From Priestia megaterium NBRC 15308 = ATCC 14581 (GTDB lineage Bacteria > Bacillota > Bacilli > Bacillales > Bacillaceae_H): DNA of 64,000 nt. The notes below the pieces were generated by a model. The model saw only the letters and a list, made by a program, of their open reading frames with translations. It searched no databases and had not been told where the DNA came from. The DNA is taken from contig NZ_CP009920.1 of NCBI RefSeq assembly GCF_000832985.1, positions 2,908,501-2,972,500 of the forward strand, in the 5' to 3' direction. Positions 1 through 64,000 of this stretch are shown piece after piece. The first letter of the stretch is position 1, and each line of letters starts with the position of its first letter. The position numbers and the translations under genes were made by a program.

Positions 1-822
1 CTGAAAGGTAAAATATGCAAGCACTGGGCTCTAAATCCTCACCCCACGTTAATTCCGGCTATTGAAAGCGGATGGATTGAGAGCGTGCACTGCTTTGGCG
101 GAGAAGTAGGAATGGAACAATACACAGCAGCGCGTCCTGATGTGTTTTTTACAGGACGCGACGGCAGCCTGCGCTCAAACCGTGCGATGTGTCAAGTGGC
201 TGGTCAATATGCGGTAGATGCTTTTGTAGGATCAACTTTGCAAATAGATGGAGAAGGAAATTCTTCTACCGTCACATCTGGACGTTTGTCAGGGTTTGGC
301 GGAGCTCCTAATATGGGGCATGACCCTAGAGGCCGCCGACATTCTACGCCTGCTTGGTTGGATATGATAAACGAGCAGCACGAACTAGCGAGAGGCAGAA
401 AATTAGTTGTTCAAATGGTTGAAACCTTTCAATCAGGAAATGAGCCTGTTTTTGTGGAGTCTTTGGATGCGATAAAGGTAGCGAAACAAGCAGGCGTAGC
501 TACTGCTCCTGTCATGATTTACGGGGATGATGTGACGCATGTTGTGACGGAAGAAGGAATTGCTTATTTATATAAAGCACAAAGCTTGGACGAAAGAAAA
601 GCAGCGCTTGAAGCAGTAGCAGGGGTAACACCTATAGGCCTTCGATATAACCAAAATAAAGTGGAAAAGATGCGCAGAGATGGCCTAGTGGCTTTTCCTG
701 AAGATTTACAGATTCGCCGTACAGAAGCAAAACGTTCATTATTGGCAGCAAGAAGTGTCGAAGATTTAGTAGAATGGTCGGATGGCTTGTATAATCCGCC
801 TGCTAAATTTAGGAGCTGGTAA
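1..822 (+). CDS. mdcA: Malonate decarboxylase alpha subunit, C-terminal part (5' end outside window)
   Basis: The reading frame is open from the first base, so the gene starts upstream of the window; about 273 C-terminal residues are visible. MdcA moves the acyl-carrier protein from acetate to malonate (acetyl-S-ACP:malonate ACP transferase), the first half of the malonate decarboxylase cycle, in the cytoplasm. The stretch HCFGGEVGMEQY, the glycine-rich SGFGGAPNMGHDPRGRRH, and VVTEEGIAYLYKA near the C-terminus fit the CoA-transferase-like alpha subunits MdcA and CitF. The genes that follow (mdcB, mdcC, mdcD/E, mdcG) separate MdcA from the citrate lyase homologue. The stop lies 5 bp before mdcB, so one operon is likely. 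Confidence 0.93.
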   Translation: MKGKICKHWALNPHPTLIPAIESGWIESVHCFGGEVGMEQYTAARPDVFFTGRDGSLRSNRAMCQVAGQYAVDAFVGSTLQIDGEGNSSTVTSGRLSGFGGAPNMGHDPRGRRHSTPAWLDMINEQHELARGRKLVVQMVETFQSGNEPVFVESLDAIKVAKQAGVATAPVMIYGDDVTHVVTEEGIAYLYKAQSLDERKAALEAVAGVTPIGLRYNQNKVEKMRRDGLVAFPEDLQIRRTEAKRSLLAARSVEDLVEWSDGLYNPPAKFRSW

Positions 823-827
823 GAAAT

Positions 828-1694
828 ATGCGTATTCAAAGTATTCAAGAAGAGCCAAGACCAGCTGTGTTTTACTCATGTCTAATAGCTAAAGTGGCAG
901 TTACCGCTCTGGTTGATGAAGCGGTGCTTACACCTAAGCCTGGGCTTGTAGATGCAGCAACAACTGGATCTCATCAAGATATGAATATTGAGACGCTGTT
1001 AACTTCTGCTTATGCTTTACAACCGACCTTTTTACAGATTGCATTATACAGTCAAGGAAAGCAGCCAAGTCAGATGCTAAGGGAAGAAATTGCTCGAATT
1101 GGACGCGAGGGCGAACAAATTATGTACGGGGCTACGGATGGTGTTAATACACACAAAGGAGCCATTTGGGCATTAGGCCTACTTGCGTCTGCAACAGCGG
1201 TTTGCGGCATTCAAGCATCACCTGCATCCATCACAGAAGCTGCGGGGAAAATTGCTCGTTATGCAGATCGTTTTTGTCCTCTGCATTCATCTAATGGACT
1301 TTGGGTGAAAAAACAGTATGGCGCAAAAGGAGCGGCTGGAGAGGCGAAGCAAGGATTTCCTCACGTAATTCATATAGGCTTGCCTGCTTTACATAAAGCT
1401 CGTAAGCTAGGCATACATGAAACATCAGCCAGGATTGATACTTTAGTAACACTAATCGCCAACCTTGATGATACGTGTATTTTGCATCGTGCTGGTCCGG
1501 TTGTGTTAAAGGAGGTTAAAATGGCGGCATCCAATGTGTTAGAAGCTGGAGGGGTATCTACATCAATGGGAAAACAGCGGCTAAAAGCGTTAGATCATAT
1601 ACTTTTATCATCTAACGCTTCTCCAGGCGGAAGCGCAGATTTGCTGGCTGCTGTATTATTTTTAGATCGAATATCTCTTTTTAAAGAATCGTAA
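828..1694 (+). CDS. mdcB: Triphosphoribosyl-dephospho-CoA synthase
   Basis: This 288-residue protein belongs to the CitG/MdcB family. It makes 2'-(5''-triphosphoribosyl)-3'-dephospho-CoA, the precursor of the prosthetic group of the malonate decarboxylase ACP, from ATP and dephospho-CoA. Two family blocks are clear: TPKPGLVD at residues 35-42 and GVNTHKGAIWALG at 105-117. The start ATG follows an AGGAGCTGG ribosome site that overlaps the end of mdcA. The length is normal for MdcB, and the place between mdcA and mdcC is the usual one. Assignment to malonate rather than citrate metabolism rests on the neighbours. Confidence 0.93.
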   Translation: MRIQSIQEEPRPAVFYSCLIAKVAVTALVDEAVLTPKPGLVDAATTGSHQDMNIETLLTSAYALQPTFLQIALYSQGKQPSQMLREEIARIGREGEQIMYGATDGVNTHKGAIWALGLLASATAVCGIQASPASITEAAGKIARYADRFCPLHSSNGLWVKKQYGAKGAAGEAKQGFPHVIHIGLPALHKARKLGIHETSARIDTLVTLIANLDDTCILHRAGPVVLKEVKMAASNVLEAGGVSTSMGKQRLKALDHILLSSNASPGGSADLLAAVLFLDRISLFKES

Positions 1695-1717
1695 ACGTCT
1701 GCAGGGAGGAGTGGCTA

Positions 1718-2020
1718 ATGGAAACGTTAGTGTTTAAATACAAAGCCGATGGAAAGTTAACTCAGCGCGCACATGTAGGCGTTGTTGGTTCAGGGGATTT
1801 AGAAATTTTAATGGTTCCTTCTGATGAAGAACATGCTCACGTATCAGTACGAACAGGAAGTGAAGGATTTAGTGAAACCTGGAAAGCCGTATTAGACCGG
1901 TTCTTTAGTGTTCATACCATTCAAGCGAAAATTGTAATTAATGATTTTGGTGCTACGCCTGGTGTAGTCGCCTTGCGTCTTGCACAAGCTTTGGAGGTGA
2001 GTGAAAATGGGAGTGAATAA
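1718..2020 (+). CDS. mdcC: Malonate decarboxylase delta subunit (acyl carrier protein)
   Basis: This 100-residue protein is the carrier subunit that holds the phosphoribosyl-dephospho-CoA arm on which malonyl is decarboxylated to acetyl. The family attaches the cofactor at a serine near residue 25, and here Ser25 sits in VVGSGDLEIL, matching the SGDLE context I recall for MdcC. A strong GGAGG lies 10 nt upstream of the ATG. The 3' end overlaps the start of the next gene by 14 nt, which suggests translational coupling between carrier and catalytic subunit. Confidence 0.93.
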   Translation: METLVFKYKADGKLTQRAHVGVVGSGDLEILMVPSDEEHAHVSVRTGSEGFSETWKAVLDRFFSVHTIQAKIVINDFGATPGVVALRLAQALEVSENGSE

Positions 2021-3707
2021 TCAAAGCTTTATTGAGTTAAATGGAAGAGAACGAGCGCAGGCCATCTTAGATCAAGGAACATTCTGTGAGCTGCTTGGCC
2101 CTTTTGACGGAATCGAATCGCCTCATTTACCTAAGCAAAATATTGTTCCTCAAAGCGATGATGGTGTCATTATAGCAGGTGGGATGATAGCAGGAGAGCC
2201 AGCCGTTGTCATTTCAGTAGAAGGAGGGTTTCAAGGGGGAGGCATTGGTGAAGTATCGGGAGCTAAAATTGCAGGAGCTTTAGAACTAGCCCTTAATAAT
2301 CACAAAAAAGGTGTTCCTGTTAGACCTGTTTTTCTATTCGATACAGGAGGGGTAAGGCTCCAAGAAGCGAATTATGGACTTTTGTCGATATCTGAAATTG
2401 GCTCAACTGTGGTTGCTTTGCGTGAGCATACACCTGTTGTTGGAGTTATTTCAGGAAATGTAGGCTGCTTTGGAGGAATGTCCATCACTGCTTCACTCTT
2501 TAGTTATCTCATTATGACAAAAGAAGCAAGGTTTGGACTTAACGGCCCGGAAGTGATCGAACAAGAAGCAGGGGTTGAAGAGTTTGATGCAAGAGACCGA
2601 AGCTTAATCTGGAAAACGATTGGCGGTATGCAACGCTATGAAACCGGGTTTGCAGATACCTTAGCACAGGATGATGTCACTGCTATTCAACGAGCGGTTC
2701 AAGAGACGTTTCAGAAGAAAGGAAAAGTAACTAGTAAAACAGAACAAGTAGATTTTTACAGACATTTGCTTAGTAAGGTTGATCCTTCAGAAAAACTGGC
2801 TCCTGATCAGTTTCAAGAATTGTATAACACAACAAAAAATGAACCTATCCCTTCAACAGTCTCTTACTCGCTGAATGAAGTTCGAGGTAACATGCCCAAC
2901 AGCCGCGGTCGCGTGTGGATCAACGCCTTAATAAATGATGAAGAAGCAGATTTTGAAATTCCTTCCGTTCTTTATAAAGACGCATTGCTAGGAAGAGAAA
3001 AGGTCCGATATATATCGGTTGTACCTAATCCTTATAATCGTTTCTTACGTGCACGGAAAGGGGAAATAGGACTAGATGAAGGATGGGCAATTGCCAAGCA
3101 CGTTCGTGAAATAATAAAAGAAGATCGAAATCAATCTCCTCGGCCTATAATCGCCATTGTGGACGTACCGAGTCAAGCGTATGGCTATCATGAAGAACTT
3201 CTAGGTATTCACTATGCTTGCGGTGCTGCGGCTGATGCTTATGCAGCAGCGCGCTTAGCAGGTCATCCGGTTATTACGTTAATTGTCGGAAAAGCAATTT
3301 CAGGAGCATTTCTAGCTCATGGGTACCAATCAAATCGAATTGTGGCTTTAAAAGACGAAGGAGTGAATGTTCACGCCATGTCCAAACGGTCGGCAGCGCG
3401 CATTACTAAAAGAAGTATAAAAGAACTTGAAGAAGTTTCAAAGAAAGTCCCGTCCATGGCTTATGATATTGAATCATTTGCCTCACTTGGCGCTTTATAT
3501 GAGCTGGTTAGCGGTATTCAAGCAGAGCAGCCCACAGAGCGCGACGTTCAAACGATTCAAGATATTTTGACTGGAGCAGTAGAAGATGTACGCCGTGAAG
3601 GTGTGTACGATTTAAGCAACCGGCTATACAGTGAGCAAGCAAGGAAGGAAGGGCGAAAAGCTTCTTTATTAGTAAGAGATGAGTTGGAAAAACAATGGAA
3701 TATATAG
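2007..3707 (+). CDS. mdcD: Fused malonate decarboxylase beta and gamma subunits (MdcD-MdcE)
   Basis: One 566-residue chain holds two carboxyltransferase-like halves. Residues 1 to about 285 match MdcD (beta; GGFQGGGIGEVSGAK, SGNVGCFGGMSI). The rest matches MdcE (gamma; VDVPSQAYGYHEELLG, GKAISGAFLAHG). Together the halves decarboxylate malonyl-S-ACP. In Klebsiella the two are separate genes, so this is a fusion; I see no stop or frame change at the joint, near residues 285-295. The start is ATG 2007, 9 nt after GGAGG inside the end of mdcC; GTG 2001 is too close to that site. The gene overlaps mdcG by 13 nt. Confidence 0.92.
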   Translation: MGVNNQSFIELNGRERAQAILDQGTFCELLGPFDGIESPHLPKQNIVPQSDDGVIIAGGMIAGEPAVVISVEGGFQGGGIGEVSGAKIAGALELALNNHKKGVPVRPVFLFDTGGVRLQEANYGLLSISEIGSTVVALREHTPVVGVISGNVGCFGGMSITASLFSYLIMTKEARFGLNGPEVIEQEAGVEEFDARDRSLIWKTIGGMQRYETGFADTLAQDDVTAIQRAVQETFQKKGKVTSKTEQVDFYRHLLSKVDPSEKLAPDQFQELYNTTKNEPIPSTVSYSLNEVRGNMPNSRGRVWINALINDEEADFEIPSVLYKDALLGREKVRYISVVPNPYNRFLRARKGEIGLDEGWAIAKHVREIIKEDRNQSPRPIIAIVDVPSQAYGYHEELLGIHYACGAAADAYAAARLAGHPVITLIVGKAISGAFLAHGYQSNRIVALKDEGVNVHAMSKRSAARITKRSIKELEEVSKKVPSMAYDIESFASLGALYELVSGIQAEQPTERDVQTIQDILTGAVEDVRREGVYDLSNRLYSEQARKEGRKASLLVRDELEKQWNI

Positions 3708-4303
3708 CTCATGATTTGCTTCAGTTAAAAGAGGAAGCAAAGCTTATCAGTTATACACCTATCCCTGATTGGGTGGAGCATTCTTTAGGGAAGGCTCCGT
3801 TTGTCGTTGTAAGGCGGGCTGTTCAACGAGATAGCCTGATACCTGTTGGAGTAAGAGGAGAAAGAAGGAATCAGCGTTTTGGAGCATTTGTATCTGAGCA
3901 GGCTGTTAAACAAAGAATTAGGCCGGAAGATCTCGTTTCTATTTTTCAAAACGGCCACTTTAGAAACATGCCAGCCACAGGTGCTTTAAAAGAAGTTGCT
4001 ATTATTTTAAAAGATTTTGCGTGGGGACCAACCGGCAGTGTGGGGTTCGAATTTGCAAGTGGTGCCGAAGTTGTTACAACAACTAGTGATTTGGATATAC
4101 TTATTCGCCTTTCTTCTTATTTGTCGGTGGAACAAGCGCAACTGATAGTTAATCAGTTAAAAGAGTGTCCAGTTTCTGTAGATGTACAGGTAGAAACAGA
4201 AAAAGGAGCATTTTCTCTGGTGGAATATGCAAGGGGAGAAAAGACGCTGCTTCTGCGTACTGTATATGGACCTTCCTTAGTAAAACTGAATCAATTAGTA
4301 TAA
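3695..4303 (+). CDS. mdcG: Phosphoribosyl-dephospho-CoA transferase (malonate decarboxylase holo-ACP synthase)
   Basis: This 202-residue MdcG/CitX-like nucleotidyltransferase joins the triphosphoribosyl-dephospho-CoA made by MdcB to the MdcC carrier serine. A SDLDIL segment near residue 133 looks like the D-x-D metal site of nucleotidyltransferases. The block RFGAFVSEQAVKQRI is in the N-terminal half. The gene overlaps the 3' end of the fused mdcD-mdcE gene and is the last of the operon; a terminator follows directly. No malonate carrier, mdcH or regulator lies downstream, so these would have to be upstream of the window or elsewhere. Confidence 0.9.
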   Translation: MEYIAHDLLQLKEEAKLISYTPIPDWVEHSLGKAPFVVVRRAVQRDSLIPVGVRGERRNQRFGAFVSEQAVKQRIRPEDLVSIFQNGHFRNMPATGALKEVAIILKDFAWGPTGSVGFEFASGAEVVTTTSDLDILIRLSSYLSVEQAQLIVNQLKECPVSVDVQVETEKGAFSLVEYARGEKTLLLRTVYGPSLVKLNQLV

Positions 4304-4339
4304 AAGACGGAAGAGGCATTTGCACCTTTTCCGTCTTTT
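4302..4339. terminator. Bidirectional terminator between mdcG and glnL
   Basis: The arms AAAAGACGGAAGAGG and CCTTTTCCGTCTTTT pair around a loop of about 8 nt, with A and T runs on the two sides, so the hairpin can end both the mdc operon (+) and glnKL (-). The last codons of glnL lie just past it. Confidence 0.8.
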
Positions 4340-4342
4340 CTG

Positions 4343-5281
4343 TCAATACCAGCTTTTTTCCTTGCTTAACAAGCGCTTTGCTTCAAAAAAGAATATTTGA
4401 ATAAATTTTTTGGTGTTAATGCGAATCGGCAAAATTTTAGAATCTCCCTGTAATTCTTTCATTTTTTTACGAACAGCTGTAAAGTCAAAAAACTTAGAAG
4501 CATAATTTTCAAATTTCGGATTTGAAAAGTCTGTTAATCCGATAGAAGCAAAGTGATTTAGTGAGTGAGTAACTGCTCGTCTTATTCGCTGTTCACAAGC
4601 TTTGGTTTCGCGATTAATTTCAATGGAAGACGCGTGAGCTCCTAATTTTTTCTCAGCCACATTCACAAAAATATTTTTTAGAGAAGGGAAATGTTTTTCC
4701 ACACTTTCTCTTTGGTCATAAGTGTACAGAAACTGTAAAATATCCAGTAAATCTTTTGCACCATTTTCTCCTACAATACCTAACTCGGCTAATAAGAATT
4801 TACCTACATCGTATAGATGGGCTTGTTTCGTTACCGGCTGGCTTGAAGGGGTGGCGTGATGAGCTGTCGCTAAACTATTCAAGGAGGTTTGAATATCATC
4901 GATTGATTTCTCAAGGGAGATTCGTTCCGTTACTTTTCGAATAACCGTTAAAATTTCAATTCGGTTAATTGGTTTTGTAATATAGTATTCAATTCCTAAT
5001 GAGTAGGCTTCTCCTATCAATTCTTTGGATTCCACCTGTGAAATCATAATCATTTTTCCTTTAAATGAATCTTTTAAATGACGGATCGTTTCGATCCCGT
5101 CCCGCCCTGGCATAAGTAAATCGATAAATAAAATATCAATTTGTTTTAAATTTAACGTAGAGGCATCTAAAAAGCTTCCGTCGACGACTTCTTCTACAAC
5201 TTCTCCTAAATCCTCATCTTCAATCAGCTGACTGAGCGTTGAACGAATAGCTGAATCGTCATCTGTAATACAAAATCGCAT
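4343..5281 (-). CDS. glnL: Response regulator GlnL (YcbB-type), glutamine utilisation
   Basis: A 312-residue response regulator. The receiver has the acidic pocket TDDDS (Asp7-9), phospho-acceptor Asp54 in LFIDLLMP and the lysine of YYITKPINR. The C-terminal half (about 160-312) is a YcbB-type DNA-binding domain, not a common winged helix. In B. subtilis, GlnL activates glsA-glnT in response to glutamine. Here it sits 4 bp after glnK and next to glsA-glnT, whose upstream region holds the expected repeat. The start ATG follows AAAGGATGAG. The length matches B. subtilis GlnL (about 314). Confidence 0.92.
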   Translation of the reverse strand: MRFCITDDDSAIRSTLSQLIEDEDLGEVVEEVVDGSFLDASTLNLKQIDILFIDLLMPGRDGIETIRHLKDSFKGKMIMISQVESKELIGEAYSLGIEYYITKPINRIEILTVIRKVTERISLEKSIDDIQTSLNSLATAHHATPSSQPVTKQAHLYDVGKFLLAELGIVGENGAKDLLDILQFLYTYDQRESVEKHFPSLKNIFVNVAEKKLGAHASSIEINRETKACEQRIRRAVTHSLNHFASIGLTDFSNPKFENYASKFFDFTAVRKKMKELQGDSKILPIRINTKKFIQIFFFEAKRLLSKEKSWY

Positions 5282-5285
5282 AAAC

Positions 5286-6584
5286 TCATCCTTTCTGAAT
5301 TAGATTACGAAGGGGGATTTGAATGATAAACGTCATTCCGCTGTCTTCTTGTGTAGCTTTAATCGTACCTTCAAGTTCTTGAACAATATCTTTTACATAA
5401 GAAAGACCAATGCCAGTAGAGGGGTTTCCAAATTGATCGTATTTTGAGGTGAAACCAGGTTCAAAGATAGCTTTTTCGTACTTTAAAGGTACTCCAGGAC
5501 CGTTGTCTTGTACATGAAATTCTACATGTTCAGCTTGTCTATGTACCGATAAAACAATCCTTCCTTCATCTTTGATCGCTTCCACTGCGTTGGCTACCAA
5601 GTTATTAATGATCGATAAAATGGTGTAAACGTGGTAGCTGAAATGTTCCCCGTTTACAGAAGAAAAAAAGGTAATTTGTTTGTGAAGAGAATCGGCATAT
5701 TTTTTGTTGATGCGTACGATCAGCTCGATTAATTCCTCTGCTTTCATATAATTTTGGAAACTTTCATTTGAAATTGTTTTAGATAAGCCCGCAAAAATAC
5801 GCTGGTTGTCTTTTTTTACTTCGTGAATATCTCCCGCAATCCGAAGCGCTTTTTTACTGAGCGTTTGGTTTAGCACAGAATGATCTTTTTCCTGCTGATT
5901 TAATACGCGGTATAAATCGTACGAAGCTTTTGTAATCGCTTCTGTATTATGAAGGGTCTTTTTTAAATGAACGGTTTCTTCATAAAGGCTTGTAATGAGC
6001 ATTAGCATGTGCTCATTTTGTTTGCGAATTTGACGTTCTCGTGACTGTGATTCATAAATCGTCATCATATTAAAAAAGCTAAGTACAATGAAGCTGTGAG
6101 CAAAAGCAATAACGGCCATGTCAGATAATGAATCGACATGGATTGTTGTGTGCAAAACTATATACTGCGCAGTTAGTTCCACTACATCAGCAGCAATTTC
6201 AATGATGAGTCCAATCACTCCAATTACAATAGCACTATAATTCATGCGGCTTACTTTAAAAACAAAAAATAAAAGTGCATACGTAAAGTAGAAGAAAAAC
6301 GTAGGGTAATGCGTATGTGCAGAAGCCGCAAATTGAAAATGATCGAGCATGACATAATCGAGCATGATGCGAAAGAGAACGACACTTAAAGCGGTTAACA
6401 AGCCCCCGGCTAAAACGGTTTTTCGTTTTAAAAGCAATAGGAAAAAGAAAAATGTAGGAGCTCCAAATGTAATTCGAAATGTTTCATTTAACGGATAAAA
6501 TTTTAACTCTCCCGCCAGCGGGACAGTAATGAGCATGAGCAATAAAATGTACGGATCTTTTCGAATGAAAGATTTAAAATTCAG
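5286..6584 (-). CDS. glnK: Sensor histidine kinase GlnK (YcbA-type); probable CTG start
   Basis: This membrane sensor kinase pairs with GlnL and senses glutamine. The N-terminal half has about six hydrophobic segments and no obvious external domain. The C-terminal half has a GHKL ATPase: N box NNLVANAVEAI, G1 DNGPGVP and G2 GIGLSYV. I place the start at CTG 6584: a perfect AGGAGGTG lies 9 nt upstream of that codon, whereas the first standard codons in frame (TTG 6542, ATG 6536) have no ribosome site. The added 14 residues (LNFKSFIRKDPYIL) are a plausible cytoplasmic lead into the first helix. If that is wrong, the protein starts at 6542 or 6536. Confidence 0.85.
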   Translation of the reverse strand: MNFKSFIRKDPYILLLMLITVPLAGELKFYPLNETFRITFGAPTFFFFLLLLKRKTVLAGGLLTALSVVLFRIMLDYVMLDHFQFAASAHTHYPTFFFYFTYALLFFVFKVSRMNYSAIVIGVIGLIIEIAADVVELTAQYIVLHTTIHVDSLSDMAVIAFAHSFIVLSFFNMMTIYESQSRERQIRKQNEHMLMLITSLYEETVHLKKTLHNTEAITKASYDLYRVLNQQEKDHSVLNQTLSKKALRIAGDIHEVKKDNQRIFAGLSKTISNESFQNYMKAEELIELIVRINKKYADSLHKQITFFSSVNGEHFSYHVYTILSIINNLVANAVEAIKDEGRIVLSVHRQAEHVEFHVQDNGPGVPLKYEKAIFEPGFTSKYDQFGNPSTGIGLSYVKDIVQELEGTIKATQEDSGMTFIIQIPLRNLIQKG

Positions 6585-6616
6585 ATAATTTCACCTCCTG
6601 AAGTGATTCGTGAATT

Positions 6617-6645
6617 AGTATACATTGTGACAGCGTCCAGCACAA
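6617..6645 (-). promoter_or_regulatory. SigA-type promoter of glnK-glnL
   Basis: On the minus strand TTGTGC and TATACT are 17 bp apart, with the -10 about 33 bp upstream of the proposed CTG start of glnK. It is divergent from glsA and its -35 is about 40 bp from the GlnL repeat. Confidence 0.6.
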
Positions 6646-6685
6646 TGGAGAAGAGTGCCAAAGATAAAAATATAATTACAAAAAG

Positions 6686-6701
6686 TTTTGTAGGTTTTTG
6701 T
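6686..6701 (+). promoter_or_regulatory. GlnL operator, TTTTGT direct repeat
   Basis: The sequence TTTTGT-AGGT-TTTTGT is an exact match to the TTTTGT-N4-TTTTGT element I recall as the GlnL target upstream of the B. subtilis glsA-glnT operon. It lies 102 bp before the glsA start, as expected for an activator. Confidence 0.82.
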
Positions 6702-6753
6702 ATGCTCTCGTAGGTTGCATTGTACATTAAAAATGAAAATGAAATCCCGCTTT

Positions 6754-6768
6754 ATGAAAGCGCTTTAA
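6754..6768 (+). promoter_or_regulatory. Possible CcpA (cre) site before glsA
   Basis: ATGAAAGCGCTTTAA matches the cre consensus WTGNAARCGNWWWCA at all positions but one (A for C near the end) and has a perfect AAAGCGCTTT palindrome. It sits between the promoter region and the glsA ribosome site, where CcpA could block transcription. Confidence 0.5.
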
Positions 6769-6802
6769 AATAAAAAGTTAATTAAGTGATGAGGTGATTT
6801 TA

Positions 6803-7792
6803 ATGAAAAGAGAAATTGAACAGGAAATGTCTTACTTACACGTCACTGCAAAAGAGCAGTTACATGAGTGGGTAGAGCAAATAAAAGAATTTTCTTCAGA
6901 AGGAAAAACGGCTGATTACATTCCAGCTCTGAAAGATATGGACTCGTCTCAATTAGGTATTTGTTTGATTGGTGCTGACGGAACTGTTATCCAGTCTGGA
7001 GATTATGAATCGGTATTTACTCTTCAAAGTATTTCTAAAGTCATTAGCTTTATAGCAGCTTGCTTATGCTGCGGCATTCCTTATGTGCTAGAGAGAGTGG
7101 ATGTAGAGCCAACTGGAGATGCATTTAATTCTATTATAAGACTGGAAATGCATAAACCAGGAAAGCCGTTCAATCCTATGATTAACGCCGGTGCTTTAAC
7201 GGTTTCATCTCTTTTATCTGGGGAGACGGCAAAAGAAAAATTAAGCTATTTGTTTGATGTGATAACAATGCTTACGGGGAAAACACCACTTATTAATGAA
7301 ACGGTCTTTGAATCAGAATGGCAAACGTCTCATCGAAATCGTGCGCTTGCCTACTATTTAAAAGAAACGAATTACTTACAAGGAGAAGTAGAGGAGGTTC
7401 TAGAGGTTTACTTAAAGCAGTGCTCAATTGAAGTAACGACTGAAGATATTGCACTGATTGGATTAATTCTGTCATTAGACGGATATCATCCAGTATTTCA
7501 CAAACAAGTAATTCCAAAAGAAGTAGCTAAATTAACAAAAGCGCTCATGCTTACATGCGGTATGTATAATGCTTCAGGAAAGTTTGCGGCATTTGTTGGT
7601 ATGCCAGCTAAAAGCGGTGTATCGGGAGGAATCATGTCATTGGTGCCACCTAATACGAAAAAGCAGTCTCCATTTCCAGACGGATGCGGTATCGGAATAT
7701 ACAGTCCAGCTATTGATGAGTACGGGAATAGCGTAAAAGGCGTTACGCTACTAAAAAAAATCGCAAAAGAATGGGATTTGAGTATTTTTTAG
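6803..7792 (+). CDS. glsA: Glutaminase
   Basis: A 329-residue serine-dependent beta-lactamase-fold glutaminase that hydrolyses L-glutamine to glutamate and ammonia in the cytoplasm. The S-x-x-K catalytic pair is Ser76-Lys79 in LQSISKV. INAGAL, LTCGMYNASG and KSGVSGGI are family blocks around the active site. The start ATG 6803 is 6 nt after GAGGTG; an in-frame GTG at 6794 lies inside that ribosome site. It is followed by the glutamine carrier in a likely two-gene operon driven by GlnL. Confidence 0.95.
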   Translation: MKREIEQEMSYLHVTAKEQLHEWVEQIKEFSSEGKTADYIPALKDMDSSQLGICLIGADGTVIQSGDYESVFTLQSISKVISFIAACLCCGIPYVLERVDVEPTGDAFNSIIRLEMHKPGKPFNPMINAGALTVSSLLSGETAKEKLSYLFDVITMLTGKTPLINETVFESEWQTSHRNRALAYYLKETNYLQGEVEEVLEVYLKQCSIEVTTEDIALIGLILSLDGYHPVFHKQVIPKEVAKLTKALMLTCGMYNASGKFAAFVGMPAKSGVSGGIMSLVPPNTKKQSPFPDGCGIGIYSPAIDEYGNSVKGVTLLKKIAKEWDLSIF

Positions 7793-7895
7793 TCTATTTA
7801 CGTACTCTTCATTCGCTTCAATAATATAAACACCAAGAGAAAAAACTTTCATGTTGTGCATTTGTTCTACCAAATTTTTTAATGAGGTGATAGGC

Positions 7896-9326
7896 ATGCA
7901 ACAAGCAGTCGAAAGTGTGATTAGCGTCATCAATGATTTTTTTTGGTCGAATTTATTAATTATTTTACTTGTATCAATTGGTATTTATTTTACGATTCGC
8001 TCTCGTTTTTTGCAGTTTCGCATGTTGAAAGAAATGGTACTTGTTTTGAAAGAAGGACGAGCGGCTAAAGGTGGAGGAGTCTCTCCGTTTCAAGCTTTTT
8101 GCATAAGCATGGCAGCTCGAGTAGGAACGGGAAATATTACAGGGATAGCGATTGCTATTGCACTTGGTGGCCCGGGTGCTGTATTTTGGATGTGGATTAT
8201 TGCCATTATCGGTTCAGTATCAAGTTTTGTAGAAAGTACACTCGCTCAAATTTATAAAGTAAAAGGATCAAACGGGTTTCGAGGAGGACCCGCTTATTAT
8301 ATGGAAAAAGGGTTAAATAAAAGGTGGATGGGCGGGCTATTTGCTGTACTCATTACACTATCATTTGGCCTGGTGTTTAACGCTGTGCAGTCTAATACGA
8401 TTACGCTAGCATTTGAGAACTCTTTTGGAACGAGCCGATTGTTGGTTGGGATTATTATGACAGTTATATTTGCGGTAATTATTTTTGGCGGAATCAAACG
8501 CATCGCCAAGATATCGGAATACATCGTGGTCGTATTAGCCGTTTTATACATTGGAATGGCTCTGTTCATTATCTTTAAAAATATTGATCAAATGCCGGCG
8601 GTTCTATCGCTAATTGTGAAAAATGCATTTGGATTTGAACAGGCGCTTGGGGGGTCAATTGGTGCAACGTTAATCAACGGAGTAAAGCGCGGACTGTTTT
8701 CCAATGAAGCAGGAATGGGAAGTGCTCCCAACGCCGCGGCAACTGCAGTGACGAGTCATCCAGTTAAACAAGGTCTTATCCAAGCATTTGGTGTCTTGAC
8801 GGATACACTCGTGATTTGTACAAGCACAGCATTTATCGTTCTCTTATCCCCCGCCTATAAGCAGGGACTAAGCGGCATTGAACTAACGCAAGCTTCTCTT
8901 AGTACCCATATTGGCTCTTGGGCATCAGGGTTTTTAGCTATCATGGTATTTCTATTTGCTTTTAGTACGTTAATTGGCAATTATTATTATGGAGAAACGA
9001 ATATTGAGTTTTTAAATTCAAATAAGTTGTGGCTTTGGTCTTATCGTGTAGGTGTTTTAGCGATGGTTATTTTTGGATCGATCGCTCAGCTTCAGCTTGT
9101 ATGGAATTTGGCAGACTTATTTATGGGGATGATGGTAGTCGTGAACTTGATTGCTATTTTTCTATTATCGAAAGTGGCATTTTCCGCCTTGCATGACTAT
9201 ACTCAGCAAAAAAAGGAAGGAAAAAATCCAGTCTTTTATAGAGATGCGTTAGAAAACAATCAAAATATCGAATGTTGGGAAAGAGAATCTACTTCACTCC
9301 CTTCTGAAAAAGAGAATATTATCTAA
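7896..9326 (+). CDS. glnT: Glutamine/alanine:cation symporter, AGCS family
   Basis: This 476-residue carrier has about eleven membrane segments. The signature GNITGIAIAIALGGPGAVFWMW is present in the N-terminal part (positions about 8130-8195), with GGPAYYMEKGL after it. AGCS proteins bring alanine or glutamine in with sodium or protons. It is 103 bp after glsA with no terminator between them. That is the gene order of B. subtilis glsA-glnT (ybgJ-ybgH), which supports glutamine as substrate. ATG 7896 follows GAGGTGATAGGC; the frame extends upstream without a better site. Confidence 0.9.
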   Translation: MQQAVESVISVINDFFWSNLLIILLVSIGIYFTIRSRFLQFRMLKEMVLVLKEGRAAKGGGVSPFQAFCISMAARVGTGNITGIAIAIALGGPGAVFWMWIIAIIGSVSSFVESTLAQIYKVKGSNGFRGGPAYYMEKGLNKRWMGGLFAVLITLSFGLVFNAVQSNTITLAFENSFGTSRLLVGIIMTVIFAVIIFGGIKRIAKISEYIVVVLAVLYIGMALFIIFKNIDQMPAVLSLIVKNAFGFEQALGGSIGATLINGVKRGLFSNEAGMGSAPNAAATAVTSHPVKQGLIQAFGVLTDTLVICTSTAFIVLLSPAYKQGLSGIELTQASLSTHIGSWASGFLAIMVFLFAFSTLIGNYYYGETNIEFLNSNKLWLWSYRVGVLAMVIFGSIAQLQLVWNLADLFMGMMVVVNLIAIFLLSKVAFSALHDYTQQKKEGKNPVFYRDALENNQNIECWERESTSLPSEKENII

Positions 9327-9357
9327 AAAAAGTTCAGCCAATTGGCTGAACTTTTTT
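9325..9357. terminator. Bidirectional terminator glnT / symporter
   Basis: AAAAAAGTTCAGCCA pairs with TGGCTGAACTTTTTT around a short AT loop. It serves the convergent genes glnT (+) and the sodium-solute symporter (-). Confidence 0.85.
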
Positions 9358-10855
9358 ATGCGTTTTTCTTTAATTCAGTTTGCGGAGTGCTTTTAGAAAA
9401 CAATGTTTCTTTCACGCCGTTATTTGCTGCTTTTGTTTTGGCCGAAAAGATTGGATTTAAAATAACAACTACGAGTAAGTTAGATAATAATCCCCAGAAC
9501 CCTTCATAAAGACCAAATGAATTTCCTGTGGCATGTACGGTAAACGTTACAATCAGCCCTACTACTAATCCAGCAATCGTACTTTCTTTCGATTGATTTC
9601 TCCAGAACAGGCTGATAACGATAGCCGGGAAGATTTGTACCATACCGGATACCCCCAGTAACTGTAGGGAAACAAGTGCTTGAGGGAATAATAAACCGAA
9701 TAAAAGTGCCAGTCCAATAACAACGAAAACCATAGAACGAGTAACCATTGTTAATGTTTTACCCTGTACATTTGGATTAATTAAATCTCTGAATATATTA
9801 TTTGCAAATAAGTTAGACGCTCCGATAGCCATGATAGAACATGGAATTAATGAAGCAAGAGCAATCGTTGCATAAGCTAACCCTTGGCCAATGCCGCCAT
9901 ATGAATATTGAATTAAGGTTAATAATGCTAATCTAGGATCCGTCGTATCTTGAGGTAATACTTGATAAGCAATAAATCCTAAGAAGATGACTAGAATTAA
10001 AACAATATTGTAAAGCGGTAAGAAAATAGCATTTTTACGAAGCGAATCTGCACTTTTAGCAGTGAAAACACCTGTAGCAGCGTGGGCCCACATGAATAAA
10101 GCTAAAGCAGATACGAGTGATGCTGTAATAAACCATGGAATGCCTTTAGGTCCTTGTGTTGGGATCGTTAATAGCTGAGGTGCATCCTTTGCAACATTGT
10201 CGATCATGTTGCCCCAGCTTCCAAAATGCATAATTGGCAGAGAAACAACCATAAATAACATAATCGCCCATACTAAAATATCTTTAATAATTGCCGTATA
10301 TGTGGGACCTTTAATTCCGCTGAAAAAGGTATAAAGAGCCACAAGAAAGAATGAAAGAATAACGACTGCTTTTACGTTAATGTAGCCAGTTCCTGCAACG
10401 CGAAGAGTATCTTGAATACCGCTAAGCTGAAGATCAATATATGGAATGAGCATCAATACACCTACTATAGCAATTAAAGAGGAGAGAAATTTACTGCTAA
10501 AACGTTCTCTGGCATAATCAGCAAGCGTAGTAAGTTTGTGCTTTTTAGCAACAGTCCAAAGCTTTGGAAGAAAAAAGTATGAAATTAAAAAGGCTAAAAC
10601 AGAGTAAGGAATAGCAAAAAATGCGATGCTTCCCCCCTGATAAGCTGTACTTGTAAGACCTAGGAATGTATAAGCAGTATATAAATCTGCTCCTACTAAA
10701 AGCCAGACGAGCAGGCTTCCAAAACGTCTTCCCCCTACAGCCCACTCTTCAACTGAGCTTCTAGATGATTTGTCACGTCCCGCTATAAAGCCAATTGCGA
10801 TAACGACAAGAACAATTGCTGATGTGATTAAAAGTGCGGTTAAATTTCCTTGCAT
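9356..10855 (-). CDS. Sodium:solute symporter (SSS family), probable monocarboxylate carrier
   Basis: A 499-residue protein with about 13 membrane segments. The motifs WAVGGRRFGSLLVWLLVGADLY near the N-terminus (within 10700-10795), ASLIPCSIMAIGASNLF and LLGVSGMVQIFPAI fit the SSS family, which imports solutes with sodium. The gene starts on the base where its small partner ends, so the two are coupled. The pair resembles B. subtilis yhjC-yhjB (DUF3311 plus SSS symporter). The substrate cannot be read from sequence; short monocarboxylates such as pyruvate, lactate or acetate are the usual guess for this subgroup. Confidence 0.85.
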   Translation of the reverse strand: MQGNLTALLITSAIVLVVIAIGFIAGRDKSSRSSVEEWAVGGRRFGSLLVWLLVGADLYTAYTFLGLTSTAYQGGSIAFFAIPYSVLAFLISYFFLPKLWTVAKKHKLTTLADYARERFSSKFLSSLIAIVGVLMLIPYIDLQLSGIQDTLRVAGTGYINVKAVVILSFFLVALYTFFSGIKGPTYTAIIKDILVWAIMLFMVVSLPIMHFGSWGNMIDNVAKDAPQLLTIPTQGPKGIPWFITASLVSALALFMWAHAATGVFTAKSADSLRKNAIFLPLYNIVLILVIFLGFIAYQVLPQDTTDPRLALLTLIQYSYGGIGQGLAYATIALASLIPCSIMAIGASNLFANNIFRDLINPNVQGKTLTMVTRSMVFVVIGLALLFGLLFPQALVSLQLLGVSGMVQIFPAIVISLFWRNQSKESTIAGLVVGLIVTFTVHATGNSFGLYEGFWGLLSNLLVVVILNPIFSAKTKAANNGVKETLFSKSTPQTELKKNA

Positions 10856-11058
10856 TATTCAATGTCCCCCCAAGATTTTTGTAAACGATAAATGATAAAT
10901 GTACACACAGGCGTTAAGAAGACCCATAAAAATAACCATAAATGCAAAAGAGGTAATCCAAAAATAATTGGATGAATGTTATTTACAAAAGGTAAAAAAG
11001 CGAATTGAGCAATAAATGGAATGATGAATAAAATAAAAATTATGAATTTTCTATTCAA
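10855..11058 (-). CDS. DUF3311-type small membrane protein, partner of the symporter
   Basis: A 67-residue protein with two hydrophobic helices (FIIFILFIIPFIAQF and HLWLFLWVFLTPVCTFII). The order small protein then SSS symporter, with a one-base overlap, is the normal DUF3311/SSS pairing. The partner is probably needed for assembly or activity of the carrier. The start is TTG 11058, 5 nt after AGGAGGAG; the frame upstream of this lacks a ribosome site. The length equals that of B. subtilis YhjC (66 residues). Confidence 0.8.
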   Translation of the reverse strand: MNRKFIIFILFIIPFIAQFAFLPFVNNIHPIIFGLPLLHLWLFLWVFLTPVCTFIIYRLQKSWGDIE

Positions 11059-11099
11059 TTTTACTCCTCCTACTAAAAATTTATCTAACAATGTTCACT

Positions 11100-11128
11100 A
11101 TGATAGCAAGTCTGACATGGTAAAGCAA
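11100..11128 (-). promoter_or_regulatory. SigA-type promoter of the DUF3311/symporter operon
   Basis: TTGCTT and TATCAT lie 17 bp apart on the minus strand. The -10 ends about 42 bp upstream of the TTG start. Confidence 0.55.
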
Positions 11129-11409
11129 TAAGTTTTTTGAAAATTTCGTTATAATCTATGAAAATTTTTTTAGAAAAACAAAAAAGAGCTTGTGATGAGA
11201 GTATATTTGAAATAATTATGAAAGAAAAAAAGGGGAATAATCTAAGCGAAGTTGCTCTTGAAGTAAAAAGAGAACGGAAAAGAAGAAATTTAGTTTTGAC
11301 CGGGAAGTTTTTTTTATTTCGCCGAGATAAAGTATATTGCTATTGCATCATAAGAAAAGAATTTGTATGTTCAAATAGAGATTCATGGAAAGAATAAAAC
11401 AGAGCAAAT
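11129..11409. other. Gene-poor interval between symporter promoter and cupin terminator
   Basis: AT-rich sequence. An open frame of 79 codons on the plus strand (11158-11397) has no ribosome site and a lysine-rich product without recognisable features, so I do not call it. I see no other feature here. Confidence 0.5.
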
Positions 11410-11440
11410 AAAAAAACTAGACAATAAGTGCTTGTCTAGT
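11410..11440 (-). terminator. Terminator of the cupin gene
   Basis: On the minus strand ACTAGACAA pairs with TTGTCTAGT around a 6-7 nt loop, followed by TTTTTTTAT. The stem overlaps the last codons of the cupin gene. Confidence 0.8.
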
Positions 11441-11936
11441 TCCACCACTCTGTCAATGGTCCTTTGTCGCCATAAACAGGATCTGTTGTAGGAATAGGTA
11501 CTTGTGCAATTTCATCAAATACGTGAGGGCGATCAGTTTGTTTTCCTGTTCGTAAATTGTAATCCATGCCCTCTGGATAAGCTCCAACCACTTTAAAATC
11601 AGCAGTTGACTGCAGACGCATATGCCCTGTTCCTGCAGGAAGTACGAGCACATCACCAGCATGCACCACGATATTTTCCCCCATATGTCCACCTAGTTTT
11701 AAACGTGCAGATCCGCTAATTACACCTAGTGCTTCATGGGAATTGCTGTGGTAATGGTGAAAATCATGTATACCGCCTACCCAGCTGTTTTTCCAGTTGT
11801 GAGAATTGAAAATGCTCTCCACTTTCTCTTTCTTACTAATAAATACGTGTTCATACAACAAAACTGGAAGACGAGGGTGATTTGGAATGGTTCCGTCGTC
11901 ATCAAAATAAAGAACTTTTACATTTGCATAATTCAT
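11436..11936 (-). CDS. Cupin-domain protein
   Basis: A 166-residue single-domain cupin. Metal-site residues are visible in HHYHSNSHEALGVISG (first cupin motif, His and Glu) and in GDVLVLPAGTGH (second motif, His). Such proteins are metal-dependent oxygenases, isomerases or sensors, and nothing nearby names a substrate. ATG 11936 is preceded by TTAGAGGG at good spacing. The frame is open further up to 12035, but that extension has no ribosome site and looks unlike a cupin N-terminus. Confidence 0.75.
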   Translation of the reverse strand: MNYANVKVLYFDDDGTIPNHPRLPVLLYEHVFISKKEKVESIFNSHNWKNSWVGGIHDFHHYHSNSHEALGVISGSARLKLGGHMGENIVVHAGDVLVLPAGTGHMRLQSTADFKVVGAYPEGMDYNLRTGKQTDRPHVFDEIAQVPIPTTDPVYGDKGPLTEWWN

Positions 11937-12059
11937 AAGCATCCCTCTAACAATCTTTTTTCGTAATTTTCCCTGTTTTGTGCTTGCATAAACAGAGAAG
12001 TTTGCTCGAAGTACTTCATTTGTTGCGAAGTGCATGATATGTAGGTTTTAACGTTTTCC

Positions 12060-12110
12060 TAAAAGGAGTCTCCCACTTCAAGCGTAGCTAAGTGGTGGGC
12101 AGTTCACTTT
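12060..12110. mobile_element. Possible relic of an IS200/IS605-type element end
   Basis: CTCCCACTT and AAGTGGTGGG can form an imperfect hairpin around CAAGCGTAGCT, followed by CAGTTCAC. This looks like the subterminal palindrome and tail I associate with right ends of IS200/IS605 (tnpB-carrying) elements. No transposase or TnpB frame is near. The assignment is by resemblance only. Confidence 0.4.
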
Positions 12111-12378
12111 AGTATCTTTTCTTCATATTGTATATAAGTAAAGAGTCTAGTGCAAGAATTCTATGGATATATAGCTGTTAATTCTTATTATGTAAATGAA
12201 TATTATATATTAGTATAATTTTCAGAAGATAATCTGCTCGTGGAGTAAAAGAATCAAACAACAAGAAAAGTTAGGGTTTTAGTTATTTTTATAATTAAAA
12301 AGAGATTTTTAGAAGGTTAATTCGGAATTTTACGAATAATTCATTATTTTTAGAAAAGTAATGTAAACATTTTGTATA

Positions 12379-12407
12379 TTGAGTAATAGTAATGAATGTT
12401 ATATACT
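12379..12407 (+). promoter_or_regulatory. SigA-type promoter of the riboswitch-permease transcript
   Basis: TTGAGT and TATACT are 17 bp apart. Transcription would begin near 12414, just before the aptamer. Confidence 0.65.
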
Positions 12408-12419
12408 GATAAAAAATAT

Positions 12420-12495
12420 ATTCCTATATGTGACTGGCGCAACATGGATGACCATGGGGGAGCATATAGCGTATAAGCCGCGCGCCTGGGCAAAC
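12420..12495 (+). ncRNA. ZTP/ZMP (pfl motif) riboswitch aptamer
   Basis: The two most conserved blocks of the pfl motif are present in order: TGACTGGCG (12431-12439) and CCGCGCGCCTGGGCA (12478-12492). Between them a small ATGG/CCAT hairpin is followed by GGGGGAGC. The family senses the purine intermediate ZMP/ZTP, a sign of folate (10-formyl-THF) shortage, and normally turns genes on. A terminator follows within a few bases. The gene downstream is an amino-acid permease, which is not the classic purH/glyA/folD target. Confidence 0.85.
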
Positions 12496-12526
12496 ACTTG
12501 AGAAAATTCCGCAAGTGTTTTTTTTA
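12492..12526 (+). terminator. Intrinsic terminator of the ZTP riboswitch (expression platform)
   Basis: AAACACTTG and CAAGTGTTT form a stem with an 11-nt loop and run into eight Ts. The hairpin begins at the last conserved base of the aptamer, so ligand binding could compete with it. Confidence 0.8.
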
Positions 12527-12554
12527 TTTTCCTAGGGAAGAGGAGTAGATTTGG

Positions 12555-14150
12555 ATGAGCAATATGCAAAGGAAGATGGGAACATTTGCTTTAACCATGA
12601 CAGGCATAGGTTCGATTATCGGTTCAGGGTGGCTGTTTGGAGCATGGAAAGCAGCTCAAATTGCGGGACCCGCGGCTATTTTTTCATGGGTTATTGGAAT
12701 GGTGGTTATTTTGACCATTGCCCTATCATATGCTGAACTGGGCGCGATGTTTCCACAAGCAGGAGGGATGGTTAAATATCCTCAGTATTCACACGGATCA
12801 TTTATTGGTTTTTTGGCTGCTTGGGCTAACTGGATTTCAATCGCTTCAACGATAACAGTGGAGGCTATTGCATCTGTGCAATATATGAGTACTTGGCCGT
12901 GGAAGTGGGCTCGCTGGACTCACGAATTGGTAGACAATGGAATTTTAACATCCAAGGGGTTGGCAGTTGCGTCTTTGTTATTATTCGTTTACTTTTTTGT
13001 GAACTATTGGACGGTAAATCTCTTTGCTAAAGCAAACTCATTTATTACGATTGTTAAATTAATTATTCCTGGTTTAACGGCAGGGGCTTTATTTTTTGCT
13101 GGTTTTCATAGTGGAAACTTTTCAAGTGAGCATGGGGTTGCCCCTTATGGGTGGGCCAGTGTTTTAACGGCAGTGGCAACATCAGGTATTGTGTTTGCAT
13201 TTAATGGGTTTCAAAGTCCTGTAAATATGGCAGGAGAAGCAAAATCACCTAATAAATCGATTCCGATAGCTGTAATTGGTTCAATTTTTATTGCAGGAAT
13301 TGTATACATTATATTGCAAATTGTCTTTATCGGAGCAGTAAGTCCGTCATCAATTGCTGATGGATGGAATCATTTGAATTTTAATTCTCCTTTTGCTGAT
13401 TTAGCGATTGCGCTTGGAATTAACTGGCTAACAATTGTGTTATACGCAGACGCATTTGTTTCTCCTTCCGGCACAGGTGCTACATATACGGCAACTACTT
13501 CTAGAATGTTATACGGGATGCAGCAAAATGGATACTTGCCAAAGATATTTGGTACTCTTCATCCACTTTACAATGTCCCGCGCCCAGCTATGTGGCTAAA
13601 TTTAGCAGCTTGCTTCTTGTTTCTCTTTTTATTTAGAGGATGGGGTGTCTTAGCAGAAGTGATCTCAGTAGCGACGCTTATCTCTTATATTATGGGTCCT
13701 GTAGCGCTTATAACATTAAGAAAAACGGCTTCACACTTTTACCGTCCATTTTATTTAAAAGGGGCATCAGTTATTGCGCCATGCGGCTTCGTTTTTGCTT
13801 CCTTGACGCTTTACTGGGCAAGGTGGCCACTTACAGGTGAAGTGATCTTTATTATGGCAATTGGCCTGCCTGTTTATTTTTATTACCAAGCGAAAAATAA
13901 ATGGGTGGGCTTTAAAAAAGAATTTTTAACCGGGGCTTGGATGCTTATCTATTTAGCGTGCATGATTTTTATTTCCTACATAGGAAGCGAAAAATTCGGA
14001 GGCAAAAATATTTTGCCTTTCGGATGGGATATGCTAGTGATTGCTTGCGTATCATTAGCTTTTTATTACTGGGGAATTAAAAGTGGCAAATCTAACCGAT
14101 ATATGAAAGAAGCTGAACAAATCAATCAAGAAAATTTTAAATCTAAATAA
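12555..14150 (+). CDS. APC-family amino-acid permease under ZTP riboswitch control
   Basis: A 531-residue permease with about 12-13 membrane helices. The N-terminal block GIGSIIGSGWLFGAWKAAQ is the APC substrate-binding helix with its unwound glycine stretch. The whole chain resembles the aspartate:proton symporter YveA of B. subtilis in length and in several blocks (YAELGAMFPQAGGMVKYPQYSHG in the first third, AIYYWG-like end). The actual substrate is uncertain: an amino acid feeding purine or one-carbon metabolism (for example aspartate, glycine or serine) would suit the riboswitch. ATG 12555 follows GGAAGAGGAG. Confidence 0.85.
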   Translation: MSNMQRKMGTFALTMTGIGSIIGSGWLFGAWKAAQIAGPAAIFSWVIGMVVILTIALSYAELGAMFPQAGGMVKYPQYSHGSFIGFLAAWANWISIASTITVEAIASVQYMSTWPWKWARWTHELVDNGILTSKGLAVASLLLFVYFFVNYWTVNLFAKANSFITIVKLIIPGLTAGALFFAGFHSGNFSSEHGVAPYGWASVLTAVATSGIVFAFNGFQSPVNMAGEAKSPNKSIPIAVIGSIFIAGIVYIILQIVFIGAVSPSSIADGWNHLNFNSPFADLAIALGINWLTIVLYADAFVSPSGTGATYTATTSRMLYGMQQNGYLPKIFGTLHPLYNVPRPAMWLNLAACFLFLFLFRGWGVLAEVISVATLISYIMGPVALITLRKTASHFYRPFYLKGASVIAPCGFVFASLTLYWARWPLTGEVIFIMAIGLPVYFYYQAKNKWVGFKKEFLTGAWMLIYLACMIFISYIGSEKFGGKNILPFGWDMLVIACVSLAFYYWGIKSGKSNRYMKEAEQINQENFKSK

Positions 14151-14180
14151 AAAAACACGAGCCCGTGCTCGTGTTTTTTT
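14150..14180 (+). terminator. Terminator of the permease gene
   Basis: AAAACACGAGC pairs with GCTCGTGTTTT around CCGT, followed by a T run. Confidence 0.85.
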
Positions 14181-14323
14181 ATTTAGAGGAGTGGAGAATT
14201 TAGACTTAGTTTTTATCAAAATATTGTAAAAAATATAGATTTTAAGGTTTAAGTATTTATACAGAGGGAACCTTTATTTGGGATAAAGTTCTAAAAAAAC
14301 AAAATAAAGGGGATTAGGCAGCT

Positions 14324-15379
14324 GTGAAAAAAATGAATGTTTTGGCTTTAGCTTTTGTACTTACGCTAGTATTAGCGGCTTGCAACAATTCTAAGGAAAC
14401 GGGAGGATCCACGTCGGCTAAAAATAAGGCGATTGAAGCATCCATTGACAGCGCTTCTTACATTTTAGTAGATAGTGATGAAGGAGCTACAAGTGAAGAA
14501 AAAGGGCTGTTGAAAGTTGATTTAAAAGTGAAAAATGTCTCCAAAAACAGTATATCTTTATCGGATTACGACGGTGTGTATTTATACGAAGGAGATGAAC
14601 AGCTGTCTCCAAAAACGGGAGTGAACAGTCGTGAGCTTGGACTAGAAAGCAGTGCATCTGACAAGATTGGCGCTGGAAAACAAAAAAAATTAACGTTTGT
14701 CTTTGAAGTCAAAAAAGATAAAAAGTACAAAATTGGGCTTCAGCCAAAATCATCTGATTATGATGAAGAAATTGACGAAGTGACATTAACACTGGATACG
14801 AAAAAATACGCGAAAAGCTATAATAAACTGCAAGATCCAGAAAAAGCTCTGCAAGCTTATACAGAAGTCCTTTACTTAAACAAAGAAAACGTAGACTATG
14901 ATAAATATGTAACAGCAGACAAAACAGCTGTCATAGAAGAACAGAAAAAAGCGTTTAATGAGGAATTAAAAGGTGCGTTTTCTAACAGTTTAACCGACAA
15001 AGCAAAAAAAGATTTTTTTAACATGTATAAAGATGTTTTAAAAGAAAAAGCAAGCGTGAAAACAAATGTGATTGCGAATGCAAATAATAAAGCCGTAGTA
15101 GAAGTGGAGTACACTACTCTTAATTTATCAGACTTATATTCATACGTATCGCAGCTTAAGCGAGCATATACAGATGAAACGAAAGATTACGATACAGAAC
15201 ACTCTGAAGAGTTTGCGGCTTCTAAATTCAAAGATATTGTAAATGAATTAGAAACGAAAGAAGGAAGGCGTCCCCTACGAATTTTTATGGTGAAAGAAGA
15301 TGGGAAATGGACTGTAAAGTCAAGTGACCTATACAGTGATTCGTTAGGTAAAACGTTTGGATCAAGCTATATTCGGTAG
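14324..15379 (+). CDS. Lipoprotein with DUF5105-like C-terminal domain
   Basis: A 351-residue exported lipoprotein. The first 20 residues form a lipoprotein signal with lipobox LAAC and Cys20 as the likely lipidated residue. Residues about 35-150 look like a beta-sandwich of the DUF4352 type. The charged, helical C-terminal part (about 165-350) resembles DUF5105 lipoproteins of bacilli. Function is unknown; it probably sits on the outer face of the membrane. It starts at GTG 14324 after AAAGGGG; ATG at 14333 is possible but further from that site. The gene stands alone between two terminators. Confidence 0.75.
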   Translation: MKKMNVLALAFVLTLVLAACNNSKETGGSTSAKNKAIEASIDSASYILVDSDEGATSEEKGLLKVDLKVKNVSKNSISLSDYDGVYLYEGDEQLSPKTGVNSRELGLESSASDKIGAGKQKKLTFVFEVKKDKKYKIGLQPKSSDYDEEIDEVTLTLDTKKYAKSYNKLQDPEKALQAYTEVLYLNKENVDYDKYVTADKTAVIEEQKKAFNEELKGAFSNSLTDKAKKDFFNMYKDVLKEKASVKTNVIANANNKAVVEVEYTTLNLSDLYSYVSQLKRAYTDETKDYDTEHSEEFAASKFKDIVNELETKEGRRPLRIFMVKEDGKWTVKSSDLYSDSLGKTFGSSYIR

Positions 15380-15381
15380 AC

Positions 15382-15415
15382 AAAAAAGAGAAGAATTTTT
15401 CTTCTCTTTTTTGTT
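15382..15415 (+). terminator. Terminator of the lipoprotein gene
   Basis: AAAAGAGAAGAA pairs with TTCTTCTCTTTT, followed by TTGTTTT. Confidence 0.8.
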
Positions 15416-15439
15416 TTCTGTAAATAAATCAACGAGTTT

Positions 15440-15468
15440 TTGTAAAGCTAAATTTATCAAAATATGCT
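15440..15468 (+). promoter_or_regulatory. Probable SigA promoter of the thioesterase gene
   Basis: TTGTAA and TATGCT are 17 bp apart, about 60 bp before the start codon; a TAGTAT directly after is an alternative -10. Confidence 0.45.
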
Positions 15469-15529
15469 AGTATAGGTTCATTCATTCTTTTATTCTTATT
15501 ATGATAGGCATCAATGGAGGTTCTTACTA

Positions 15530-16039
15530 ATGAAAGCAAATTATTGTAAAGATACAAAGGCCGTTCGAACGAGCCGCATTTTTCCTAATGATATTAATAA
15601 TCACAATACGTTATTTGGCGGAAAGTTAATGAGTGATATTGATATGATTGCGTCCATTTCAGCTTATCGTCACAGTCGTACAGAGTGTGTAACAGCTTCA
15701 GCAGACTCTATTCATTTTCTGCACCCTATTACGCCTCAGGATTCTGTATGTTTGGAGTCATACGTATCATGGACAGGTCGCTCATCCATGGAAGTGTTTG
15801 TGAAAGTGATTAAAGAAAATTTAAAAACCGGGGAGCGTCAAATTGCAGCCACATCATTTTTAACTTTTGTGGCAATGGATGATGATGGAAAGCCCCGTGC
15901 AGTACCGGAGCTTATTCCAGAAACAGAAGAAGAAAAATACCTGTTTCAAACGGGGGCAGATCGCGCTGCCACGCGTAAACAAGTGCGTAAAAAAAGCAAT
16001 GAACTAGCCTCGGTATTGGATTTAGGACAACCTTGGTAG
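15530..16039 (+). CDS. ykhA: Acyl-CoA thioesterase, hotdog fold (YkhA-type)
   Basis: A 169-residue single hotdog-domain protein. The segment NDINNHNTLFGGKLMSDID carries the Asn/Gly active-site helix of the YkhA/YciA/BACH acyl-CoA thioesterases, and SADSIHFLHPI is the paired strand. These enzymes hydrolyse medium- or long-chain acyl-CoA in the cytoplasm. The length agrees with B. subtilis YkhA (172). The ATG is 9 nt after GGAGG. The last codon is followed 6-9 nt later by the first copy of the interspersed repeat, which would supply the terminator. Confidence 0.88.
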   Translation: MKANYCKDTKAVRTSRIFPNDINNHNTLFGGKLMSDIDMIASISAYRHSRTECVTASADSIHFLHPITPQDSVCLESYVSWTGRSSMEVFVKVIKENLKTGERQIAATSFLTFVAMDDDGKPRAVPELIPETEEEKYLFQTGADRAATRKQVRKKSNELASVLDLGQPW

Positions 16040-16042
16040 CAT

Positions 16043-16359
16043 AAAAGAGAGGCCGAGACAAAAGTATTTTAGCTCAAATGAAAAACGAACCAGTGATCAA
16101 CATGTTTGATTAGTGGTTCGTTTTTTTTGTTATGGTGAACGTAGGTTTCATCTGTTTCGTTCCTTCTAGCAGTTGATTGGAGGGCAAGAGGAAGACTAAG
16201 GGGGAAAAGGGAAAGAGACGAGGAGGCTCATCGGCGGCCAGCGGAAAGCAAAGTCTTGCACAGTAATCAACTGCGGTGTCACAAGCGGTTCAGCTTATGT
16301 ATCCCATTTGTTCGCCTTTAGATTGGATTCATTTAGTTATGTCTTAACCTTTCTTTTAT
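16043..16359 (+). repeat. Interspersed terminator-bearing repeat, copy A
   Basis: Near full-length copy (about 315 bp). The ends are inverted: TAAAAGAGAGGccgAGACA on the left and TGTCTTAACCTTTCTTTTA on the right. The left third holds a terminator hairpin (16083-16128: AACGAACCA...TGGTTCGTT, then eight Ts). The middle holds a longer imperfect palindrome bounded by CAGTTGATT and AATCAACTG, with the GC-rich core partly decayed. It starts 3 bp after the ykhA stop and fills most of the 461-bp space before ppc. Confidence 0.85.
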
Positions 16360-16500
16360 ATTTGATGAATCTCCTCTCCTGAACGAGAGGAGGAAATAAA
16401 ATTATATGAAATTTATTTTCGTTCATGGTAATATGAATTTAATATAATTTTCTAAAAAGTTTAAAAAGTACAATATTTATGAAGAAAGGTGTCGTGTCTA

Positions 16501-19269
16501 ATGGTAACAGTAGAAGCAGCAGAAAGACAAAACAGCAGCACTGCCCTGCGCCGTGATGTTAAGTTTCTCGGTCAATTGTTAGGGAAAGTTCTGGTTCACC
16601 AAGGTGGAGAAGAACTGCTCAGCAAAGTAGAAAAAATACGCGAAGTAGCAAAATCACTTAGAGAAAACAAAGATGAAGTTATCTATAAAGAAATAAAAAA
16701 TGAAATCGTTACTCTTGAACAGCCGATGCGCGAGCAGGTTATTCGGGCGTTTGCAGTTTATTTTCATTTAGTTAATATTGCAGAGCAAAATCATCGAATT
16801 CGTCGCAGACGCGAATATCAGCAGCAAGAAGATTCTATTATGCAGCCGGGCTCATTGGAAAGTGCCGTTGTTTCGCTTAAAAATAATGGCGTGGCGCCAG
16901 ACGTAATTGCTAACTTGCTTCAAACTCTATCCCTAGAGCTCATCATCACTGCTCATCCAACAGAAGCCACTAGACGAAGTGTCCTTGATATTCATAAACG
17001 AATGGCTGAGCTTCTAAAAAACTTGGATAATCCAACGTTAACAAAACGTGAACGTACGGAAATTGAAGAAAGACTGTTTAGCGAAGTATTGATTTTATGG
17101 CAAACAAATGAACTGCGAGATCGCAAGCCGACGGTAATGGATGAAGTATCCAATGGATTATATTATTTTGATGAAACGTTATTTGAAGTGCTTCCTCAAC
17201 TTCATCAGGAGTTGGAAAATTCATTGCAGGAGAATTACCCCGAAGAAAATTGGAAGGTGCCTAATATTCTTCGATTTGGTTCATGGATTGGCGGAGACCG
17301 AGATGGAAATCCAAACGTAACTCCTAAAGTAACGTGGCAAACGCTTGTCAAACAAAGGAAGTTAGCTATTCGTAAATATAAAGAGTCACTTACTCAATTG
17401 AGACAAAGGTTAAGTCAGTCTACAAAAAGAGTCGCAGTTTCAGATAATCTTCTTGATTCTATTAATCAAGAAATATCGCTGCTGCCTGAGAAAAAGCGAT
17501 GGAGAATCAAACACGAAGTATATCGCTGCAAGCTTACGATTATGCTTCATAAATTAAATTTAGTTGGAGAATCGGAAGCAGGTTATCAAAGGTCGGAAGA
17601 ACTTCTACATGATTTATTTCTAATCAAAGATAGCCTGCAAAAGCACCAGCCTCAGGATTATCAGTTAAAAAGCTTATGTAAATTAATTCGCCAAGTTGAG
17701 CTGTTTGGTTTTCATTTAGCAACGCTTGATATCCGTAATCACAGCGGGGAACATGAAGCGGCAATCAAAGAAATTTTCCATGCTGTTTCTTTAGCTGAAG
17801 ATTATTCAGCGTTAACGGAAGAGAAAAAAGTCGAGCTGCTAGGGAAAGTTCTTCAAGACCCAAGACCTGTGATATCGTTTGTAGAGAATTACTCTAAAGA
17901 AACGCAGCAAGTAATTGAAGTATTTAACATGATACATCGAGCACATAAAGAATTTGGAGAAAGATCTATTGAAGTCTACTTAATCAGTATGACGCAGTCT
18001 GCAAGTGACTTGTTAGAAGTCATGGTACTCGCCAAAGAAGCGGGTATTTACCGCCTTCATGCAGATGGCCGCATTGAAAGTAAGTTAAATATAGCTCCGC
18101 TGCTTGAAACGATTGATGATCTCACAGCGGGTCCTAAAATCATGGAACAGCTATTTCAATTAGATTTTTATCGTGAGCACTTAAGGAAACAGCAGGATTT
18201 GCAGGAAATTATGCTTGGCTACTCAGATGGAAGCAAAGATGGAGGAACGCTTACTGCTAATTGGAAGCTCTACAAAGCGCAGCAGGAAATTCATGATATG
18301 GCGAAGAAGTATCAAGTTCGTCTGAAGTTTTTCCATGGTCGAGGCGGCTCACTAGGTCGAGGCGGTGGTCCGTTAAACCGAAGCATTTTATCTCAGCCTG
18401 TTGAGACGCTAGGAGACGGTGTGAAAATTACAGAGCAAGGAGAAGTTCTTTCTTCTAGATACGCTTTATATGACATTGCTTACCGAAGCCTTGAACAAGC
18501 GGTCTCAGCTCTTCTTACAGCGGCAGCAAATGTTTCTCAAGAAGCTGAACAATGTGATATTCGTACACATGAATGGGAAGAAACAATGGACGAGATTTCA
18601 ACTGCTTCTTTACGTAAGTATCAAGAGCTTGTTTTCAAAGATCCAGACTTTTTAACGTATTTTAAACAAGCTACACCTCTTCCTGAGCTGGGGGCTTTAA
18701 ATATTGGGTCACGTCCAATGAGTCGAAAAGGAAGTGATCGCTTTGAAGACTTGCGAGCCATTCCGTGGGTATTTGCATGGACTCAAAGCAGACAGCTGCT
18801 TCCAGCCTGGTACGCTGCAGGTACGGGCTTACAGCATTTAGTAGAGAAATCCGGAGATATACAGCTTCTTCAGCAAATGTATAAAGAATGGCCATTCTTC
18901 CGCTCGACCGTCGATAATCTGCAAATGGCCTTAACAAAAGCAGATTTAATGGCAGCAAAAGAATACACGGAAATGGTACAAGACCCGGCTATTTCAGAGC
19001 GGATTTTTACCGCCATTAAAAAAGAATATAATCTCACAAAAGAAATGATTCTTCAAATCACAGGTCAAAAAGAATTAATGGATCATCTTCCTACGATTAA
19101 AGAATCTATTAAATTACGAAATCCGTATGTGGACCCTCTAACATTCTTACAAGTTAAGGTCATTTCCAAGCTGCGTGAAGATGAGGCTGGAACGTTAAAT
19201 GAAGAACTTTTAAAAGAAGCGTTATTAACGATTAACGGCATTGCAGCAGGGTTGCGTAACACAGGCTGA
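16501..19269 (+). CDS. ppc: Phosphoenolpyruvate carboxylase
   Basis: A 922-residue PEPC that carboxylates PEP to oxaloacetate, refilling the TCA cycle. The catalytic blocks are all present: AHPTEATRR with His152, GSWIGGDRDGNP, LATLDIRNHS, the glycine loop FHGRGGSLGRGGGP with His612, and the C-terminal RNTG that closes the active site. ATG 16501 is 10 nt after GAAAGGTG; an in-frame GTG at 16489 overlaps that site. B. subtilis relies on pyruvate carboxylase and has no ppc, so this is a lineage marker. It is a single-gene unit with its own terminator. Confidence 0.97.
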   Translation: MVTVEAAERQNSSTALRRDVKFLGQLLGKVLVHQGGEELLSKVEKIREVAKSLRENKDEVIYKEIKNEIVTLEQPMREQVIRAFAVYFHLVNIAEQNHRIRRRREYQQQEDSIMQPGSLESAVVSLKNNGVAPDVIANLLQTLSLELIITAHPTEATRRSVLDIHKRMAELLKNLDNPTLTKRERTEIEERLFSEVLILWQTNELRDRKPTVMDEVSNGLYYFDETLFEVLPQLHQELENSLQENYPEENWKVPNILRFGSWIGGDRDGNPNVTPKVTWQTLVKQRKLAIRKYKESLTQLRQRLSQSTKRVAVSDNLLDSINQEISLLPEKKRWRIKHEVYRCKLTIMLHKLNLVGESEAGYQRSEELLHDLFLIKDSLQKHQPQDYQLKSLCKLIRQVELFGFHLATLDIRNHSGEHEAAIKEIFHAVSLAEDYSALTEEKKVELLGKVLQDPRPVISFVENYSKETQQVIEVFNMIHRAHKEFGERSIEVYLISMTQSASDLLEVMVLAKEAGIYRLHADGRIESKLNIAPLLETIDDLTAGPKIMEQLFQLDFYREHLRKQQDLQEIMLGYSDGSKDGGTLTANWKLYKAQQEIHDMAKKYQVRLKFFHGRGGSLGRGGGPLNRSILSQPVETLGDGVKITEQGEVLSSRYALYDIAYRSLEQAVSALLTAAANVSQEAEQCDIRTHEWEETMDEISTASLRKYQELVFKDPDFLTYFKQATPLPELGALNIGSRPMSRKGSDRFEDLRAIPWVFAWTQSRQLLPAWYAAGTGLQHLVEKSGDIQLLQQMYKEWPFFRSTVDNLQMALTKADLMAAKEYTEMVQDPAISERIFTAIKKEYNLTKEMILQITGQKELMDHLPTIKESIKLRNPYVDPLTFLQVKVISKLREDEAGTLNEELLKEALLTINGIAAGLRNTG

Positions 19270-19276
19270 TGATATC

Positions 19277-19316
19277 AAAAGACACCTCAAGAAAATAAAA
19301 GAGGTGTCTTTTGTTT
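19277..19316 (+). terminator. Terminator of ppc
   Basis: AAAAGACACCTC pairs with GAGGTGTCTTTT across a 12-nt loop, then TTGTTTATT. Confidence 0.82.
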
Positions 19317-19486
19317 ATTCTTCTCACATAAAGAACTGTCTGTCAGTTCCCTCTCTTTTAAAGAGAACTTCCGCCTGCGAAATAGGCATTGAGAAAAATC
19401 AATGATAGAATAGAGAAAGGATGGAAATATTCTACAAATGGGTGCGAGTGACGGGATAACTAGATTGAATATGGAGGACGAGGACA

Positions 19487-19930
19487 ATGGTAAAAAATTC
19501 GCAAATCTTCATTGAAGATGACTCCGAGAATTCTATATTTATTGGACTGGAATTTTGTGAGTATACACAAAAGATGAATCCTACTTGTTTGTCCAAACAG
19601 CATATAAATGTGTTTATTCATCCAGAAGAACTCACCGTGGAATTTAAGAAAACAAAAAGTGATAGAACTATCGACGATTTTCATCTCATGCATATCGTTC
19701 CGGTTCATTGCTTTAATTATTTATTATGTTCGATTTCGCAAGGTATTGTTACAGATGTTCAGCTGAAAGCGGTTGGTCATCAGGGAGAAACGTTGTTTGA
19801 AGAAAGTCTTACATTGAAGTTTCATGAAAAAGCGACGGATTATGAAGAAACCCTCTCATTTTTCAAGCATTTAAATCAAGAAATACAAAAGCAGACGAAA
19901 AAATATACAGCCAGTTATATGAGCTCATAA
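19487..19930 (+). CDS. Hypothetical protein, 147 residues
   Basis: I do not recognise this protein. It is soluble, with mixed beta and alpha content, no membrane segment, and a lysine-rich C-terminus. Cysteines are at about residues 24, 34, 76 and 82, with no clear metal-binding spacing. The ATG is 10 nt after GGAGGACGAGG, a strong ribosome site. The gene lies between two good terminators, so it is its own unit. Coding use looks like that of its neighbours, so I regard it as real. Confidence 0.65.
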   Translation: MVKNSQIFIEDDSENSIFIGLEFCEYTQKMNPTCLSKQHINVFIHPEELTVEFKKTKSDRTIDDFHLMHIVPVHCFNYLLCSISQGIVTDVQLKAVGHQGETLFEESLTLKFHEKATDYEETLSFFKHLNQEIQKQTKKYTASYMSS

Positions 19931-19936
19931 TAAAGC

Positions 19937-19968
19937 AAGCTGCGGTTTTTAAAACCGCAGCTTTTATT
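19937..19968 (+). terminator. Terminator of the 147-residue protein gene
   Basis: AAGCTGCGGTTTT pairs with AAAACCGCAGCTT, then TTATT. Confidence 0.85.
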
Positions 19969-19969
19969 C

Positions 19970-20226
19970 GTTTAACCGAAAAAATTATGTTAGAGATGCT
20001 TACAAATCAAGAGATTTTTCAGTGGGAAATTGATAAAGTAAAACTAAGAGAAATCAGTGGACAGAAAAGCTTTTAGCGGCTGGCCGCTCTTTATTCAATA
20101 TATAAGGGTTAGGTTTTAAGGTTAAAAAATAGCGATGAATACGTATGGTCATTGTAGATGAAGTGCTAAGGTCGCTCTATCTGCAATCATGTAGAATCTT
20201 CGCGCGCTTATAGTCTGTTTTACGGA
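19970..20226. other. Non-coding interval with a perfect hairpin, ahead of an orphan terminator
   Basis: No convincing gene. A perfect palindrome AGCGGCTGGCCGCT (about 20074-20087) is followed by CTTTATT and looks like a weak terminator. Between it and the stronger hairpin at 20233-20280 lie about 145 bp with no frame worth calling. A short frame of about 29 codons from 19987 has no ribosome site. A small RNA is possible but not shown. Confidence 0.4.
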
Positions 20227-20232
20227 ACGAAA

Positions 20233-20280
20233 AAGCTGCGGAATTAGAAGCACTCCTTCTATTTCTGCGGTTTTTTTTAT
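20233..20280 (+). terminator. Orphan terminator-like hairpin upstream of the Rieske gene
   Basis: GCTGCGGAATTAGAAG pairs with CTTCTATTTCTGCGG with wobble pairs and one mismatch around a 5-nt loop, followed by eight Ts. No gene ends just before it. Its 5' arm repeats the AGCTGCGG of the terminator at 19937. Confidence 0.6.
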
Positions 20281-20321
20281 AAACAAGAAATAAATTTACT
20301 TATTGTACGGAGGCGATGCAG

Positions 20322-21329
20322 ATGATTAAAGATTTAGTATTGGCTAAGGAATGGCTGCCTGCAGCTTATTCACATGATTTAACAGATCAGCCCTTGCAAG
20401 TAACGATTTTAGAAGAGCGAGTTGTACTTTTTCGCACAACTAATGCTATTAAAGCATTTAAGGATTTGTGCATCCACCGCGGTGCAGCGTTATCTCTTGG
20501 AAAAGTGGTAGATGATTGCATTGTATGCCCTTATCACGGATGGAAATACGATGATGCCGGGGCTTGTGTGAAAATTCCTCAACAGCCGCCGGGAAGAGCT
20601 ATTCCTTCAAAAGCAAAAGCACAGGTGTATGACTGCGTTGAAAAGTACGGGATTATATGGGTGAAGATGAACAGCGAGGCAGGTGATACTCCTCTTCCCC
20701 TGTATGATGAACATCTTAACTCCGGATTCAAAACGGTTTGCGCCAGCCCTCATACTCTGCAGGCAGCAGCTCCTCGTGTCGTAGAAAACTTTCTAGATGT
20801 AAGCCATTTGGCTTTTGTTCACGAAGGAAGCCTGGGGCACTCTGACTACGCCGAAATTCCTGATTATAAGGTGCATTGGAAAGATAACCGATACGTTTCT
20901 GATGAAATCGCTGTGTACGCAGATGCAGATGGCACGGGTAACTTTACGACTATTTATTACACCTTTGAAATTCTTCGTCCTACCGTTGCAAGGTTGAAAA
21001 AAGTGAACCACGAAACGGGTGAAATCTTTTCAATGCTGTTTGCGGTTTTACCTGAAGAGGAAAGAAAGTCCACCGTGTTTGCGCTGGTTTCTAGAAACTA
21101 TTCGTTTGATGCACCTGATCAATATTTCCGCGATTTTCAGCAGCTTATTATTGAACAAGATACCAGTATTGTGGAAAGTCAAAAACCAGAAGAGCTGCCG
21201 CTTGACTTACAAGCAGAGCTTCATTTGAATCCGGACCGACTGAGTATTGCGTATAGAAGATGGCTCGGCGATTTAGGAGTAACCTTTGGAAGTGATATAG
21301 GATCAAGGTTAAAAAAAGCTGCTCAATAA
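20322..21329 (+). CDS. Rieske [2Fe-2S] aromatic-ring-hydroxylating-type oxygenase
   Basis: A 335-residue single-chain Rieske oxygenase of the VanA/phenylpropionate dioxygenase-like group. The Rieske site is Cys50-x-His52 and Cys69-x2-His72 (CIHRGA and CPYHGW). The mononuclear iron site begins with ENFLDVSHLAFVHEG (His162, His167). Such enzymes oxidise or demethylate small ring compounds or amines using electrons from a separate reductase. No ferredoxin or reductase gene is next to it, so the partner must be elsewhere. The start is ATG 20322, 8 nt after GGAGG; ATG 20316 is too close to that site. Confidence 0.85.
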   Translation: MIKDLVLAKEWLPAAYSHDLTDQPLQVTILEERVVLFRTTNAIKAFKDLCIHRGAALSLGKVVDDCIVCPYHGWKYDDAGACVKIPQQPPGRAIPSKAKAQVYDCVEKYGIIWVKMNSEAGDTPLPLYDEHLNSGFKTVCASPHTLQAAAPRVVENFLDVSHLAFVHEGSLGHSDYAEIPDYKVHWKDNRYVSDEIAVYADADGTGNFTTIYYTFEILRPTVARLKKVNHETGEIFSMLFAVLPEEERKSTVFALVSRNYSFDAPDQYFRDFQQLIIEQDTSIVESQKPEELPLDLQAELHLNPDRLSIAYRRWLGDLGVTFGSDIGSRLKKAAQ

Positions 21330-21331
21330 AA

Positions 21332-21362
21332 AAAGAAGAAAGGAGTCTCCTTTCTTTTTTTA
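21332..21362. terminator. Bidirectional terminator, Rieske gene / fetB
   Basis: AAGAAAGGAG and CTCCTTTCTT form a hairpin with A and T runs on the two sides, between convergent genes. Confidence 0.75.
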
Positions 21363-22115
21363 TGCATGCTCACGGATAAGCTGCTGATAACTATTAAAAA
21401 GGGTAGGATATGTTAATTGGCTTAAAATGACGCAGGAAAGCGTAGCAGACGCTAGAATAGTAAAAACGATAAGCAGCTGGAATTTGACAGCTTGTATCGG
21501 ATCTGCCCCTCCAATAATCTGGCCTGTCATCATACCCGGAAGCTGAACGAGTCCAATTGTTTTTTGACTTTCTACAGTAGGAATCATGCTAGCTTTGATT
21601 GCGGCATTTAAAATACTATGAATAGCTTGTTTAGGAGTGCCGCCAAGCGCCAGAATCAATTGAATTTCGTCTCGTCTTCTATTTACTTCAGCATCTAACC
21701 GATTTAAAAATAAATTGGCCAAAATCATCGAATTTCCAATAATCATACCGCTGACGGGAATGATATATCGCGGAGTAGCAGGGATAATATGTAGTCCGAG
21801 CATAACGCATTGGGTCAGGATTTCTACAATAAAAAGAGTGACAAATACACGAAAGAAAGCTTTAAATCCCTGCTTTTTTTTCTTTACAACATTTTGGGAA
21901 GCGACCGTCAGCATAACGAATAAAATGAGAATAATAAACGCAGGGTGATTCGCGTCAAAAATAAACGATAAAACATATCCGATCACTAACAGCTGAACGG
22001 CTGCTCGAATACTGGCAATGATAATATCTTTTTCGAGTCCTATACGAAAAGATTTTGATAAAAAAAGAGCAATAAAAACAAAAACGATTGTAAAAATCAG
22101 TGAAAGTGAACTCAT
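21360..22115 (-). CDS. fetB: ABC transporter permease, FetB (YbbM) family
   Basis: A 251-residue membrane protein with about six or seven helices. The conserved block RRRDEIQLILALGGTPKQA is a cytoplasmic coupling loop and GLVQLPGMMTGQIIGGADP is the family signature. FetB with FetA forms an exporter linked in E. coli to iron homeostasis and oxidative stress resistance. The start overlaps the end of the ATPase gene by 4 bp, showing one operon. The substrate in bacilli is not established, so the symbol is by family. Confidence 0.82.
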   Translation of the reverse strand: MSSLSLIFTIVFVFIALFLSKSFRIGLEKDIIIASIRAAVQLLVIGYVLSFIFDANHPAFIILILFVMLTVASQNVVKKKKQGFKAFFRVFVTLFIVEILTQCVMLGLHIIPATPRYIIPVSGMIIGNSMILANLFLNRLDAEVNRRRDEIQLILALGGTPKQAIHSILNAAIKASMIPTVESQKTIGLVQLPGMMTGQIIGGADPIQAVKFQLLIVFTILASATLSCVILSQLTYPTLFNSYQQLIREHA

Positions 22116-22849
22116 AGAAAGGCTCCTTCAATAAATTGTTTTGTTTCAGCTTTTACAGGAGTATGAAAAAAGGTCTCCGTCTTCGCTTTTTCTACAATCA
22201 CTCCGTTCATTAAAAGCCAGACTTCCTCTCCTAAACGTTTCGCTTGATCTAAATTATGGGTAACCCAAATAATCGTTTTATTCCGCTCTTTATGTAAATG
22301 AGAAATAAGCTGCTCAATTTCATGAGCAGAAGTGGCATCCAAAGCGGAAGTGATTTCGTCTAAAAGTAAAAGGTCAGATCCGTTCGACAGCGTGCGGGCT
22401 AATGATAATCTTTGTCTTTGACCACCGGATAAATCTCTTGCATCCTGCTCTAACAAGTCAGGTGAAAGACCCGTTAAGGCACAGAGTTCTTCAGGCATAA
22501 TATCCTGCTTGCCATGGAGTTTTTGAACAAGCATCATGTTATCTCGCACTGTTCCATCAATAACAGGAGCTGATTGAAAAGCAATGCCCACTTTTTTTCG
22601 TAAATCAGAAATAGTCCATTTGCTAATGTCTTTTCCATATACTTCAATACTTCCTTCATCAGGTGCAGAAAGTAAATTGCACATGGAAAGAAGGGTGCTT
22701 TTTCCCGATCCTGATGGTCCTACCATCATGACGAGCGAGCCTTGCATTACTGTACCCGATATGCCTTTTAAAACACTATGTTCTTTATCCTTAAATGTTT
22801 TATGAACGTCTGTAAATGTAATAGCAGGTATTGAATTGAACGTGTTCAT
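22112..22849 (-). CDS. fetA: ABC transporter ATP-binding protein, FetA (YbbL) family
   Basis: A 245-residue ABC ATPase with Walker [10 protein letters not shown], signature LSGGQRQR, Walker B LLLLDEITSALD and the switch His of VTHNLD. It energises the FetB permease encoded immediately downstream with a 4-bp overlap. The start ATG has AAAGGAGTT upstream. FetAB exporters have two proteins only and no binding protein, as seen here. Older annotations often call this gene a phosphate ABC transporter; the partner permease argues against that. Confidence 0.85.
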   Translation of the reverse strand: MNTFNSIPAITFTDVHKTFKDKEHSVLKGISGTVMQGSLVMMVGPSGSGKSTLLSMCNLLSAPDEGSIEVYGKDISKWTISDLRKKVGIAFQSAPVIDGTVRDNMMLVQKLHGKQDIMPEELCALTGLSPDLLEQDARDLSGGQRQRLSLARTLSNGSDLLLLDEITSALDATSAHEIEQLISHLHKERNKTIIWVTHNLDQAKRLGEEVWLLMNGVIVEKAKTETFFHTPVKAETKQFIEGAFL

Positions 22850-22919
22850 AGTAACTCCTTTTTCATTCGTTTTGTTTATTGTAGCATAAGCGAAAGTATA
22901 AAAAGTTATTGGATGATAT

Positions 22920-22950
22920 AAAAAAAGCTGTGAAAAATCACAGCTTTTAA
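22920..22950 (-). terminator. Terminator of the O-acetylhomoserine sulfhydrylase gene
   Basis: On the minus strand AAAAGCTGTGA and TCACAGCTTTTTTT pair around a short AT-rich loop. It overlaps the last codons. Confidence 0.8.
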
Positions 22951-24254
22951 ACAGTTGTATTCACTTTTTGGCTGGCTTTTAAGGCATAATCTAAATCTTC
23001 AAGAAGGTCGTCGATTGCTTCTGTTCCAACCGATAAACGAATAAGTTCTGGCGTCACACCCGAAGCTTTTTGTTCGTCTTTAGATAGCTGTTGATGAGTA
23101 GTGCTTGCCGGGTGAATAATGAGTGATTTAGAGTCGCCGATATTGGCTAAATGAGAAAATAACTGAACCGAATCAATTAACTTAGCCGCAGCGTTTTTTC
23201 CTCCCCTTACACCAAAGGTTAAAATTGCTCCTTGCCCTTTAGGCAAGTATTTTTGTGCCAAAGAATAGGAAGGGTGGGAAGGAAGCCCCGCATAATTTAC
23301 CCATTGTACTAATTCATGCTGCTCTAAAAATTTTGCTACCTTTAATGCGTTTTCGCTGTGACGCTCTAATCGCAGGTGGAGTGTTTCTACCCCTTGAAGG
23401 AGTAAAAAGGAATTAAAAGGTGATAAAGCAGCTCCAATATCTCGTAAAAGCTGAACGCGCGCTTTTGTAATATAAGCAGCTTCACCGGCAGCTTCTGTGT
23501 ATACAAGGCCATGGTAACTTGGATCTGGAGTTGTTAAGTCTGGAAATTTCCCGCTCGCTTCCCAATCAAATTCTCCACTGTCTACGATAACACCCCCAAT
23601 TGCTGTTCCATGTCCTCCAAGAAACTTAGTAGCAGAATGAACGACAATATCTGCTCCGAAATCGATGGGACGAAGAAGGTAAGGGCTTGGAACCGTATTA
23701 TCAATAATAAGAGGAATTCCATGCTCATGGGCAATGTCTGCAACTGCCTCGATGTCTAGCACATTTCCCTGCGGGTTTCCAACGGATTCAGCATAAATTG
23801 CCTTTGTTTTGGAAGTGATTGCATTTCTAAAATTTTCTGGATTATCAGCGTTTACAAATTTGACGGTAATGCCCAGTTTAGGAAGCGTAGACGAAAAGAG
23901 GTTATATGTTCCTCCATATAAACTGCTTGCTGATACAATTTCATCTCCTGTGGAAGCGATATTCAAAATGGAAAAGGTAGTAGCTGACTGACCCGAAGCT
24001 ACTCCTAGAGCACCTACTCCGCCTTCTAACTCAGCAATTCGCTGTTCAAAAACGTCCGTAGTAGGGTTTACAATTCGAGTGTAGATGTAGCCTTGTTCAC
24101 TTAAATTAAATAAAGATGCAGCATGCTCCGTATCTTTAAACCCAAATGAGCTTGTTTGATAAATAGGTACCGCACGCGAAAAAGTAGCCGGGTCAAGCTG
24201 TTGGCCAGAATGGATGGCTTGTGTTTCAGGACGAAATGGTTTCTTAGTAGACAT
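22947..24254 (-). CDS. metY: O-acetylhomoserine sulfhydrylase / aminocarboxypropyltransferase
   Basis: A 435-residue PLP enzyme of the Cys/Met metabolism family. The PLP lysine is in [33 protein letters not shown] and [16 protein letters not shown] are typical of MetY. It makes homocysteine from O-acetylhomoserine and sulfide, or methionine directly with methanethiol. The length of about 430 residues with the insertion near residues 225-260 distinguishes MetY from cystathionine gamma-synthase (about 380). ATG follows AAGGAGGAG. I looked for an S-box or T-box leader and found neither; a plain SigA promoter is visible. Confidence 0.92.
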
Positions 24255-24314
24255 TGAAACTCCTCCTTAAATATAAAACTTATAAAAAACATAGGAATAA
24301 TAAACTTTAATCAT

Positions 24315-24343
24315 AATATACGAATTCTATTGAATGATGTCAA
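24315..24343 (-). promoter_or_regulatory. SigA promoter of metY
   Basis: A consensus TTGACA and TATATT with 17 bp between them on the minus strand; the -10 lies about 60 bp upstream of the start codon. Confidence 0.75.
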
Positions 24344-24598
24344 ATGATAGTTTGAATATTTAGAAAATATAAATAAGATTAATACTGTCATTCAGCATTA
24401 AGATATCTCTTTAATTTCTAAAAATACCATAAAAAATATAAAATGTAATAAAAATGTAAATTAATTTGTATAATTATGTTAGAATATTAGGTGTTTGAGA
24501 GTTTCTTAGAAAGAGTCGATTTTGCTAGAAAACTTTAAAAAACAGCAAAAGACGGGTCTTAAGAGCTAATAACGAAACAATATAAAAGGAGTTTGATT
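24344..24598. other. Divergent intergenic region metY / yknW
   Basis: Very AT-rich. TATAAT at about 24470 could be a -10 for the yknW operon but no good -35 precedes it. A stem TTTTGCT/AGCAAAA (about 24521-24550), closed outside by GTC/GAC, lies in the leader. I did not find a convincing SigW promoter (TGAAAC-N16-CGTA), although the B. subtilis yknWXYZ operon has one. Confidence 0.4.
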
Positions 24599-25285
24599 AT
24601 GAGCACAGAAGTTAACGTATCTTCGGAAGTCCAAGAGAAAGGAAAGCCCTCTATTTTTGGTTTTATTACGAGTCCAGTTGTACAGTTTGAGAAAATGAAA
24701 AGCAGCCCGGTCATTTGGGGACCTCTTTTACTTATCCTCATCTTAACAGCTGCAACAACGATTCTAGCCGTCTATACCCCTCAGGCAAAAGAAGCATTAC
24801 AGCAGCAAAAAGAAGCTGGCATTGAAGTGAATTCAACATTTAGTATGATCGGCGGAACGGTTGGAGGAGTGATTGCAATAGTTGCTACACTGGCATTCAC
24901 GAGTTTAATTTTGTTTTTAATTGCAAAGTTAGGGACTGGAAAAACAACTTACCGCCAAATGTTTAGCTTAAATTTGTTTGTTACGTTCATCACAGCAATC
25001 GGTCAGCTAATTAATACGGGAGTAGCTGCACTAGCACATACTTCAGCTAATGTGACTTCGTTAAATGGAATGGTTGATGCGAAAGGTGCTATGGGAGGAG
25101 TATTTACTTCCATTGAAATCTTTTCTATCTGGGGACTTATTCTGACAGCAGTAGGACTACAAAAAGTGGCAAATGTATCAAAAGCTGCTTCTATTATTAC
25201 AGTGATTATTTTATTCATCTTAGGAGCCGCTATTTCAGGAGTTGGAGGAGCTGCTTCAGAAGCGCTTAAAGGAGCAGGATTGTAA
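24599..25285 (+). CDS. yknW: YknW-like Yip1-family membrane protein
   Basis: A 228-residue protein with about five membrane helices after a soluble N-terminus of some 40 residues. It belongs to the Yip1/DUF1282 type. In B. subtilis YknW helps assemble the YknXYZ complex, which protects cells from the SdpC killing factor. It is the first gene of the same four-gene order here. The start ATG 24599 is 6 nt after AAAGGAG; TTG 24593 is not needed. Its stop codon directly touches the start of yknX. Confidence 0.85.
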   Translation: MSTEVNVSSEVQEKGKPSIFGFITSPVVQFEKMKSSPVIWGPLLLILILTAATTILAVYTPQAKEALQQQKEAGIEVNSTFSMIGGTVGGVIAIVATLAFTSLILFLIAKLGTGKTTYRQMFSLNLFVTFITAIGQLINTGVAALAHTSANVTSLNGMVDAKGAMGGVFTSIEIFSIWGLILTAVGLQKVANVSKAASIITVIILFILGAAISGVGGAASEALKGAGL

Positions 25286-26416
25286 ATGAAAAAAGGAATA
25301 ATTATTACAGCTGTAGCAGTTGTTATTGTGGCGGTTATTGGAATTAACGTATATCGTGCACAAAGTGTAAGTGGGAAAGCAATCAATGTTCACGTAGCAA
25401 ATATAAAGGAAAAAAAGTTAAGAAATACAGTTATGGTTCCCGGTACGTTAAAGCTTGCTGATGAGCAATATGTCTATTTTGATGCTGAAAAAGGCGAGGT
25501 TGAACGATTTCACGTAACAGAAGGATCTCGTGTCCAGCAGGGAACCTCTCTTGTAACATACGAAAGCGATACGCTTGATTTAGAGCAAGAACAAAATAAG
25601 CTAGAAAAAAAATCCAGTCAGCTGCAAATTGACTCAGTAAGCAAACAGCTTTCTAATTTAAATAAAAAACAAAAAGAATTGGAAAAAGAAATGAGTAAGC
25701 AAGAAGCGAGAGATCAAATCGATACAGAACGTACGCAGCTCAATCTCGATTTAGAAACGGCTAAAATTGATTTAGAACGAAACAAACTAGAAGCCAAATC
25801 AATTGCTAAAAAAGAACGTAATTTAGACGTAGCGAGTGATATTAATGGGACGGTGCTAGAAGTAGATAAAGAAGCGGTTAATAACACAAGTGACGTTCAA
25901 AAACCGCTTATACATATTGGTAATACCGATGAATACTTAGCTACTGGTGTGCTGTCTGAGTACGATGCATTAAAAATTAAAACCGGTCAAGCTGTCAAAA
26001 TTACATCAGATGTGCTGCCTGATAAAGAATGGGCAGGGAGCGTTAAACAAATTGACTATCTACCTCAGCAGCAGGCATCAGCAGAAGCGGGCAATGATGG
26101 GGCTAATCAATATCCAGTTGAAGTAAAAGTAGATGACCAAGATATCACGATGATTAAGCCGGGATTTAAGCTGCTGCTTGAAATTGAAACAAGCAGTAAA
26201 AAAGCTTCATCACTGCCGATAAAAGCAGTTGTAAATGAAGACGGAGAAAAATATGTATATGTGGTGAAAGATAAAAAGGCGGTTCGTAAGGAAGTAAAGA
26301 TTGGAGAAACAACAAATAAATTTAGTGAAATCAAAAGCGGCGTATCTTCTAAAGACAAAGTCATTACAAATCCTACAAAGAACTTAACTGACGGTGCGGA
26401 AGTGACTGTTCAATGA
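25286..26416 (+). CDS. yknX: YknX-like membrane fusion (adaptor) protein
   Basis: A 376-residue extracytoplasmic adaptor of the MacA/HlyD type. One N-terminal membrane anchor (about residues 4-22) is followed by a barrel/lipoyl part (VERFHVTEGSRVQQGTSLVTY), a long charged coiled coil (about 95-175), the returning lipoyl half (VASDINGTVLEV) and beta domains. It would join the YknY/YknZ pump on the outer face of the membrane. It starts immediately after the yknW stop and overlaps yknY by 4 bp. Confidence 0.9.
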   Translation: MKKGIIITAVAVVIVAVIGINVYRAQSVSGKAINVHVANIKEKKLRNTVMVPGTLKLADEQYVYFDAEKGEVERFHVTEGSRVQQGTSLVTYESDTLDLEQEQNKLEKKSSQLQIDSVSKQLSNLNKKQKELEKEMSKQEARDQIDTERTQLNLDLETAKIDLERNKLEAKSIAKKERNLDVASDINGTVLEVDKEAVNNTSDVQKPLIHIGNTDEYLATGVLSEYDALKIKTGQAVKITSDVLPDKEWAGSVKQIDYLPQQQASAEAGNDGANQYPVEVKVDDQDITMIKPGFKLLLEIETSSKKASSLPIKAVVNEDGEKYVYVVKDKKAVRKEVKIGETTNKFSEIKSGVSSKDKVITNPTKNLTDGAEVTVQ

Positions 26417-27102
26417 TCGAGCTTGTGAATATTCATAAAAGTTATCATCTTGGCAAAGAGGAAGTGCCAATTTTAAAAGATATTAATTTGAAGATTTATG
26501 ACGGTGAATTTGTTGCGATTATGGGACCTTCTGGCTCTGGTAAATCAACGCTAATGAACATTATCGGATGTTTAGACCGTTCGTCTTCAGGGTCCTATTT
26601 ATTAAATGAACAAGAAATCTCCACTTATAGTGATGAGCAGCTTGCAAAAGTAAGAAATATTCATATCGGTTTTGTTTTTCAGCAATTTCAGCTGTTGCCG
26701 CGTTTAACAGCGGTAGAAAACGTAGAGCTTCCAATGGTATATGCCGGTGTAACGCGTAAGGAAAGACGAGCCAGAGCAGAAGCTGCGCTTGAAAAAGTAG
26801 GGCTGAGTGAGCGGATGAAACATTTACCGAGCGAGCTATCAGGAGGGCAAAAGCAGCGCGTTGCTATTGCTCGTTCTATTGTTAACAATCCGACGCTTAT
26901 TTTAGCAGATGAACCAACAGGAGCTCTAGATACAAAAACAAGTGCTGATATTATGGAGCAATTTTCTCAGCTTAATGCAGATGGCACAACGGTTGTAGTC
27001 ATTACCCATGAACCTGAAGTGGCAGAATACACATCGCGTACAGTTATCGTTCGTGACGGTAAAGTGCTAAGTCATAGCGATAAGGAGAACGATAGCTTAT
27101 GA
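26413..27102 (+). CDS. yknY: YknY-like ABC transporter ATPase (MacB type)
   Basis: A 229-residue ATPase of the LolD/MacB group. Walker A is GPSGSGKST, the signature is LSGGQKQR, Walker B is [12 protein letters not shown], and [11 protein letters not shown] holds the switch His. It drives the YknZ mechanotransmission-type permease. Both ends overlap neighbours (4 bp with yknX, 4 bp with yknZ), so the operon is tightly coupled. Confidence 0.92.
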
Positions 27103-28295
27103 GTTTGATAGAAAATATTCGCATGGCTCTCTCTTCGGTTCTTGCTCATAAAATGCGCTCTATTTTAACGATGCTTGGTATTATCATTGGCGTAGCGGCT
27201 GTTATTATCGTTGTAGCCATTGGTCAGGGCGGAGAACAGATGATTAAGTCGGAAATAACAGGAGCAAGCAATACAGTTGATGTATACTATCAGCCTCCTG
27301 AAGACGAGATGCAAGCTGATGACCTTTCAATGACGGGTGAGCCTATCTTTACAGAGGATGATATTAAAGCTCTTTCGACTATTCCCGGAGTGAAGAATGT
27401 GGTGGCTTCTAGTTCAATGGGAATGGGGATAAGATATAGAGACAAGGAATCTGATACGACTGTTAATGCTATTAACGAAGGCTATATTGAAGTTAATCAG
27501 CTGGAAGTTTCAAAAGGAAGAATGTTAGACAGCTCTGACTTTTTATCAGGTAATCGAGTAGGTGTTATCACAAGCGATATGAAAAAAGAGCTATTTGATA
27601 AAAAAGAAGCCCTTGGACAAGTAGTATGGGTGCAAGGCCAGCCTATCAAAATTATTGGTGTCACAAAAAAGGCAACGGGCTTTTTAGCATTTGAAATACC
27701 AACCATTTATATTCCGAATAATACGTATAAATCAAGCTTCGGTAAGCTCGATTACACAAACCTTAGTGTTCAAGCAAAAAGCTCTGATCAACTAAAAAAA
27801 GTAGGGAATGACGCAACGGATTTGTTAAATAATTTGCATGATGCGGAAGACGCTTACCAAGTGCAGAACTTAGAAGAAATAGCAGATAGCATTGGAAATG
27901 TAACGCGGATTATGACAACGATTATTGGATCGATTGCAGGCATTTCCCTGCTTGTTGGCGGGATTGGCGTTATGAACATTATGCTGGTTTCTGTAACGGA
28001 ACGTACAAGAGAAATTGGTATTCGTAAAGCGTTGGGAGCATCTAAAAGACAAATTCTAACTCAGTTTTTGATTGAATCCATTACCCTCACGTTAATTGGT
28101 GGTTTGCTTGGAATTGGCCTCGGCGCGGGCGGGGCAGCTCTTGTTTCATTATTTGCTGGCTGGCCGTCATTAATTTCGTGGCAAGTAGTACTTGGAGGAG
28201 TGTTGTTCTCCATGACGATTGGCATTGTATTCGGCATGCTTCCTGCAAACAAAGCGGCGAAGCTAGATCCAATCGAAGCATTAAGATATGAATAA
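27099..28295 (+). CDS. yknZ: YknZ-like ABC transporter permease (MacB/FtsX type)
   Basis: A 398-residue permease with four membrane helices: one near residues 18-40, a large external MacB_PCD domain (about 45-255), and three C-terminal helices. GIIIGVAAVIIVVAIG and GGIGVMNIMLVSVTERTREIGIRKALGA are the family blocks (near 27175 and 27955). With YknX and YknY it forms a MacAB-like complex that in B. subtilis confers resistance to the SdpC toxin. A good terminator follows. Confidence 0.92.
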   Translation: MSLIENIRMALSSVLAHKMRSILTMLGIIIGVAAVIIVVAIGQGGEQMIKSEITGASNTVDVYYQPPEDEMQADDLSMTGEPIFTEDDIKALSTIPGVKNVVASSSMGMGIRYRDKESDTTVNAINEGYIEVNQLEVSKGRMLDSSDFLSGNRVGVITSDMKKELFDKKEALGQVVWVQGQPIKIIGVTKKATGFLAFEIPTIYIPNNTYKSSFGKLDYTNLSVQAKSSDQLKKVGNDATDLLNNLHDAEDAYQVQNLEEIADSIGNVTRIMTTIIGSIAGISLLVGGIGVMNIMLVSVTERTREIGIRKALGASKRQILTQFLIESITLTLIGGLLGIGLGAGGAALVSLFAGWPSLISWQVVLGGVLFSMTIGIVFGMLPANKAAKLDPIEALRYE

Positions 28296-28325
28296 AGACA
28301 TGCGTTCGCATGTCTTTATTTTAAT
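28291..28325 (+). terminator. Terminator of the yknWXYZ operon
   Basis: AATAAAGACATGCG pairs with CGCATGTCTTTATT around a tight TT loop, then TTTAATTT. Confidence 0.85.
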
Positions 28326-28364
28326 TTAACGAGAACCAAGAGAATTTCTCGTTTTTCTTATTTA

Positions 28365-29351
28365 TTACTTACTAGGGTTGATACGGGCTACGTTAATAAT
28401 ATCATGTATTTTCTCTACCAAATCGAGCATGAGAAATCCGTTTCCTTCAGAGCTTTTTCGATATCCAAGAGGAAGGGTTCTTCTTACAAGCTGAGCATAG
28501 ATTTCGGCTTCGATTAAAGAGCGGCCAAATTCCTTCTCACATAAGTTAATTAATAGAGCTAAAGCTCCTGCCACGTGGGGAGTTGCCATTGAAGTTCCTG
28601 AAAGAGTCGCGTACTTATTTTCCAAGTAAGTAGAGATAATGTTAACTCCCGGTGCGACTAGGTCCACTTCTTCATTTGCATTAGTAAAAGGGGCAAGATT
28701 TAAGCTGCTGTCCACTGCTCCTACTTGAATGACTTCGTTGTAACTTCCTGGATATGAATATTCAAGGGTTTCTTCGCGGTCGTCACCTTCATTTCCAGCC
28801 GCAACAACAACAGAAACATCTTTATTCACAGCATTTTGAACAGCTTCGTGCAGTTCTGGAACGTCTTGTGGTCCCCCGAGTGACATGGAAATAACTCGTG
28901 CTCGCTCATTGTTAGGACCGCGCCATTCGACGGCGTAGTTAATAGCGTCAATAATCCATTCGTAATTTCCCGATCCTTCACCGGTAAGTACTTTTAAGCT
29001 TAGAATTTTTGCTTTGGGTGCCACTCCTACTACCCCTTCATTATTGAGCGCAGCAGCAATGGTACCAGACACGTGAGTGCCGTGCCCATTATTATCTTCA
29101 AATACAGAAGAATCCCCGTCATAATCCGAAGTGAAGTTTCTTCCTCCGATAATACAATCTTTTAAGTCAGGATGATTTGTGTCAACACCAGTGTCGATAA
29201 CTGCAATTACAATGCCTTCTCCTTGATTGCTTTGTTCCCAAATAGCAGGCGCTTGAATTAAGCTTACTCCTTTAGGCGTTTCGTTTGTTGAGTCGATAAT
29301 CGACTCAATTGTATAAGGAATTAATTTGACTTGTAACGGTTGTTGAGTCAT
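28365..29351 (-). CDS. Intracellular subtilisin-like serine protease
   Basis: A 328-residue S8 protease without signal peptide. The catalytic triad is visible as Asp in [10 protein letters not shown], His in [11 protein letters not shown] and Ser in [13 protein letters not shown]. The short N-terminal pro-region before the first block and the absence of a secretion signal fit the intracellular IspA group (319 residues in B. subtilis), which degrades cytoplasmic protein in late growth. Start is ATG 29351, 6 nt after AAGGAGG; the frame upstream (to 29378) overlaps the ribosome site. I leave the symbol empty because more than one Isp paralogue can exist. Confidence 0.88.
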
Positions 29352-29704
29352 AGTCATCCTCCTTAAAATGAATTTCATAAAAACGGAAGTTGTTTAATTA
29401 TAAATTCCCAACTATTGCTATAAATTAAACATTTTTCATGCGAATCCTTTCTTTTTAAATAAAAAGACTCACAAAAGATGTGAGAAGAGGAAAAAAGACC
29501 CTGAAGACAAGCCCGATAGAGATTTTTAATGTTATCTGTGTATTCACTTTTAATGTTTATCTCACACTATAGAAGAAAGAAACTCCAAGAAAAATCACAT
29601 AGGACTGGTAACTTTTGATATAATTACGAACGGTATGACATTCTCAAAATACATGATATTTATAAATATACATCAATTTGCAAATTACGAAGGGGCTGAG
29701 GATA
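29352..29704. other. Divergent intergenic region, protease / dihydropteroate synthase
   Basis: About 350 bp, AT-rich. TATAAT near 29618 (+) and TATAAT on the minus strand near 29400 could be -10 boxes for the two genes, but neither has a clear -35. The stem GACTCACA/TGTGAG (about 29466-29483) is too weak to call. I see nothing coding. Confidence 0.4.
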
Positions 29705-30553
29705 GTGTCAACTTTAACGTCTCAATCGGTCATTAAATGCGGAAAGTATGAACTGAATTATGCGGACCGTACGCTTATTATGGGAATTTTAAACGTAAAC
29801 CCGGATTCATTTTCAGATGGCGGAAAATACTACGATGTAGATAAAGCGGTTGCTCATGCTGAGGAAATGGTGAGGCAAGGAGCAGACATCATTGATATCG
29901 GAGGAGAATCAACTCGTCCTGGTTATACAAGAATTAGTGATGAAGAAGAGATTAAACGGATTGTGCCCGTTATTTCTGAAGTGGCTAAGCGCGTAGAGGT
30001 GCCGATTTCTGTAGATACATACAAGTCGGAAGTGGCCAAGCATGCGCTAGAAGCAGGAGCACATATTATTAACGATATATGGGGCGCAAAGGCTGATCCC
30101 AAAATGGCTCAAGTTGCAGCTGACTATAATGTTCCTATTATTTTAATGCATAATCGCCATGAGCCCAATTATACAAATCTGATTACAGATATGATAAGTG
30201 ATTTGGAAGAAAGCATATCAATTGCAAAAGCTGCAGGAGTTCGAGATGATCAAATTATTTTAGATCCAGGCGTTGGCTTTGGAAAAACGGCTGCGCATAA
30301 TGTAGAAGCGATTCAGCATCTAGATCAGCTGACAAAGATGGGCTATCCTGTGCTGCTTGCTACTTCTCGTAAAGGATTTATTGGACAAATAGTCAATGCT
30401 CCTCCTACGGAAAGAATGGAAGGAACTGCAGCTACTGTATATGCAGGGATTGCACAAGGCGTTCAAATGGTTCGGGTTCATGACGTATTAGAAATCAAGC
30501 GCTTTGTAAAGATGGCAGATGTACTGGTAGGAAAACATACATTTCAGTTTTAA
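29705..30553 (+). CDS. folP: Dihydropteroate synthase, stand-alone
   Basis: A 282-residue TIM-barrel DHPS, which joins p-aminobenzoate to the pterin diphosphate in folate synthesis and is the sulfonamide target. All loops are present: IMGILNVNPDSFSDGG, IDIGGESTRPG, VPISVDTYKSEVA, LDPGVGFGKT, LLATSRKGFIG and a final VRVHDV. In bacilli folP (sul) usually lies in the pab/fol operon; here it is alone with its own terminator, so it may be a second copy. GTG 29705 is 10 nt after GAAGGGG; the frame extends to TTG 29678 without a ribosome site. Confidence 0.92.
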   Translation: MSTLTSQSVIKCGKYELNYADRTLIMGILNVNPDSFSDGGKYYDVDKAVAHAEEMVRQGADIIDIGGESTRPGYTRISDEEEIKRIVPVISEVAKRVEVPISVDTYKSEVAKHALEAGAHIINDIWGAKADPKMAQVAADYNVPIILMHNRHEPNYTNLITDMISDLEESISIAKAAGVRDDQIILDPGVGFGKTAAHNVEAIQHLDQLTKMGYPVLLATSRKGFIGQIVNAPPTERMEGTAATVYAGIAQGVQMVRVHDVLEIKRFVKMADVLVGKHTFQF

Positions 30554-30584
30554 TAATCATTAAAATGCCATTTCTATTAGGTGA

Positions 30585-30618
30585 AGATTCCCGAGCAGTG
30601 AAGCTCGGGAATTTTTTA
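30585..30618 (+). terminator. Terminator of folP
   Basis: ATTCCCGAGC pairs with GCTCGGGAAT around AGTGAA, then TTTTTT. Confidence 0.88.
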
Positions 30619-30804
30619 TGTATGTAAAGTGGCGGAGGAAAATAATGCACGATTGGATGGTTGATTTTACATAATTTAGCTTTATGATAGAAAGAGAAGA
30701 TATAACGCTTTCATATTCTGATTAAATCGTGCTGCTTAAAATGAAATAAATAACATCTTGGTATTCAGTCTTATTCAATCACCGAAATATGGAGGAGAGA
30801 ATGA

Positions 30805-30999
30805 ATGAAACTAGCATTGCTTCTTGTCATTATTATCGGCGTTGCTGCCCTTGCAGGTACGATCAGTGCTGCAAAGAAAGTAGATGAAGATTACGGAAAA
30901 TCTAAAAAGAAAAGTATAGTGAATTTATCTATTATTTACGGAGTCGTATTCATAGGATCAATCGTAGGAGTAGCGTGGTATATTGCAGTGAGACCATAA
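30805..30999 (+). CDS. Small membrane protein, 64 residues
   Basis: This short protein has two hydrophobic helices (ALLLVIIIGVAALAGTIS and IVNLSIIYGVVFIGSIVGVA) joined by a charged loop with KKVDEDYGKSKKK. I do not recognise a family. The start follows GGAGGAGAG, a strong ribosome site, and a strong terminator follows the stop, so it is very likely expressed. Function unknown. Confidence 0.72.
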   Translation: MKLALLLVIIIGVAALAGTISAAKKVDEDYGKSKKKSIVNLSIIYGVVFIGSIVGVAWYIAVRP

Positions 31000-31030
31000 A
31001 TAAAACGAACACTTCCGTGTTCGTTTTATT
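30999..31030. terminator. Bidirectional terminator, small membrane protein / LiaG-like gene
   Basis: AATAAAACGAACAC pairs with GTGTTCGTTTTATT around TTCC. It lies between convergent genes and overlaps both ends. Confidence 0.88.
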
Positions 31031-31895
31031 TTGATTTTAACGTTAATTCTCCGCTTGAAACAGCTGCATCAATAGGATATTTTCCATTTCCATGCTTTCC
31101 TTTTAATACATCTTCTGTTACGGTTGCATTGCTTAACTTAAAGTCATTGTTTATATCACCGCTGCTTACTTTTCCATTCACTTTAAAACCAGCGCTTTTC
31201 GGAAGAACCAGCACGGCATCTCCAGATCCTACATCTATAGAAACCGCTTCTTCTAGCTTTTTAAAATCCATATAGAGATCACCAGATCCAATGCGCGCCT
31301 GAAGTTTTCCTTTATAGTTTGTTCCTTTAATTTCCCCAGAGCCTACAGCAAATTTAGCTGTTTGGCTTTCAACATTACTCAGCTGTAAATCTCCAGAATT
31401 GACATCCGTACGAAGAGAGGTGCTCCTCAAGTTTGAAATACTTGCATTTCCAGAACCTACTTTAATCGAAACATCTTTCAGCTGAAGCGCTTGCTCAGGC
31501 TGTGTAGCAACTTGAAGGTCCCCAGAACCTACCGTAAGCGCAAGGTTGTGGTGATAATCTCTAGGAATGCAGATTGTCACTTTTGTATTTGAAAAAATAG
31601 AAAGCCATTGAAAAGGACTTTTTTGATAAGTGACGACTAGGGTATCTCCATTTTGCTTTACATCTACTTTTCCTTTACCTTCTACTTTTGTTTTAATATC
31701 TTGACGATCTTGCGGCACGACAGTTGTACTAATGCTGGGAGAGTCAATTTGAATATGCTGAATATCACTTGATAACGCCGCTTCAGACCTGGACGTCTTG
31801 AATGAACTTAACGACCAAGAGGAAGGTGCAAATGCAGTAGAAAAGAGGACTGCCGTACCACCTATCACTAAAATAAAAGCCAATATTTTTTTCAC
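31026..31895 (-). CDS. LiaG-like DUF4097 membrane-anchored beta-helix protein
   Basis: A 289-residue protein with one N-terminal membrane segment or uncleaved signal (about residues 4-24) and an extracytoplasmic DUF4097 domain. The domain has regular repeats around VGSGDL (for example TVGSGDLQV, KVGSGNASI, AVGSGEIKG, RIGSGDLYM, DVGSGDAVL), as expected for a beta-solenoid. It resembles B. subtilis LiaG (about 290 residues), but no lia genes are adjacent, so I give no symbol. The start is GTG at 31895 after GAAAGCGGG. It appears to be a single-gene unit. Confidence 0.75.
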   Translation of the reverse strand: MKKILAFILVIGGTAVLFSTAFAPSSWSLSSFKTSRSEAALSSDIQHIQIDSPSISTTVVPQDRQDIKTKVEGKGKVDVKQNGDTLVVTYQKSPFQWLSIFSNTKVTICIPRDYHHNLALTVGSGDLQVATQPEQALQLKDVSIKVGSGNASISNLRSTSLRTDVNSGDLQLSNVESQTAKFAVGSGEIKGTNYKGKLQARIGSGDLYMDFKKLEEAVSIDVGSGDAVLVLPKSAGFKVNGKVSSGDINNDFKLSNATVTEDVLKGKHGNGKYPIDAAVSSGELTLKSK

Positions 31896-32236
31896 GTTAT
31901 AACCCGCTTTCTACCTAAATTAAATTTGTTTTCTTCTACCATAAAGTGTAAATTGAAAAGCGTTTAATTTCAACGAACAGCAGGATTATTTTTTTCTACG
32001 TCTCAAGTCGTAAAAATGAAATCTTTTTTTGAGGAATTAAACGAAAAGCGAAGTAGATATTTAAGCATACTCATTAAAGAATCAATTTTTTTGTTTCAAA
32101 AATAGGAAAATAATTGGGTTGAAAGGACGATTAAATTCACTTTTTTTGTGTAATTTTCCGATGGGTAGTTCAAAAGAAGTGATAAATAAATAGAATTTTC
32201 ATACCAATTTTATTATTCCGAAAAACTTTTAAAGTG
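31896..32236. other. Intergenic region before the nupG promoter
   Basis: AT-rich and non-coding in all frames. I looked for paired PurR boxes (CGAACATT-type), which control B. subtilis nupG, and saw no convincing pair; a lone CGAACA is at about 31974. Confidence 0.4.
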
Positions 32237-32265
32237 TTGATTATTAAAAAAATAAAGGGTAGAAT
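32237..32265 (+). promoter_or_regulatory. SigA promoter of the guanine riboswitch-nupG transcript
   Basis: TTGATT and TAGAAT with 17 bp between; transcription would start near 32272, about 27 nt before the aptamer. Confidence 0.65.
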
Positions 32266-32298
32266 TTGTTCATATCAATTGAATACAGCTAAGATTAC

Positions 32299-32370
32299 GA
32301 TCTTGTATATTATCAGTAATATGGTCTGATAGTCTCTACCTAGTAACCGTAAAAAACTAGACTACAAGAA
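32299..32370 (+). ncRNA. Guanine-class purine riboswitch (G-box)
   Basis: The purine aptamer is clear: P1 TCTTGTA/TACAAGA (32301-32307 with 32363-32369), the conserved TAATATGG before the P2 loop, TCTCTACC at J2/3, the ACCGTAAA loop and GACTAC at J3/1. The specificity base after GA is C, which predicts guanine (or hypoxanthine) rather than adenine. Ligand binding should stabilise P1 and turn the downstream gene off. A strong terminator lies about 60 nt further on. Confidence 0.93.
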
Positions 32371-32427
32371 AGTTTGGATATAAGCAGCAAAAAGAAGAGC
32401 GTATTCTCATGAGTACAGTCTTCTTTC

Positions 32428-32497
32428 AAAGCTCTTACTTTTCATACTTTCTGTTATTGTCAGAATTTATGAAAAGTAAGAGCTTTTTTTGTTTTTC
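32428..32497 (+). terminator. Intrinsic terminator of the guanine riboswitch
   Basis: AAAGCTCTTACTTTTCAT pairs perfectly with ATGAAAAGTAAGAGCTTT over 18 bp with a 23-nt loop, followed by TTTTT and a second T run. It lies between aptamer and nupG. AAAGAAG (32390s) and CTTCTTT (32420s) can form a preceding hairpin. Confidence 0.85.
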
Positions 32498-32522
32498 AAA
32501 TACACACCTGGGAGTGGCTTGC

Positions 32523-33716
32523 ATGTACTTTTTATTAAATTTATTAGGCGTTTTTGTCGTAATGGGTGTCGTCTTTTTATGTTCTCCTAAAAAGAAAGAG
32601 ATAAAGTGGCGTCCAATTGCTTCACTGTTAGTCGTTGAAGTCCTCATTACTTGGTTTATGTTAGGAACTTCAATCGGAACATGGATTATTAATAAGATTG
32701 CTTCGTTCTTTACTTGGCTAATTTCCTGTGCTAACGATGGAATTGCTTTTGCGTTCCCATCTGTAATGGGAAATGAAACGGTTGACTTTTTCTTCAGTGC
32801 ATTACTGCCTATCATCTTTGTCGTGACATTTTTTGATATTTTATCTTACTTTGGTATTTTAACGTGGATTATTGATAAAGTAGGCTGGGTCATTTCGAAA
32901 GTTTCTCGTTTGCCTAAATTAGAAAGCTTTTTCGCTATTCAAATGATGTTTTTAGGAAATACAGAAGCATTAGCGGTTATTCGTAATCAGCTTTCTGTGT
33001 TAAAAGACAACCGTTTGCTTACGTTTGGAATTATGAGTATGAGCAGTATTAGCGGATCTATTATCGGTGCTTATTTAACGATGGTTCCCGCTACGTACGT
33101 GTTTACAGCAATTCCACTGAACTGTTTAAACGCGCTTATTTTAGTGAGCTTATTGAATCCAGTTCATGTTACAAAAGAAGAAGATATGATTTACGTACCG
33201 CCAAAGTCGGAGAAAAAAGACTTTTTCTCTACCATTTCAAACAGTATGTTAGTCGGAATGAACATGGTTATTGTTATTTTAGCGATGGTTATTGGATATG
33301 TAGCTCTTACATCTGCGCTTAACGGTATTTTAGGCGTTATCGTAGACGGCTTGACTGTACAAAAGATTTTCTCTTATATCTTTAGTCCATTCGCATTTTT
33401 ACTAGGGCTAACGGGACATGATGCAATGTACGTAGCTCAGCTGATGGGTATCAAGCTAGCAACAAATGAATTCGTGGCAATGATGGATTTGAAGAAAAAT
33501 CTAGATACACTTCCACCGCATACGATTGCAGTTGCTACAACATTCTTAACATCTTTTGCTAACTTCAGTACGGTAGGTATGATTTATGGGACGTATAATT
33601 CTACGTTATCAGAAGGTAAATCAACGATTATTGGAAAAAACGTATGGAAACTGCTTGTGAGCGGTATCGCTGTTTCGTTATTAAGTGCTATGATTGTTGG
33701 ATTGTTTGTTTGGTAA
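32523..33716 (+). CDS. nupG: Guanosine transporter NupG (YxjA-type)
   Basis: A 397-residue transporter of the concentrative nucleoside family, the same length as B. subtilis NupG and very similar along its whole sequence as I recall it (for example FFAIQMMFLGNTEALAVIR, MSMSSISGSIIGAYLTMVPATY, TTFLTSFANFSTVGMIYGTYNS near the end). It imports guanosine and inosine across the cell membrane. The start ATG 32523 follows GGGAGTGG. A longer frame from 32409 runs through the terminator hairpin and is not real. Control by the guanine riboswitch matches the B. subtilis gene. Confidence 0.95.
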   Translation: MYFLLNLLGVFVVMGVVFLCSPKKKEIKWRPIASLLVVEVLITWFMLGTSIGTWIINKIASFFTWLISCANDGIAFAFPSVMGNETVDFFFSALLPIIFVVTFFDILSYFGILTWIIDKVGWVISKVSRLPKLESFFAIQMMFLGNTEALAVIRNQLSVLKDNRLLTFGIMSMSSISGSIIGAYLTMVPATYVFTAIPLNCLNALILVSLLNPVHVTKEEDMIYVPPKSEKKDFFSTISNSMLVGMNMVIVILAMVIGYVALTSALNGILGVIVDGLTVQKIFSYIFSPFAFLLGLTGHDAMYVAQLMGIKLATNEFVAMMDLKKNLDTLPPHTIAVATTFLTSFANFSTVGMIYGTYNSTLSEGKSTIIGKNVWKLLVSGIAVSLLSAMIVGLFVW

Positions 33717-33724
33717 AAAGTGTG

Positions 33725-33766
33725 AAAAAGCTGTGCTTTCGTCTTCGAAAGCACAGCTTTTTTCTT
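33725..33766 (+). terminator. Terminator of nupG
   Basis: AAAAAGCTGTGCTTTCG pairs with CGAAAGCACAGCTTTTT around TCTT. Confidence 0.88.
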
Positions 33767-34031
33767 GTTGCATCCTCTATTCATTTAAAGAAAAACGGTT
33801 ATGAATATCAACAGTAAAAGAAAATCACACTATTCAAGAAAAATTCATTTTACTTTTGCAGAAAAACATTTTAAATCTAGTGAGCATTATGTTAAGATTA
33901 CAAAAGGCTGTTTCATTTAAATTGAGAACACCGCATAAATATGTAAGTAAATATGCATAGAAAACAAAGGTTTATTAATTTTTTCTAGGTAATATCTCGT
34001 AATAAATAGGTTGAAAGGAAATGTCGTTAAT

Positions 34032-35468
34032 ATGATAGAAGGACAACAGCAAACAAATGAATTAAAAAAGACGATGAAAAGCAGACATTTGTTTATGATT
34101 TCGCTCGGCGGGGTTATCGGTACAGGGTTCTTTTTAGGAACAGGATACACGATTAGCCAAGCAGGAGCGATTGGAGCTATCCTTTCGTTTATCGTAGGTG
34201 GCTTCATTATGTACTTAACAATGCTTTGCTTAGGGGAACTTGCAGTAGCAATGCCAGTTTCGGGTTCGTTTCAGACATATACAACAAAATTTATTGGCCC
34301 TGGTGTTGGTTTCGCTTTTGGATGGTTATATTGGTTGGGCTGGGCTGTAACGGTTGCATTAGAATTTTTGTCAGCAGGTCAGCTTATGCAAAGATGGTTT
34401 CCTGATTCTCCTGTATGGATCTGGTGTGCTATATTTGCCCTTTTATTATTCTCATTAAATGCACTGTCAGCTAAAGCGTTTGGTGAAGCGGAGTTTTGGT
34501 TTGCCAGCATTAAAGTGTTAGCTATTATTTTATTTATCGTGCTTGGTGGAGCTGCTATGTTTGGTTTTCTTCCACTAAGTAATGGAGACAGCGCACCGCT
34601 TTTCTCTAATTATACGGCTCATGGCGTGTTTCCTCACGGAATTAGTGCCGTGTTGATTACCATGATTACAGTTAACTTTTCATTCCAAGGCACGGAGCTT
34701 ATTGGTGTAGCGGCTGGGGAAAGTGAAAACCCAGACAAGACTGTACCAAGAGCCATTAAACAAACGGTATGGAGAACGCTTGTATTTTTTGTACTAGCTG
34801 TAGCTGTCTTAGCGGGTATGATTCCGCTTGAAAAAGCAGGCGTAGTTGAGAGTCCATTTGTTGTTGTATTTGACCAAATTGGTATTCCATATGCAGCAGA
34901 TATTATGAACTTTGTTATCCTAACGGCACTGTTATCTGTAGCTAACTCAGGTCTTTATGCAGCAACGCGTATGCTGTATTCATTGTCAAAAGATAACATG
35001 GCAAGTTCAGCTTTCATGAAAGTAAATAAACGCGGTGTGCCGATGAATGCCCTGCTTTTAACATTAGGCATTGCGCTTTTATCTTTACTTTCAGGATTCT
35101 TTGCTCAAGAAACAGTATTTGTATGGCTCATTTCTGCAGCGGGTTTAGGTGCACAAATCGGCTGGATTACGATTGCTGCATCACTGCTTGCATTTAGAAA
35201 AAGATATATAAATCAAGGAGGGCAAATCGAGGATTTAAAATTTAAAGTCCCTCTTTACCCGGTATTACCTTTAATCGCATTAGTATTAAATACAATCGTA
35301 TTGGGAAGCATGGCATTTGATGCAGAACAGCGAATGGCGTTGTATGTCGGTATTCCACTAGCGCTGCTGTTTTATGCTTATTATCATGCACGTGTAAAAA
35401 AGAAAGTTGATTTATCTATCAGCCGTCAAGAAGTGCAGCTTAAAGACGACAAAAAAGTAATTTTATAA
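34032..35468 (+). CDS. Amino-acid permease, AAT family (MmuP-like)
   Basis: A 478-residue permease with twelve helices. The first helices carry LKKTMKSRHLFMISLGGVIGTG (34056 on) and the chain follows the S-methylmethionine permease MmuP of E. coli closely in several places (MPVSGSFQTY, FSFQGTELIGVAAGESENP, VPRAIKQTVWR). The substrate may be S-methylmethionine or another neutral amino acid; the methyl-acceptor gene mmuM is 20 kb away, so linkage does not settle it. I place the start at ATG 34032 behind AAAGGA; TTG 34011 is an alternative without a ribosome site. Confidence 0.85.
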   Translation: MIEGQQQTNELKKTMKSRHLFMISLGGVIGTGFFLGTGYTISQAGAIGAILSFIVGGFIMYLTMLCLGELAVAMPVSGSFQTYTTKFIGPGVGFAFGWLYWLGWAVTVALEFLSAGQLMQRWFPDSPVWIWCAIFALLLFSLNALSAKAFGEAEFWFASIKVLAIILFIVLGGAAMFGFLPLSNGDSAPLFSNYTAHGVFPHGISAVLITMITVNFSFQGTELIGVAAGESENPDKTVPRAIKQTVWRTLVFFVLAVAVLAGMIPLEKAGVVESPFVVVFDQIGIPYAADIMNFVILTALLSVANSGLYAATRMLYSLSKDNMASSAFMKVNKRGVPMNALLLTLGIALLSLLSGFFAQETVFVWLISAAGLGAQIGWITIAASLLAFRKRYINQGGQIEDLKFKVPLYPVLPLIALVLNTIVLGSMAFDAEQRMALYVGIPLALLFYAYYHARVKKKVDLSISRQEVQLKDDKKVIL

Positions 35469-35473
35469 AAATC

Positions 35474-35511
35474 AAAAGACGCAAAAGCCTAGGTTTTTGC
35501 GTCTTTTTTTA
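35474..35511 (+). terminator. Terminator of the AAT permease
   Basis: AAAAGACGCAAAA pairs with TTTTTGCGTCTTTT, then TTTATT. Confidence 0.85.
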
Positions 35512-35550
35512 TTGATTATTTGTAAACTAGTAATAAAATTAAGTTGACAA
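35512..35550 (+). promoter_or_regulatory. bioY promoter overlapped by a BirA operator
   Basis: TTGTAAAC (35520-35527), 15 bp, and GTTGACAA (35543-35550) form the inverted repeat typical of biotin repressor sites. A likely promoter, TTGATT (35512) with TAAAAT (35534) at 16 bp, lies inside it, so BirA binding would block RNA polymerase. The operator ends 55 bp before the bioY start. Confidence 0.8.
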
Positions 35551-35604
35551 ATAAAAAGAAATTATTGCAAACTTAAAGCAATGAAAAGAGAAAGGAGGGT
35601 GAAT

Positions 35605-36168
35605 ATGAAACCGAAAACAATGGCGTATGTTTCCTTATTTGCAGCTTTAACGGCGATTGGTGCATTTATAAAAATTCCTATTCCCTACATACCGTTTACT
35701 CTTCAAATTGTTCCTGTTTATTTAGCCGGTGCGCTGTTAGGTCCGCGTTTAGGTTTGTATAGTCAGCTATGCTACATAGGTATTGGGTTAATCGGTGTTC
35801 CGGTTTTTGCAGAAGGAGGAGGTTTAGGGTATATCTTCAAACCAACGTTTGGCTATTTAATTGGCTATGCTATGGGTGCATTTATGAACGGCTACCTTAT
35901 TCAAAAATATGACTTAAAGAAACCTTTTTCTATCTTTTCAGCTAATTTATCTACGTTAGCTATTGTGTACGCAGTCGGCTGCTTCTGGCTTTACGGAGCA
36001 ATGAAATGGATAATTGAAAAGCCTCTTTCACTGAGTGATACACTTCTTTTTGGAGCTGTTTTGCCAATGCCTGGAGATCTTTTGTTATGTATTTTATGTT
36101 CAGTGCTGATTCACCGAATGCAGCCTCAATTTAGTCGTTTGTCATCAAAGCGGGTCAAAGCGGGGTAA
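35605..36168 (+). CDS. bioY: Biotin transporter BioY (S component)
   Basis: A 187-residue protein with six membrane helices. The blocks FIKIPIPYIPFTLQIVPVYLAG and GALLGPRLGLYSQLCYIGIGLIGVPVF in the first half are typical of BioY. It imports biotin, with or without the ECF energising module. ATG 35605 follows AAAGGAGGG at good spacing; the upstream ATG 35581 has no ribosome site. It is the first gene of a BirA-controlled operon with bioD and bioA, so uptake and synthesis are regulated together. Confidence 0.93.
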   Translation: MKPKTMAYVSLFAALTAIGAFIKIPIPYIPFTLQIVPVYLAGALLGPRLGLYSQLCYIGIGLIGVPVFAEGGGLGYIFKPTFGYLIGYAMGAFMNGYLIQKYDLKKPFSIFSANLSTLAIVYAVGCFWLYGAMKWIIEKPLSLSDTLLFGAVLPMPGDLLLCILCSVLIHRMQPQFSRLSSKRVKAG

Positions 36169-36198
36169 CTAAGACATAGAAAAAAAGGAGAGAAAAAA

Positions 36199-36921
36199 AT
36201 GGGCAAAGCGTATTTTATTACGGGAACTGGAACAGATATTGGAAAAACCCTGGTTACAAGTATTTTGTATAAAGTACTTGGTCGTCTAGGAATAAAAACG
36301 ACAATTTGCAAACCATTTCAAACTGGCTACCAAGACGAAATTGGAGGTTATCCAGATATTCACTGGTTTGAAACAAGGCTTGGAGTAGCAGATACGGGTA
36401 TTTATCAGTTAAAGCCGGAGACGTCTCCTCATTTGGCTATTGCACTGAGCAACAAGCAAGTGGAGCCTTCAATCGTCTTAAAACGCATTAATGAATTAAA
36501 AAAGAAATTTGATGTAGTGCTCGTAGAAGGAGCGGGAGGTCTTGCCGTGCCTTTAATTGAGGAGGAAACAACGTTTTATATGACAAAAGATTTGATGATA
36601 GATGCACAAATGCCGGTTATTGCTGTTGGAACGACGGGATTAGGAGCTATTCATGATGCGCTTTCTACCTTTTCATATGCAAGTGAGCATCACCTTAAAA
36701 TCAACGGACTCATTTTTAATCGTTTTAATCACAGCAGTATCATTCATAACGACAATGTTCGAACGATTGAAAAGCTGCTTCAAATATCATCTCTAATGAC
36801 CGTTCCAGTATTCACACATATCGATGAAGAGTTAGATGCATATATTGAGAAAATGATGAGGCAAAAAAGTGTTATTCAACATATTCAGGAGGTGTTTGAC
36901 TGTGCCGTATCAAAAAGCTGA
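36199..36921 (+). CDS. bioD: Dethiobiotin synthetase
   Basis: A 240-residue P-loop ligase that closes the ureido ring of dethiobiotin from diaminopelargonic acid, CO2 and ATP. The P-loop is GTGTDIGKT at residues 8-16. FQTGY and VVLVEGAGGLAVPL are the substrate and magnesium blocks. The ATG follows AAAAAAGGAGAG. The 3' end overlaps the start of bioA by 20 bp, so the two are probably coupled in translation. Confidence 0.95.
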   Translation: MGKAYFITGTGTDIGKTLVTSILYKVLGRLGIKTTICKPFQTGYQDEIGGYPDIHWFETRLGVADTGIYQLKPETSPHLAIALSNKQVEPSIVLKRINELKKKFDVVLVEGAGGLAVPLIEEETTFYMTKDLMIDAQMPVIAVGTTGLGAIHDALSTFSYASEHHLKINGLIFNRFNHSSIIHNDNVRTIEKLLQISSLMTVPVFTHIDEELDAYIEKMMRQKSVIQHIQEVFDCAVSKS

Positions 36922-38275
36922 GCTGGAGAAATGGGATAAAGAATATGTATGGCATCCGTTTACACAAATGAAAGCTTATCGTCAATCCAACCCTCTTATT
37001 ATTGAAAGAGGAGAAGGAAGCTATTTATATGATGTAGAGGGAAACAAATATTTAGATGGATACGCTTCTCTATGGGTGAACGTGCATGGACATAATGATC
37101 CGGAATTAAATACAGCTTTACATATACAAGTGGAAAGATTAGCGCATTCTACGCTGCTTGGATCGGCAAACGTTCCATCCATTTTGTTAGCCAAAAAGCT
37201 AGCGGAAATTACTCCTGGCAGCTTATCGAAAGTCTTCTACTCTGATACAGGCTCCGCCGCTGTTGAAATTGCGTTGAAAATTGCCTATCAATATTGGCAA
37301 AATCTCGACTCTGTAAAGTACAAAAACAAAAGTAAATTTATCTCATTGAATGAGGCATATCACGGAGATACAATCGGGGCAGTCAGTGTAGGAGGCATGG
37401 ATTTATTTCATCGCATCTTTAAGCCATTGCTGTTTGAACGAATTCCCGCACCTTCTCCTTATACTTACCGTATGGAAGGATTTGAAACGGAAGAGCAAGC
37501 TTCAGCTTACTGTATTCACCAGCTAGAGAAGCTCTTGCAGAACAAAGGGGAAGAAGTAGCCGGGTTGATTATTGAACCGCTTGTGCAAGGAGCAGCGGGT
37601 ATTATTACCCATCCTCCCGGTTTTTTAAAACAAGTAGAGCTGCTGTGCAAAGCGTACGGGGTATTGCTGATTTGTGACGAAGTAGCAGTTGGATTTGGAC
37701 GAACAGGAACGCTGTTTGCATGTGAACAAGAAGATGTTGTACCGGATATTATGTGTGTAGGAAAAGGGATAACAGGAGGATATATGCCGCTTGCTGCTAC
37801 GTTAACAAGCGAAAAGATATTTAATGCTTTTTTAGCTCATCCGGATGAAAATAAAACGTTCTTCCATGGCCATACGTATACGGGAAATCAATTAGCCTGT
37901 GCAGTAGCGCTTAAAAATATTGAACTGATAGAAGAAAGAGAATTAATCCGTAGTGTAAAAGAAAAGGAAAAAGTTTTTAAACGCTATCTATTAAAGCTTT
38001 ATGAACTGCCTAATGTGGGAGACATTAGACAACGAGGTTTAATGGCAGGAATCGAGATTGTGAAAGACCGTCAAACAAAATCGATTTTTGGAGATAAAAA
38101 AGTGATGGGAGACATTATTTTAGCCGCTCGCCAAAAAGGTTTAATTATTAGAGAGCTAGGTCCTGTGATTACGATGATGCCTATTCTTTCAATGACAAAC
38201 GAAGAATTAAAAACAATGGTTGAAATTGTATATGAATCAATTAAAGAAGTAATCGCACGTCATACAGTGAGTTAA
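36902..38275 (+). CDS. bioA: Adenosylmethionine-8-amino-7-oxononanoate aminotransferase
   Basis: A 457-residue class III aminotransferase that makes 7,8-diaminopelargonic acid. N-terminal WHPFTQMKAY is the BioA signature. DTGSAAVEIALKIAYQYW binds PLP phosphate, LICDEVAVGFGRTG holds the PLP aspartate, and VGKGITGGYMPLAAT holds the PLP lysine. Start is GTG 36902, 7 nt after AGGAGGTG, inside the end of bioD. BioF and BioB genes are not in this operon. The stop is followed within 10 nt by a short copy of the repeat. Confidence 0.95.
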   Translation: MPYQKAELEKWDKEYVWHPFTQMKAYRQSNPLIIERGEGSYLYDVEGNKYLDGYASLWVNVHGHNDPELNTALHIQVERLAHSTLLGSANVPSILLAKKLAEITPGSLSKVFYSDTGSAAVEIALKIAYQYWQNLDSVKYKNKSKFISLNEAYHGDTIGAVSVGGMDLFHRIFKPLLFERIPAPSPYTYRMEGFETEEQASAYCIHQLEKLLQNKGEEVAGLIIEPLVQGAAGIITHPPGFLKQVELLCKAYGVLLICDEVAVGFGRTGTLFACEQEDVVPDIMCVGKGITGGYMPLAATLTSEKIFNAFLAHPDENKTFFHGHTYTGNQLACAVALKNIELIEERELIRSVKEKEKVFKRYLLKLYELPNVGDIRQRGLMAGIEIVKDRQTKSIFGDKKVMGDIILAARQKGLIIRELGPVITMMPILSMTNEELKTMVEIVYESIKEVIARHTVS

Positions 38276-38281
38276 ATAACA

Positions 38282-38432
38282 AGAGGATAGGACAAAAGTT
38301 TTTTATTTAGTTGAAAAAAGATCCGAACGATGAAGCGTTCGGATCTTTTTATGGTTATGGTAACGTGAATGTACTCTATTTAGCTGCTTCTAGCGGTTGA
38401 TTGGTGTAGTTATCTCTCAATCTCTTCTTTTT
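38282..38432 (+). repeat. Interspersed repeat, copy F (short derivative)
   Basis: About 150 bp. The left end AAGAGGATAGGACAAAAG, the hairpin (GATCCGAACG...CGTTCGGATC at 38324-38348, then TTTTTA), the TTAGCTGCTTCTAGCGGTTGATTGG block and a right end TCTCTCAATCTCTT remain. The GC-rich central palindrome is missing. It begins 7 bp after the bioA stop and would act as the terminator of the bio operon. Confidence 0.75.
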
Positions 38433-38436
38433 TTTA

Positions 38437-38619
38437 TCAATAAATATTTTTAATACTTGATAGGCGAAGTGATCGTACATGCTGATTTTCATCTTTTAAT
38501 AGAAGAGTTTGTTCGAGTAAGTTTAAGTTTTGAATATAACCTTTTACCGTTTGAACAAAACCGTTGTTTTGATAGTTAATAGTTAATAATTTATTTGTTT
38601 TTAGCGCTTTTAAAATCAT
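38437..38619 (-). CDS. YolD-like small protein, paralogue 1 (60 residues)
   Basis: A 60-residue protein starting MILKALKTNK and ending LRLSSIKNIY. It resembles the C-terminal small-barrel part of YolD-like proteins, without their N-terminal region. Two paralogues lie at 49694 and 52275 with the same length, the same start and the same ending (I-K-x-I-Y). The ATG follows AGAAAGGAGAA. This copy is the most divergent of the three (QNNGFVQTVKGYIQNL against YENGLLQTFKGKIQNL). Function unknown. Confidence 0.75.
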   Translation of the reverse strand: MILKALKTNKLLTINYQNNGFVQTVKGYIQNLNLLEQTLLLKDENQHVRSLRLSSIKNIY

Positions 38620-38995
38620 ACCTATTTTCTCCTTTCTTATATCGTAGCTGACGAAAAACTACAAAATAACGAAGAAGCATTGGAGGCTTGTATTATTTAT
38701 AAAAATCACTCTATTTTTTATAAATGCTCTCCTGCTACTAATAGTAGAGAGCGATGGTGAAAAATAGATGAAAGATAAAGGATAAGGTTTGATTTATTGT
38801 AATGAACTGACTTTTCCTTTACAAATACCTATTTCAAATTTCTTTTTAGTGATAAAATACTGTTAGTGAAATAACTACTTCTTTTCATTAAAGGGTAAGA
38901 ACGGGTTATATTGATAGAGTTTTAGTTCTCTATTTCTAGTAATGAAATAAGAGATAGAGAAATAGACTAATAAAAATCAATCAAGGAGTTTTTTT
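38620..38995. other. Divergent intergenic region, YolD-like gene / TerC-family gene
   Basis: Non-coding, about 375 bp. A hairpin TCTCTAT...ATAGAGA is at about 38926-38960, 30-70 bp before the TerC start. I searched for the yybP-ykoY manganese riboswitch that precedes some TerC-family genes and did not see its conserved GC-rich blocks. Confidence 0.4.
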
Positions 38996-39661
38996 ATGGA
39001 TCAGAGTTTTATTTTAAATCTTTTAGAAATTTTACTGATTAACATTGTACTGAGTGGCGATAACGCAGTCGTGATTGCTTTAGCTTGTCGGAATCTTCCG
39101 GACGAGCATCGAAACAAAGCGGTTGTTTTCGGTACATTAGGAGCGGTTGTATTACGTGTAGGGCTAACGTTTGTCGCTGTCTATTTATTAACAATTCCAT
39201 TTTTAAATTTCATCGGAGGCCTGCTTCTTCTATGGATTGCGATTAGTCTTTTAAAAGGTGAAGATGACGGAGATATTAAAGCGAATTCAACTCTAGCAGG
39301 TGCTATTAAAACAATTATTATAGCGGATCTTGTTATGAGTTTAGATAACGTAGTAGCGGTTGCGGGTGCGGCTAACGGCAGTATTCTACTCATTATCCTT
39401 GGTCTTGTTATCAGCATTCCGTTAATCATTTGGGGAAGTCAGCTTTTAATGAAAATTATGGAAAAATTCCCAATTATCATCATTGCTGGAGCAGCGCTTC
39501 TTGGCTATACTGCTGGTGAAATGATCTTTAAAGACAAAGCGGTGGGACACGTATTAGAAGGGTTAAATCCGCATTTGCATACGATTATTCCTATTTTGTT
39601 AGCTATTTTAGTTGTTGTTGTTGGGAAACTTAGCGGACGTTCTAAAAAAGAAACGCATTAA
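38996..39661 (+). CDS. TerC-family integral membrane protein (YjbE-type)
   Basis: A 221-residue protein with about seven helices. The TerC signatures are LSGDNAVVIALACRNL near residue 20 and DLVMSLDNVVAVAGAA near residue 107, each with a conserved aspartate in a helix. Family members are linked to export of manganese or other metals and to loading of secreted enzymes. The length and the YjbE-like N-terminus suggest the YjbE group. The ATG follows AAGGAG. The stop is followed after 8 bp by repeat copy B. Confidence 0.85.
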   Translation: MDQSFILNLLEILLINIVLSGDNAVVIALACRNLPDEHRNKAVVFGTLGAVVLRVGLTFVAVYLLTIPFLNFIGGLLLLWIAISLLKGEDDGDIKANSTLAGAIKTIIIADLVMSLDNVVAVAGAANGSILLIILGLVISIPLIIWGSQLLMKIMEKFPIIIIAGAALLGYTAGEMIFKDKAVGHVLEGLNPHLHTIIPILLAILVVVVGKLSGRSKKETH

Positions 39662-39668
39662 TCCTAAA

Positions 39669-40007
39669 AAAGAGGTTGGGACAAAAGTATTTAAGATGAA
39701 GTGAAAAACGAACCACTAATCAAACATTTTGATTAGTGATTCGTTTTTTTGTTGGGATGAACGTAGGCTTCATTTGTTTAGATCCATCTAGCAGTTGATT
39801 GGAGGACAAGGCGAAGACTCCTGCGGGAAAAGCGGAACAGATGAGACCCCGCAGGAGCGTACGCGACGAGGAGGCTCATCGGCCGCCCGCGGAAAGCGAA
39901 GTCTTGTACGGAAATCAACTGCGGTGTCATAAGCGGTTCAGCTCATGTATCCCATTTATTCGTCTTTAGATTGAATTCATCTGGCTATGTCTCAACCTCT
40001 TTTTTTA
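39669..40007 (+). repeat. Interspersed terminator-bearing repeat, copy B (most complete)
   Basis: About 335 bp. Ends AAAGAGGTTGGGACA and TGTCTCAACCTCTTT are near-perfect inverted repeats. The left part has the hairpin AACGAACCACTAATCAAA/TTTTGATTAGTGATTCGTT (39706-39746) followed by Ts. The centre is a nested palindrome from CAGTTGATT to AATCAACTG, with ACTCCTGCGGG/CCCCGCAGGAG and GATGAG/CTCATC stems inside. It fills the space between the convergent terC-like gene and dctP exactly. Confidence 0.88.
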
Positions 40008-41276
40008 TTACTTAGCTAATGGAGGTGCGGAATTAACGTCTTGTACTGTTTCTACAGGAGGATGAAATTCATTTTCCATTTTCGATACAACTACAGTTGC
40101 TACACCATTTCCAATTAAGTTTGTAATGGCACGAGCTTCCGACATAAAGCGGTCTACCCCAATTAACAGCGCGATTCCTTCAACTGGAATCATCGGGAAT
40201 GCAGCAAGCGTAGCTGCTAGTGTAATAAATCCAGAGCCAGTAACTCCGGCAGCTCCTTTAGACGTTAACATTAAAATACCAAGTAGCGTAATCTCTTGCA
40301 TTAACGACAGGTCGACTCCATACGCTTGAGCGATAAAGATAGCAGCCATTGATAAGTAGATTGCTGTTCCATCTAGGTTAAATGAGTAACCAGTTGGAAT
40401 GACAAGTCCTACTACAGATTTTGAACATCCGTACTTCTCCATTTTGTCCATCATTTTTGGCAGTGCAGATTCCGAAGAAGACGTACCTAATACAAGTAGA
40501 ATTTCTTCTTTAATAAAAGCAATGAATTTAAAAATATTAAATCCATAAATCTTAGCAATGGTTCCAAGTACAAATACAATAAATAAGAACATAGTAATGT
40601 AAACAGATCCCATTAAGAAACCGAGTTTTTGAAGAGAGCCTATTCCAAAGTTACCGATCGTATAAGCCATCGCTCCAAACGCGGCAATAGGTGAAAGTTT
40701 CATAATCATATTAACAATTCCAAAGAAAATATCTGTACAGCGTTCAAAGAATGTAATGACAGGAGCCGCTTTTTCGCCGAGTGTAGCTGTAGCCATTCCA
40801 AATAGTACGGCAAAGAATAAGATTGGCAATAATTCACCATTTGCCATTGCGCCAAATACGCTGTCTGGAATAATTCCCATGATAAACTCCATAAAGCCAT
40901 GCTCCGCTTCAGCTGCTTGCTGCGTATATTGAGTAACATCAGCTCCGCTTGCGCCATTGATATTAAAGCCAGCCCCAGGTTTGATAAAGTTTACAACGAT
41001 AATTCCAATTGCTAAGGCAAAAGTAGTGACAATCTCAAAGTATAAAAGAGCTTTACCTCCAATTCGTCCCACTTTCTTTAAATCTCCCATGCTTCCGATA
41101 CCGATGACCACTGTTAAGAAAATAATTGGGGCAATCACCATCTTAATTAATTTAATGAAGATATCAGCCAATACTTTTAATTTAGCTCCAAATTCAGGAA
41201 ACATGAAGCCAATTGCAATACCAAGAAGGATACCGATAACAACTTGAACAGTTAGATTTTTAAAACTTAATTTCAT
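40008..41276 (-). CDS. dctP: C4-dicarboxylate/glutamate:cation symporter DctP
   Basis: A 422-residue DAACS carrier. The hallmark [15 protein letters not shown] hairpin and the unwound-helix block NLDGTAIY are present, with [15 protein letters not shown] near the C-terminus. It imports succinate, fumarate and malate with protons or sodium. The length matches B. subtilis DctP (about 421), and the neighbours are the DctB/DctS/DctR homologues, which supports C4-dicarboxylates over glutamate. A tandem repeat and a cre site lie upstream. The start ATG follows CGAAAGGAG. Confidence 0.92.
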
Positions 41277-41303
41277 ACGTAATGCTCCTTTCGAGAATGT
41301 TTT

Positions 41304-41318
41304 TGTTAACGTTTACAT
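41304..41318 (-). promoter_or_regulatory. CcpA (cre) site upstream of dctP
   Basis: Read on the minus strand ATGTAAACGTTAACA matches the cre consensus WTGNAARCGNWWWCA at every position. It lies 28 bp before the dctP start codon, probably downstream of the promoter, where CcpA would block elongation when glucose is present. Confidence 0.78.
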
Positions 41319-41379
41319 TATTCTTATCCTTATATTAACTGATAATTTTAACTATTTATATTTCTGGTGATAATGTTCT

Positions 41380-41397
41380 TTTTGGTCATTTTGGTCA
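41380..41397 (-). promoter_or_regulatory. Tandem 9-bp repeat, candidate DctR operator
   Basis: Two perfect adjacent copies of TTTTGGTCA (on the minus strand TGACCAAAA twice) end about 104 bp before the dctP start. Position and form suit an activator of the CitB/DcuR family. The assignment to DctR is inferred. Confidence 0.5.
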
Positions 41398-41430
41398 AAA
41401 AAAGTGATGAACATATAGTCATCACTTTTT
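41397..41430 (-). terminator. Terminator of dctB
   Basis: On the minus strand AAAAAGTGATGA pairs with TCATCACTTTTTTT around an 8-nt loop; it overlaps the dctB stop codon. Confidence 0.82.
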
Positions 41431-42480
41431 GCTTTCGATATTTTTTATTTGTTGAATGATATCAAGCGTTTGTTTTGTGGCATTGTTTTCAAACGATTGA
41501 TAAAGAGAGTTAAACTGTTTTTTCCATTCAGCTTTTTGTAAATCATTTAAGTAATAAACGCGCATGCCAGATTTATTTTTTATTTGCTGCAGCTGTTCAT
41601 CGTTCATCATTTTTGATTGAGTCCAAATCCAGTTAGTTGTTTCTACCATTGCATCACTTAATAGTTGTTTTACATCTTCAGGGAGGCTGTCCCAATACTT
41701 TTCATCCATTAGAACAGCGTAGCCCAAGTATCCATGGTTGCTGATGGTCATATATTTTTGCAGCTCGTACAAACGTTTTGAATAAATATTAGAAATGGTA
41801 TTTTCCTGTCCATCAAATTCCTGTCGTTCAAGGGATTGATATACTTTATTAAACGAGACAGCCTGAGGCTTGGCGCCAAGAAGTTCAAATTGTTTTTTGA
41901 TTACTTCACTTGGCATAATGCGAAATGTTTGACCTTGAAAATCTGCTGGATGGAGCAAAGGTTTCGTATTGCTAGTCATTTGTTTAAAGCCGTTGCTCCA
42001 TAAAGCAAGCCCTTTAATGTTTTTCTCTTGCAGCGTACTCAACAAATCCTGTCCGATTTTACCGGTAAACACTTGTTTTGCCTCGCTGTAATCATCGAAA
42101 ATGAAGGGAAGATCAAAAAGTTGCCACGTAGAGGAGAGGTCGCTTAGCTTTGAAATGGAAGGTGCAATCATTTGTACATCATTTCGGCGAAGGGCGGCAA
42201 GTTCTTCGTCGTCTGAATACAATACGCCGTTTGAATATACTTCAATTTTAACTTTACCATCCGATTTTTGATTAACGATTTCAGCAAATTTTTGAGCGGC
42301 TAAGCCTTTTGGAGTATTTTCAGCTACCACGTGGCTAAAATTAATCACAATTTGCTTATTTAATCCTTTTTGCTCATCGTCATGATACACATTATCCTGA
42401 TTTATAACCGTATACTGCAAAAAAACATAGATCATCAAGAAAACGCTAACAATGATACTTGCCCCTATAAACATCTTCAA
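41422..42480 (-). CDS. dctB: C4-dicarboxylate-binding protein DctB (TRAP-type DctP fold)
   Basis: About 352 residues: one N-terminal membrane anchor or signal (residues 3-22), then a TRAP-type solute-binding domain. FSHVVAENTPKGLAAQKFAEIVN, VLYSDDEELAALRRNDVQMIAPS and the DGQENTISNIYSKRLYE ligand strand follow B. subtilis DctB closely as I recall it. No TRAP membrane subunits are present; in B. subtilis DctB works with DctS and the carrier as a sensing unit. TTG 42480 is 9 nt after GAGG; GTG 42495 in frame is possible but poorly placed. Confidence 0.88.
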   Translation of the reverse strand: MKMFIGASIIVSVFLMIYVFLQYTVINQDNVYHDDEQKGLNKQIVINFSHVVAENTPKGLAAQKFAEIVNQKSDGKVKIEVYSNGVLYSDDEELAALRRNDVQMIAPSISKLSDLSSTWQLFDLPFIFDDYSEAKQVFTGKIGQDLLSTLQEKNIKGLALWSNGFKQMTSNTKPLLHPADFQGQTFRIMPSEVIKKQFELLGAKPQAVSFNKVYQSLERQEFDGQENTISNIYSKRLYELQKYMTISNHGYLGYAVLMDEKYWDSLPEDVKQLLSDAMVETTNWIWTQSKMMNDEQLQQIKNKSGMRVYYLNDLQKAEWKKQFNSLYQSFENNATKQTLDIIQQIKNIESKK

Positions 42481-42588
42481 AATGTCCAACCTCACGATTC
42501 AATAATTTTTCTCTACAAATATTCTAACACGCAATTTCTCAACGTGGTAAAATTAAAATAAACTTCAATCAGCAGTAGGTGTTCCGCT

Positions 42589-44157
42589 ATGATGCGCTTA
42601 TCGATGCAAACGAAAATGACGGGGTTAATCTTTTTTATCGTGGCCTTTTCGTTGTTTTTAGCAAGTATCGTGGTAATTAATAATTTTGTACAGTCAAAAG
42701 AAAATGATTTAGAGCAAAGGGCTTTAATCACTTCGAGAACAGTTGCTGAAATGCCTGAAATTCGAGAAAAAATTGAAAAAGATAGTAAGAACATTAATCA
42801 AATTGTAGAGCCGATTCGCATTATTCACGGTGCTTATTATGTAGTGGTTATGAATATGAATCATGAACGTTTGTCTCACCCTTTGCAAAGCATGGTTGGA
42901 AAAACCTCTAAAGGAGATGATGAGGGACAGGCGTTTGCAGAACATACCTATACCGATAAAGCAAAAGGAGAAGGCGGAATGGTCATTCGCTCTTTTGTGC
43001 CCGTTGTAAACGATCAGCATGAACAAGTAGGAGTGGTTGTCTCAGGCTATCTTCTTCCGAAATTTACAGAGGTCATTTTAAGTTTAAAAAAAGAAATCTT
43101 TCTTATCTCAGGTCTTGCTCTTTTCTTTGGAGGATGGGGAGCGTGGGCGCTTGCATCTCGTATCAAAAAAGAGATGTTTGAACTTGAACCTCATGAAATT
43201 GCTCGTTTGTTCGTAGAACGAACGGAGACCTTTAATGCCATGCATGAAGGAGTCATTGCCATTGATAAAGAGGAGAACATCACTATTTTTAATCATAAAG
43301 CGAAAATTATGATGGATGTACCCGATGAGGTAATTGGAAAAAAGATCTATGATGTGATTCCAGATACAAGGCTTCCAGAAATTCTGCAGCTTAATCAGCC
43401 TGTTTATAATCGAGAGCTTCAAGTTCGAAATTTGAATATTTTAAGCAATCGTGTGCCGATTAAGGTTAATAATCACACAGTCGGTGCGGTCGCTGTTTTT
43501 CAAGACAGAACGGAAGTTAAAAAATTAGCTGAAGAGTTAACAGGAGTTAAATCATTTGTAAGCGCTCTTAGAGTTCAAAACCATGAATACATGAATAAAC
43601 TTCATACGATTGCAGGGCTTATCCAACTTGGAAATAAAGACAAGGCTCTTCAGTATGTTTTTCAAGTGTCTGAACAGCAAGAAGAGCTCACCCAATTTCT
43701 TCATAAGCATATTAAAGATGAAAGTATATCGGGATTGCTGTTGAGCAAAGTCAGCCGTGCCAAAGAACTTGGAATTGAGTTAGCTATCGATCGCCACAGC
43801 GAGCTTCACTCATTTCCTCCTTACTTAGATCATCATGATTTTGTGATTATTATTGGTAACTTAATTGAGAACGCTTTTGATTCGTATCAACATATGGAGC
43901 GTCGTGAACGGAAGATCTATATAAGTATGGAACAAAATGACGGCATTCTTTCTATATTAGTTGAAGATAACGGGTGTGGCATGAATGAGGATCAGGTAGC
44001 GAGAATCTTTGATGAAGGTTTTTCAACCAAAGCAAAGGAAAATAGAGGAATTGGTTTGCATTTAGTAAAACAAATTGTTGAAAAAGGAAACGGTCAGATC
44101 GAAGTAGAGTCAGAATTAGATGTTGGAACGACTTTTATCATTACATTCTTTTTATAG
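42589..44157 (+). CDS. dctS: C4-dicarboxylate sensor histidine kinase DctS
   Basis: A 522-residue CitA/DcuS-type kinase. Helix 1 (about 12-34) and helix 2 (about 170-192) frame an external PAS-like sensor. A cytoplasmic PAS (about 215-310) follows, then the phosphorylation helix with His in VQNHEYMNKLHTIAGLIQLG, and an ATPase (NLIENAFDS, DNGCGM, GIGLHLV). It senses C4-dicarboxylates and phosphorylates DctR. It is divergent from dctB with 108 bp between them. dctR starts 12 bp after it. Confidence 0.92.
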   Translation: MMRLSMQTKMTGLIFFIVAFSLFLASIVVINNFVQSKENDLEQRALITSRTVAEMPEIREKIEKDSKNINQIVEPIRIIHGAYYVVVMNMNHERLSHPLQSMVGKTSKGDDEGQAFAEHTYTDKAKGEGGMVIRSFVPVVNDQHEQVGVVVSGYLLPKFTEVILSLKKEIFLISGLALFFGGWGAWALASRIKKEMFELEPHEIARLFVERTETFNAMHEGVIAIDKEENITIFNHKAKIMMDVPDEVIGKKIYDVIPDTRLPEILQLNQPVYNRELQVRNLNILSNRVPIKVNNHTVGAVAVFQDRTEVKKLAEELTGVKSFVSALRVQNHEYMNKLHTIAGLIQLGNKDKALQYVFQVSEQQEELTQFLHKHIKDESISGLLLSKVSRAKELGIELAIDRHSELHSFPPYLDHHDFVIIIGNLIENAFDSYQHMERRERKIYISMEQNDGILSILVEDNGCGMNEDQVARIFDEGFSTKAKENRGIGLHLVKQIVEKGNGQIEVESELDVGTTFIITFFL

Positions 44158-44169
44158 GGGGAGTGGGAA

Positions 44170-44856
44170 ATGAATAAAAAAGCATGGACCGTGCTTCTCA
44201 TAGAAGACGATCCTATGGTACAAGAAGTGAACCGCCAATTTATTGAACAAGTTGAAGGGTTCACCGTTATCGCTGCAGCTTCGAATGGTTTAGAGGGGGT
44301 ACAGCTCATTAAACAGCATCAGCCTGATTTAACGATTATTGATATGTATATGCCTAGTCAAGATGGCTTAACCACCTTACAGCAAATTCGAGCAAATGGC
44401 TATAAAACAGATGTGATAGCAGTTACGGCTGCAAGTGATATTGAAACCGTACGCAAAGTTCTTCAATATGGCGCTGTGGATTATATTATGAAACCGTTCA
44501 AGTTTGAACGAATGAAGCAAGCGCTTGAGCAGTATCGTTCGTTTCAAGTTAAAATAAGTCAAAAAGAACATATTACTCAGTCTGAATTAGATTCTATGCT
44601 GTTTCAGCAATTCGAAGAAAAAGCCGATTTGCTTCCCAAGGGGCTAAATGCGGTTACGTTAAGGAGGATACAACAATATCTTTCCGAACAAAATCATCCA
44701 ATTTCTGCTGAAGAAGTGGCGGACGGCGTAGGAATTGCGCGTGTTACAGCAAGAAGGTATTTAGAGTTTTTAGAACAGGAAAACGAGCTGAAATTATCAG
44801 TTGAATACGGCAGAGTGGGGAGACCTATTAATCGCTATATGTTAAAAATAAATTAA
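44170..44856 (+). CDS. dctR: Response regulator DctR (CitB/DcuR family)
   Basis: A 228-residue regulator. The receiver has EDD near residues 12-14, the phospho-acceptor in TIIDMYMPSQDG, and the lysine in YIMKPFKFERM. The C-terminal helix-turn-helix includes EEVADGVGIARVTARRYLEFL (44715-44777). In B. subtilis DctR activates dctP. ATG follows GGGGGAGTGGG. A strong terminator follows, so dctS-dctR is a two-gene unit. Confidence 0.92.
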   Translation: MNKKAWTVLLIEDDPMVQEVNRQFIEQVEGFTVIAAASNGLEGVQLIKQHQPDLTIIDMYMPSQDGLTTLQQIRANGYKTDVIAVTAASDIETVRKVLQYGAVDYIMKPFKFERMKQALEQYRSFQVKISQKEHITQSELDSMLFQQFEEKADLLPKGLNAVTLRRIQQYLSEQNHPISAEEVADGVGIARVTARRYLEFLEQENELKLSVEYGRVGRPINRYMLKIN

Positions 44857-44865
44857 ACTATACAG

Positions 44866-44896
44866 AACAGCTTTTATTTGGAAAAGCTGTTTTTTT
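44866..44896 (+). terminator. Terminator of dctS-dctR
   Basis: AACAGCTTTT pairs with AAAAGCTGTT around ATTTGG, then TTTTT. Confidence 0.85.
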
Positions 44897-44961
44897 GCGT
44901 TAGAAAGTATATCTTTTTCTCTCCTAGAACAAATTAAGGTATACAGTTTTCGCTACCCAAA

Positions 44962-44992
44962 GAATATTTCGTGCGGTCATTAATCCATAAAA
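44962..44992 (+). promoter_or_regulatory. Possible SigG promoter of glcU-gdh
   Basis: GAATA and CATAAAA, 19 bp apart, partly match the forespore SigG consensus (GHATR-N18-CATWHTA); the spacing and one -10 base are off. Forespore control is known for B. subtilis glcU-gdh. No better SigA promoter is evident. Confidence 0.35.
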
Positions 44993-45075
44993 TGTCCCTG
45001 AAAAGGGATTAATGGCGGAAAAATTGGGGAATATGCACTTTGACATTTAATTTTAACACAGGAAGGTTTTGAAAC

Positions 45076-46739
<1,664 letters not shown>

Positions 46740-46740
46740 G

Positions 46741-46773
46741 AAAAAACGCACTCTATGATAGAGTGCGTTTTTT
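46741..46773. terminator. Bidirectional terminator gdh / ferric-reductase-like gene
   Basis: AAAAAACGCACTCTAT pairs with ATAGAGTGCGTTTTTT around a 2-nt loop; it lies between convergent operons. Confidence 0.9.
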
Positions 46774-47353
46774 AGTTTTCCTGAGCTTTTTTGGGATTCT
46801 TAGGAGCTGATGACTGGTGTTGAATTCGTAAAAAAAGCAAAATCAAAACGATGCAGCCAGTGATGCTGTACATCCCAACAATAAGCGGTTGCTGTGTATC
46901 TGTTCCAGAAGTAATGCCGTGATACAGTGCGAGCAAATAGCCTGGAAAAGCAAGAAAATGAATGGCTTTCCATGTTTTTCTCCCCAGCTGTCTTATAAAA
47001 TCGGATGTGATAATCAGTACAAATAAAATGTAGAGTGAAATAGTACCAAGACCTGTGCTAATTGGTTTGTAATCGGAAGTGAACGGAATTAAAATGTCAG
47101 AAATTGAAAAATGAATAGATTGATCCAATGATAAAACAAGTCCGTGAATCATGCCAAATAATAATCCGAACCACCCTGATGATTGATGAACCAGCAAAAG
47201 CTGTTTTTTTCGTTTTGGTTTAAAAAATGAAAAGCTGTGAGAAATGCCAGCGGCAACCGATACAAACATGAGCAAATAAGAAGTTAAGCCGGCTGCCCGA
47301 ATGGTATTCCAAACGGGAAAGTGGGCACTAAATTGCGCGAGGAGAGTAGCCAT
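46772..47353 (-). CDS. Ferric-reductase-like transmembrane protein (b-type cytochrome domain)
   Basis: A 193-residue membrane protein with six helices. Histidines in VHQSSGWFGLLFGMIHG and FLAFPGYLLALYHG occur in pairs on helices, as in the haem-binding ferric reductase/YedZ domain. It would move electrons across the membrane. It overlaps apbE upstream by 26 bp, so it is coupled to the flavin transferase. It has no cytoplasmic NAD(P)H-binding part, so an electron donor is missing from the operon. Confidence 0.72.
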   Translation of the reverse strand: MATLLAQFSAHFPVWNTIRAAGLTSYLLMFVSVAAGISHSFSFFKPKRKKQLLLVHQSSGWFGLLFGMIHGLVLSLDQSIHFSISDILIPFTSDYKPISTGLGTISLYILFVLIITSDFIRQLGRKTWKAIHFLAFPGYLLALYHGITSGTDTQQPLIVGMYSITGCIVLILLFLRIQHQSSAPKNPKKAQEN

Positions 47354-48251
47354 AATGGTATACCTGACCTTTCACATTTTTTTCGATTAACACTTCGCCT
47401 TCTTTTGTAACCGCAATTACCTCTAAAGAAGGGTGATGCATTTTAGCTAATCTTAATCCGGCGTCCCACCCGAGAATAAGCATGCATTTTGCATAGACTT
47501 CAGAAACGGTCAAGTCTTCTGAAACAACCGTTACTTGCAGAAGCTCTGATGAACTAGGCTTGCTGATTCTGCCGTCAATAATATGATGGTGAGTGTGTCC
47601 GTTTACTTTCCACAATCGCTTGCCCACACTGCTTGTGGCAATGCCGCTGTTGCTCTTTACTTTAATACTCATGAGATTTTTTGATAAATCAAATGGATGA
47701 GAGAGCGCAATGGACCAGTGCTTGCTAGCAGGCCCCCACGTTACAATATCACCCCCTCCATCGATTCCACCAAGTGAAGTTCCTTTTTTCTTTAATTGAT
47801 TCGCCATTTGCTGAATGCTCCAACCTTTTGCGATTCCGCCTAAATCCAGACCGACATTAGAAGCAAGCTGAATACTTCTCATTCCTTTGTGAATCATAAT
47901 AGGGTTAACAGCATCAAAAGCTGCTATTTCTTGAGGAAGCTGATTGTTAGGCAGTTGTTCAAAACTTTGGTTATATCCTAGAGTTTGAATAGAATGATAA
48001 AGAAATGGGTTGAAAATTCCGTTTGTCTCATTGTAATAGTAAGAGGCTGTTTTTACAGCTTCATACAACATTTTTGACGGTAAAAATAATCTTCCGTTCA
48101 GCGAATTAAGCTGTGAAAGCTCGCTTGTTGGAAGAAAGCGGCTTAGGGTTTCTTCTACAAGATAACACCAGCTCTCCACTTTTTTGATTACAGGTGTTTC
48201 CAGCTGATATACATTAAATTCGGTATTCATCGCTTTAAATGAGTAGCTCAT
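47328..48251 (-). CDS. apbE: FAD:protein FMN transferase (ApbE family)
   Basis: A 307-residue ApbE-type enzyme that attaches FMN from FAD to a Thr or Ser of target proteins. MNTEFNVY at the N-terminus, DLGGIAKGWSIQQMANQLKKKG and DGGGDIVTWG are family blocks, with GIATSS and HHIIDGRIS for the metal site. There is no signal peptide or lipobox, so either it acts inside the cell or it is exported in an unusual way. It lies between a membrane-anchored acidic protein and a ferric-reductase-like protein, pointing to an extracytoplasmic electron chain. Confidence 0.85.
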   Translation of the reverse strand: MSYSFKAMNTEFNVYQLETPVIKKVESWCYLVEETLSRFLPTSELSQLNSLNGRLFLPSKMLYEAVKTASYYYNETNGIFNPFLYHSIQTLGYNQSFEQLPNNQLPQEIAAFDAVNPIMIHKGMRSIQLASNVGLDLGGIAKGWSIQQMANQLKKKGTSLGGIDGGGDIVTWGPASKHWSIALSHPFDLSKNLMSIKVKSNSGIATSSVGKRLWKVNGHTHHHIIDGRISKPSSSELLQVTVVSEDLTVSEVYAKCMLILGWDAGLRLAKMHHPSLEVIAVTKEGEVLIEKNVKGQVYHYGYSPRAI

Positions 48252-48263
48252 TACATCACATCC

Positions 48264-48650
48264 TTAAGAAGGTCTTGATTGCATAGAGGGATCATTATTA
48301 TTCCCCCAGTTATCCTGGCCATTGGAGGAATTATCATTTGACCACTGGTCTTGCTGATTACTCGAATCATCGTCTGACCATTGATCACTTTGCTCATTAG
48401 AACGGTCATTTGACCACTGATCTTGCCCGTTAGTTCCATTGTCCGTATTGGAGTCAGGTCCTGAATTTGGAAATAGGTCCGTCTCATCTTCCGTTTGGGT
48501 TTGCGATGAATTACTGGCTGATGTATCGTTATTTAGTGCTGTAGCTGTTGAATTTGTTTGATCATATTTTTGAGAAAGTCCTACAAAAGTGGTAAATGCA
48601 GCAACGCTCGATAAACCAACCATCCATTTTGTCCATTTATTAGCTGCCAT
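48264..48650 (-). CDS. Membrane-anchored low-complexity protein with DQWSND repeats
   Basis: This 128-residue protein has a single N-terminal membrane segment (about residues 8-25) and then a Ser/Asn/Asp/Gln/Trp-rich tail. The tail repeats QDQWSND, SDQWSDD, QDQWSND and QDNWGNN at 13- to 16-residue steps. I do not recognise a family. It is the first gene of the apbE operon, 12 bp before apbE. Just after the membrane segment DQTNSTAT looks loosely like, but does not match, the D-x-x-S/T-G-A-T flavinylation motif. ATG 48650 follows AAAAGGAG; longer frames up to 48731 lack a site. Confidence 0.68.
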   Translation of the reverse strand: MAANKWTKWMVGLSSVAAFTTFVGLSQKYDQTNSTATALNNDTSASNSSQTQTEDETDLFPNSGPDSNTDNGTNGQDQWSNDRSNEQSDQWSDDDSSNQQDQWSNDNSSNGQDNWGNNNDPSMQSRPS

Positions 48651-48826
48651 TGATATGCTCCTTTTATCTTTCCTATTTTGCAACTGAACACTGAAGAAAA
48701 ACTGCAATGGAAGGTAACATACATCGTTCAATTGTTATAGTTCAATATAGACAGAGAAAATGAAAAAATAGTGAAATAGATGTAGGGCGGATTATTTTTG
48801 TGGGGGAATTCAGCGAATTATTAGAT

Positions 48827-48865
48827 TAAAAAAAGGTTGTTCTTTTTAGAACAACCTTTTTTTAA
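48827..48865. terminator. Terminator after the HTH/membrane pair
   Basis: TTAAAAAAAGGTTGTTCT pairs with AGAACAACCTTTTTTTAA around TTTT; nearly symmetrical, so it can act in both directions. Confidence 0.85.
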
Positions 48866-49336
48866 TCAGCGGTAAATCTTACTAATTGATACGTAATAAA
48901 CCGTTAACTGCACAAGAGAAAGAAGCAAAAGAACGGCAATGGGATAGAAGCTAAAAGAATTAGGTAGCAGCGGATAAAAAGCTATTAATATAGCACCTAT
49001 AGGAATAGAAAATAGGAGAAAAACAAAGGCTTTCTTACAAGCTTCTGCTGTTATCATCTTTTCACGTTCATCTTCTTCTGCAAATTCAAAAGGGAACAAT
49101 AAAGGCGAAACGTTCTTCGTCTTTTTACGCGCGCGGTAGTAAAAAAATGAGACGATTAAAAGCACAATTAAAGAAGCAAAAGACCCTATAGACATAGTAA
49201 TTTCCCACGGGGGTTCAGGGTGGGTCATAACTTCACTAAATTGAATATTTAGGCTTAAAAAATCATATAAAAACCAACCTACGCACAACAGAGACACTAC
49301 ATTCAACAAATAAGATTTAATAACATTACTCAACAT
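48866..49336 (-). CDS. Four-helix membrane protein, partner of an HTH regulator
   Basis: A 156-residue protein with four membrane helices in two pairs (about 8-28, 45-65, 95-118 and 125-148) and a charged middle with EFAEEDEREKMITAEACKKA. This layout is common in small proteins of unknown function next to YvaO/SinR-like regulators in bacilli. Start ATG 49336 follows AAAAGGAGGAG and overlaps the end of the HTH gene by 11 bp. Function unknown; coupling suggests the regulator controls it. Confidence 0.7.
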   Translation of the reverse strand: MLSNVIKSYLLNVVSLLCVGWFLYDFLSLNIQFSEVMTHPEPPWEITMSIGSFASLIVLLIVSFFYYRARKKTKNVSPLLFPFEFAEEDEREKMITAEACKKAFVFLLFSIPIGAILIAFYPLLPNSFSFYPIAVLLLLSLVQLTVYYVSISKIYR

Positions 49337-49544
49337 TTTTCTCCTCCTTTTGAAGTGTAAAAACATCTTCCATTTTTAATTGAAAGACATCACAAATTGT
49401 TAAACCAAGTAGTAGGGAAGGAACGTAATTTCCCTTTTCAATAGCTGCGATGGTTTGGCGAGTGGCTCCAACTTTTTCAGCTAAATCTCCTTGCGTATAT
49501 CCATGTTTAGCTCTAAGCTCTTTTACGTGATTAATAAGAGTCAA
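49326..49544 (-). CDS. XRE-family HTH regulator, 72 residues
   Basis: A short one-domain regulator. The Cro/CI-type helix-turn-helix covers residues about 5-60: VKELRAKHGYTQGDLAEKVG, then ATRQTIAAIEKGNYVPSLLLG. No sensor domain is present. Proteins of this type (YozG/YvzC-like) usually control their own operon. It is translated together with a four-helix membrane protein. TTAACATTA repeats lie just upstream (about 49575-49615: TTAAGTTGATTTAACATTATG and TTAATTTAACATTAATTG) and could be its operator. Confidence 0.82.
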   Translation of the reverse strand: MTLINHVKELRAKHGYTQGDLAEKVGATRQTIAAIEKGNYVPSLLLGLTICDVFQLKMEDVFTLQKEEKNVE

Positions 49545-49654
49545 TATGATCCCCCGCTGACTTTTTAATAAATTTGTTAAGTTGATTTAACATTATGTAA
49601 AGTTAATTTAACATTAATTGGATTATTTTTCAATGATTAATGGATAAAAAATAC

Positions 49655-49693
49655 AAAAAAAGATCCTAGAAGAGTTCTTCAGGATCTTTTTTG
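49655..49693. terminator. Terminator of YolD-like gene 2
   Basis: AAAAAAAGATCCT pairs with AGGATCTTTTTTG around a 13-nt partly paired loop. Confidence 0.8.
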
Positions 49694-49876
49694 TTAATAA
49701 ATTTCTTTAATGCCAGACAAACGAATGGAAAAAATGTTTTGTTTTTCATCTCGTAGGGAGAGGGTTTGGTCGGTTAGGTTTAAATTTTGGATTTTTCCTT
49801 TGAAGGTTTGAAGCAGGCCATTTTCGTAATAATTCACGGTTACATGTTTGTTTTTCTTTAACGCTTTTAAAATCAT
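49694..49876 (-). CDS. YolD-like small protein, paralogue 2 (60 residues)
   Basis: A 60-residue protein, MILKALKKNK at the start and RLSGIKEIY at the end. It is very close to paralogue 3 (52275-52457), with the shared blocks GLLQTFKGK, LTDQTLSL and FSIRLSGIKEIY. Start ATG 49876 follows AAAGGAGATG; a start 6 codons upstream lies in that ribosome site. The sequence resembles the C-terminal part of YolD-like proteins. It is a single-gene unit with its own terminator. Function unknown. Confidence 0.78.
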   Translation of the reverse strand: MILKALKKNKHVTVNYYENGLLQTFKGKIQNLNLTDQTLSLRDEKQNIFSIRLSGIKEIY

Positions 49877-50269
49877 TAATTCATCTCCTTTCATGTGTGC
49901 ATCTGTTATGAAAAGAAAGCTGTAGCTTAAGCATAAGAATTTGGAGAATGCTCAAGGCAGAATTATTATTATACAGCAAGATGAGAATAGTTTGTAGATA
50001 AATTGTGAAAAAATGCACAAGTTTGCAGTACGGGTGTTGCAACAGAATACAGTATATGAGGGAAGAAGGGGTTTTATGATAAAAAAGGTGATTTTAGTTT
50101 ATTTATTTGTGGGTATTAGGTAAACTAGTAGATGAATTTAAAGAATCTATCTATGGTTGTGAAGGCTAGGATTTCATTTAATTTTCATTTTCTATGAGTA
50201 TAATGATAAAGGTTTTCTATATGTTCTTTGTGAATCTACTCATAAACTAATCGAGAAAGGAAAATCAAA
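49877..50269. other. Divergent intergenic region, YolD-like 2 / ltaS
   Basis: About 390 bp. TATAAT at about 50200 (GAGTATAATG) is a likely -10 for ltaS but its -35 is poor. A frame of only 15 codons at 50076 follows GAAGAAGGGG; it is too short to call. Nothing else seen. Confidence 0.4.
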
Positions 50270-52198
50270 ATGAAGCGAATCGTTTCTAAGCCGCTGCACT
50301 ATTTCATATTAGCCGCTGTTTTAATGTGGATAAAGTCGTATGTGGCTTATAAAACTGAATTTAACTTAGGCGTAAGCGGCGTAATGCAGCAAATGCTGTT
50401 GTTCATAAACCCTGTGAGTTCAGTGCTGATTTTTTTAGGAATCGGCTTATTTTTTAAAGGAAAAAAAGCAGGAGCTTGGATCCTTGCAGGCAGTTTCATT
50501 ATGACGCTGCTGTTATACAGCAACGTTCTCTATTATCGCTTTTTTAACGATTTTGTAACGCTTCCTACACTGTTGCAGACAAGTAATGCAGGAAGTATGG
50601 GCGGAAGCATTATGGATTTATTAAAAGCACATGATGTTTTTTATTTTGTTGATTTTATTATTTATTTTTTCTTCTTTTTTAGTAAAAAAATTGACTGGCA
50701 TAATGAAAAAGTATCGGTTAAGAATGCTGTAACCATTCTTTCTTTAGGATTCATGGTCTTTTCTGTCAACTTAACATTAGCAGAAATTGATCGCCCGCAG
50801 CTTCTATCTCGAACTTTTGACCGCAATTATCTAGTAAAGTATTTAGGCGCCTATAATTATACGATGTATGACGGTGTTCAGACTGCTCAAAACTCTAAAC
50901 AGCGAGCTTTTGCAAGCAGCAATGATTTAACAAACGTCGTTAATTTTAAAAACAGTCATTATGCGGAGCCTAATTCCGTTTATTTTGGAAAAGCTAAAGG
51001 GAAAAATATTATTAAAATTCATTTGGAATCATTTCAGTCTTTTTTAATTGATTACAAATTAAATGGTCAGGAAGTGACACCTTTCTTAAATTCGTTGGCC
51101 CATGGAAATGACTTTACGTATTTTGATAACTTCTTTCATCAAACGGGACAAGGAAAAACATCAGATGCTGAGCTGATGATGGACAACTCTCTATACGGCC
51201 TTCCTCAAGGTTCCGCCTTTGTACTGAAAGGAAGCAATACGTATCAGGCAGCACCAGCTATTTTGGATCAAAAAGCTGGCTATACGAGCGCTGTGCTGCA
51301 CGGAGACTATAAGACGTTTTGGAACCGTAACGAAATTTACAAGCAGTTCGGTGTGGATAAGTTCTTTGATGCAAGTTATTACAATATGACGGGTGAAAAT
51401 AAAATTAATTATGGCTTAAAAGACAAACCGTTCTTTAAAGAATCTGTTCCAATGCTGCAGTCTTTACCACAGCCGTTCTATGCGCATTTAATTACGTTAA
51501 CAAATCATTTTCCATTTTTACTTGGAAACAATGAGGCAAGCATACAGCCTGCTAACACGGGCGATGCAACAGTTGACCGTTATTTCCAAACGGCTCGTTA
51601 TTTAGACGAATCATTGCAATCTTTCTTCCAAGAACTGAAAGCTTCTGGGCTTTATGATAATTCTGTGATTATGATTTATGGAGATCACTACGGTATTTCT
51701 GAAAATCATAATGCGGCAATGGAAAAAGTAATGGGAAAAGAAATTACGCCTTATGAAAATGCTCAGCTGCAGCGTGTACCTCTATTCATTCACGTTCCTG
51801 GAGTAAAAGGCGGAGTTAATCATACGTACGGTGGAGAAATTGACGTTGTGCCAACTCTTCTTCATTTAGTAGGGATTGACAGCAAAGAGTTTATCCAATT
51901 TGGCACAGATTTATTTTCTAAGGATCATGATGATGTAGTGGCATTCCGCAATGGCAACTACGTATCTCCTAGATATACATTAGTGGATGGAACGTATTAT
52001 GATTCTAAGACGGGCCAAGCGCTTAAAGAAAATAATCAAATGAAAGCTTATAAACAGAAGGTAGCGAAAGAATTGGAGTTATCTGATCAAGTGCTTTATG
52101 GAGACTTGCTTCGTTTCCACAAGCTGAAGGATTTCCAAACAGTCGACCCTTCGAAATATATGTACGGGAAAGAAGAAACAGAAACATCAGCTAAATAA
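50270..52198 (+). CDS. ltaS: Lipoteichoic acid synthase-type glycerol phosphotransferase
   Basis: A 642-residue enzyme: five N-terminal helices (to about residue 175), a linker, then an extracellular sulfatase-like domain. The catalytic Thr is in the block HQTGQGKTSDAELM; KIHLESFQSF, WNRNEIY, LTNHFPF and YGDHYGIS bring the metal and substrate residues. It polymerises glycerol phosphate from phosphatidylglycerol into lipoteichoic acid. B. subtilis has four relatives (LtaS, YfnI, YqgS, YvgJ), so whether this is the main enzyme or a paralogue is not settled. ATG follows GAAAGGAA. Confidence 0.88.
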   Translation: MKRIVSKPLHYFILAAVLMWIKSYVAYKTEFNLGVSGVMQQMLLFINPVSSVLIFLGIGLFFKGKKAGAWILAGSFIMTLLLYSNVLYYRFFNDFVTLPTLLQTSNAGSMGGSIMDLLKAHDVFYFVDFIIYFFFFFSKKIDWHNEKVSVKNAVTILSLGFMVFSVNLTLAEIDRPQLLSRTFDRNYLVKYLGAYNYTMYDGVQTAQNSKQRAFASSNDLTNVVNFKNSHYAEPNSVYFGKAKGKNIIKIHLESFQSFLIDYKLNGQEVTPFLNSLAHGNDFTYFDNFFHQTGQGKTSDAELMMDNSLYGLPQGSAFVLKGSNTYQAAPAILDQKAGYTSAVLHGDYKTFWNRNEIYKQFGVDKFFDASYYNMTGENKINYGLKDKPFFKESVPMLQSLPQPFYAHLITLTNHFPFLLGNNEASIQPANTGDATVDRYFQTARYLDESLQSFFQELKASGLYDNSVIMIYGDHYGISENHNAAMEKVMGKEITPYENAQLQRVPLFIHVPGVKGGVNHTYGGEIDVVPTLLHLVGIDSKEFIQFGTDLFSKDHDDVVAFRNGNYVSPRYTLVDGTYYDSKTGQALKENNQMKAYKQKVAKELELSDQVLYGDLLRFHKLKDFQTVDPSKYMYGKEETETSAK

Positions 52199-52208
52199 AG
52201 CTAAAATC

Positions 52209-52259
52209 AAAAGAACATGATGACTTCTGCAAAGCAGAATGAACATCATGTTCTTTTTT
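52209..52259. terminator. Bidirectional terminator ltaS / YolD-like gene 3
   Basis: AAAAGAACATGATG pairs with CATCATGTTCTTTT with a second small stem (TTCTGC/GCAGAA) inside the loop. Confidence 0.88.
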
Positions 52260-52274
52260 ACTGTAAACTATTCA

Positions 52275-52457
52275 TCAATAAATTTCTTTAATTCCCGATA
52301 AACGAATAGAGAAAGTATTTTGCTGTTCATCTTTTAATGAAAGCGTTTGGTCTGTTAAATCTAAGCGCTGTACTTTTCCTTTAAACGTTTGAAGCAAACC
52401 GTTTTTATAATAGTTAATTGTAACGGCCCCGTTTTTTCTTAATGCTTTTAAAATCAT
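52275..52457 (-). CDS. YolD-like small protein, paralogue 3 (60 residues)
   Basis: A 60-residue protein, MILKALRKNG at the start and RLSGIKEIY at the end, the closest relative of paralogue 2 across ltaS. The middle differs most in KVQRLDL against KIQNLNL. ATG 52457 follows GGAAGGAG. It is convergent with ltaS and shares its terminator. Function unknown; the conserved basic N-terminus followed by a small beta barrel would suit binding to nucleic acid or protein, but this is a guess. Confidence 0.78.
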   Translation of the reverse strand: MILKALRKNGAVTINYYKNGLLQTFKGKVQRLDLTDQTLSLKDEQQNTFSIRLSGIKEIY

Positions 52458-52704
52458 CTTCAAAACTCCTTCCATATTTAAAATGTTTATGATTAACGAG
52501 CTGTAACATTCATTTTCATTTGCATATTTTTATTATACACAAAAATAGAAAGCGTTTTCACTTAAAGTTTGAACACTTTGTGAAAACTTTAACAGAGAAT
52601 GTGACAAATACATACAGAAACTAATTTATTTGTCGTATTCATCATAAAACACATTTATGAAAGGAGTGTTAAGAACGTGTTAAAACTTTATGGATGGAAG
52701 AATA

Positions 52705-53175
52705 TTATAAAATATCGTTTGAAATGTCGTAGTGAATCCATTCATCGTTCGTTACATTTCCGCCCATTTTTCTGTAAAGCATTTGGGCTCCTGTGTTATC
52801 ATAAGCCGTTTCCCAAGACATAGCTGCATACTGATGTTCTTTTGTATACTGGTGACTAGTCGAAAATAACTTTTCTCCAATTTTTTGTCCTCTTGCTTTT
52901 TCAGTAACGTATAAGTCATTTAAAATCGCTACAGGCTTTACACGCGTGGTGCTAAATGTAAAATAAAGCGTCGAAAAACCTACTGCTTCGTCATTCTGAG
53001 TCGCGATAAACTGAACGCCAGCATCCGGATGCTGAAATAAGTGATTAATTAAATTTCTCAGCTGCTTTTTGGTAGGCTGAGGGCGCTTGTAAAAATCAAC
53101 AATGTATTCGTTCATTAATGAAATAAGTGCTTCCATGTCAGCGGCATTAGCTTGACGAATTGTAATAGTAGTCAT
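52705..53175 (-). CDS. GNAT-family N-acetyltransferase
   Basis: A 156-residue GNAT enzyme. The acetyl-CoA loop is LYVTEKARGQKIGEKLF (motif A), preceded by the beta strand GFSTLYFTFSTT. The acceptor is unknown. The start follows AAAAAGGAGAAG. It is divergent from a MocR regulator gene with about 110 bp between the starts, the usual layout for a MocR target, so PLP or an amine-like metabolite may govern its expression. Confidence 0.85.
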   Translation of the reverse strand: MTTITIRQANAADMEALISLMNEYIVDFYKRPQPTKKQLRNLINHLFQHPDAGVQFIATQNDEAVGFSTLYFTFSTTRVKPVAILNDLYVTEKARGQKIGEKLFSTSHQYTKEHQYAAMSWETAYDNTGAQMLYRKMGGNVTNDEWIHYDISNDIL

Positions 53176-53286
53176 TAAATCTTCTCCTTTTTAATCAAAT
53201 GATCTACACTTATAGTAAAAGAAATGTATCCCCTCTAAAAGAGCCAGATTTGAAAAATAAAATAGGGACAGATGAAAGGAAATAGC

Positions 53287-54684
53287 GTGAAGTTCACACC
53301 TTTATTAAACCGCAAAGATGATATGCCTTTGTATCAACAGCTATATGAATATATAAAAAAAGAAATTGTATCCAGCAGGGTGGAAGTAAATGACAAACTG
53401 CCTTCTATCCGGTCTCTTGCTGATTACTTAAACGTAAGTCGAAATACTGTAGATGTGGCCTATCAGCAGCTTTTAGCTGAAGGATATGTAGAAAGCAGGC
53501 CCAAAAGTGGAATGTACGTAACGAATACACAGTTTGATTTACTGCAAATAGATAAAAAGCCGGCTGTATTTTTACACCCTCACTCAGAAACAAAGTCGTG
53601 TACCTATGATTTTCGGTATGGAAAAGTTGATAGCCGTTTGTTTCCCTTGAATGAGTGGAAAAAACGATACAATGAAAGTCTTCAAACTTATAGAGAATCT
53701 CTGTTTACTTACCAAGAAAGTCAAGGAGAAGAATCACTGCGAAAAGAAATTGCGACGTACCTTTATCAATCAAGAGGAGTGGTTTGTTCAAAACATCAAA
53801 TTATTATTGGAGCAGGTACGCAGCAATCACTCAGTTTATTAGCGCAGATGCTAAAACCAAGCATCAGGGACATTGCCTTTGAAAATCCTTGTTATGACGG
53901 GGCTAGCTTTGTATTTAAGCAGCATGGATTTTCCTTAAAACCCGTGTCGCTTAATAACAAAGGGATAAACATCCAGGAGCTTTATGACAGCCTAGCACGA
54001 GCTGTTTATGTCACACCATCTCATCAGTTTCCATACGGAATGATCATGCCTGTTTCAAGAAGAATAGAGCTTCTTAAATGGGCGAATGACCGCAACGGGT
54101 TTATTATTGAAGATGATTATGACGGAGAATTTCGTTATAAAGGCTCTCCCATCCCTTCATTGCAAAGCTTAGACACTAAGGGGCGCGTCATTTATACAGG
54201 TACATTTTCAAAATCTTTTATGCCTTCTTTAAGAATCAGCTACCTTGTATTACCTGAAGTTCTTCTAAAGGAATATCATGAACATTTCTCATTATACGAG
54301 CAAGCTGTTCCAACTCTCCATCAGCGGACGCTCGGGCTGATGATGAAAAATGGAGAGTGGAGTAAGCATTTAAGAAGAGTGAGAACTGTTTATCAACTGA
54401 AACACGTTACTCTTTTAGCAGCTTTACAGAAAGAGCTTAACGAAAACATTACGATATCAGGTGAATCTGCAGGTTTGCATATACTTGTACGCGTGCACAA
54501 CGATATGACCGAACAGCAGTTAATTAACGCAGCTCGAAAGCAAGATGTCTCCGTCTACGGTACCTCTCGTTATTGGCTTACGGAAGTACCTAAACAAAAG
54601 CCTCATGTTTTGTTAGGCTTCGGAAGTTTGGGGAGAGAAGAAATAGAAGAAGGAATAAAACGATTAAAAAAAGCTTGGTTATAA
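53287..54684 (+). CDS. MocR-family transcriptional regulator (GntR HTH + aminotransferase fold)
   Basis: A 465-residue regulator. Residues about 8-75 are a GntR winged helix (MPLYQQLYEYIKKEIV, then LPSIRSLADYLNVSRNTVDVAYQQL). Residues about 100-460 are an aminotransferase-like fold with the PLP Lys in GTFSKSFMPSLR, IIEDDYDGEFRYKG before it, and VTPSHQFPYG. MocR/GabR proteins respond to PLP and amino compounds. GTG 53287 follows AAAGGAA at good spacing; ATG 53272 in frame has none. The divergent GNAT gene is the most likely target. Confidence 0.85.
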   Translation: MKFTPLLNRKDDMPLYQQLYEYIKKEIVSSRVEVNDKLPSIRSLADYLNVSRNTVDVAYQQLLAEGYVESRPKSGMYVTNTQFDLLQIDKKPAVFLHPHSETKSCTYDFRYGKVDSRLFPLNEWKKRYNESLQTYRESLFTYQESQGEESLRKEIATYLYQSRGVVCSKHQIIIGAGTQQSLSLLAQMLKPSIRDIAFENPCYDGASFVFKQHGFSLKPVSLNNKGINIQELYDSLARAVYVTPSHQFPYGMIMPVSRRIELLKWANDRNGFIIEDDYDGEFRYKGSPIPSLQSLDTKGRVIYTGTFSKSFMPSLRISYLVLPEVLLKEYHEHFSLYEQAVPTLHQRTLGLMMKNGEWSKHLRRVRTVYQLKHVTLLAALQKELNENITISGESAGLHILVRVHNDMTEQQLINAARKQDVSVYGTSRYWLTEVPKQKPHVLLGFGSLGREEIEEGIKRLKKAWL

Positions 54685-54708
54685 ATCCATGCTCGTTTTT
54701 TCGGTTTC

Positions 54709-54737
54709 TTGACAAAAGTTGCCTATTCCTTTAGACT
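54709..54737 (+). promoter_or_regulatory. SigA promoter of mmuM
   Basis: TTGACA and TAGACT with 17 bp between; transcription starts near 54744, giving a leader of about 75 nt. Confidence 0.7.
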
Positions 54738-54763
54738 TTTTCGCATATATTTTAAATTATCTG

Positions 54764-54818
54764 AAAGGAGGATAGGGTAATCGAAGCTAACTGCTAGTGG
54801 ACAACCCTAGATCAAACA
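54764..54818 (+). promoter_or_regulatory. Distant ribosome site bridged by a possible hairpin, mmuM leader
   Basis: A perfect AAAGGAGG (54764-54771) lies 47 nt before the mmuM ATG, with no start codon at normal spacing and no good site nearer the ATG. TAGGGT (54773-54778) can pair with ACCCTA (54804-54809). If folded, the distance from ribosome site to ATG falls to about 10 nt. Confidence 0.45.
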
Positions 54819-55754
54819 ATGAATCCTATCCAACAAATTTTACATACATTTCCTGTGATTGTATTAGATGGTGCAATGGCAACTGAACTGGAGAGATATG
54901 GTTGTGATTTAAACGACAGTTTATGGTCTGCAAAAGTGCTGATGGAGCAGCCGGAATTGATTAAGAGAGTGCATCAAGATTACTTTGCAGCAGGAGCTGA
55001 CTGTGCAATTACAGCAAGTTATCAAAGCACATTTGAAGGTTTTGCTAAACGTGGACTGAGTGCAGCAGAGGCTCGCGAGTTAATTCAAGCATCTGTAAAA
55101 ATTGCGGCTGAAGCAAGAGATGAATTTTGGCAGCAAGAAGAGAATCGTCTTAATCGTCCCAAACCAATTGTCGCCGCTTCGCTAGGACCTTACGGAGCAT
55201 TTTTAGCAAACGGATCGGAATATACTGGACAGTATGACGTAACAGAAGAAGAGTTAATGGAATTTCATCGTCCTCGTATGAAAGCATTAATTGAAGCAGG
55301 AGCGGACGTATTAGCTTGTGAAACTATTCCTAATTTAATGGAAGCAAGAGCCATTGCGAGGCTGCTAGAAGAGTTTGAAGGAGCGTACGCATGGATTACG
55401 TTCAGCGCAAAAGATGACCTGCACATTAGCAGCGGAACATTAATCTCGGAGTGTGCACGCTATCTGGATTCCTATGAGCAAGTAGCGGCTCTTGGAGTTA
55501 ACTGTACGCCGCCTCAATATATTTCTTCACTTATTAAAGAAATTAAATCTCAAACGGATAAGCCAGTCATTGTGTATCCAAATTCAGGGGAGCATTATGA
55601 TGCTGAATCTAAAACATGGAACGGGATATCTGCAGGCGAAACGTATGGCTGCAGCGCTCACAGCTGGCATGAAGCAGGTGCTCAGTTAATCGGAGGGTGC
55701 TGTCGTACAACTCCAGATGATATCAAAGGCATTACAAAATGGGCTAGAAAATAA
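54819..55754 (+). CDS. mmuM: Homocysteine S-methyltransferase
   Basis: A 311-residue MmuM/YbgG-type enzyme that moves a methyl group from S-methylmethionine (or SAM) to homocysteine, giving methionine. The zinc ligands are the Cys of LGVNCTPP and the pair in IGGCCRTTP near the C-terminus. VLDGAMATELERYG at the N-terminus is the homocysteine-binding strand. The ATG lacks its own good ribosome site (see the leader feature). Repeat copy C follows the stop. Confidence 0.92.
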   Translation: MNPIQQILHTFPVIVLDGAMATELERYGCDLNDSLWSAKVLMEQPELIKRVHQDYFAAGADCAITASYQSTFEGFAKRGLSAAEARELIQASVKIAAEARDEFWQQEENRLNRPKPIVAASLGPYGAFLANGSEYTGQYDVTEEELMEFHRPRMKALIEAGADVLACETIPNLMEARAIARLLEEFEGAYAWITFSAKDDLHISSGTLISECARYLDSYEQVAALGVNCTPPQYISSLIKEIKSQTDKPVIVYPNSGEHYDAESKTWNGISAGETYGCSAHSWHEAGAQLIGGCCRTTPDDIKGITKWARK

Positions 55755-55762
55755 CGGATTAA

Positions 55763-55990
55763 ACAAAGAGAATGTGAGAAAAGTTGTTTCGCTAGCGTTA
55801 AACACGAACGATCTATCAAAAATAGATCGTTCGTGTTTTTTTATGGTCATGGTGAACGTAGGTTTCGTGTGGGCAGGTCCTTCTAGCTGTTGCACGGAAA
55901 TCAACAAAGGTGTCATAAGCAGTTCAGCTCATTTATCCCCATTTTACGTCTTTAGATTCATTTTATTATGTTCCAATCTTTTTTTCTTGT
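55763..55990 (+). repeat. Interspersed repeat, copy C (centre deleted)
   Basis: About 230 bp. The left end AAAGAGAATGTGAGAAAAG is diverged. The hairpin AACACGAACGATCTAT/ATAGATCGTTCGTGTT (55801-55836) is perfect and ends in TTTTTTT. After GGTGAACGTAGGTTTC the sequence jumps from TTCTAGCTGTTG to CACGGAAATCAAC, so the GC-rich palindrome is missing. It continues with the normal right arm to TCCAATCTTTTTTT. It starts 8 bp after the mmuM stop. Confidence 0.75.
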
Positions 55991-56042
55991 AAAATAAAAG
56001 AATACAAGTTAAAAAATCTTTATTTGAACGAAAGAAGGGATG

Positions 56043-56675
56043 ATGAAAGTGAAAGATATTAAAAATATTTATTGTGTGGGGCGGAACTACGCACTGCATG
56101 CAAAAGAATTACATAATGATATTCCAACATCACCTTTTTTATTTTCCAAACCTACTCACGCTCTCGTTGAAGCAGCTGGACAATCAATCACTCTTCCTAG
56201 CGACCAAGGAGAGGTGCACTTTGAAACTGAACTGATTCTTCATATTGGACAATCTTACAAAGAGGGCATAATAGTGGATGAACTTGTTGACGAGATGACG
56301 ATTGGATTAGACTTGACCCTTCGAGACGTGCAGAGTGAATTAAAACAAAAAAAGCACCCTTGGCTGCTTGCAAAAGGATTCAAACGTTCAGCGGTCGTGG
56401 GAAACTTTATTCCATTTGAAGGAGTAGAAGCATCTAAGAAGAAAGACTTTTCGTTAGTGAAAAACAATGAACGCGTGCAGCTGGGGAATATTAAAGATTT
56501 GATTTTTGACTTACAAACGATTATTGATTTTACAGGAAAACATTTTGGTCTTGATAAAGGAGATCTTATTTTTACAGGGACACCTGAGGGAGTAGGTCCG
56601 CTTACTCATCATGATGAGCTTTCACTTAAATGGGGACAGCAAGAGCTTGGTTCTTGCATCATTTCCTTTCGTTAA
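56043..56675 (+). CDS. Fumarylacetoacetate hydrolase-family protein
   Basis: About 210 residues, a single FAH domain. Metal ligands are expected in [12 protein letters not shown] (Glu-x-Glu) and a later Asp in [27 protein letters not shown] is the C-terminal family block. Members hydrolyse or decarboxylate acylpyruvates, oxaloacetate or similar beta-diketo acids. The substrate is unknown. ATG 56040, ATG 56043 and GTG 56049 follow the same GAAGGG; spacing favours the later ones, and I chose 56043. Repeat copies lie directly upstream (C) and downstream (D). Confidence 0.82.
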
Positions 56676-56676
56676 C

Positions 56677-56998
56677 AAAAAGAAGCGGAAACAAAAGTAG
56701 TTTAGTTGAAGGAAGATCCGAACGATGAATCGAGATTCTTGATAGAGAATCTCGATTCATCGTTCGGATTTTTTATTGTGATGGTGAACGTAGATTGTAT
56801 ATATTTGCTTCTAGCTGTTGATTAGAGGGCAAGGCGAAGACTCTGTCGGGGAAAGTGGAGTGGCTGAGACCCCGCAGAAGGGTAAGTGAAGTTTTGCACG
56901 AAAATCAACAGCGGCGTACCACGCAGTCCAAATCATTTATCCCATTTGTTCGTATTTAGATTGGCTTGATTTCGTTATGCCTCAATCTCTTTTTTTAC
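56677..56998 (+). repeat. Interspersed terminator-bearing repeat, copy D
   Basis: About 320 bp. It starts at the stop codon of the FAH gene with AAAAAGAAGCGGAAACAAAAG and ends GCCTCAATCTCTTTTTTT. Its hairpin is the longest of the set: about 24 bp of perfect pairing (56715-56768; ATCCGAACGATGAATCGAGA is the 5' part) around TGAT, then TTTTTTA. The central palindrome (GTTGATT...AATCAAC) is present but its GC core has substitutions and a gap. Confidence 0.85.
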
Positions 56999-57085
56999 GA
57001 AGTTTTAATTTTTTAGCCTTCAGAATGAATTTAATATCCAATGGGAAAGCTGTTTCTATCTCCTATAGAAAACGAGGTCCTCAGC

Positions 57086-57396
57086 ATGGTGCTCTTAATC
57101 CTTACAACGGTGATTTCTATTCTGAGTGTACTAGTTATGCCAAAATGTATCAGCTGGATAGAAATGTACACAACTTCTTTGTTTGTTATGTTTTTAGGAT
57201 CGGTAGGAGATGTATATCTTGATGGTAAATATGATCTTTATGGATTCTTTACAAAAGGAGTATCCAAACAGAAGTGTTTTATTATAATGCATGGAAGACG
57301 CTATACTCGTTGTTTTGCTATCCTTTTCTTTATATAGCAATGGTTTTAAATTTAAAAATGATACGCAGGCTTCAGATTATCGATAAACAAAAATAG
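57086..57396 (+). pseudogene. Fragment of a CBO0543-like membrane protein, probably frameshifted
   Basis: ATG 57086 is 8 nt after GAGG and opens a frame of 83 codons. It begins with a helix (MVLLILTTVISILSVLVMP) and has MYTTSLFVMFLGSVGDVYLDGKYDLYGFFTKGV in the middle (about 57158-57258), which resembles CBO0543-family proteins of bacilli. After KGVS the frame loses protein-like character. In another frame EVFYYNAWKTLYSLFCYPFLY and LNLKMIRRLQIIDKQK run to a stop at 57396. The family is usually longer, so I read this as a decayed gene with a frameshift near 57265. A short intact gene is the alternative. Confidence 0.4.
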
Positions 57397-57624
57397 AAAT
57401 AAAAAAAAGTAATGATAAATCATAAAAAAATGATATTTTATTAATGGCTACATATGTAATATAGTAAAAATAGAAAATAAACGAAGCAGCATATAAGCAG
57501 GGTTAAAAAACATCAAAACGGGAATCTTGACATTAACTTCATGTTTTTAACCATGTATTGTGAATGAATATACTTATTGCTAAATAATATGTTGTAGAAG
57601 GAATTTAGTAAAGGAGGCAAGAAG
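57397..57624. other. AT-rich intergenic region before the HExxH gene
   Basis: Non-coding in all frames. AT-rich stretches give several weak -10 matches (TATAGT near 57462, TAATAT near 57587) but no promoter I would call. Confidence 0.35.
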
Positions 57625-58188
57625 ATGTTTAAGCGTAGTGAAAAAATCCAAATTCATGGTGTAACGTTTCACGGAGTCATGAGCGCGAAGCAAAAAGCCG
57701 CCCTGCAGGAAATTGCTAATGTAACAGACGAAAAAGACTGGGAGGGGCTAAAAGGTGTGTATTGCTTAGGCAGTGTAAAGGTGCAAGGAAAAGATGTGCT
57801 AGGCGTGTACTATGGCCAATTTAATGATAACCTTCCAAAAGAGAAGCGCAAACTTCAGTTTGAAATTGATTATATTAAATATACAGTAACGGAATGTCCT
57901 ATTGTCTTTATCGATACAACAAAAAATAAAAAGCCTCATCAATTTGCTTTTATCATTCTGCATGAATTAGGCCATCATGTGGATCGTATGACAAATGGAA
58001 CGCTTTTAAAAGAAGGAAATAGAACGCAAGAAATGTTTGCTAATACGTATGCTTTAGAGAAATATTCAAAAATAGAAAAGTTCCAAACAAAGAAGTTGAA
58101 AAACATTCCATTTTTAGAGGAATCTCTTACTCAATGGAATAAAACTCCTCATCTTGGCGCTTATTCTCTTAGAGTTCAAATTGAATAA
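57625..58188 (+). CDS. HExxH putative zinc metallopeptidase, 187 residues
   Basis: A small soluble protein with the zinc-peptidase helix FAFIILHELGHHVDRM (HELGH, near residues 114-118). A further conserved-looking acidic helix, RTQEMFANTYALEKY, follows about 20 residues later and could give the third ligand (Glu), as in gluzincins. The N-terminal 100 residues are unfamiliar. There is no signal peptide, so it is probably cytoplasmic. The start has AAAGGAGG. The gene stands alone; I cannot name a substrate. Confidence 0.7.
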   Translation: MFKRSEKIQIHGVTFHGVMSAKQKAALQEIANVTDEKDWEGLKGVYCLGSVKVQGKDVLGVYYGQFNDNLPKEKRKLQFEIDYIKYTVTECPIVFIDTTKNKKPHQFAFIILHELGHHVDRMTNGTLLKEGNRTQEMFANTYALEKYSKIEKFQTKKLKNIPFLEESLTQWNKTPHLGAYSLRVQIE

Positions 58189-58483
58189 TTCACGAGAATA
58201 GTTCCTCTCTCTCCGTTTTTTTATTTTCCTATCTTTTTCCTCTTACTTTCTTTTATCCTTCCAATGAACAAAAAGGATTTAATTACCCATAAAGTTTTAA
58301 AAGTTTTTATAGTACGAATTATTTACACTATACCCTCCTGTAAATTATGATTATTTTAAGAAAAAACAGAAAATTTTAAAGTTTTAAGGTACAACTTAAT
58401 AGTGAACAAGCGATGTTGTAATCGTATAGACGAACTGGCATACATATGCGGGTCATACATACAAACGAATCGCTTCCACTGTT
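58189..58483. other. Upstream region of citM
   Basis: AT-rich, non-coding. CATACATA occurs twice, 16 bp apart (58440-58447 and 58455-58462), and AAAGTTTTA-type repeats lie at about 58289-58305 and 58378-58387. Either could bind the CitT homologue; none is a known consensus. Confidence 0.35.
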
Positions 58484-58498
58484 ATGAAAGCGGATTCA
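58484..58498 (+). promoter_or_regulatory. CcpA (cre) site upstream of citM
   Basis: ATGAAAGCGGATTCA matches the cre consensus WTGNAARCGNWWWCA at every position. It is 18 bp before the citM start, suggesting a transcription roadblock by CcpA. B. subtilis citM is also under CcpA control. Confidence 0.82.
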
Positions 58499-58516
58499 AA
58501 AATAGGAGGGGTAATA

Positions 58517-59821
58517 ATGTTAGCTATTCTTGGGTTTTTGATGGTTTGTACATTTATGTTTCTAATTATGACAAAACGATTAACGCCGCTTATTGCTTTA
58601 ATGGTTATTCCAGTATTGTTTGCAATCATAGGGGGATTCACAAGTGATATTGGAGAAATGGCTTTAAATGGTGTAAAAGAATTAGCACCTACAGGCGTTA
58701 TGTTAATGTTTGCTATTTTATATTTTGGGATTATGATTGATGCTGGTTTGTTTGATCCAGTTGTAGGAAGAATTTTAAAAATCGTAAAAGGTGATCCACT
58801 AAAAATCACAATTGGTACAGCTATTTTAGTTCTTATTATCTCATTAGACGGAGACGGAACAACAACATATATGATTACGCTCTCAGCGATGCTTCCGCTT
58901 TATAAAAAGCTAAACATGAAGCCTATGATTTTAGCCTGTATCGCTATTATGGGTAGTGGAGTTATGAACTTAACGCCTTGGGGCGGACCTACTGCTCGCG
59001 TGATGAGCGCATTGAAGTTAGATGCTTCCCAGGTGTTCACACCAATGATTCCAGCCATGATTGGTGGAGCTATTTGGTTATTATTTACGGCTTACTATTT
59101 CGGGAAAAAAGAGCGCCAGCGCTTAGGTGTTATTGATATTCAAGACGTTACAAATGCTCAAGTAGCTTTTGCAGAAGCAGCCGCTGCTGAAGGAATCGAG
59201 TACAAGCGTCCGAAGCTTTTATGGGTAAACTTTGCTTTAACAGCTCTCTTATTAGTAGGACTTATCACAGCAGTTATGCCGCTTCAAATTCTGTTTATGA
59301 TTGGATTTGCAATCGCTATCATGATTAACTATCCAAATTTAGAAGTTCAAAAAGAGCGTATCACAGCACATGCTGGTAATGTACTTGCTGTTGTATCTCT
59401 TGTATTCGCAGCAGGCGTATTCACAGGCATTTTATCAGGTACAAAAATGGTAGATGCAATGGGTAACAGTTTAGTAGGATTAATTCCAGATGCGCTAGGG
59501 CCTTACATGTCTGTGATTACAGCCATCACAAGTATGCCATTTACGTTCTTTATGTCAAATGATGCTTACTACTATGGAATTTTACCAATTATTGCTCAAG
59601 CAGCTTCAGCATACGGTATTGATGCTGCAGAAATTGGCCGTGCTTCATTGATTGGTCAACCTGTTCACTTACTAAGTCCTTTAGTTGCTTCTACGTATCT
59701 ATTGGTCGGTATGGCAAAAGTCGAGCTTGGTGAATTCCAGCGCTTTACTTTAAAGTGGACGATTGGAACAGCGATGGTGATGCTTTTAGTAGCTATTATT
59801 ACAGGAGTTATTACGCTGTAA
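58517..59821 (+). CDS. citM: Metal-citrate transporter, CitMHS family
   Basis: A 434-residue carrier with about twelve helices, close to B. subtilis CitM (433). LDGDGTTTYMITLSAMLPLY and LTPWGGPTARVMSAL are family blocks near the middle; FFMSNDAYYYGILPI is in the C-terminal half. It imports citrate complexed with magnesium or similar divalent ions, in symport with protons. ATG 58517 is 5 nt after AGGAGGGG; the frame is open further upstream through the cre site but lacks another site. A terminator follows, then citS-citT-yflP. Confidence 0.92.
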   Translation: MLAILGFLMVCTFMFLIMTKRLTPLIALMVIPVLFAIIGGFTSDIGEMALNGVKELAPTGVMLMFAILYFGIMIDAGLFDPVVGRILKIVKGDPLKITIGTAILVLIISLDGDGTTTYMITLSAMLPLYKKLNMKPMILACIAIMGSGVMNLTPWGGPTARVMSALKLDASQVFTPMIPAMIGGAIWLLFTAYYFGKKERQRLGVIDIQDVTNAQVAFAEAAAAEGIEYKRPKLLWVNFALTALLLVGLITAVMPLQILFMIGFAIAIMINYPNLEVQKERITAHAGNVLAVVSLVFAAGVFTGILSGTKMVDAMGNSLVGLIPDALGPYMSVITAITSMPFTFFMSNDAYYYGILPIIAQAASAYGIDAAEIGRASLIGQPVHLLSPLVASTYLLVGMAKVELGEFQRFTLKWTIGTAMVMLLVAIITGVITL

Positions 59822-59834
59822 AGATCATGAACTT

Positions 59835-59877
59835 AAAAACTTATCAATTCCGCTTTTGGGATTGATAAGTTTTTTTG
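59835..59877 (+). terminator. Terminator of citM
   Basis: AAAACTTATCAATTCC pairs with GGGATTGATAAGTTTT around GCTTTT, then TTTG. Confidence 0.87.
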
Positions 59878-59974
59878 TCTAAAAAGCTTTTGGAATAAGG
59901 AGCGGATATACAAAAAATTTTGATAAAATAAAAGAGGAATAGAACTATAAGGTAAAGGCTAAAGGTGCGATGAA

Positions 59975-61564
59975 ATGAAAAAATGGTTTCAAGTATCGCT
60001 GCAAACAAAAATCGTAGGTTTATCCGCAGCATTAATCATAACTGTTATTGTTCTTTTAGCGAGTATTTTCTCTTACATGCAGTTTGTAGAATCTAAAAGG
60101 CAAGCCGAGCAGCTGGCTCTTCAAGCAGCCAAATCAATATCATTTATGCCGGAAGTCAAAGCTGCTTTTCAAAAAAAACAGCCCAGTCGCTATATTCAGC
60201 CCCTTGCCGAGCAAGTGAGGGAACAAATCGGAGCAGCAAGTATTGTAGTTCAAAACCGTGAGCAAATCATCTATTCTCATGCTAATCAAAAATGGATAGG
60301 AAAGAAAGACAAAGAGGCGGTTAACGATAGAGCACTATTATTCGGCGGATATTATACGCTTGACGGAGAGGGAACCACAGGTCCTGCAATTATGGGGAAA
60401 GCGCCTATTGTCATCAGTCACGGAAAGTATACGGACGTCGTGGGAGTAGTGACGGTTGAGTTTTTAAAGTCTCATGTTCATGCTCAGCTCATTGCGCGCA
60501 TTCAGCAAATTATCCTATTTTCACTAGCTGTTCTATTGCTTGGTATGATCGGGGGTATTTTTTTAGCTAAAAGTATTAAAAAAGATACTCTCGGTCTTGA
60601 GCCCCATGAAATCGCTTCTTTATACCGTGAACGAAATGCGATTTTACTTTCGATAAAAGAAGGAATTATTGCTATTGATCATCAAGGCTTTATTACGATG
60701 ATGAATACATCAGCTAAAAATATGCTAGGACTACAGACGGAATATTTACATCATCATATCATTGAAGTATTTCCTTATACGAATATGATTGAAGTGCTAG
60801 ATACGGGAATAGCCCGAAGCGACCAAGAGATTTTTCTGAATGAAAAAACGTTTATCTTAAACTTAACTCCTATTATTGAACATCAGCGAATTGTAGGAGT
60901 GGTCGCTAGTTTTCGTGATAAGACAGAATTAAAAAGCTTAATCAATACGATTTCAGAAGTACGAAAGTATTCAGAGGATTTACGAGCTCAAACGCATGAG
61001 TTTACGAATAAGCTGTATGTTTTGTCGGGTTTGCTGCAGTTAGGGCAGTACAAAGATGCATTTGAGTTTATTCAAAAAGAATCAGCCGTACACCAAACAC
61101 AAAACCGTATTCTATTTGATCAGATACTAGATTCTAAAGTCCAAGCAATATTGCTTGGGAAGATTGGAAAAGCATCTGAAAAGAAAATTCACTTTTCGGT
61201 TGATTCGGAGAGTACACTCGATACGCTCCCAGAACATATTGAAATTTCTCATCTCATTATCATTATTGGGAATTTAATTGATAATGCATTTGAAGCGGTG
61301 AGTCAGCAGTCTGAAAAAGAAGTGTCGTTTTTTATTACCGATATTGGTCATGATTTAATTATTGAAGTGATGGATAATGGACCTGGTGTATCAGAAGAAG
61401 TACTAAATCAAATTTTCACAAAAGGTTTTTCAACCAAAGGTACAGACAGAGGATACGGACTGGCAAATATAAAGAAAATGGTAGATGAGCTTGGAGGATC
61501 TATTGAAGTGTATAATCAGCCAGAAGGAGGAGCTATTTTTTCAGTTTACCTTCCAAAAAACTGA
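59975..61564 (+). CDS. citS: Citrate sensor histidine kinase CitS
   Basis: A 529-residue CitA/DcuS-type kinase. Helices at about 15-37 and 175-196 frame an external PAS-like domain. Then come a cytoplasmic PAS (about 220-310), the phosphorylation helix with His in RAQTHEFTNKLYVLSGLLQLG (split at about 60990-61050), and an ATPase (NLIDNAFEAV, DNGPGVS, GYGLANIKKMV). It is the paralogue of DctS in this window. ATG follows AAAGGTGCGATGAA. citT follows after 27 bp. Confidence 0.92.
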   Translation: MKKWFQVSLQTKIVGLSAALIITVIVLLASIFSYMQFVESKRQAEQLALQAAKSISFMPEVKAAFQKKQPSRYIQPLAEQVREQIGAASIVVQNREQIIYSHANQKWIGKKDKEAVNDRALLFGGYYTLDGEGTTGPAIMGKAPIVISHGKYTDVVGVVTVEFLKSHVHAQLIARIQQIILFSLAVLLLGMIGGIFLAKSIKKDTLGLEPHEIASLYRERNAILLSIKEGIIAIDHQGFITMMNTSAKNMLGLQTEYLHHHIIEVFPYTNMIEVLDTGIARSDQEIFLNEKTFILNLTPIIEHQRIVGVVASFRDKTELKSLINTISEVRKYSEDLRAQTHEFTNKLYVLSGLLQLGQYKDAFEFIQKESAVHQTQNRILFDQILDSKVQAILLGKIGKASEKKIHFSVDSESTLDTLPEHIEISHLIIIIGNLIDNAFEAVSQQSEKEVSFFITDIGHDLIIEVMDNGPGVSEEVLNQIFTKGFSTKGTDRGYGLANIKKMVDELGGSIEVYNQPEGGAIFSVYLPKN

Positions 61565-61591
61565 ATCATGAGAAGTAAGGGGAGAGTTGAA

Positions 61592-62263
61592 ATGTTAAGA
61601 GTCGCAATTGCAGAAGACGATTTTCGAATTGCTCAAGTTCAAGAGCGATTTTTATTAGAAGTAGATGGTGTGGAAGTTGTAGGTAAAGCGTTGAATGCAA
61701 AAGAGACGCTTGAAATGCTAAAGGAGAAGAAAGTTGATTTACTTCTTTTAGACATCTATATGCCAGATGAAATGGGAACAGATTTACTGCCAAAAATCAG
61801 AGCGCGGTTTCCACACGTTGACGTTATAGTGGTAACGGCTGCCACCGAAAAAAACATTGTAGAAATCTGTTTGAGAAACGGCGTCGTTAATTATTTGATT
61901 AAGCCGGTTATGATGGAATCCTTCATTAATGCTATTAAACAGTATCAAGAGAAAAAGGAACTGTTTAGTACGCATGAAGAAGTAGATCAATCATTTATTG
62001 ATGCGTACTTTGGACATGTCAGGACAAAGCCAAAAGCGGATAAATCTCTTCCTTCAGGTATTGATGGTATCACATTACAAAAGTCAAAAGATATTTTAAA
62101 AAGCATCAAAGGAATTACGATCGAAGAGATGGGGCAGCACATGGGAGTATCTAGAACGACAGCTAGACGATATTTAGAGTATCTAGTATCAACTGGTGAA
62201 TGTCACGTTGAATATGATTATGGGATTATTGGACGGCCAGAGCGCAAGTACTATTTAGCGTAG
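61592..62263 (+). CDS. citT: Response regulator CitT
   Basis: A 223-residue CitB-family regulator. Receiver: AEDD at residues 8-11, phospho-acceptor in LLLLDIYMPDEMG, and Lys in YLIKPVMMESF. The C-terminal HTH has TIEEMGQHMGVSRTTARRYLEYL, written in parts TIEEMGQHMG and VSRTTARRYLEYL. In B. subtilis it activates citM in the presence of citrate. ATG 61592 follows GGGGAGAG; the frame extends 8 codons upstream into that site. yflP follows after 24 bp. Confidence 0.92.
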   Translation: MLRVAIAEDDFRIAQVQERFLLEVDGVEVVGKALNAKETLEMLKEKKVDLLLLDIYMPDEMGTDLLPKIRARFPHVDVIVVTAATEKNIVEICLRNGVVNYLIKPVMMESFINAIKQYQEKKELFSTHEEVDQSFIDAYFGHVRTKPKADKSLPSGIDGITLQKSKDILKSIKGITIEEMGQHMGVSRTTARRYLEYLVSTGECHVEYDYGIIGRPERKYYLA

Positions 62264-62287
62264 CATTAGCCTTGAAGGATGGTATAT

Positions 62288-63256
62288 ATGATCAAAAAGC
62301 TCATGATAGTGTTTATAAGTGTATTGCTTGTTAGCTGTTCTTCTCCCTCTAAAAAAGACCGTATTGATATGGGGGAAATTGAAATTGTGGCAGCCGGTGC
62401 AAAAGGCGGAGGAGCAGACGCAACAGTAAGAGCCATTCAACAAGTGCTAACGGAAAAGAAGATTGTGAAGGTACCCGTTTCTGTTAGTAATAAAATAGGT
62501 GGGCAAGGTGAAGAAGGATGGAAATATATTAAACAGAGAAAAGAAGGGAATATTGTTTCCGGAAATTCCAGCTTGCTGATTACAAATAATTTGCTAGGGC
62601 AAAGTCAATTAACATATAAAGACTTTACTCCGCTCGCTATTTTAACATCTGAATGGGAGGTCATCGTAGTTCCTGCTAACTCTCCTATATATAATTTAAA
62701 ACAGCTCATACGCACGTTAAATCAAAGTGAATCCAGCATGAAAGTGGGAATATCACCTCGCTTAGGAAACGACGATCATTTATCGTTCATGCAGCTAAAT
62801 AAAAAAGCAGGCGTAGACTCTTCCAAGCTTGAGTTCTTCGTTTACAACAGCAGTCATAAAGTGATCGATGCACTCGTTCATCATCAGCTAGATGTAGCAC
62901 CTATGTCATTATCAGAAGTGAAAAAGCAGTATGAACAAGGGCAGGTAAGAATACTCGCCGTTTCTTCTCCCAGCAGGCTAGAAGAGTTAAAAGAGATCCC
63001 AACGTGGAAAGAAGCGGGAATTGACGTAACGTTTAGCCATTGGAGAGGTCTAATGGGACCGCCTAATATGACCAAAGAGCAGGTAGCATATTGGAATAAG
63101 ACAGTGTATGAAATGGTTCATACAAAAGAATGGGAACAGCTGCTTAAAGATAACGATTTAACCTCTTTTTATAAAAATAGCAGCGGTGCTAAAGTCTTTC
63201 TTGAACAGCAAAGCAAGCTGTATTCTGACTTAATGGGCGGAACAAATGATGAATAA
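62288..63256 (+). CDS. yflP: Tripartite tricarboxylate carrier-type binding lipoprotein (YflP/TctC)
   Basis: A 322-residue extracytoplasmic binding protein. Residues 1-16 are a lipoprotein signal and Cys17 (LVSC) the lipidated residue. The Bug/TctC fold follows (VAAGAKGGGADATVRAIQQ, split over 62386-62442; SNKIGGQGEEGW). No tctA or tctB membrane genes are present. In B. subtilis yflP also lies beside citS-citT and citM. By analogy with DctB, it may present citrate or a related acid to CitS; this is inferred. ATG 62288 follows GAAGGATGG. Confidence 0.88.
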   Translation: MIKKLMIVFISVLLVSCSSPSKKDRIDMGEIEIVAAGAKGGGADATVRAIQQVLTEKKIVKVPVSVSNKIGGQGEEGWKYIKQRKEGNIVSGNSSLLITNNLLGQSQLTYKDFTPLAILTSEWEVIVVPANSPIYNLKQLIRTLNQSESSMKVGISPRLGNDDHLSFMQLNKKAGVDSSKLEFFVYNSSHKVIDALVHHQLDVAPMSLSEVKKQYEQGQVRILAVSSPSRLEELKEIPTWKEAGIDVTFSHWRGLMGPPNMTKEQVAYWNKTVYEMVHTKEWEQLLKDNDLTSFYKNSSGAKVFLEQQSKLYSDLMGGTNDE

Positions 63257-63264
63257 ATATAATA

Positions 63265-63601
63265 GAAAGAGGTTGGGATAAAAGGATTTTAGACGGAGTG
63301 AAAAACGAACCATTGATCAAGATTTTTGATTCGTGTTTCGTTTTTTTGTTTTGGTGAGCATAGTTTCATCTGTTCTGTTCCTTCTAGCAGTTGATTGGAG
63401 GGCAAGACGAAGACTCCTGCGGGAAAAGCGGAAGGGGTGAGACCCCACAGGAGAGTAAGCGACGAGGAGGCTCACCGGCCGCCCGCGGAAAGCGAAGTCT
63501 TGCACGGAAATCAACTGCGGAGTCAAAAGCAGTTCAGCTCATATATCTCATTTGTTCGTCTTTAGATTGAATTCATTTCGGTATGTCTTAACCTCTTTCT
63601 A
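63265..63601 (+). repeat. Interspersed terminator-bearing repeat, copy E
   Basis: About 335 bp, full length. Ends GAAAGAGGTTGGGATAAAA and TATGTCTTAACCTCTTTC are inverted repeats. The hairpin (63303-63342) has mismatches, ending in TTTTTTT. The central palindrome is intact (CAGTTGATT...AATCAACTG; ACTCCTGCGGG with CCCCACAGGAG). It begins 8 bp after the yflP stop and ends exactly at the stop of the convergent LysR gene. Confidence 0.87.
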
Positions 63602-64000
63602 TCAGTGTACATCTTTTAAATCCAAGTTTTGAATGAACTCAATAAAAGCTTTTACGATGTTAATCTTTAATGAATCCTCATGATAAAACATCCATGTACT
63701 GCGCGTTAAAGGCTGCTGGTCTTTTGTTTTTAACGTGTATCTGTAAATCTCGGCTGCGTCATCAAGCAGCATACTCGGCAAAATCGCGTAACCGAGTCCG
63801 TTTACAACCATCTTTTTGCATGTTTCTGCTTTATCCACTTCAATACTGACAAGGGGAGGCTGAGAGTAATTTTCAGCCCACCAGTTATCAACAGATGTTT
63901 TTAAAAAACGATCTTGGTGATAGTCAATCCGAGGTAGATTGGGAAGGTTGTTTATGTCGACAGGCTGTGCAGACGCAATGCAAATTGTTTCTTTAAAAAG
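63602..64000 (-). CDS. LysR-family regulator, C-terminal part (5' end outside window)
   Basis: The frame is open from the window edge to the stop at 63602, giving about 132 C-terminal residues. The segment KAETCKKMVVNGLGYAILPSML is the end of the LysR effector-binding domain; a WWAENY segment and an aromatic C-terminal helix follow the same fold. The DNA-binding part lies beyond the window, so the regulator's target is unknown. It is convergent with yflP across repeat copy E. Confidence 0.8.
   Translation of the reverse strand, partial: LFKETICIASAQPVDINNLPNLPRIDYHQDRFLKTSVDNWWAENYSQPPLVSIEVDKAETCKKMVVNGLGYAILPSMLLDDAAEIYRYTLKTKDQQPLTRSTWMFYHEDSLKINIVKAFIEFIQNLDLKDVH

Follow-up and report, generated by a model that had tools for sequence, protein, structure and literature searches.

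In the genome of Priestia megaterium, a short repeat lies behind genes and nearly always points in the same direction as they do. We consider it probable that this repeat is a non-autonomous IS1182-type element that replaces terminator hairpins, restores termination with a hairpin inside its own left end, and has its orientation fixed by selection. Replacing a terminator while bringing a stop signal of its own would explain why the copies stand behind genes, nearly always in one direction. Sequence comparison establishes that the empty alleles are hairpins, that the ends are shared with the IS1182 family, that the hairpin is conserved and that orientation follows the gene. The window, by which we mean the whole stretch of DNA analysed, is 64 kb long (G000:C6:2908501-2972500) and belongs to the source genome G000, which comprises 5.75 Mb in 7 contigs.

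Full copies measure about 335 bp, and the longest in the window has 337 bp. Each runs from the left end, AAAAGAGGCTGGGACAAAAG, through a hairpin with a T-run beginning about 36 nt inside that end, a TTCTAGC block, a GC-rich core and a tail to the right end, the reverse complement of the left end. The core of the full element has GTTGATT on one side and AATCAAC on the other. No open reading frame of 90 or more amino acids lies inside any window copy. The copies, two parts of one of them and an empty target are located as follows.

16043..16357, plus strand: copy with a shortened core, 3' of a thioesterase gene; terminator-like hairpin at 16086-16120, then eight T; empty allele in G002.
38282..38402, plus strand: left half of an element only, 3' of bioA; hairpin at 38320-38345; without core and without right end; endpoint approximate.
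39669..40005, plus strand: full-length copy of 337 bp in the convergent gap between a TerC-family gene and a dicarboxylate symporter gene; empty alleles in G008 and G002.
39709..39743, plus strand: terminator-like hairpin of the 39669 copy, then seven T; its pairing was compared across copies.
39794..39919, plus strand: GC-rich core of the 39669 copy, flanked by GTTGATT and AATCAAC.
55763..55979, plus strand: core-less copy, 3' of a homocysteine S-methyltransferase gene; hairpin at 55803-55835; empty allele in G002.
56677..56989, plus strand: copy with a shortened core, 3' of an FAA hydrolase gene; long hairpin at 56718-56767; empty alleles in G002 and L131.
63265..63601, plus strand: full-length copy, 3' of a TctC-type gene, with a convergent gene opposite; hairpin at 63306-63340; empty in G002, L130 and L131, reversed in G008.
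15380..15414, no strand assigned: empty target, consisting of the terminator hairpin that follows the gene at 14324-15379; the element holds the same place in G007.

The genes upstream of the six copies match, in window order, those for a 4HBT thioesterase, bioA, a TerC/YjbE protein, homocysteine S-methyltransferase, an FAA hydrolase and a TctC-type binding protein. A first-pass annotation of the window had placed six copies at these positions on one strand, each a few nucleotides past a plus-strand stop codon, which the sequence confirms. The single order of parts it described for all six holds for four of them, two of which (16043 and 56677) have a core of reduced length; the copy at 38282 is a left half and that at 55763 has no core. 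Where it counted three copies filling gaps between convergent genes, our new gene calls leave two (39669 and 63265), the copy at 38282 being truncated. This half-copy stops past the TTCTAGC block, and a repeated small minus-strand segment lies opposite. We ruled out precise excision of the core because the core-less copies differ in their break points. An Rfam search of the whole window at gathering score returned only a purine and a ZMP/ZTP riboswitch, neither at the element; under a permissive limit, positions 38000-40200 yielded no family that could credibly account for it. The 39669 copy found no match in a phage collection.

A blastn search of G000 gave at least 54 matches, from the best 40 of 158 candidates. 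A left-end covariance model (R1), trained on 27 of these copies and hence on the very genome that was searched, matched all 150 candidates that were scored, giving at least 150 matches; every one lies on the chromosome contig. We called genes by our own codon score around all 150 listed copies and lowered the threshold after inspecting the exceptions. With strict calling, the nearest upstream gene ran into the element at 134 of these copies, ran away from it at 4 and was uncalled at 12; with relaxed calling, the corresponding numbers were 144, 5 and 1. The 6 of 150 copies without a co-directional upstream gene by the relaxed calls count against our main explanation. The median distance from the stop codon to the GAGG of the left end was 7 nt, and it was at most 30 nt in 125 of the 150 listed copies. 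Random intergenic positions and strands within the window, used as a control, were co-directional in 37.5% and within 30 nt in 5.8% of cases, so the early impression that the placement goes beyond chance proved justified. Between tandem genes, 99 of the 150 listed copies pointed forward and 3 were reversed; other listed copies stood between convergent (45) or divergent (2) genes. Random orientation or position across the genome, which the first-pass annotation had regarded as fatal to its idea, was looked for and was absent among the 150 left ends. We rejected replication as the factor setting orientation, since 26 of the 29 copies opposing the inferred replication direction (origin assumed at base 1 of G007:C1) still follow their gene. 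Right ends were missing from 41 of the 150 listed left ends and 15 right ends occurred without a left end in G000, which only suggests that the half with the hairpin was kept preferentially, as the left- and right-end models differ in sensitivity.

The comparison with related strains for empty sites, proposed at the outset, was carried out with G002, G006, G007 and G008, which show 97-98% identity in the TerC-family gene and 92-98% in the upstream flanks. G006 and Priestia aryabhattai B8W22 (L129), whose same region has 95-96% identity over two long matches, are probably one genome and were counted once. At least one relative allowed placement of 32 G000 sites, of which we read 14: seven were clean empty alleles, six carried shortened copies and one a reversed and shortened copy, and a hairpin was visible in every one of the seven that were not empty. 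Together with one site from a separate comparison (15386), clean empty alleles were obtained at eight sites, namely 16043, 55763, 56677 and 63265 (in G002), 39669 (in G008 and G002), 3153632 and 3419419 (in G007), and 15386, where G007 has the element and G000, G008 and G002 are empty; 3153632 and 3419419, like 3021150 below, are G000 positions, and 15386 is a window position. At all eight, the empty allele consists of a hairpin that immediately follows the stop codon and is flanked at its base by A- and T-runs (predicted folding of the 74-89 nt regions, -12 to -40 kcal/mol), the element stands in place of this terminator hairpin, and target duplication is absent. The features of IS1272-type insertion, that is, a hairpin target, deletion of part of it and no duplication, were found at each of the eight clean sites. 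At 39669, for instance, G002 reads TCCTAAAAAAGA, CCCCTGTAAGGGGG and TCTTTTTT, whereas G000 has TCCTAAAAAAGA, the element and TCTTTTTT: the core of the hairpin was lost, its outer arms were left and nothing was duplicated. More distant Priestia genomes (L130 and L131, about 70% identity) have an element-free hairpin at 63265, and L131 likewise at 56677. The suggestion that the repeat is targeted to terminators thus fits, the empty alleles being terminator hairpins. The first annotation had not foreseen that the terminator is replaced rather than adjoined, nor the relation to IS1182, nor the reversed copies at two convergent sites.

Many element sites are common to several relatives, as would be expected if the copies were old, immobile terminators passed on vertically. 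Such a history is hardly credible, as it is contradicted by the empty alleles: presence and absence differ, with clean junctions, between genomes that share about 92-98% identity in the upstream flanks. The reversed copies in relatives occur at 63265 (G008) and 3021150 (G007), both convergent sites, at which an element facing either way can serve one gene of the pair. At 63265, the reversed G008 copy matches its G000 and G007 counterparts with 90.4% and 92.4% identity; the figure is 87.7% for the core-less copy of B8W22 and 87.7-89.3% for three copies located elsewhere. Given these identities, inversion in place appears at least as likely there as independent insertion.

Autonomous IS1182-family insertion sequences (ISs) of other Bacillales share the ends of the element, GAGGCTGGGACAAAA and TTATGTCCCAGCCTC. 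In other genomes, 30 loci encoding an IS1182-type transposase domain were compared, and both ends match in three of them (L211, L212 and L222). Ends of the GAGGCTGGGACA type are exact in L212, L222 and L234 and have one mismatch in L211; L234, an IS on a Cytobacillus plasmid, has GAGGCTGGGACAAAA on the left and TATGTCCCAGCCTC on the right. NCBIfam NF033551 assigns the L212 transposase to IS1182, and L233-L235 carry the same annotation. Searches of G000 with Pfam PF13751, a protein query and NF033551 detected no IS1182 transposase; none was found in G002, G006 or G007, and G008 gave one weak match inside a frame of 1942 codons. The element therefore shares its ends with autonomous ISs, is short and lacks a transposase, as expected of a miniature inverted-repeat element (MITE), and has no partner in its own genome. 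MITEs often outlive their autonomous partner, so the missing partner lowers the case for MITE membership and does not exclude it. Because its ends match those of autonomous IS1182-family ISs, the element is most likely a MITE of this family.

The absence of a transposase from G000, together with hundreds of similar sequences that might serve as templates, could also mean that copies spread when repeats recombine homologously or undergo gene conversion, with no transposase involved. We regard this as quite improbable, because the empty sites share only short A/T and G bases with the element and the ends belong to a transposon family. Within that family, targeting of terminators and replacement of their hairpins are already known. 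The available text of one report describes IS1272 as entering terminator stem-loops in both orientations, with blunt deletion and no duplication (PMC4923244), and that of a second calls the mechanism inverted-repeat-replacing transposition (PMC5678879). Over-representation of IS1182 between convergent genes, given in the accessible part of a large survey (PMC9208149), is consistent with terminator targeting.

A stable hairpin followed by T, the mark of an intrinsic terminator at the level of sequence, is found in 149 of the 150 listed left ends, with a median of -21.2 kcal/mol and 142 different sequences. Shuffled copies passed the same hairpin criteria in 31 of 150 cases, the shuffle preserving base composition only. 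The one listed copy without a hairpin by these criteria counts against the main explanation. In the seven outer pairs of 27 aligned left ends, 95.1% of 185 cells were standard pairs, as opposed to 86.8% in shuffles, and 13 cells were changed on both sides, as opposed to 3.3, a value that none of 500 shuffles reached. The number of pairs showing such two-sided changes was 3, against 1.5 in shuffles, a level reached by 37 of 500, which we also count against our explanation. Covariation of this kind is support, not proof, that the hairpin structure is maintained, because kinship among the copies inflates such tests. Selection as a terminator module, the other possibility raised at first, likewise fits, as the terminator-like hairpin appears to keep its pairing through compensatory changes. 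The element might instead be kept for another role, such as stabilising transcripts or a function of the GC-rich core as RNA, with termination secondary; the core is well conserved across 26 aligned copies, and similar cores without the element's ends occur on plasmids of other Bacillaceae. Such a role is improbable as the main reason for retention, given that several copies have lost or shortened the core and 149 of the 150 listed have the hairpin.

Autonomous IS1182 copies were collected from 36 loci in ten genomes. Seven loci had no complete end pair with enough flank and were excluded, which left 29 usable copies from seven genomes, 16 of them in G112; several G112 copies have an assembly gap beside an end and two have a common left flank, and we therefore made a second count. 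A strong hairpin lies inside both ends of all 29 copies, and also in L211, L233, L234 and L235. Between tandem genes, 7 of these ISs were forward and 6 reversed, or 6 and 5 without the doubtful flanks. A stop codon adjoined the left end alone in 9 copies, the right end alone in 9, both in 3 and neither in 8 (n = 29); the last group counts against the main explanation. The 99:3 ratio of the MITE differs from that of the ISs with Fisher p values of 4e-5 (7:6), 2e-4 (6:5) and 0.005 without G112 (5:3), in a comparison built on few tandem cases and dominated by G112. Automatic end detection in other IS1182 loci, where 15 of 19 proposed elements had hairpins at both ends, was unreliable and was left out of the conclusions.

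Whereas each end of the autonomous ISs contains a hairpin, the MITE has kept only the left one. Because these two-hairpin ISs show no orientation bias, selection for the single retained terminator is likely to cause the bias of the MITE. Orientation could alternatively be fixed at insertion, through polarity of the hairpin target or coupling to transcription, rather than by later selection. All eight insertions that were compared conform to the orientation rule already, wherever it is applicable, and the two unequal ends of the MITE could be used differently from IS ends. We nevertheless find this unlikely, as autonomous ISs with the same ends are unbiased, both orientations are reported for IS1272 in the text available to us (PMC4923244), and relatives carry the element reversed at the two convergent sites.

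Under the preferred reading, replacement followed by selection, the element would enter the hairpin of an intrinsic terminator, whose core would be lost and whose outer A/T arms would flank the element with no target duplication. An IS1182-type transposase, since lost from G000, would have acted in trans. With its left end toward the gene, the element would offer its own hairpin and T-run, and therefore termination should be restored a few tens of nucleotides past the stop codon. Insertion itself may be blind to orientation, only the orientation that gives a nearby terminator surviving. A reversed insertion between tandem genes would leave a gene with no terminator nearby and would presumably be lost, which would produce the one-orientation rule. 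We also lean slightly towards a broader proposal, in which the IS1182-type transposons of Bacillales are parasitic terminator swappers as a class, taking away the host terminator when they land and making it good with terminators inside their own ends, and, in Priestia, a derivative with one terminator has become a standard 3' part of some 150 genes, subject to compensatory evolution and recording in its orientation the selection on termination. Hairpin-replacing transposition would be nearly harmless if the element supplies its own terminator, which gives a testable account of the positional rule, and the close strains offer many natural terminator swaps for measuring the cost of transcriptional readthrough.

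Searches of the open-licence literature by end sequences, by Bacillus or B. megaterium repeats and by MITE or IS1182 terminators found no description of the element in the part of that literature covered; nor did we find there a prior description of a terminator-replacing MITE, of built-in compensating terminators or of a one-hairpin orientation rule. According to the accessible part of a review (PMC10969869), prokaryotic MITEs in general are likewise non-autonomous and have terminal inverted repeats; that part calls terminators formed by MITEs "conceivable", citing SPRITE, and names no MITE that replaces a terminator. SPRITE of Streptococcus pneumoniae is, from what is available of its description (PMC3049150), the nearest repeat analogue of the Priestia element, being an interspersed repeat with a terminator-like structure that is enriched between convergent genes. 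Its inverted ends are AAAA/TTTT, a U-rich tract follows its 18 bp duplex, no comparable empty site is described there, and its authors found no IS parent; the Priestia element, with GAGGCTGGGACA-type ends and about 335 bp, falls outside its definition. The staphylococcal IS1272 and TnSha1, both of the IS1182 family, resemble our element in the available parts of PMC4923244 and PMC5678879, in that they target hairpins behind genes, delete the stem-loop and make no duplication. Those parts make no mention of terminators inside IS1272 or TnSha1, which carry a transposase and occur in both orientations, whereas the Priestia element is about 335 bp long, lacks a transposase, has one hairpin and follows an orientation rule. 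The autonomous ISs of Bacillales (L211, L212, L222, L234 and the G112 copies) share its terminal inverted repeats and left-end hairpin but, unlike it, encode a transposase of some 530-570 aa, have another hairpin within the right end and, over the 29 copies, show no bias in orientation. Set beside these unbiased two-hairpin ISs, the biased one-hairpin MITE suggests that orientation would read out the need of cells for terminators.

The reading frames of four genes lying upstream of chromosomal copies in the ATCC 14581 genome (contig C6 of G000) enter the element, and their stop codons fall within it:

C6 3088868 (locus L006), frame ending in element
C6 3173521 (L012), frame ending in element
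C6 3315891 (L085), frame ending in element
C6 3461262 (L092), frame ending in element

Because these four frames read into the element and terminate there, the C-terminal tails of their proteins, for example EAGTKVC and ETGTKLF, are element-encoded.

The remaining G000 contigs, comprising 7% of the genome, carried none of the 150 left ends among the matches listed, whereas 11 matching places were found on NZ_CP069400.1, a P. megaterium plasmid from another strain. The hypothetical protein annotated across one element copy of this plasmid (L239 1627-1899, corresponding to NZ_CP069400.1 36050-36322) is probably a spurious gene. On plasmids of several Bacillaceae, the GC-rich core was present without the element's ends, in these two matches among others:

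L236 740-1180, plasmid match, GC-rich core without element ends
L237 700-1200, plasmid match, GC-rich core without element ends, inverted

The inverted core in L237 adjoins an IS1182-family transposase. Since it occurs on these plasmids without the ends, the core may be a separate module.

The window also holds a repeated segment, readable as a small, possibly YolD-like ORF of ~70 aa, and two riboswitches:

38433-38583, minus, repeated small-ORF segment
49690-49840, minus, repeated small-ORF segment
52271-52421, minus, repeated small-ORF segment
12420-12498, plus, ZMP/ZTP riboswitch
32283-32384, plus, purine riboswitch

One copy of the small-ORF segment adjoins the truncated element at 38282.

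When 40 candidates were scored in each of G018, G042, G076 and G080, genomes from other families of the same order, the left-end covariance model gave at least 33-40 matches in every one, all of them weaker; elements related to the P. megaterium repeat may therefore be common in Bacillales.
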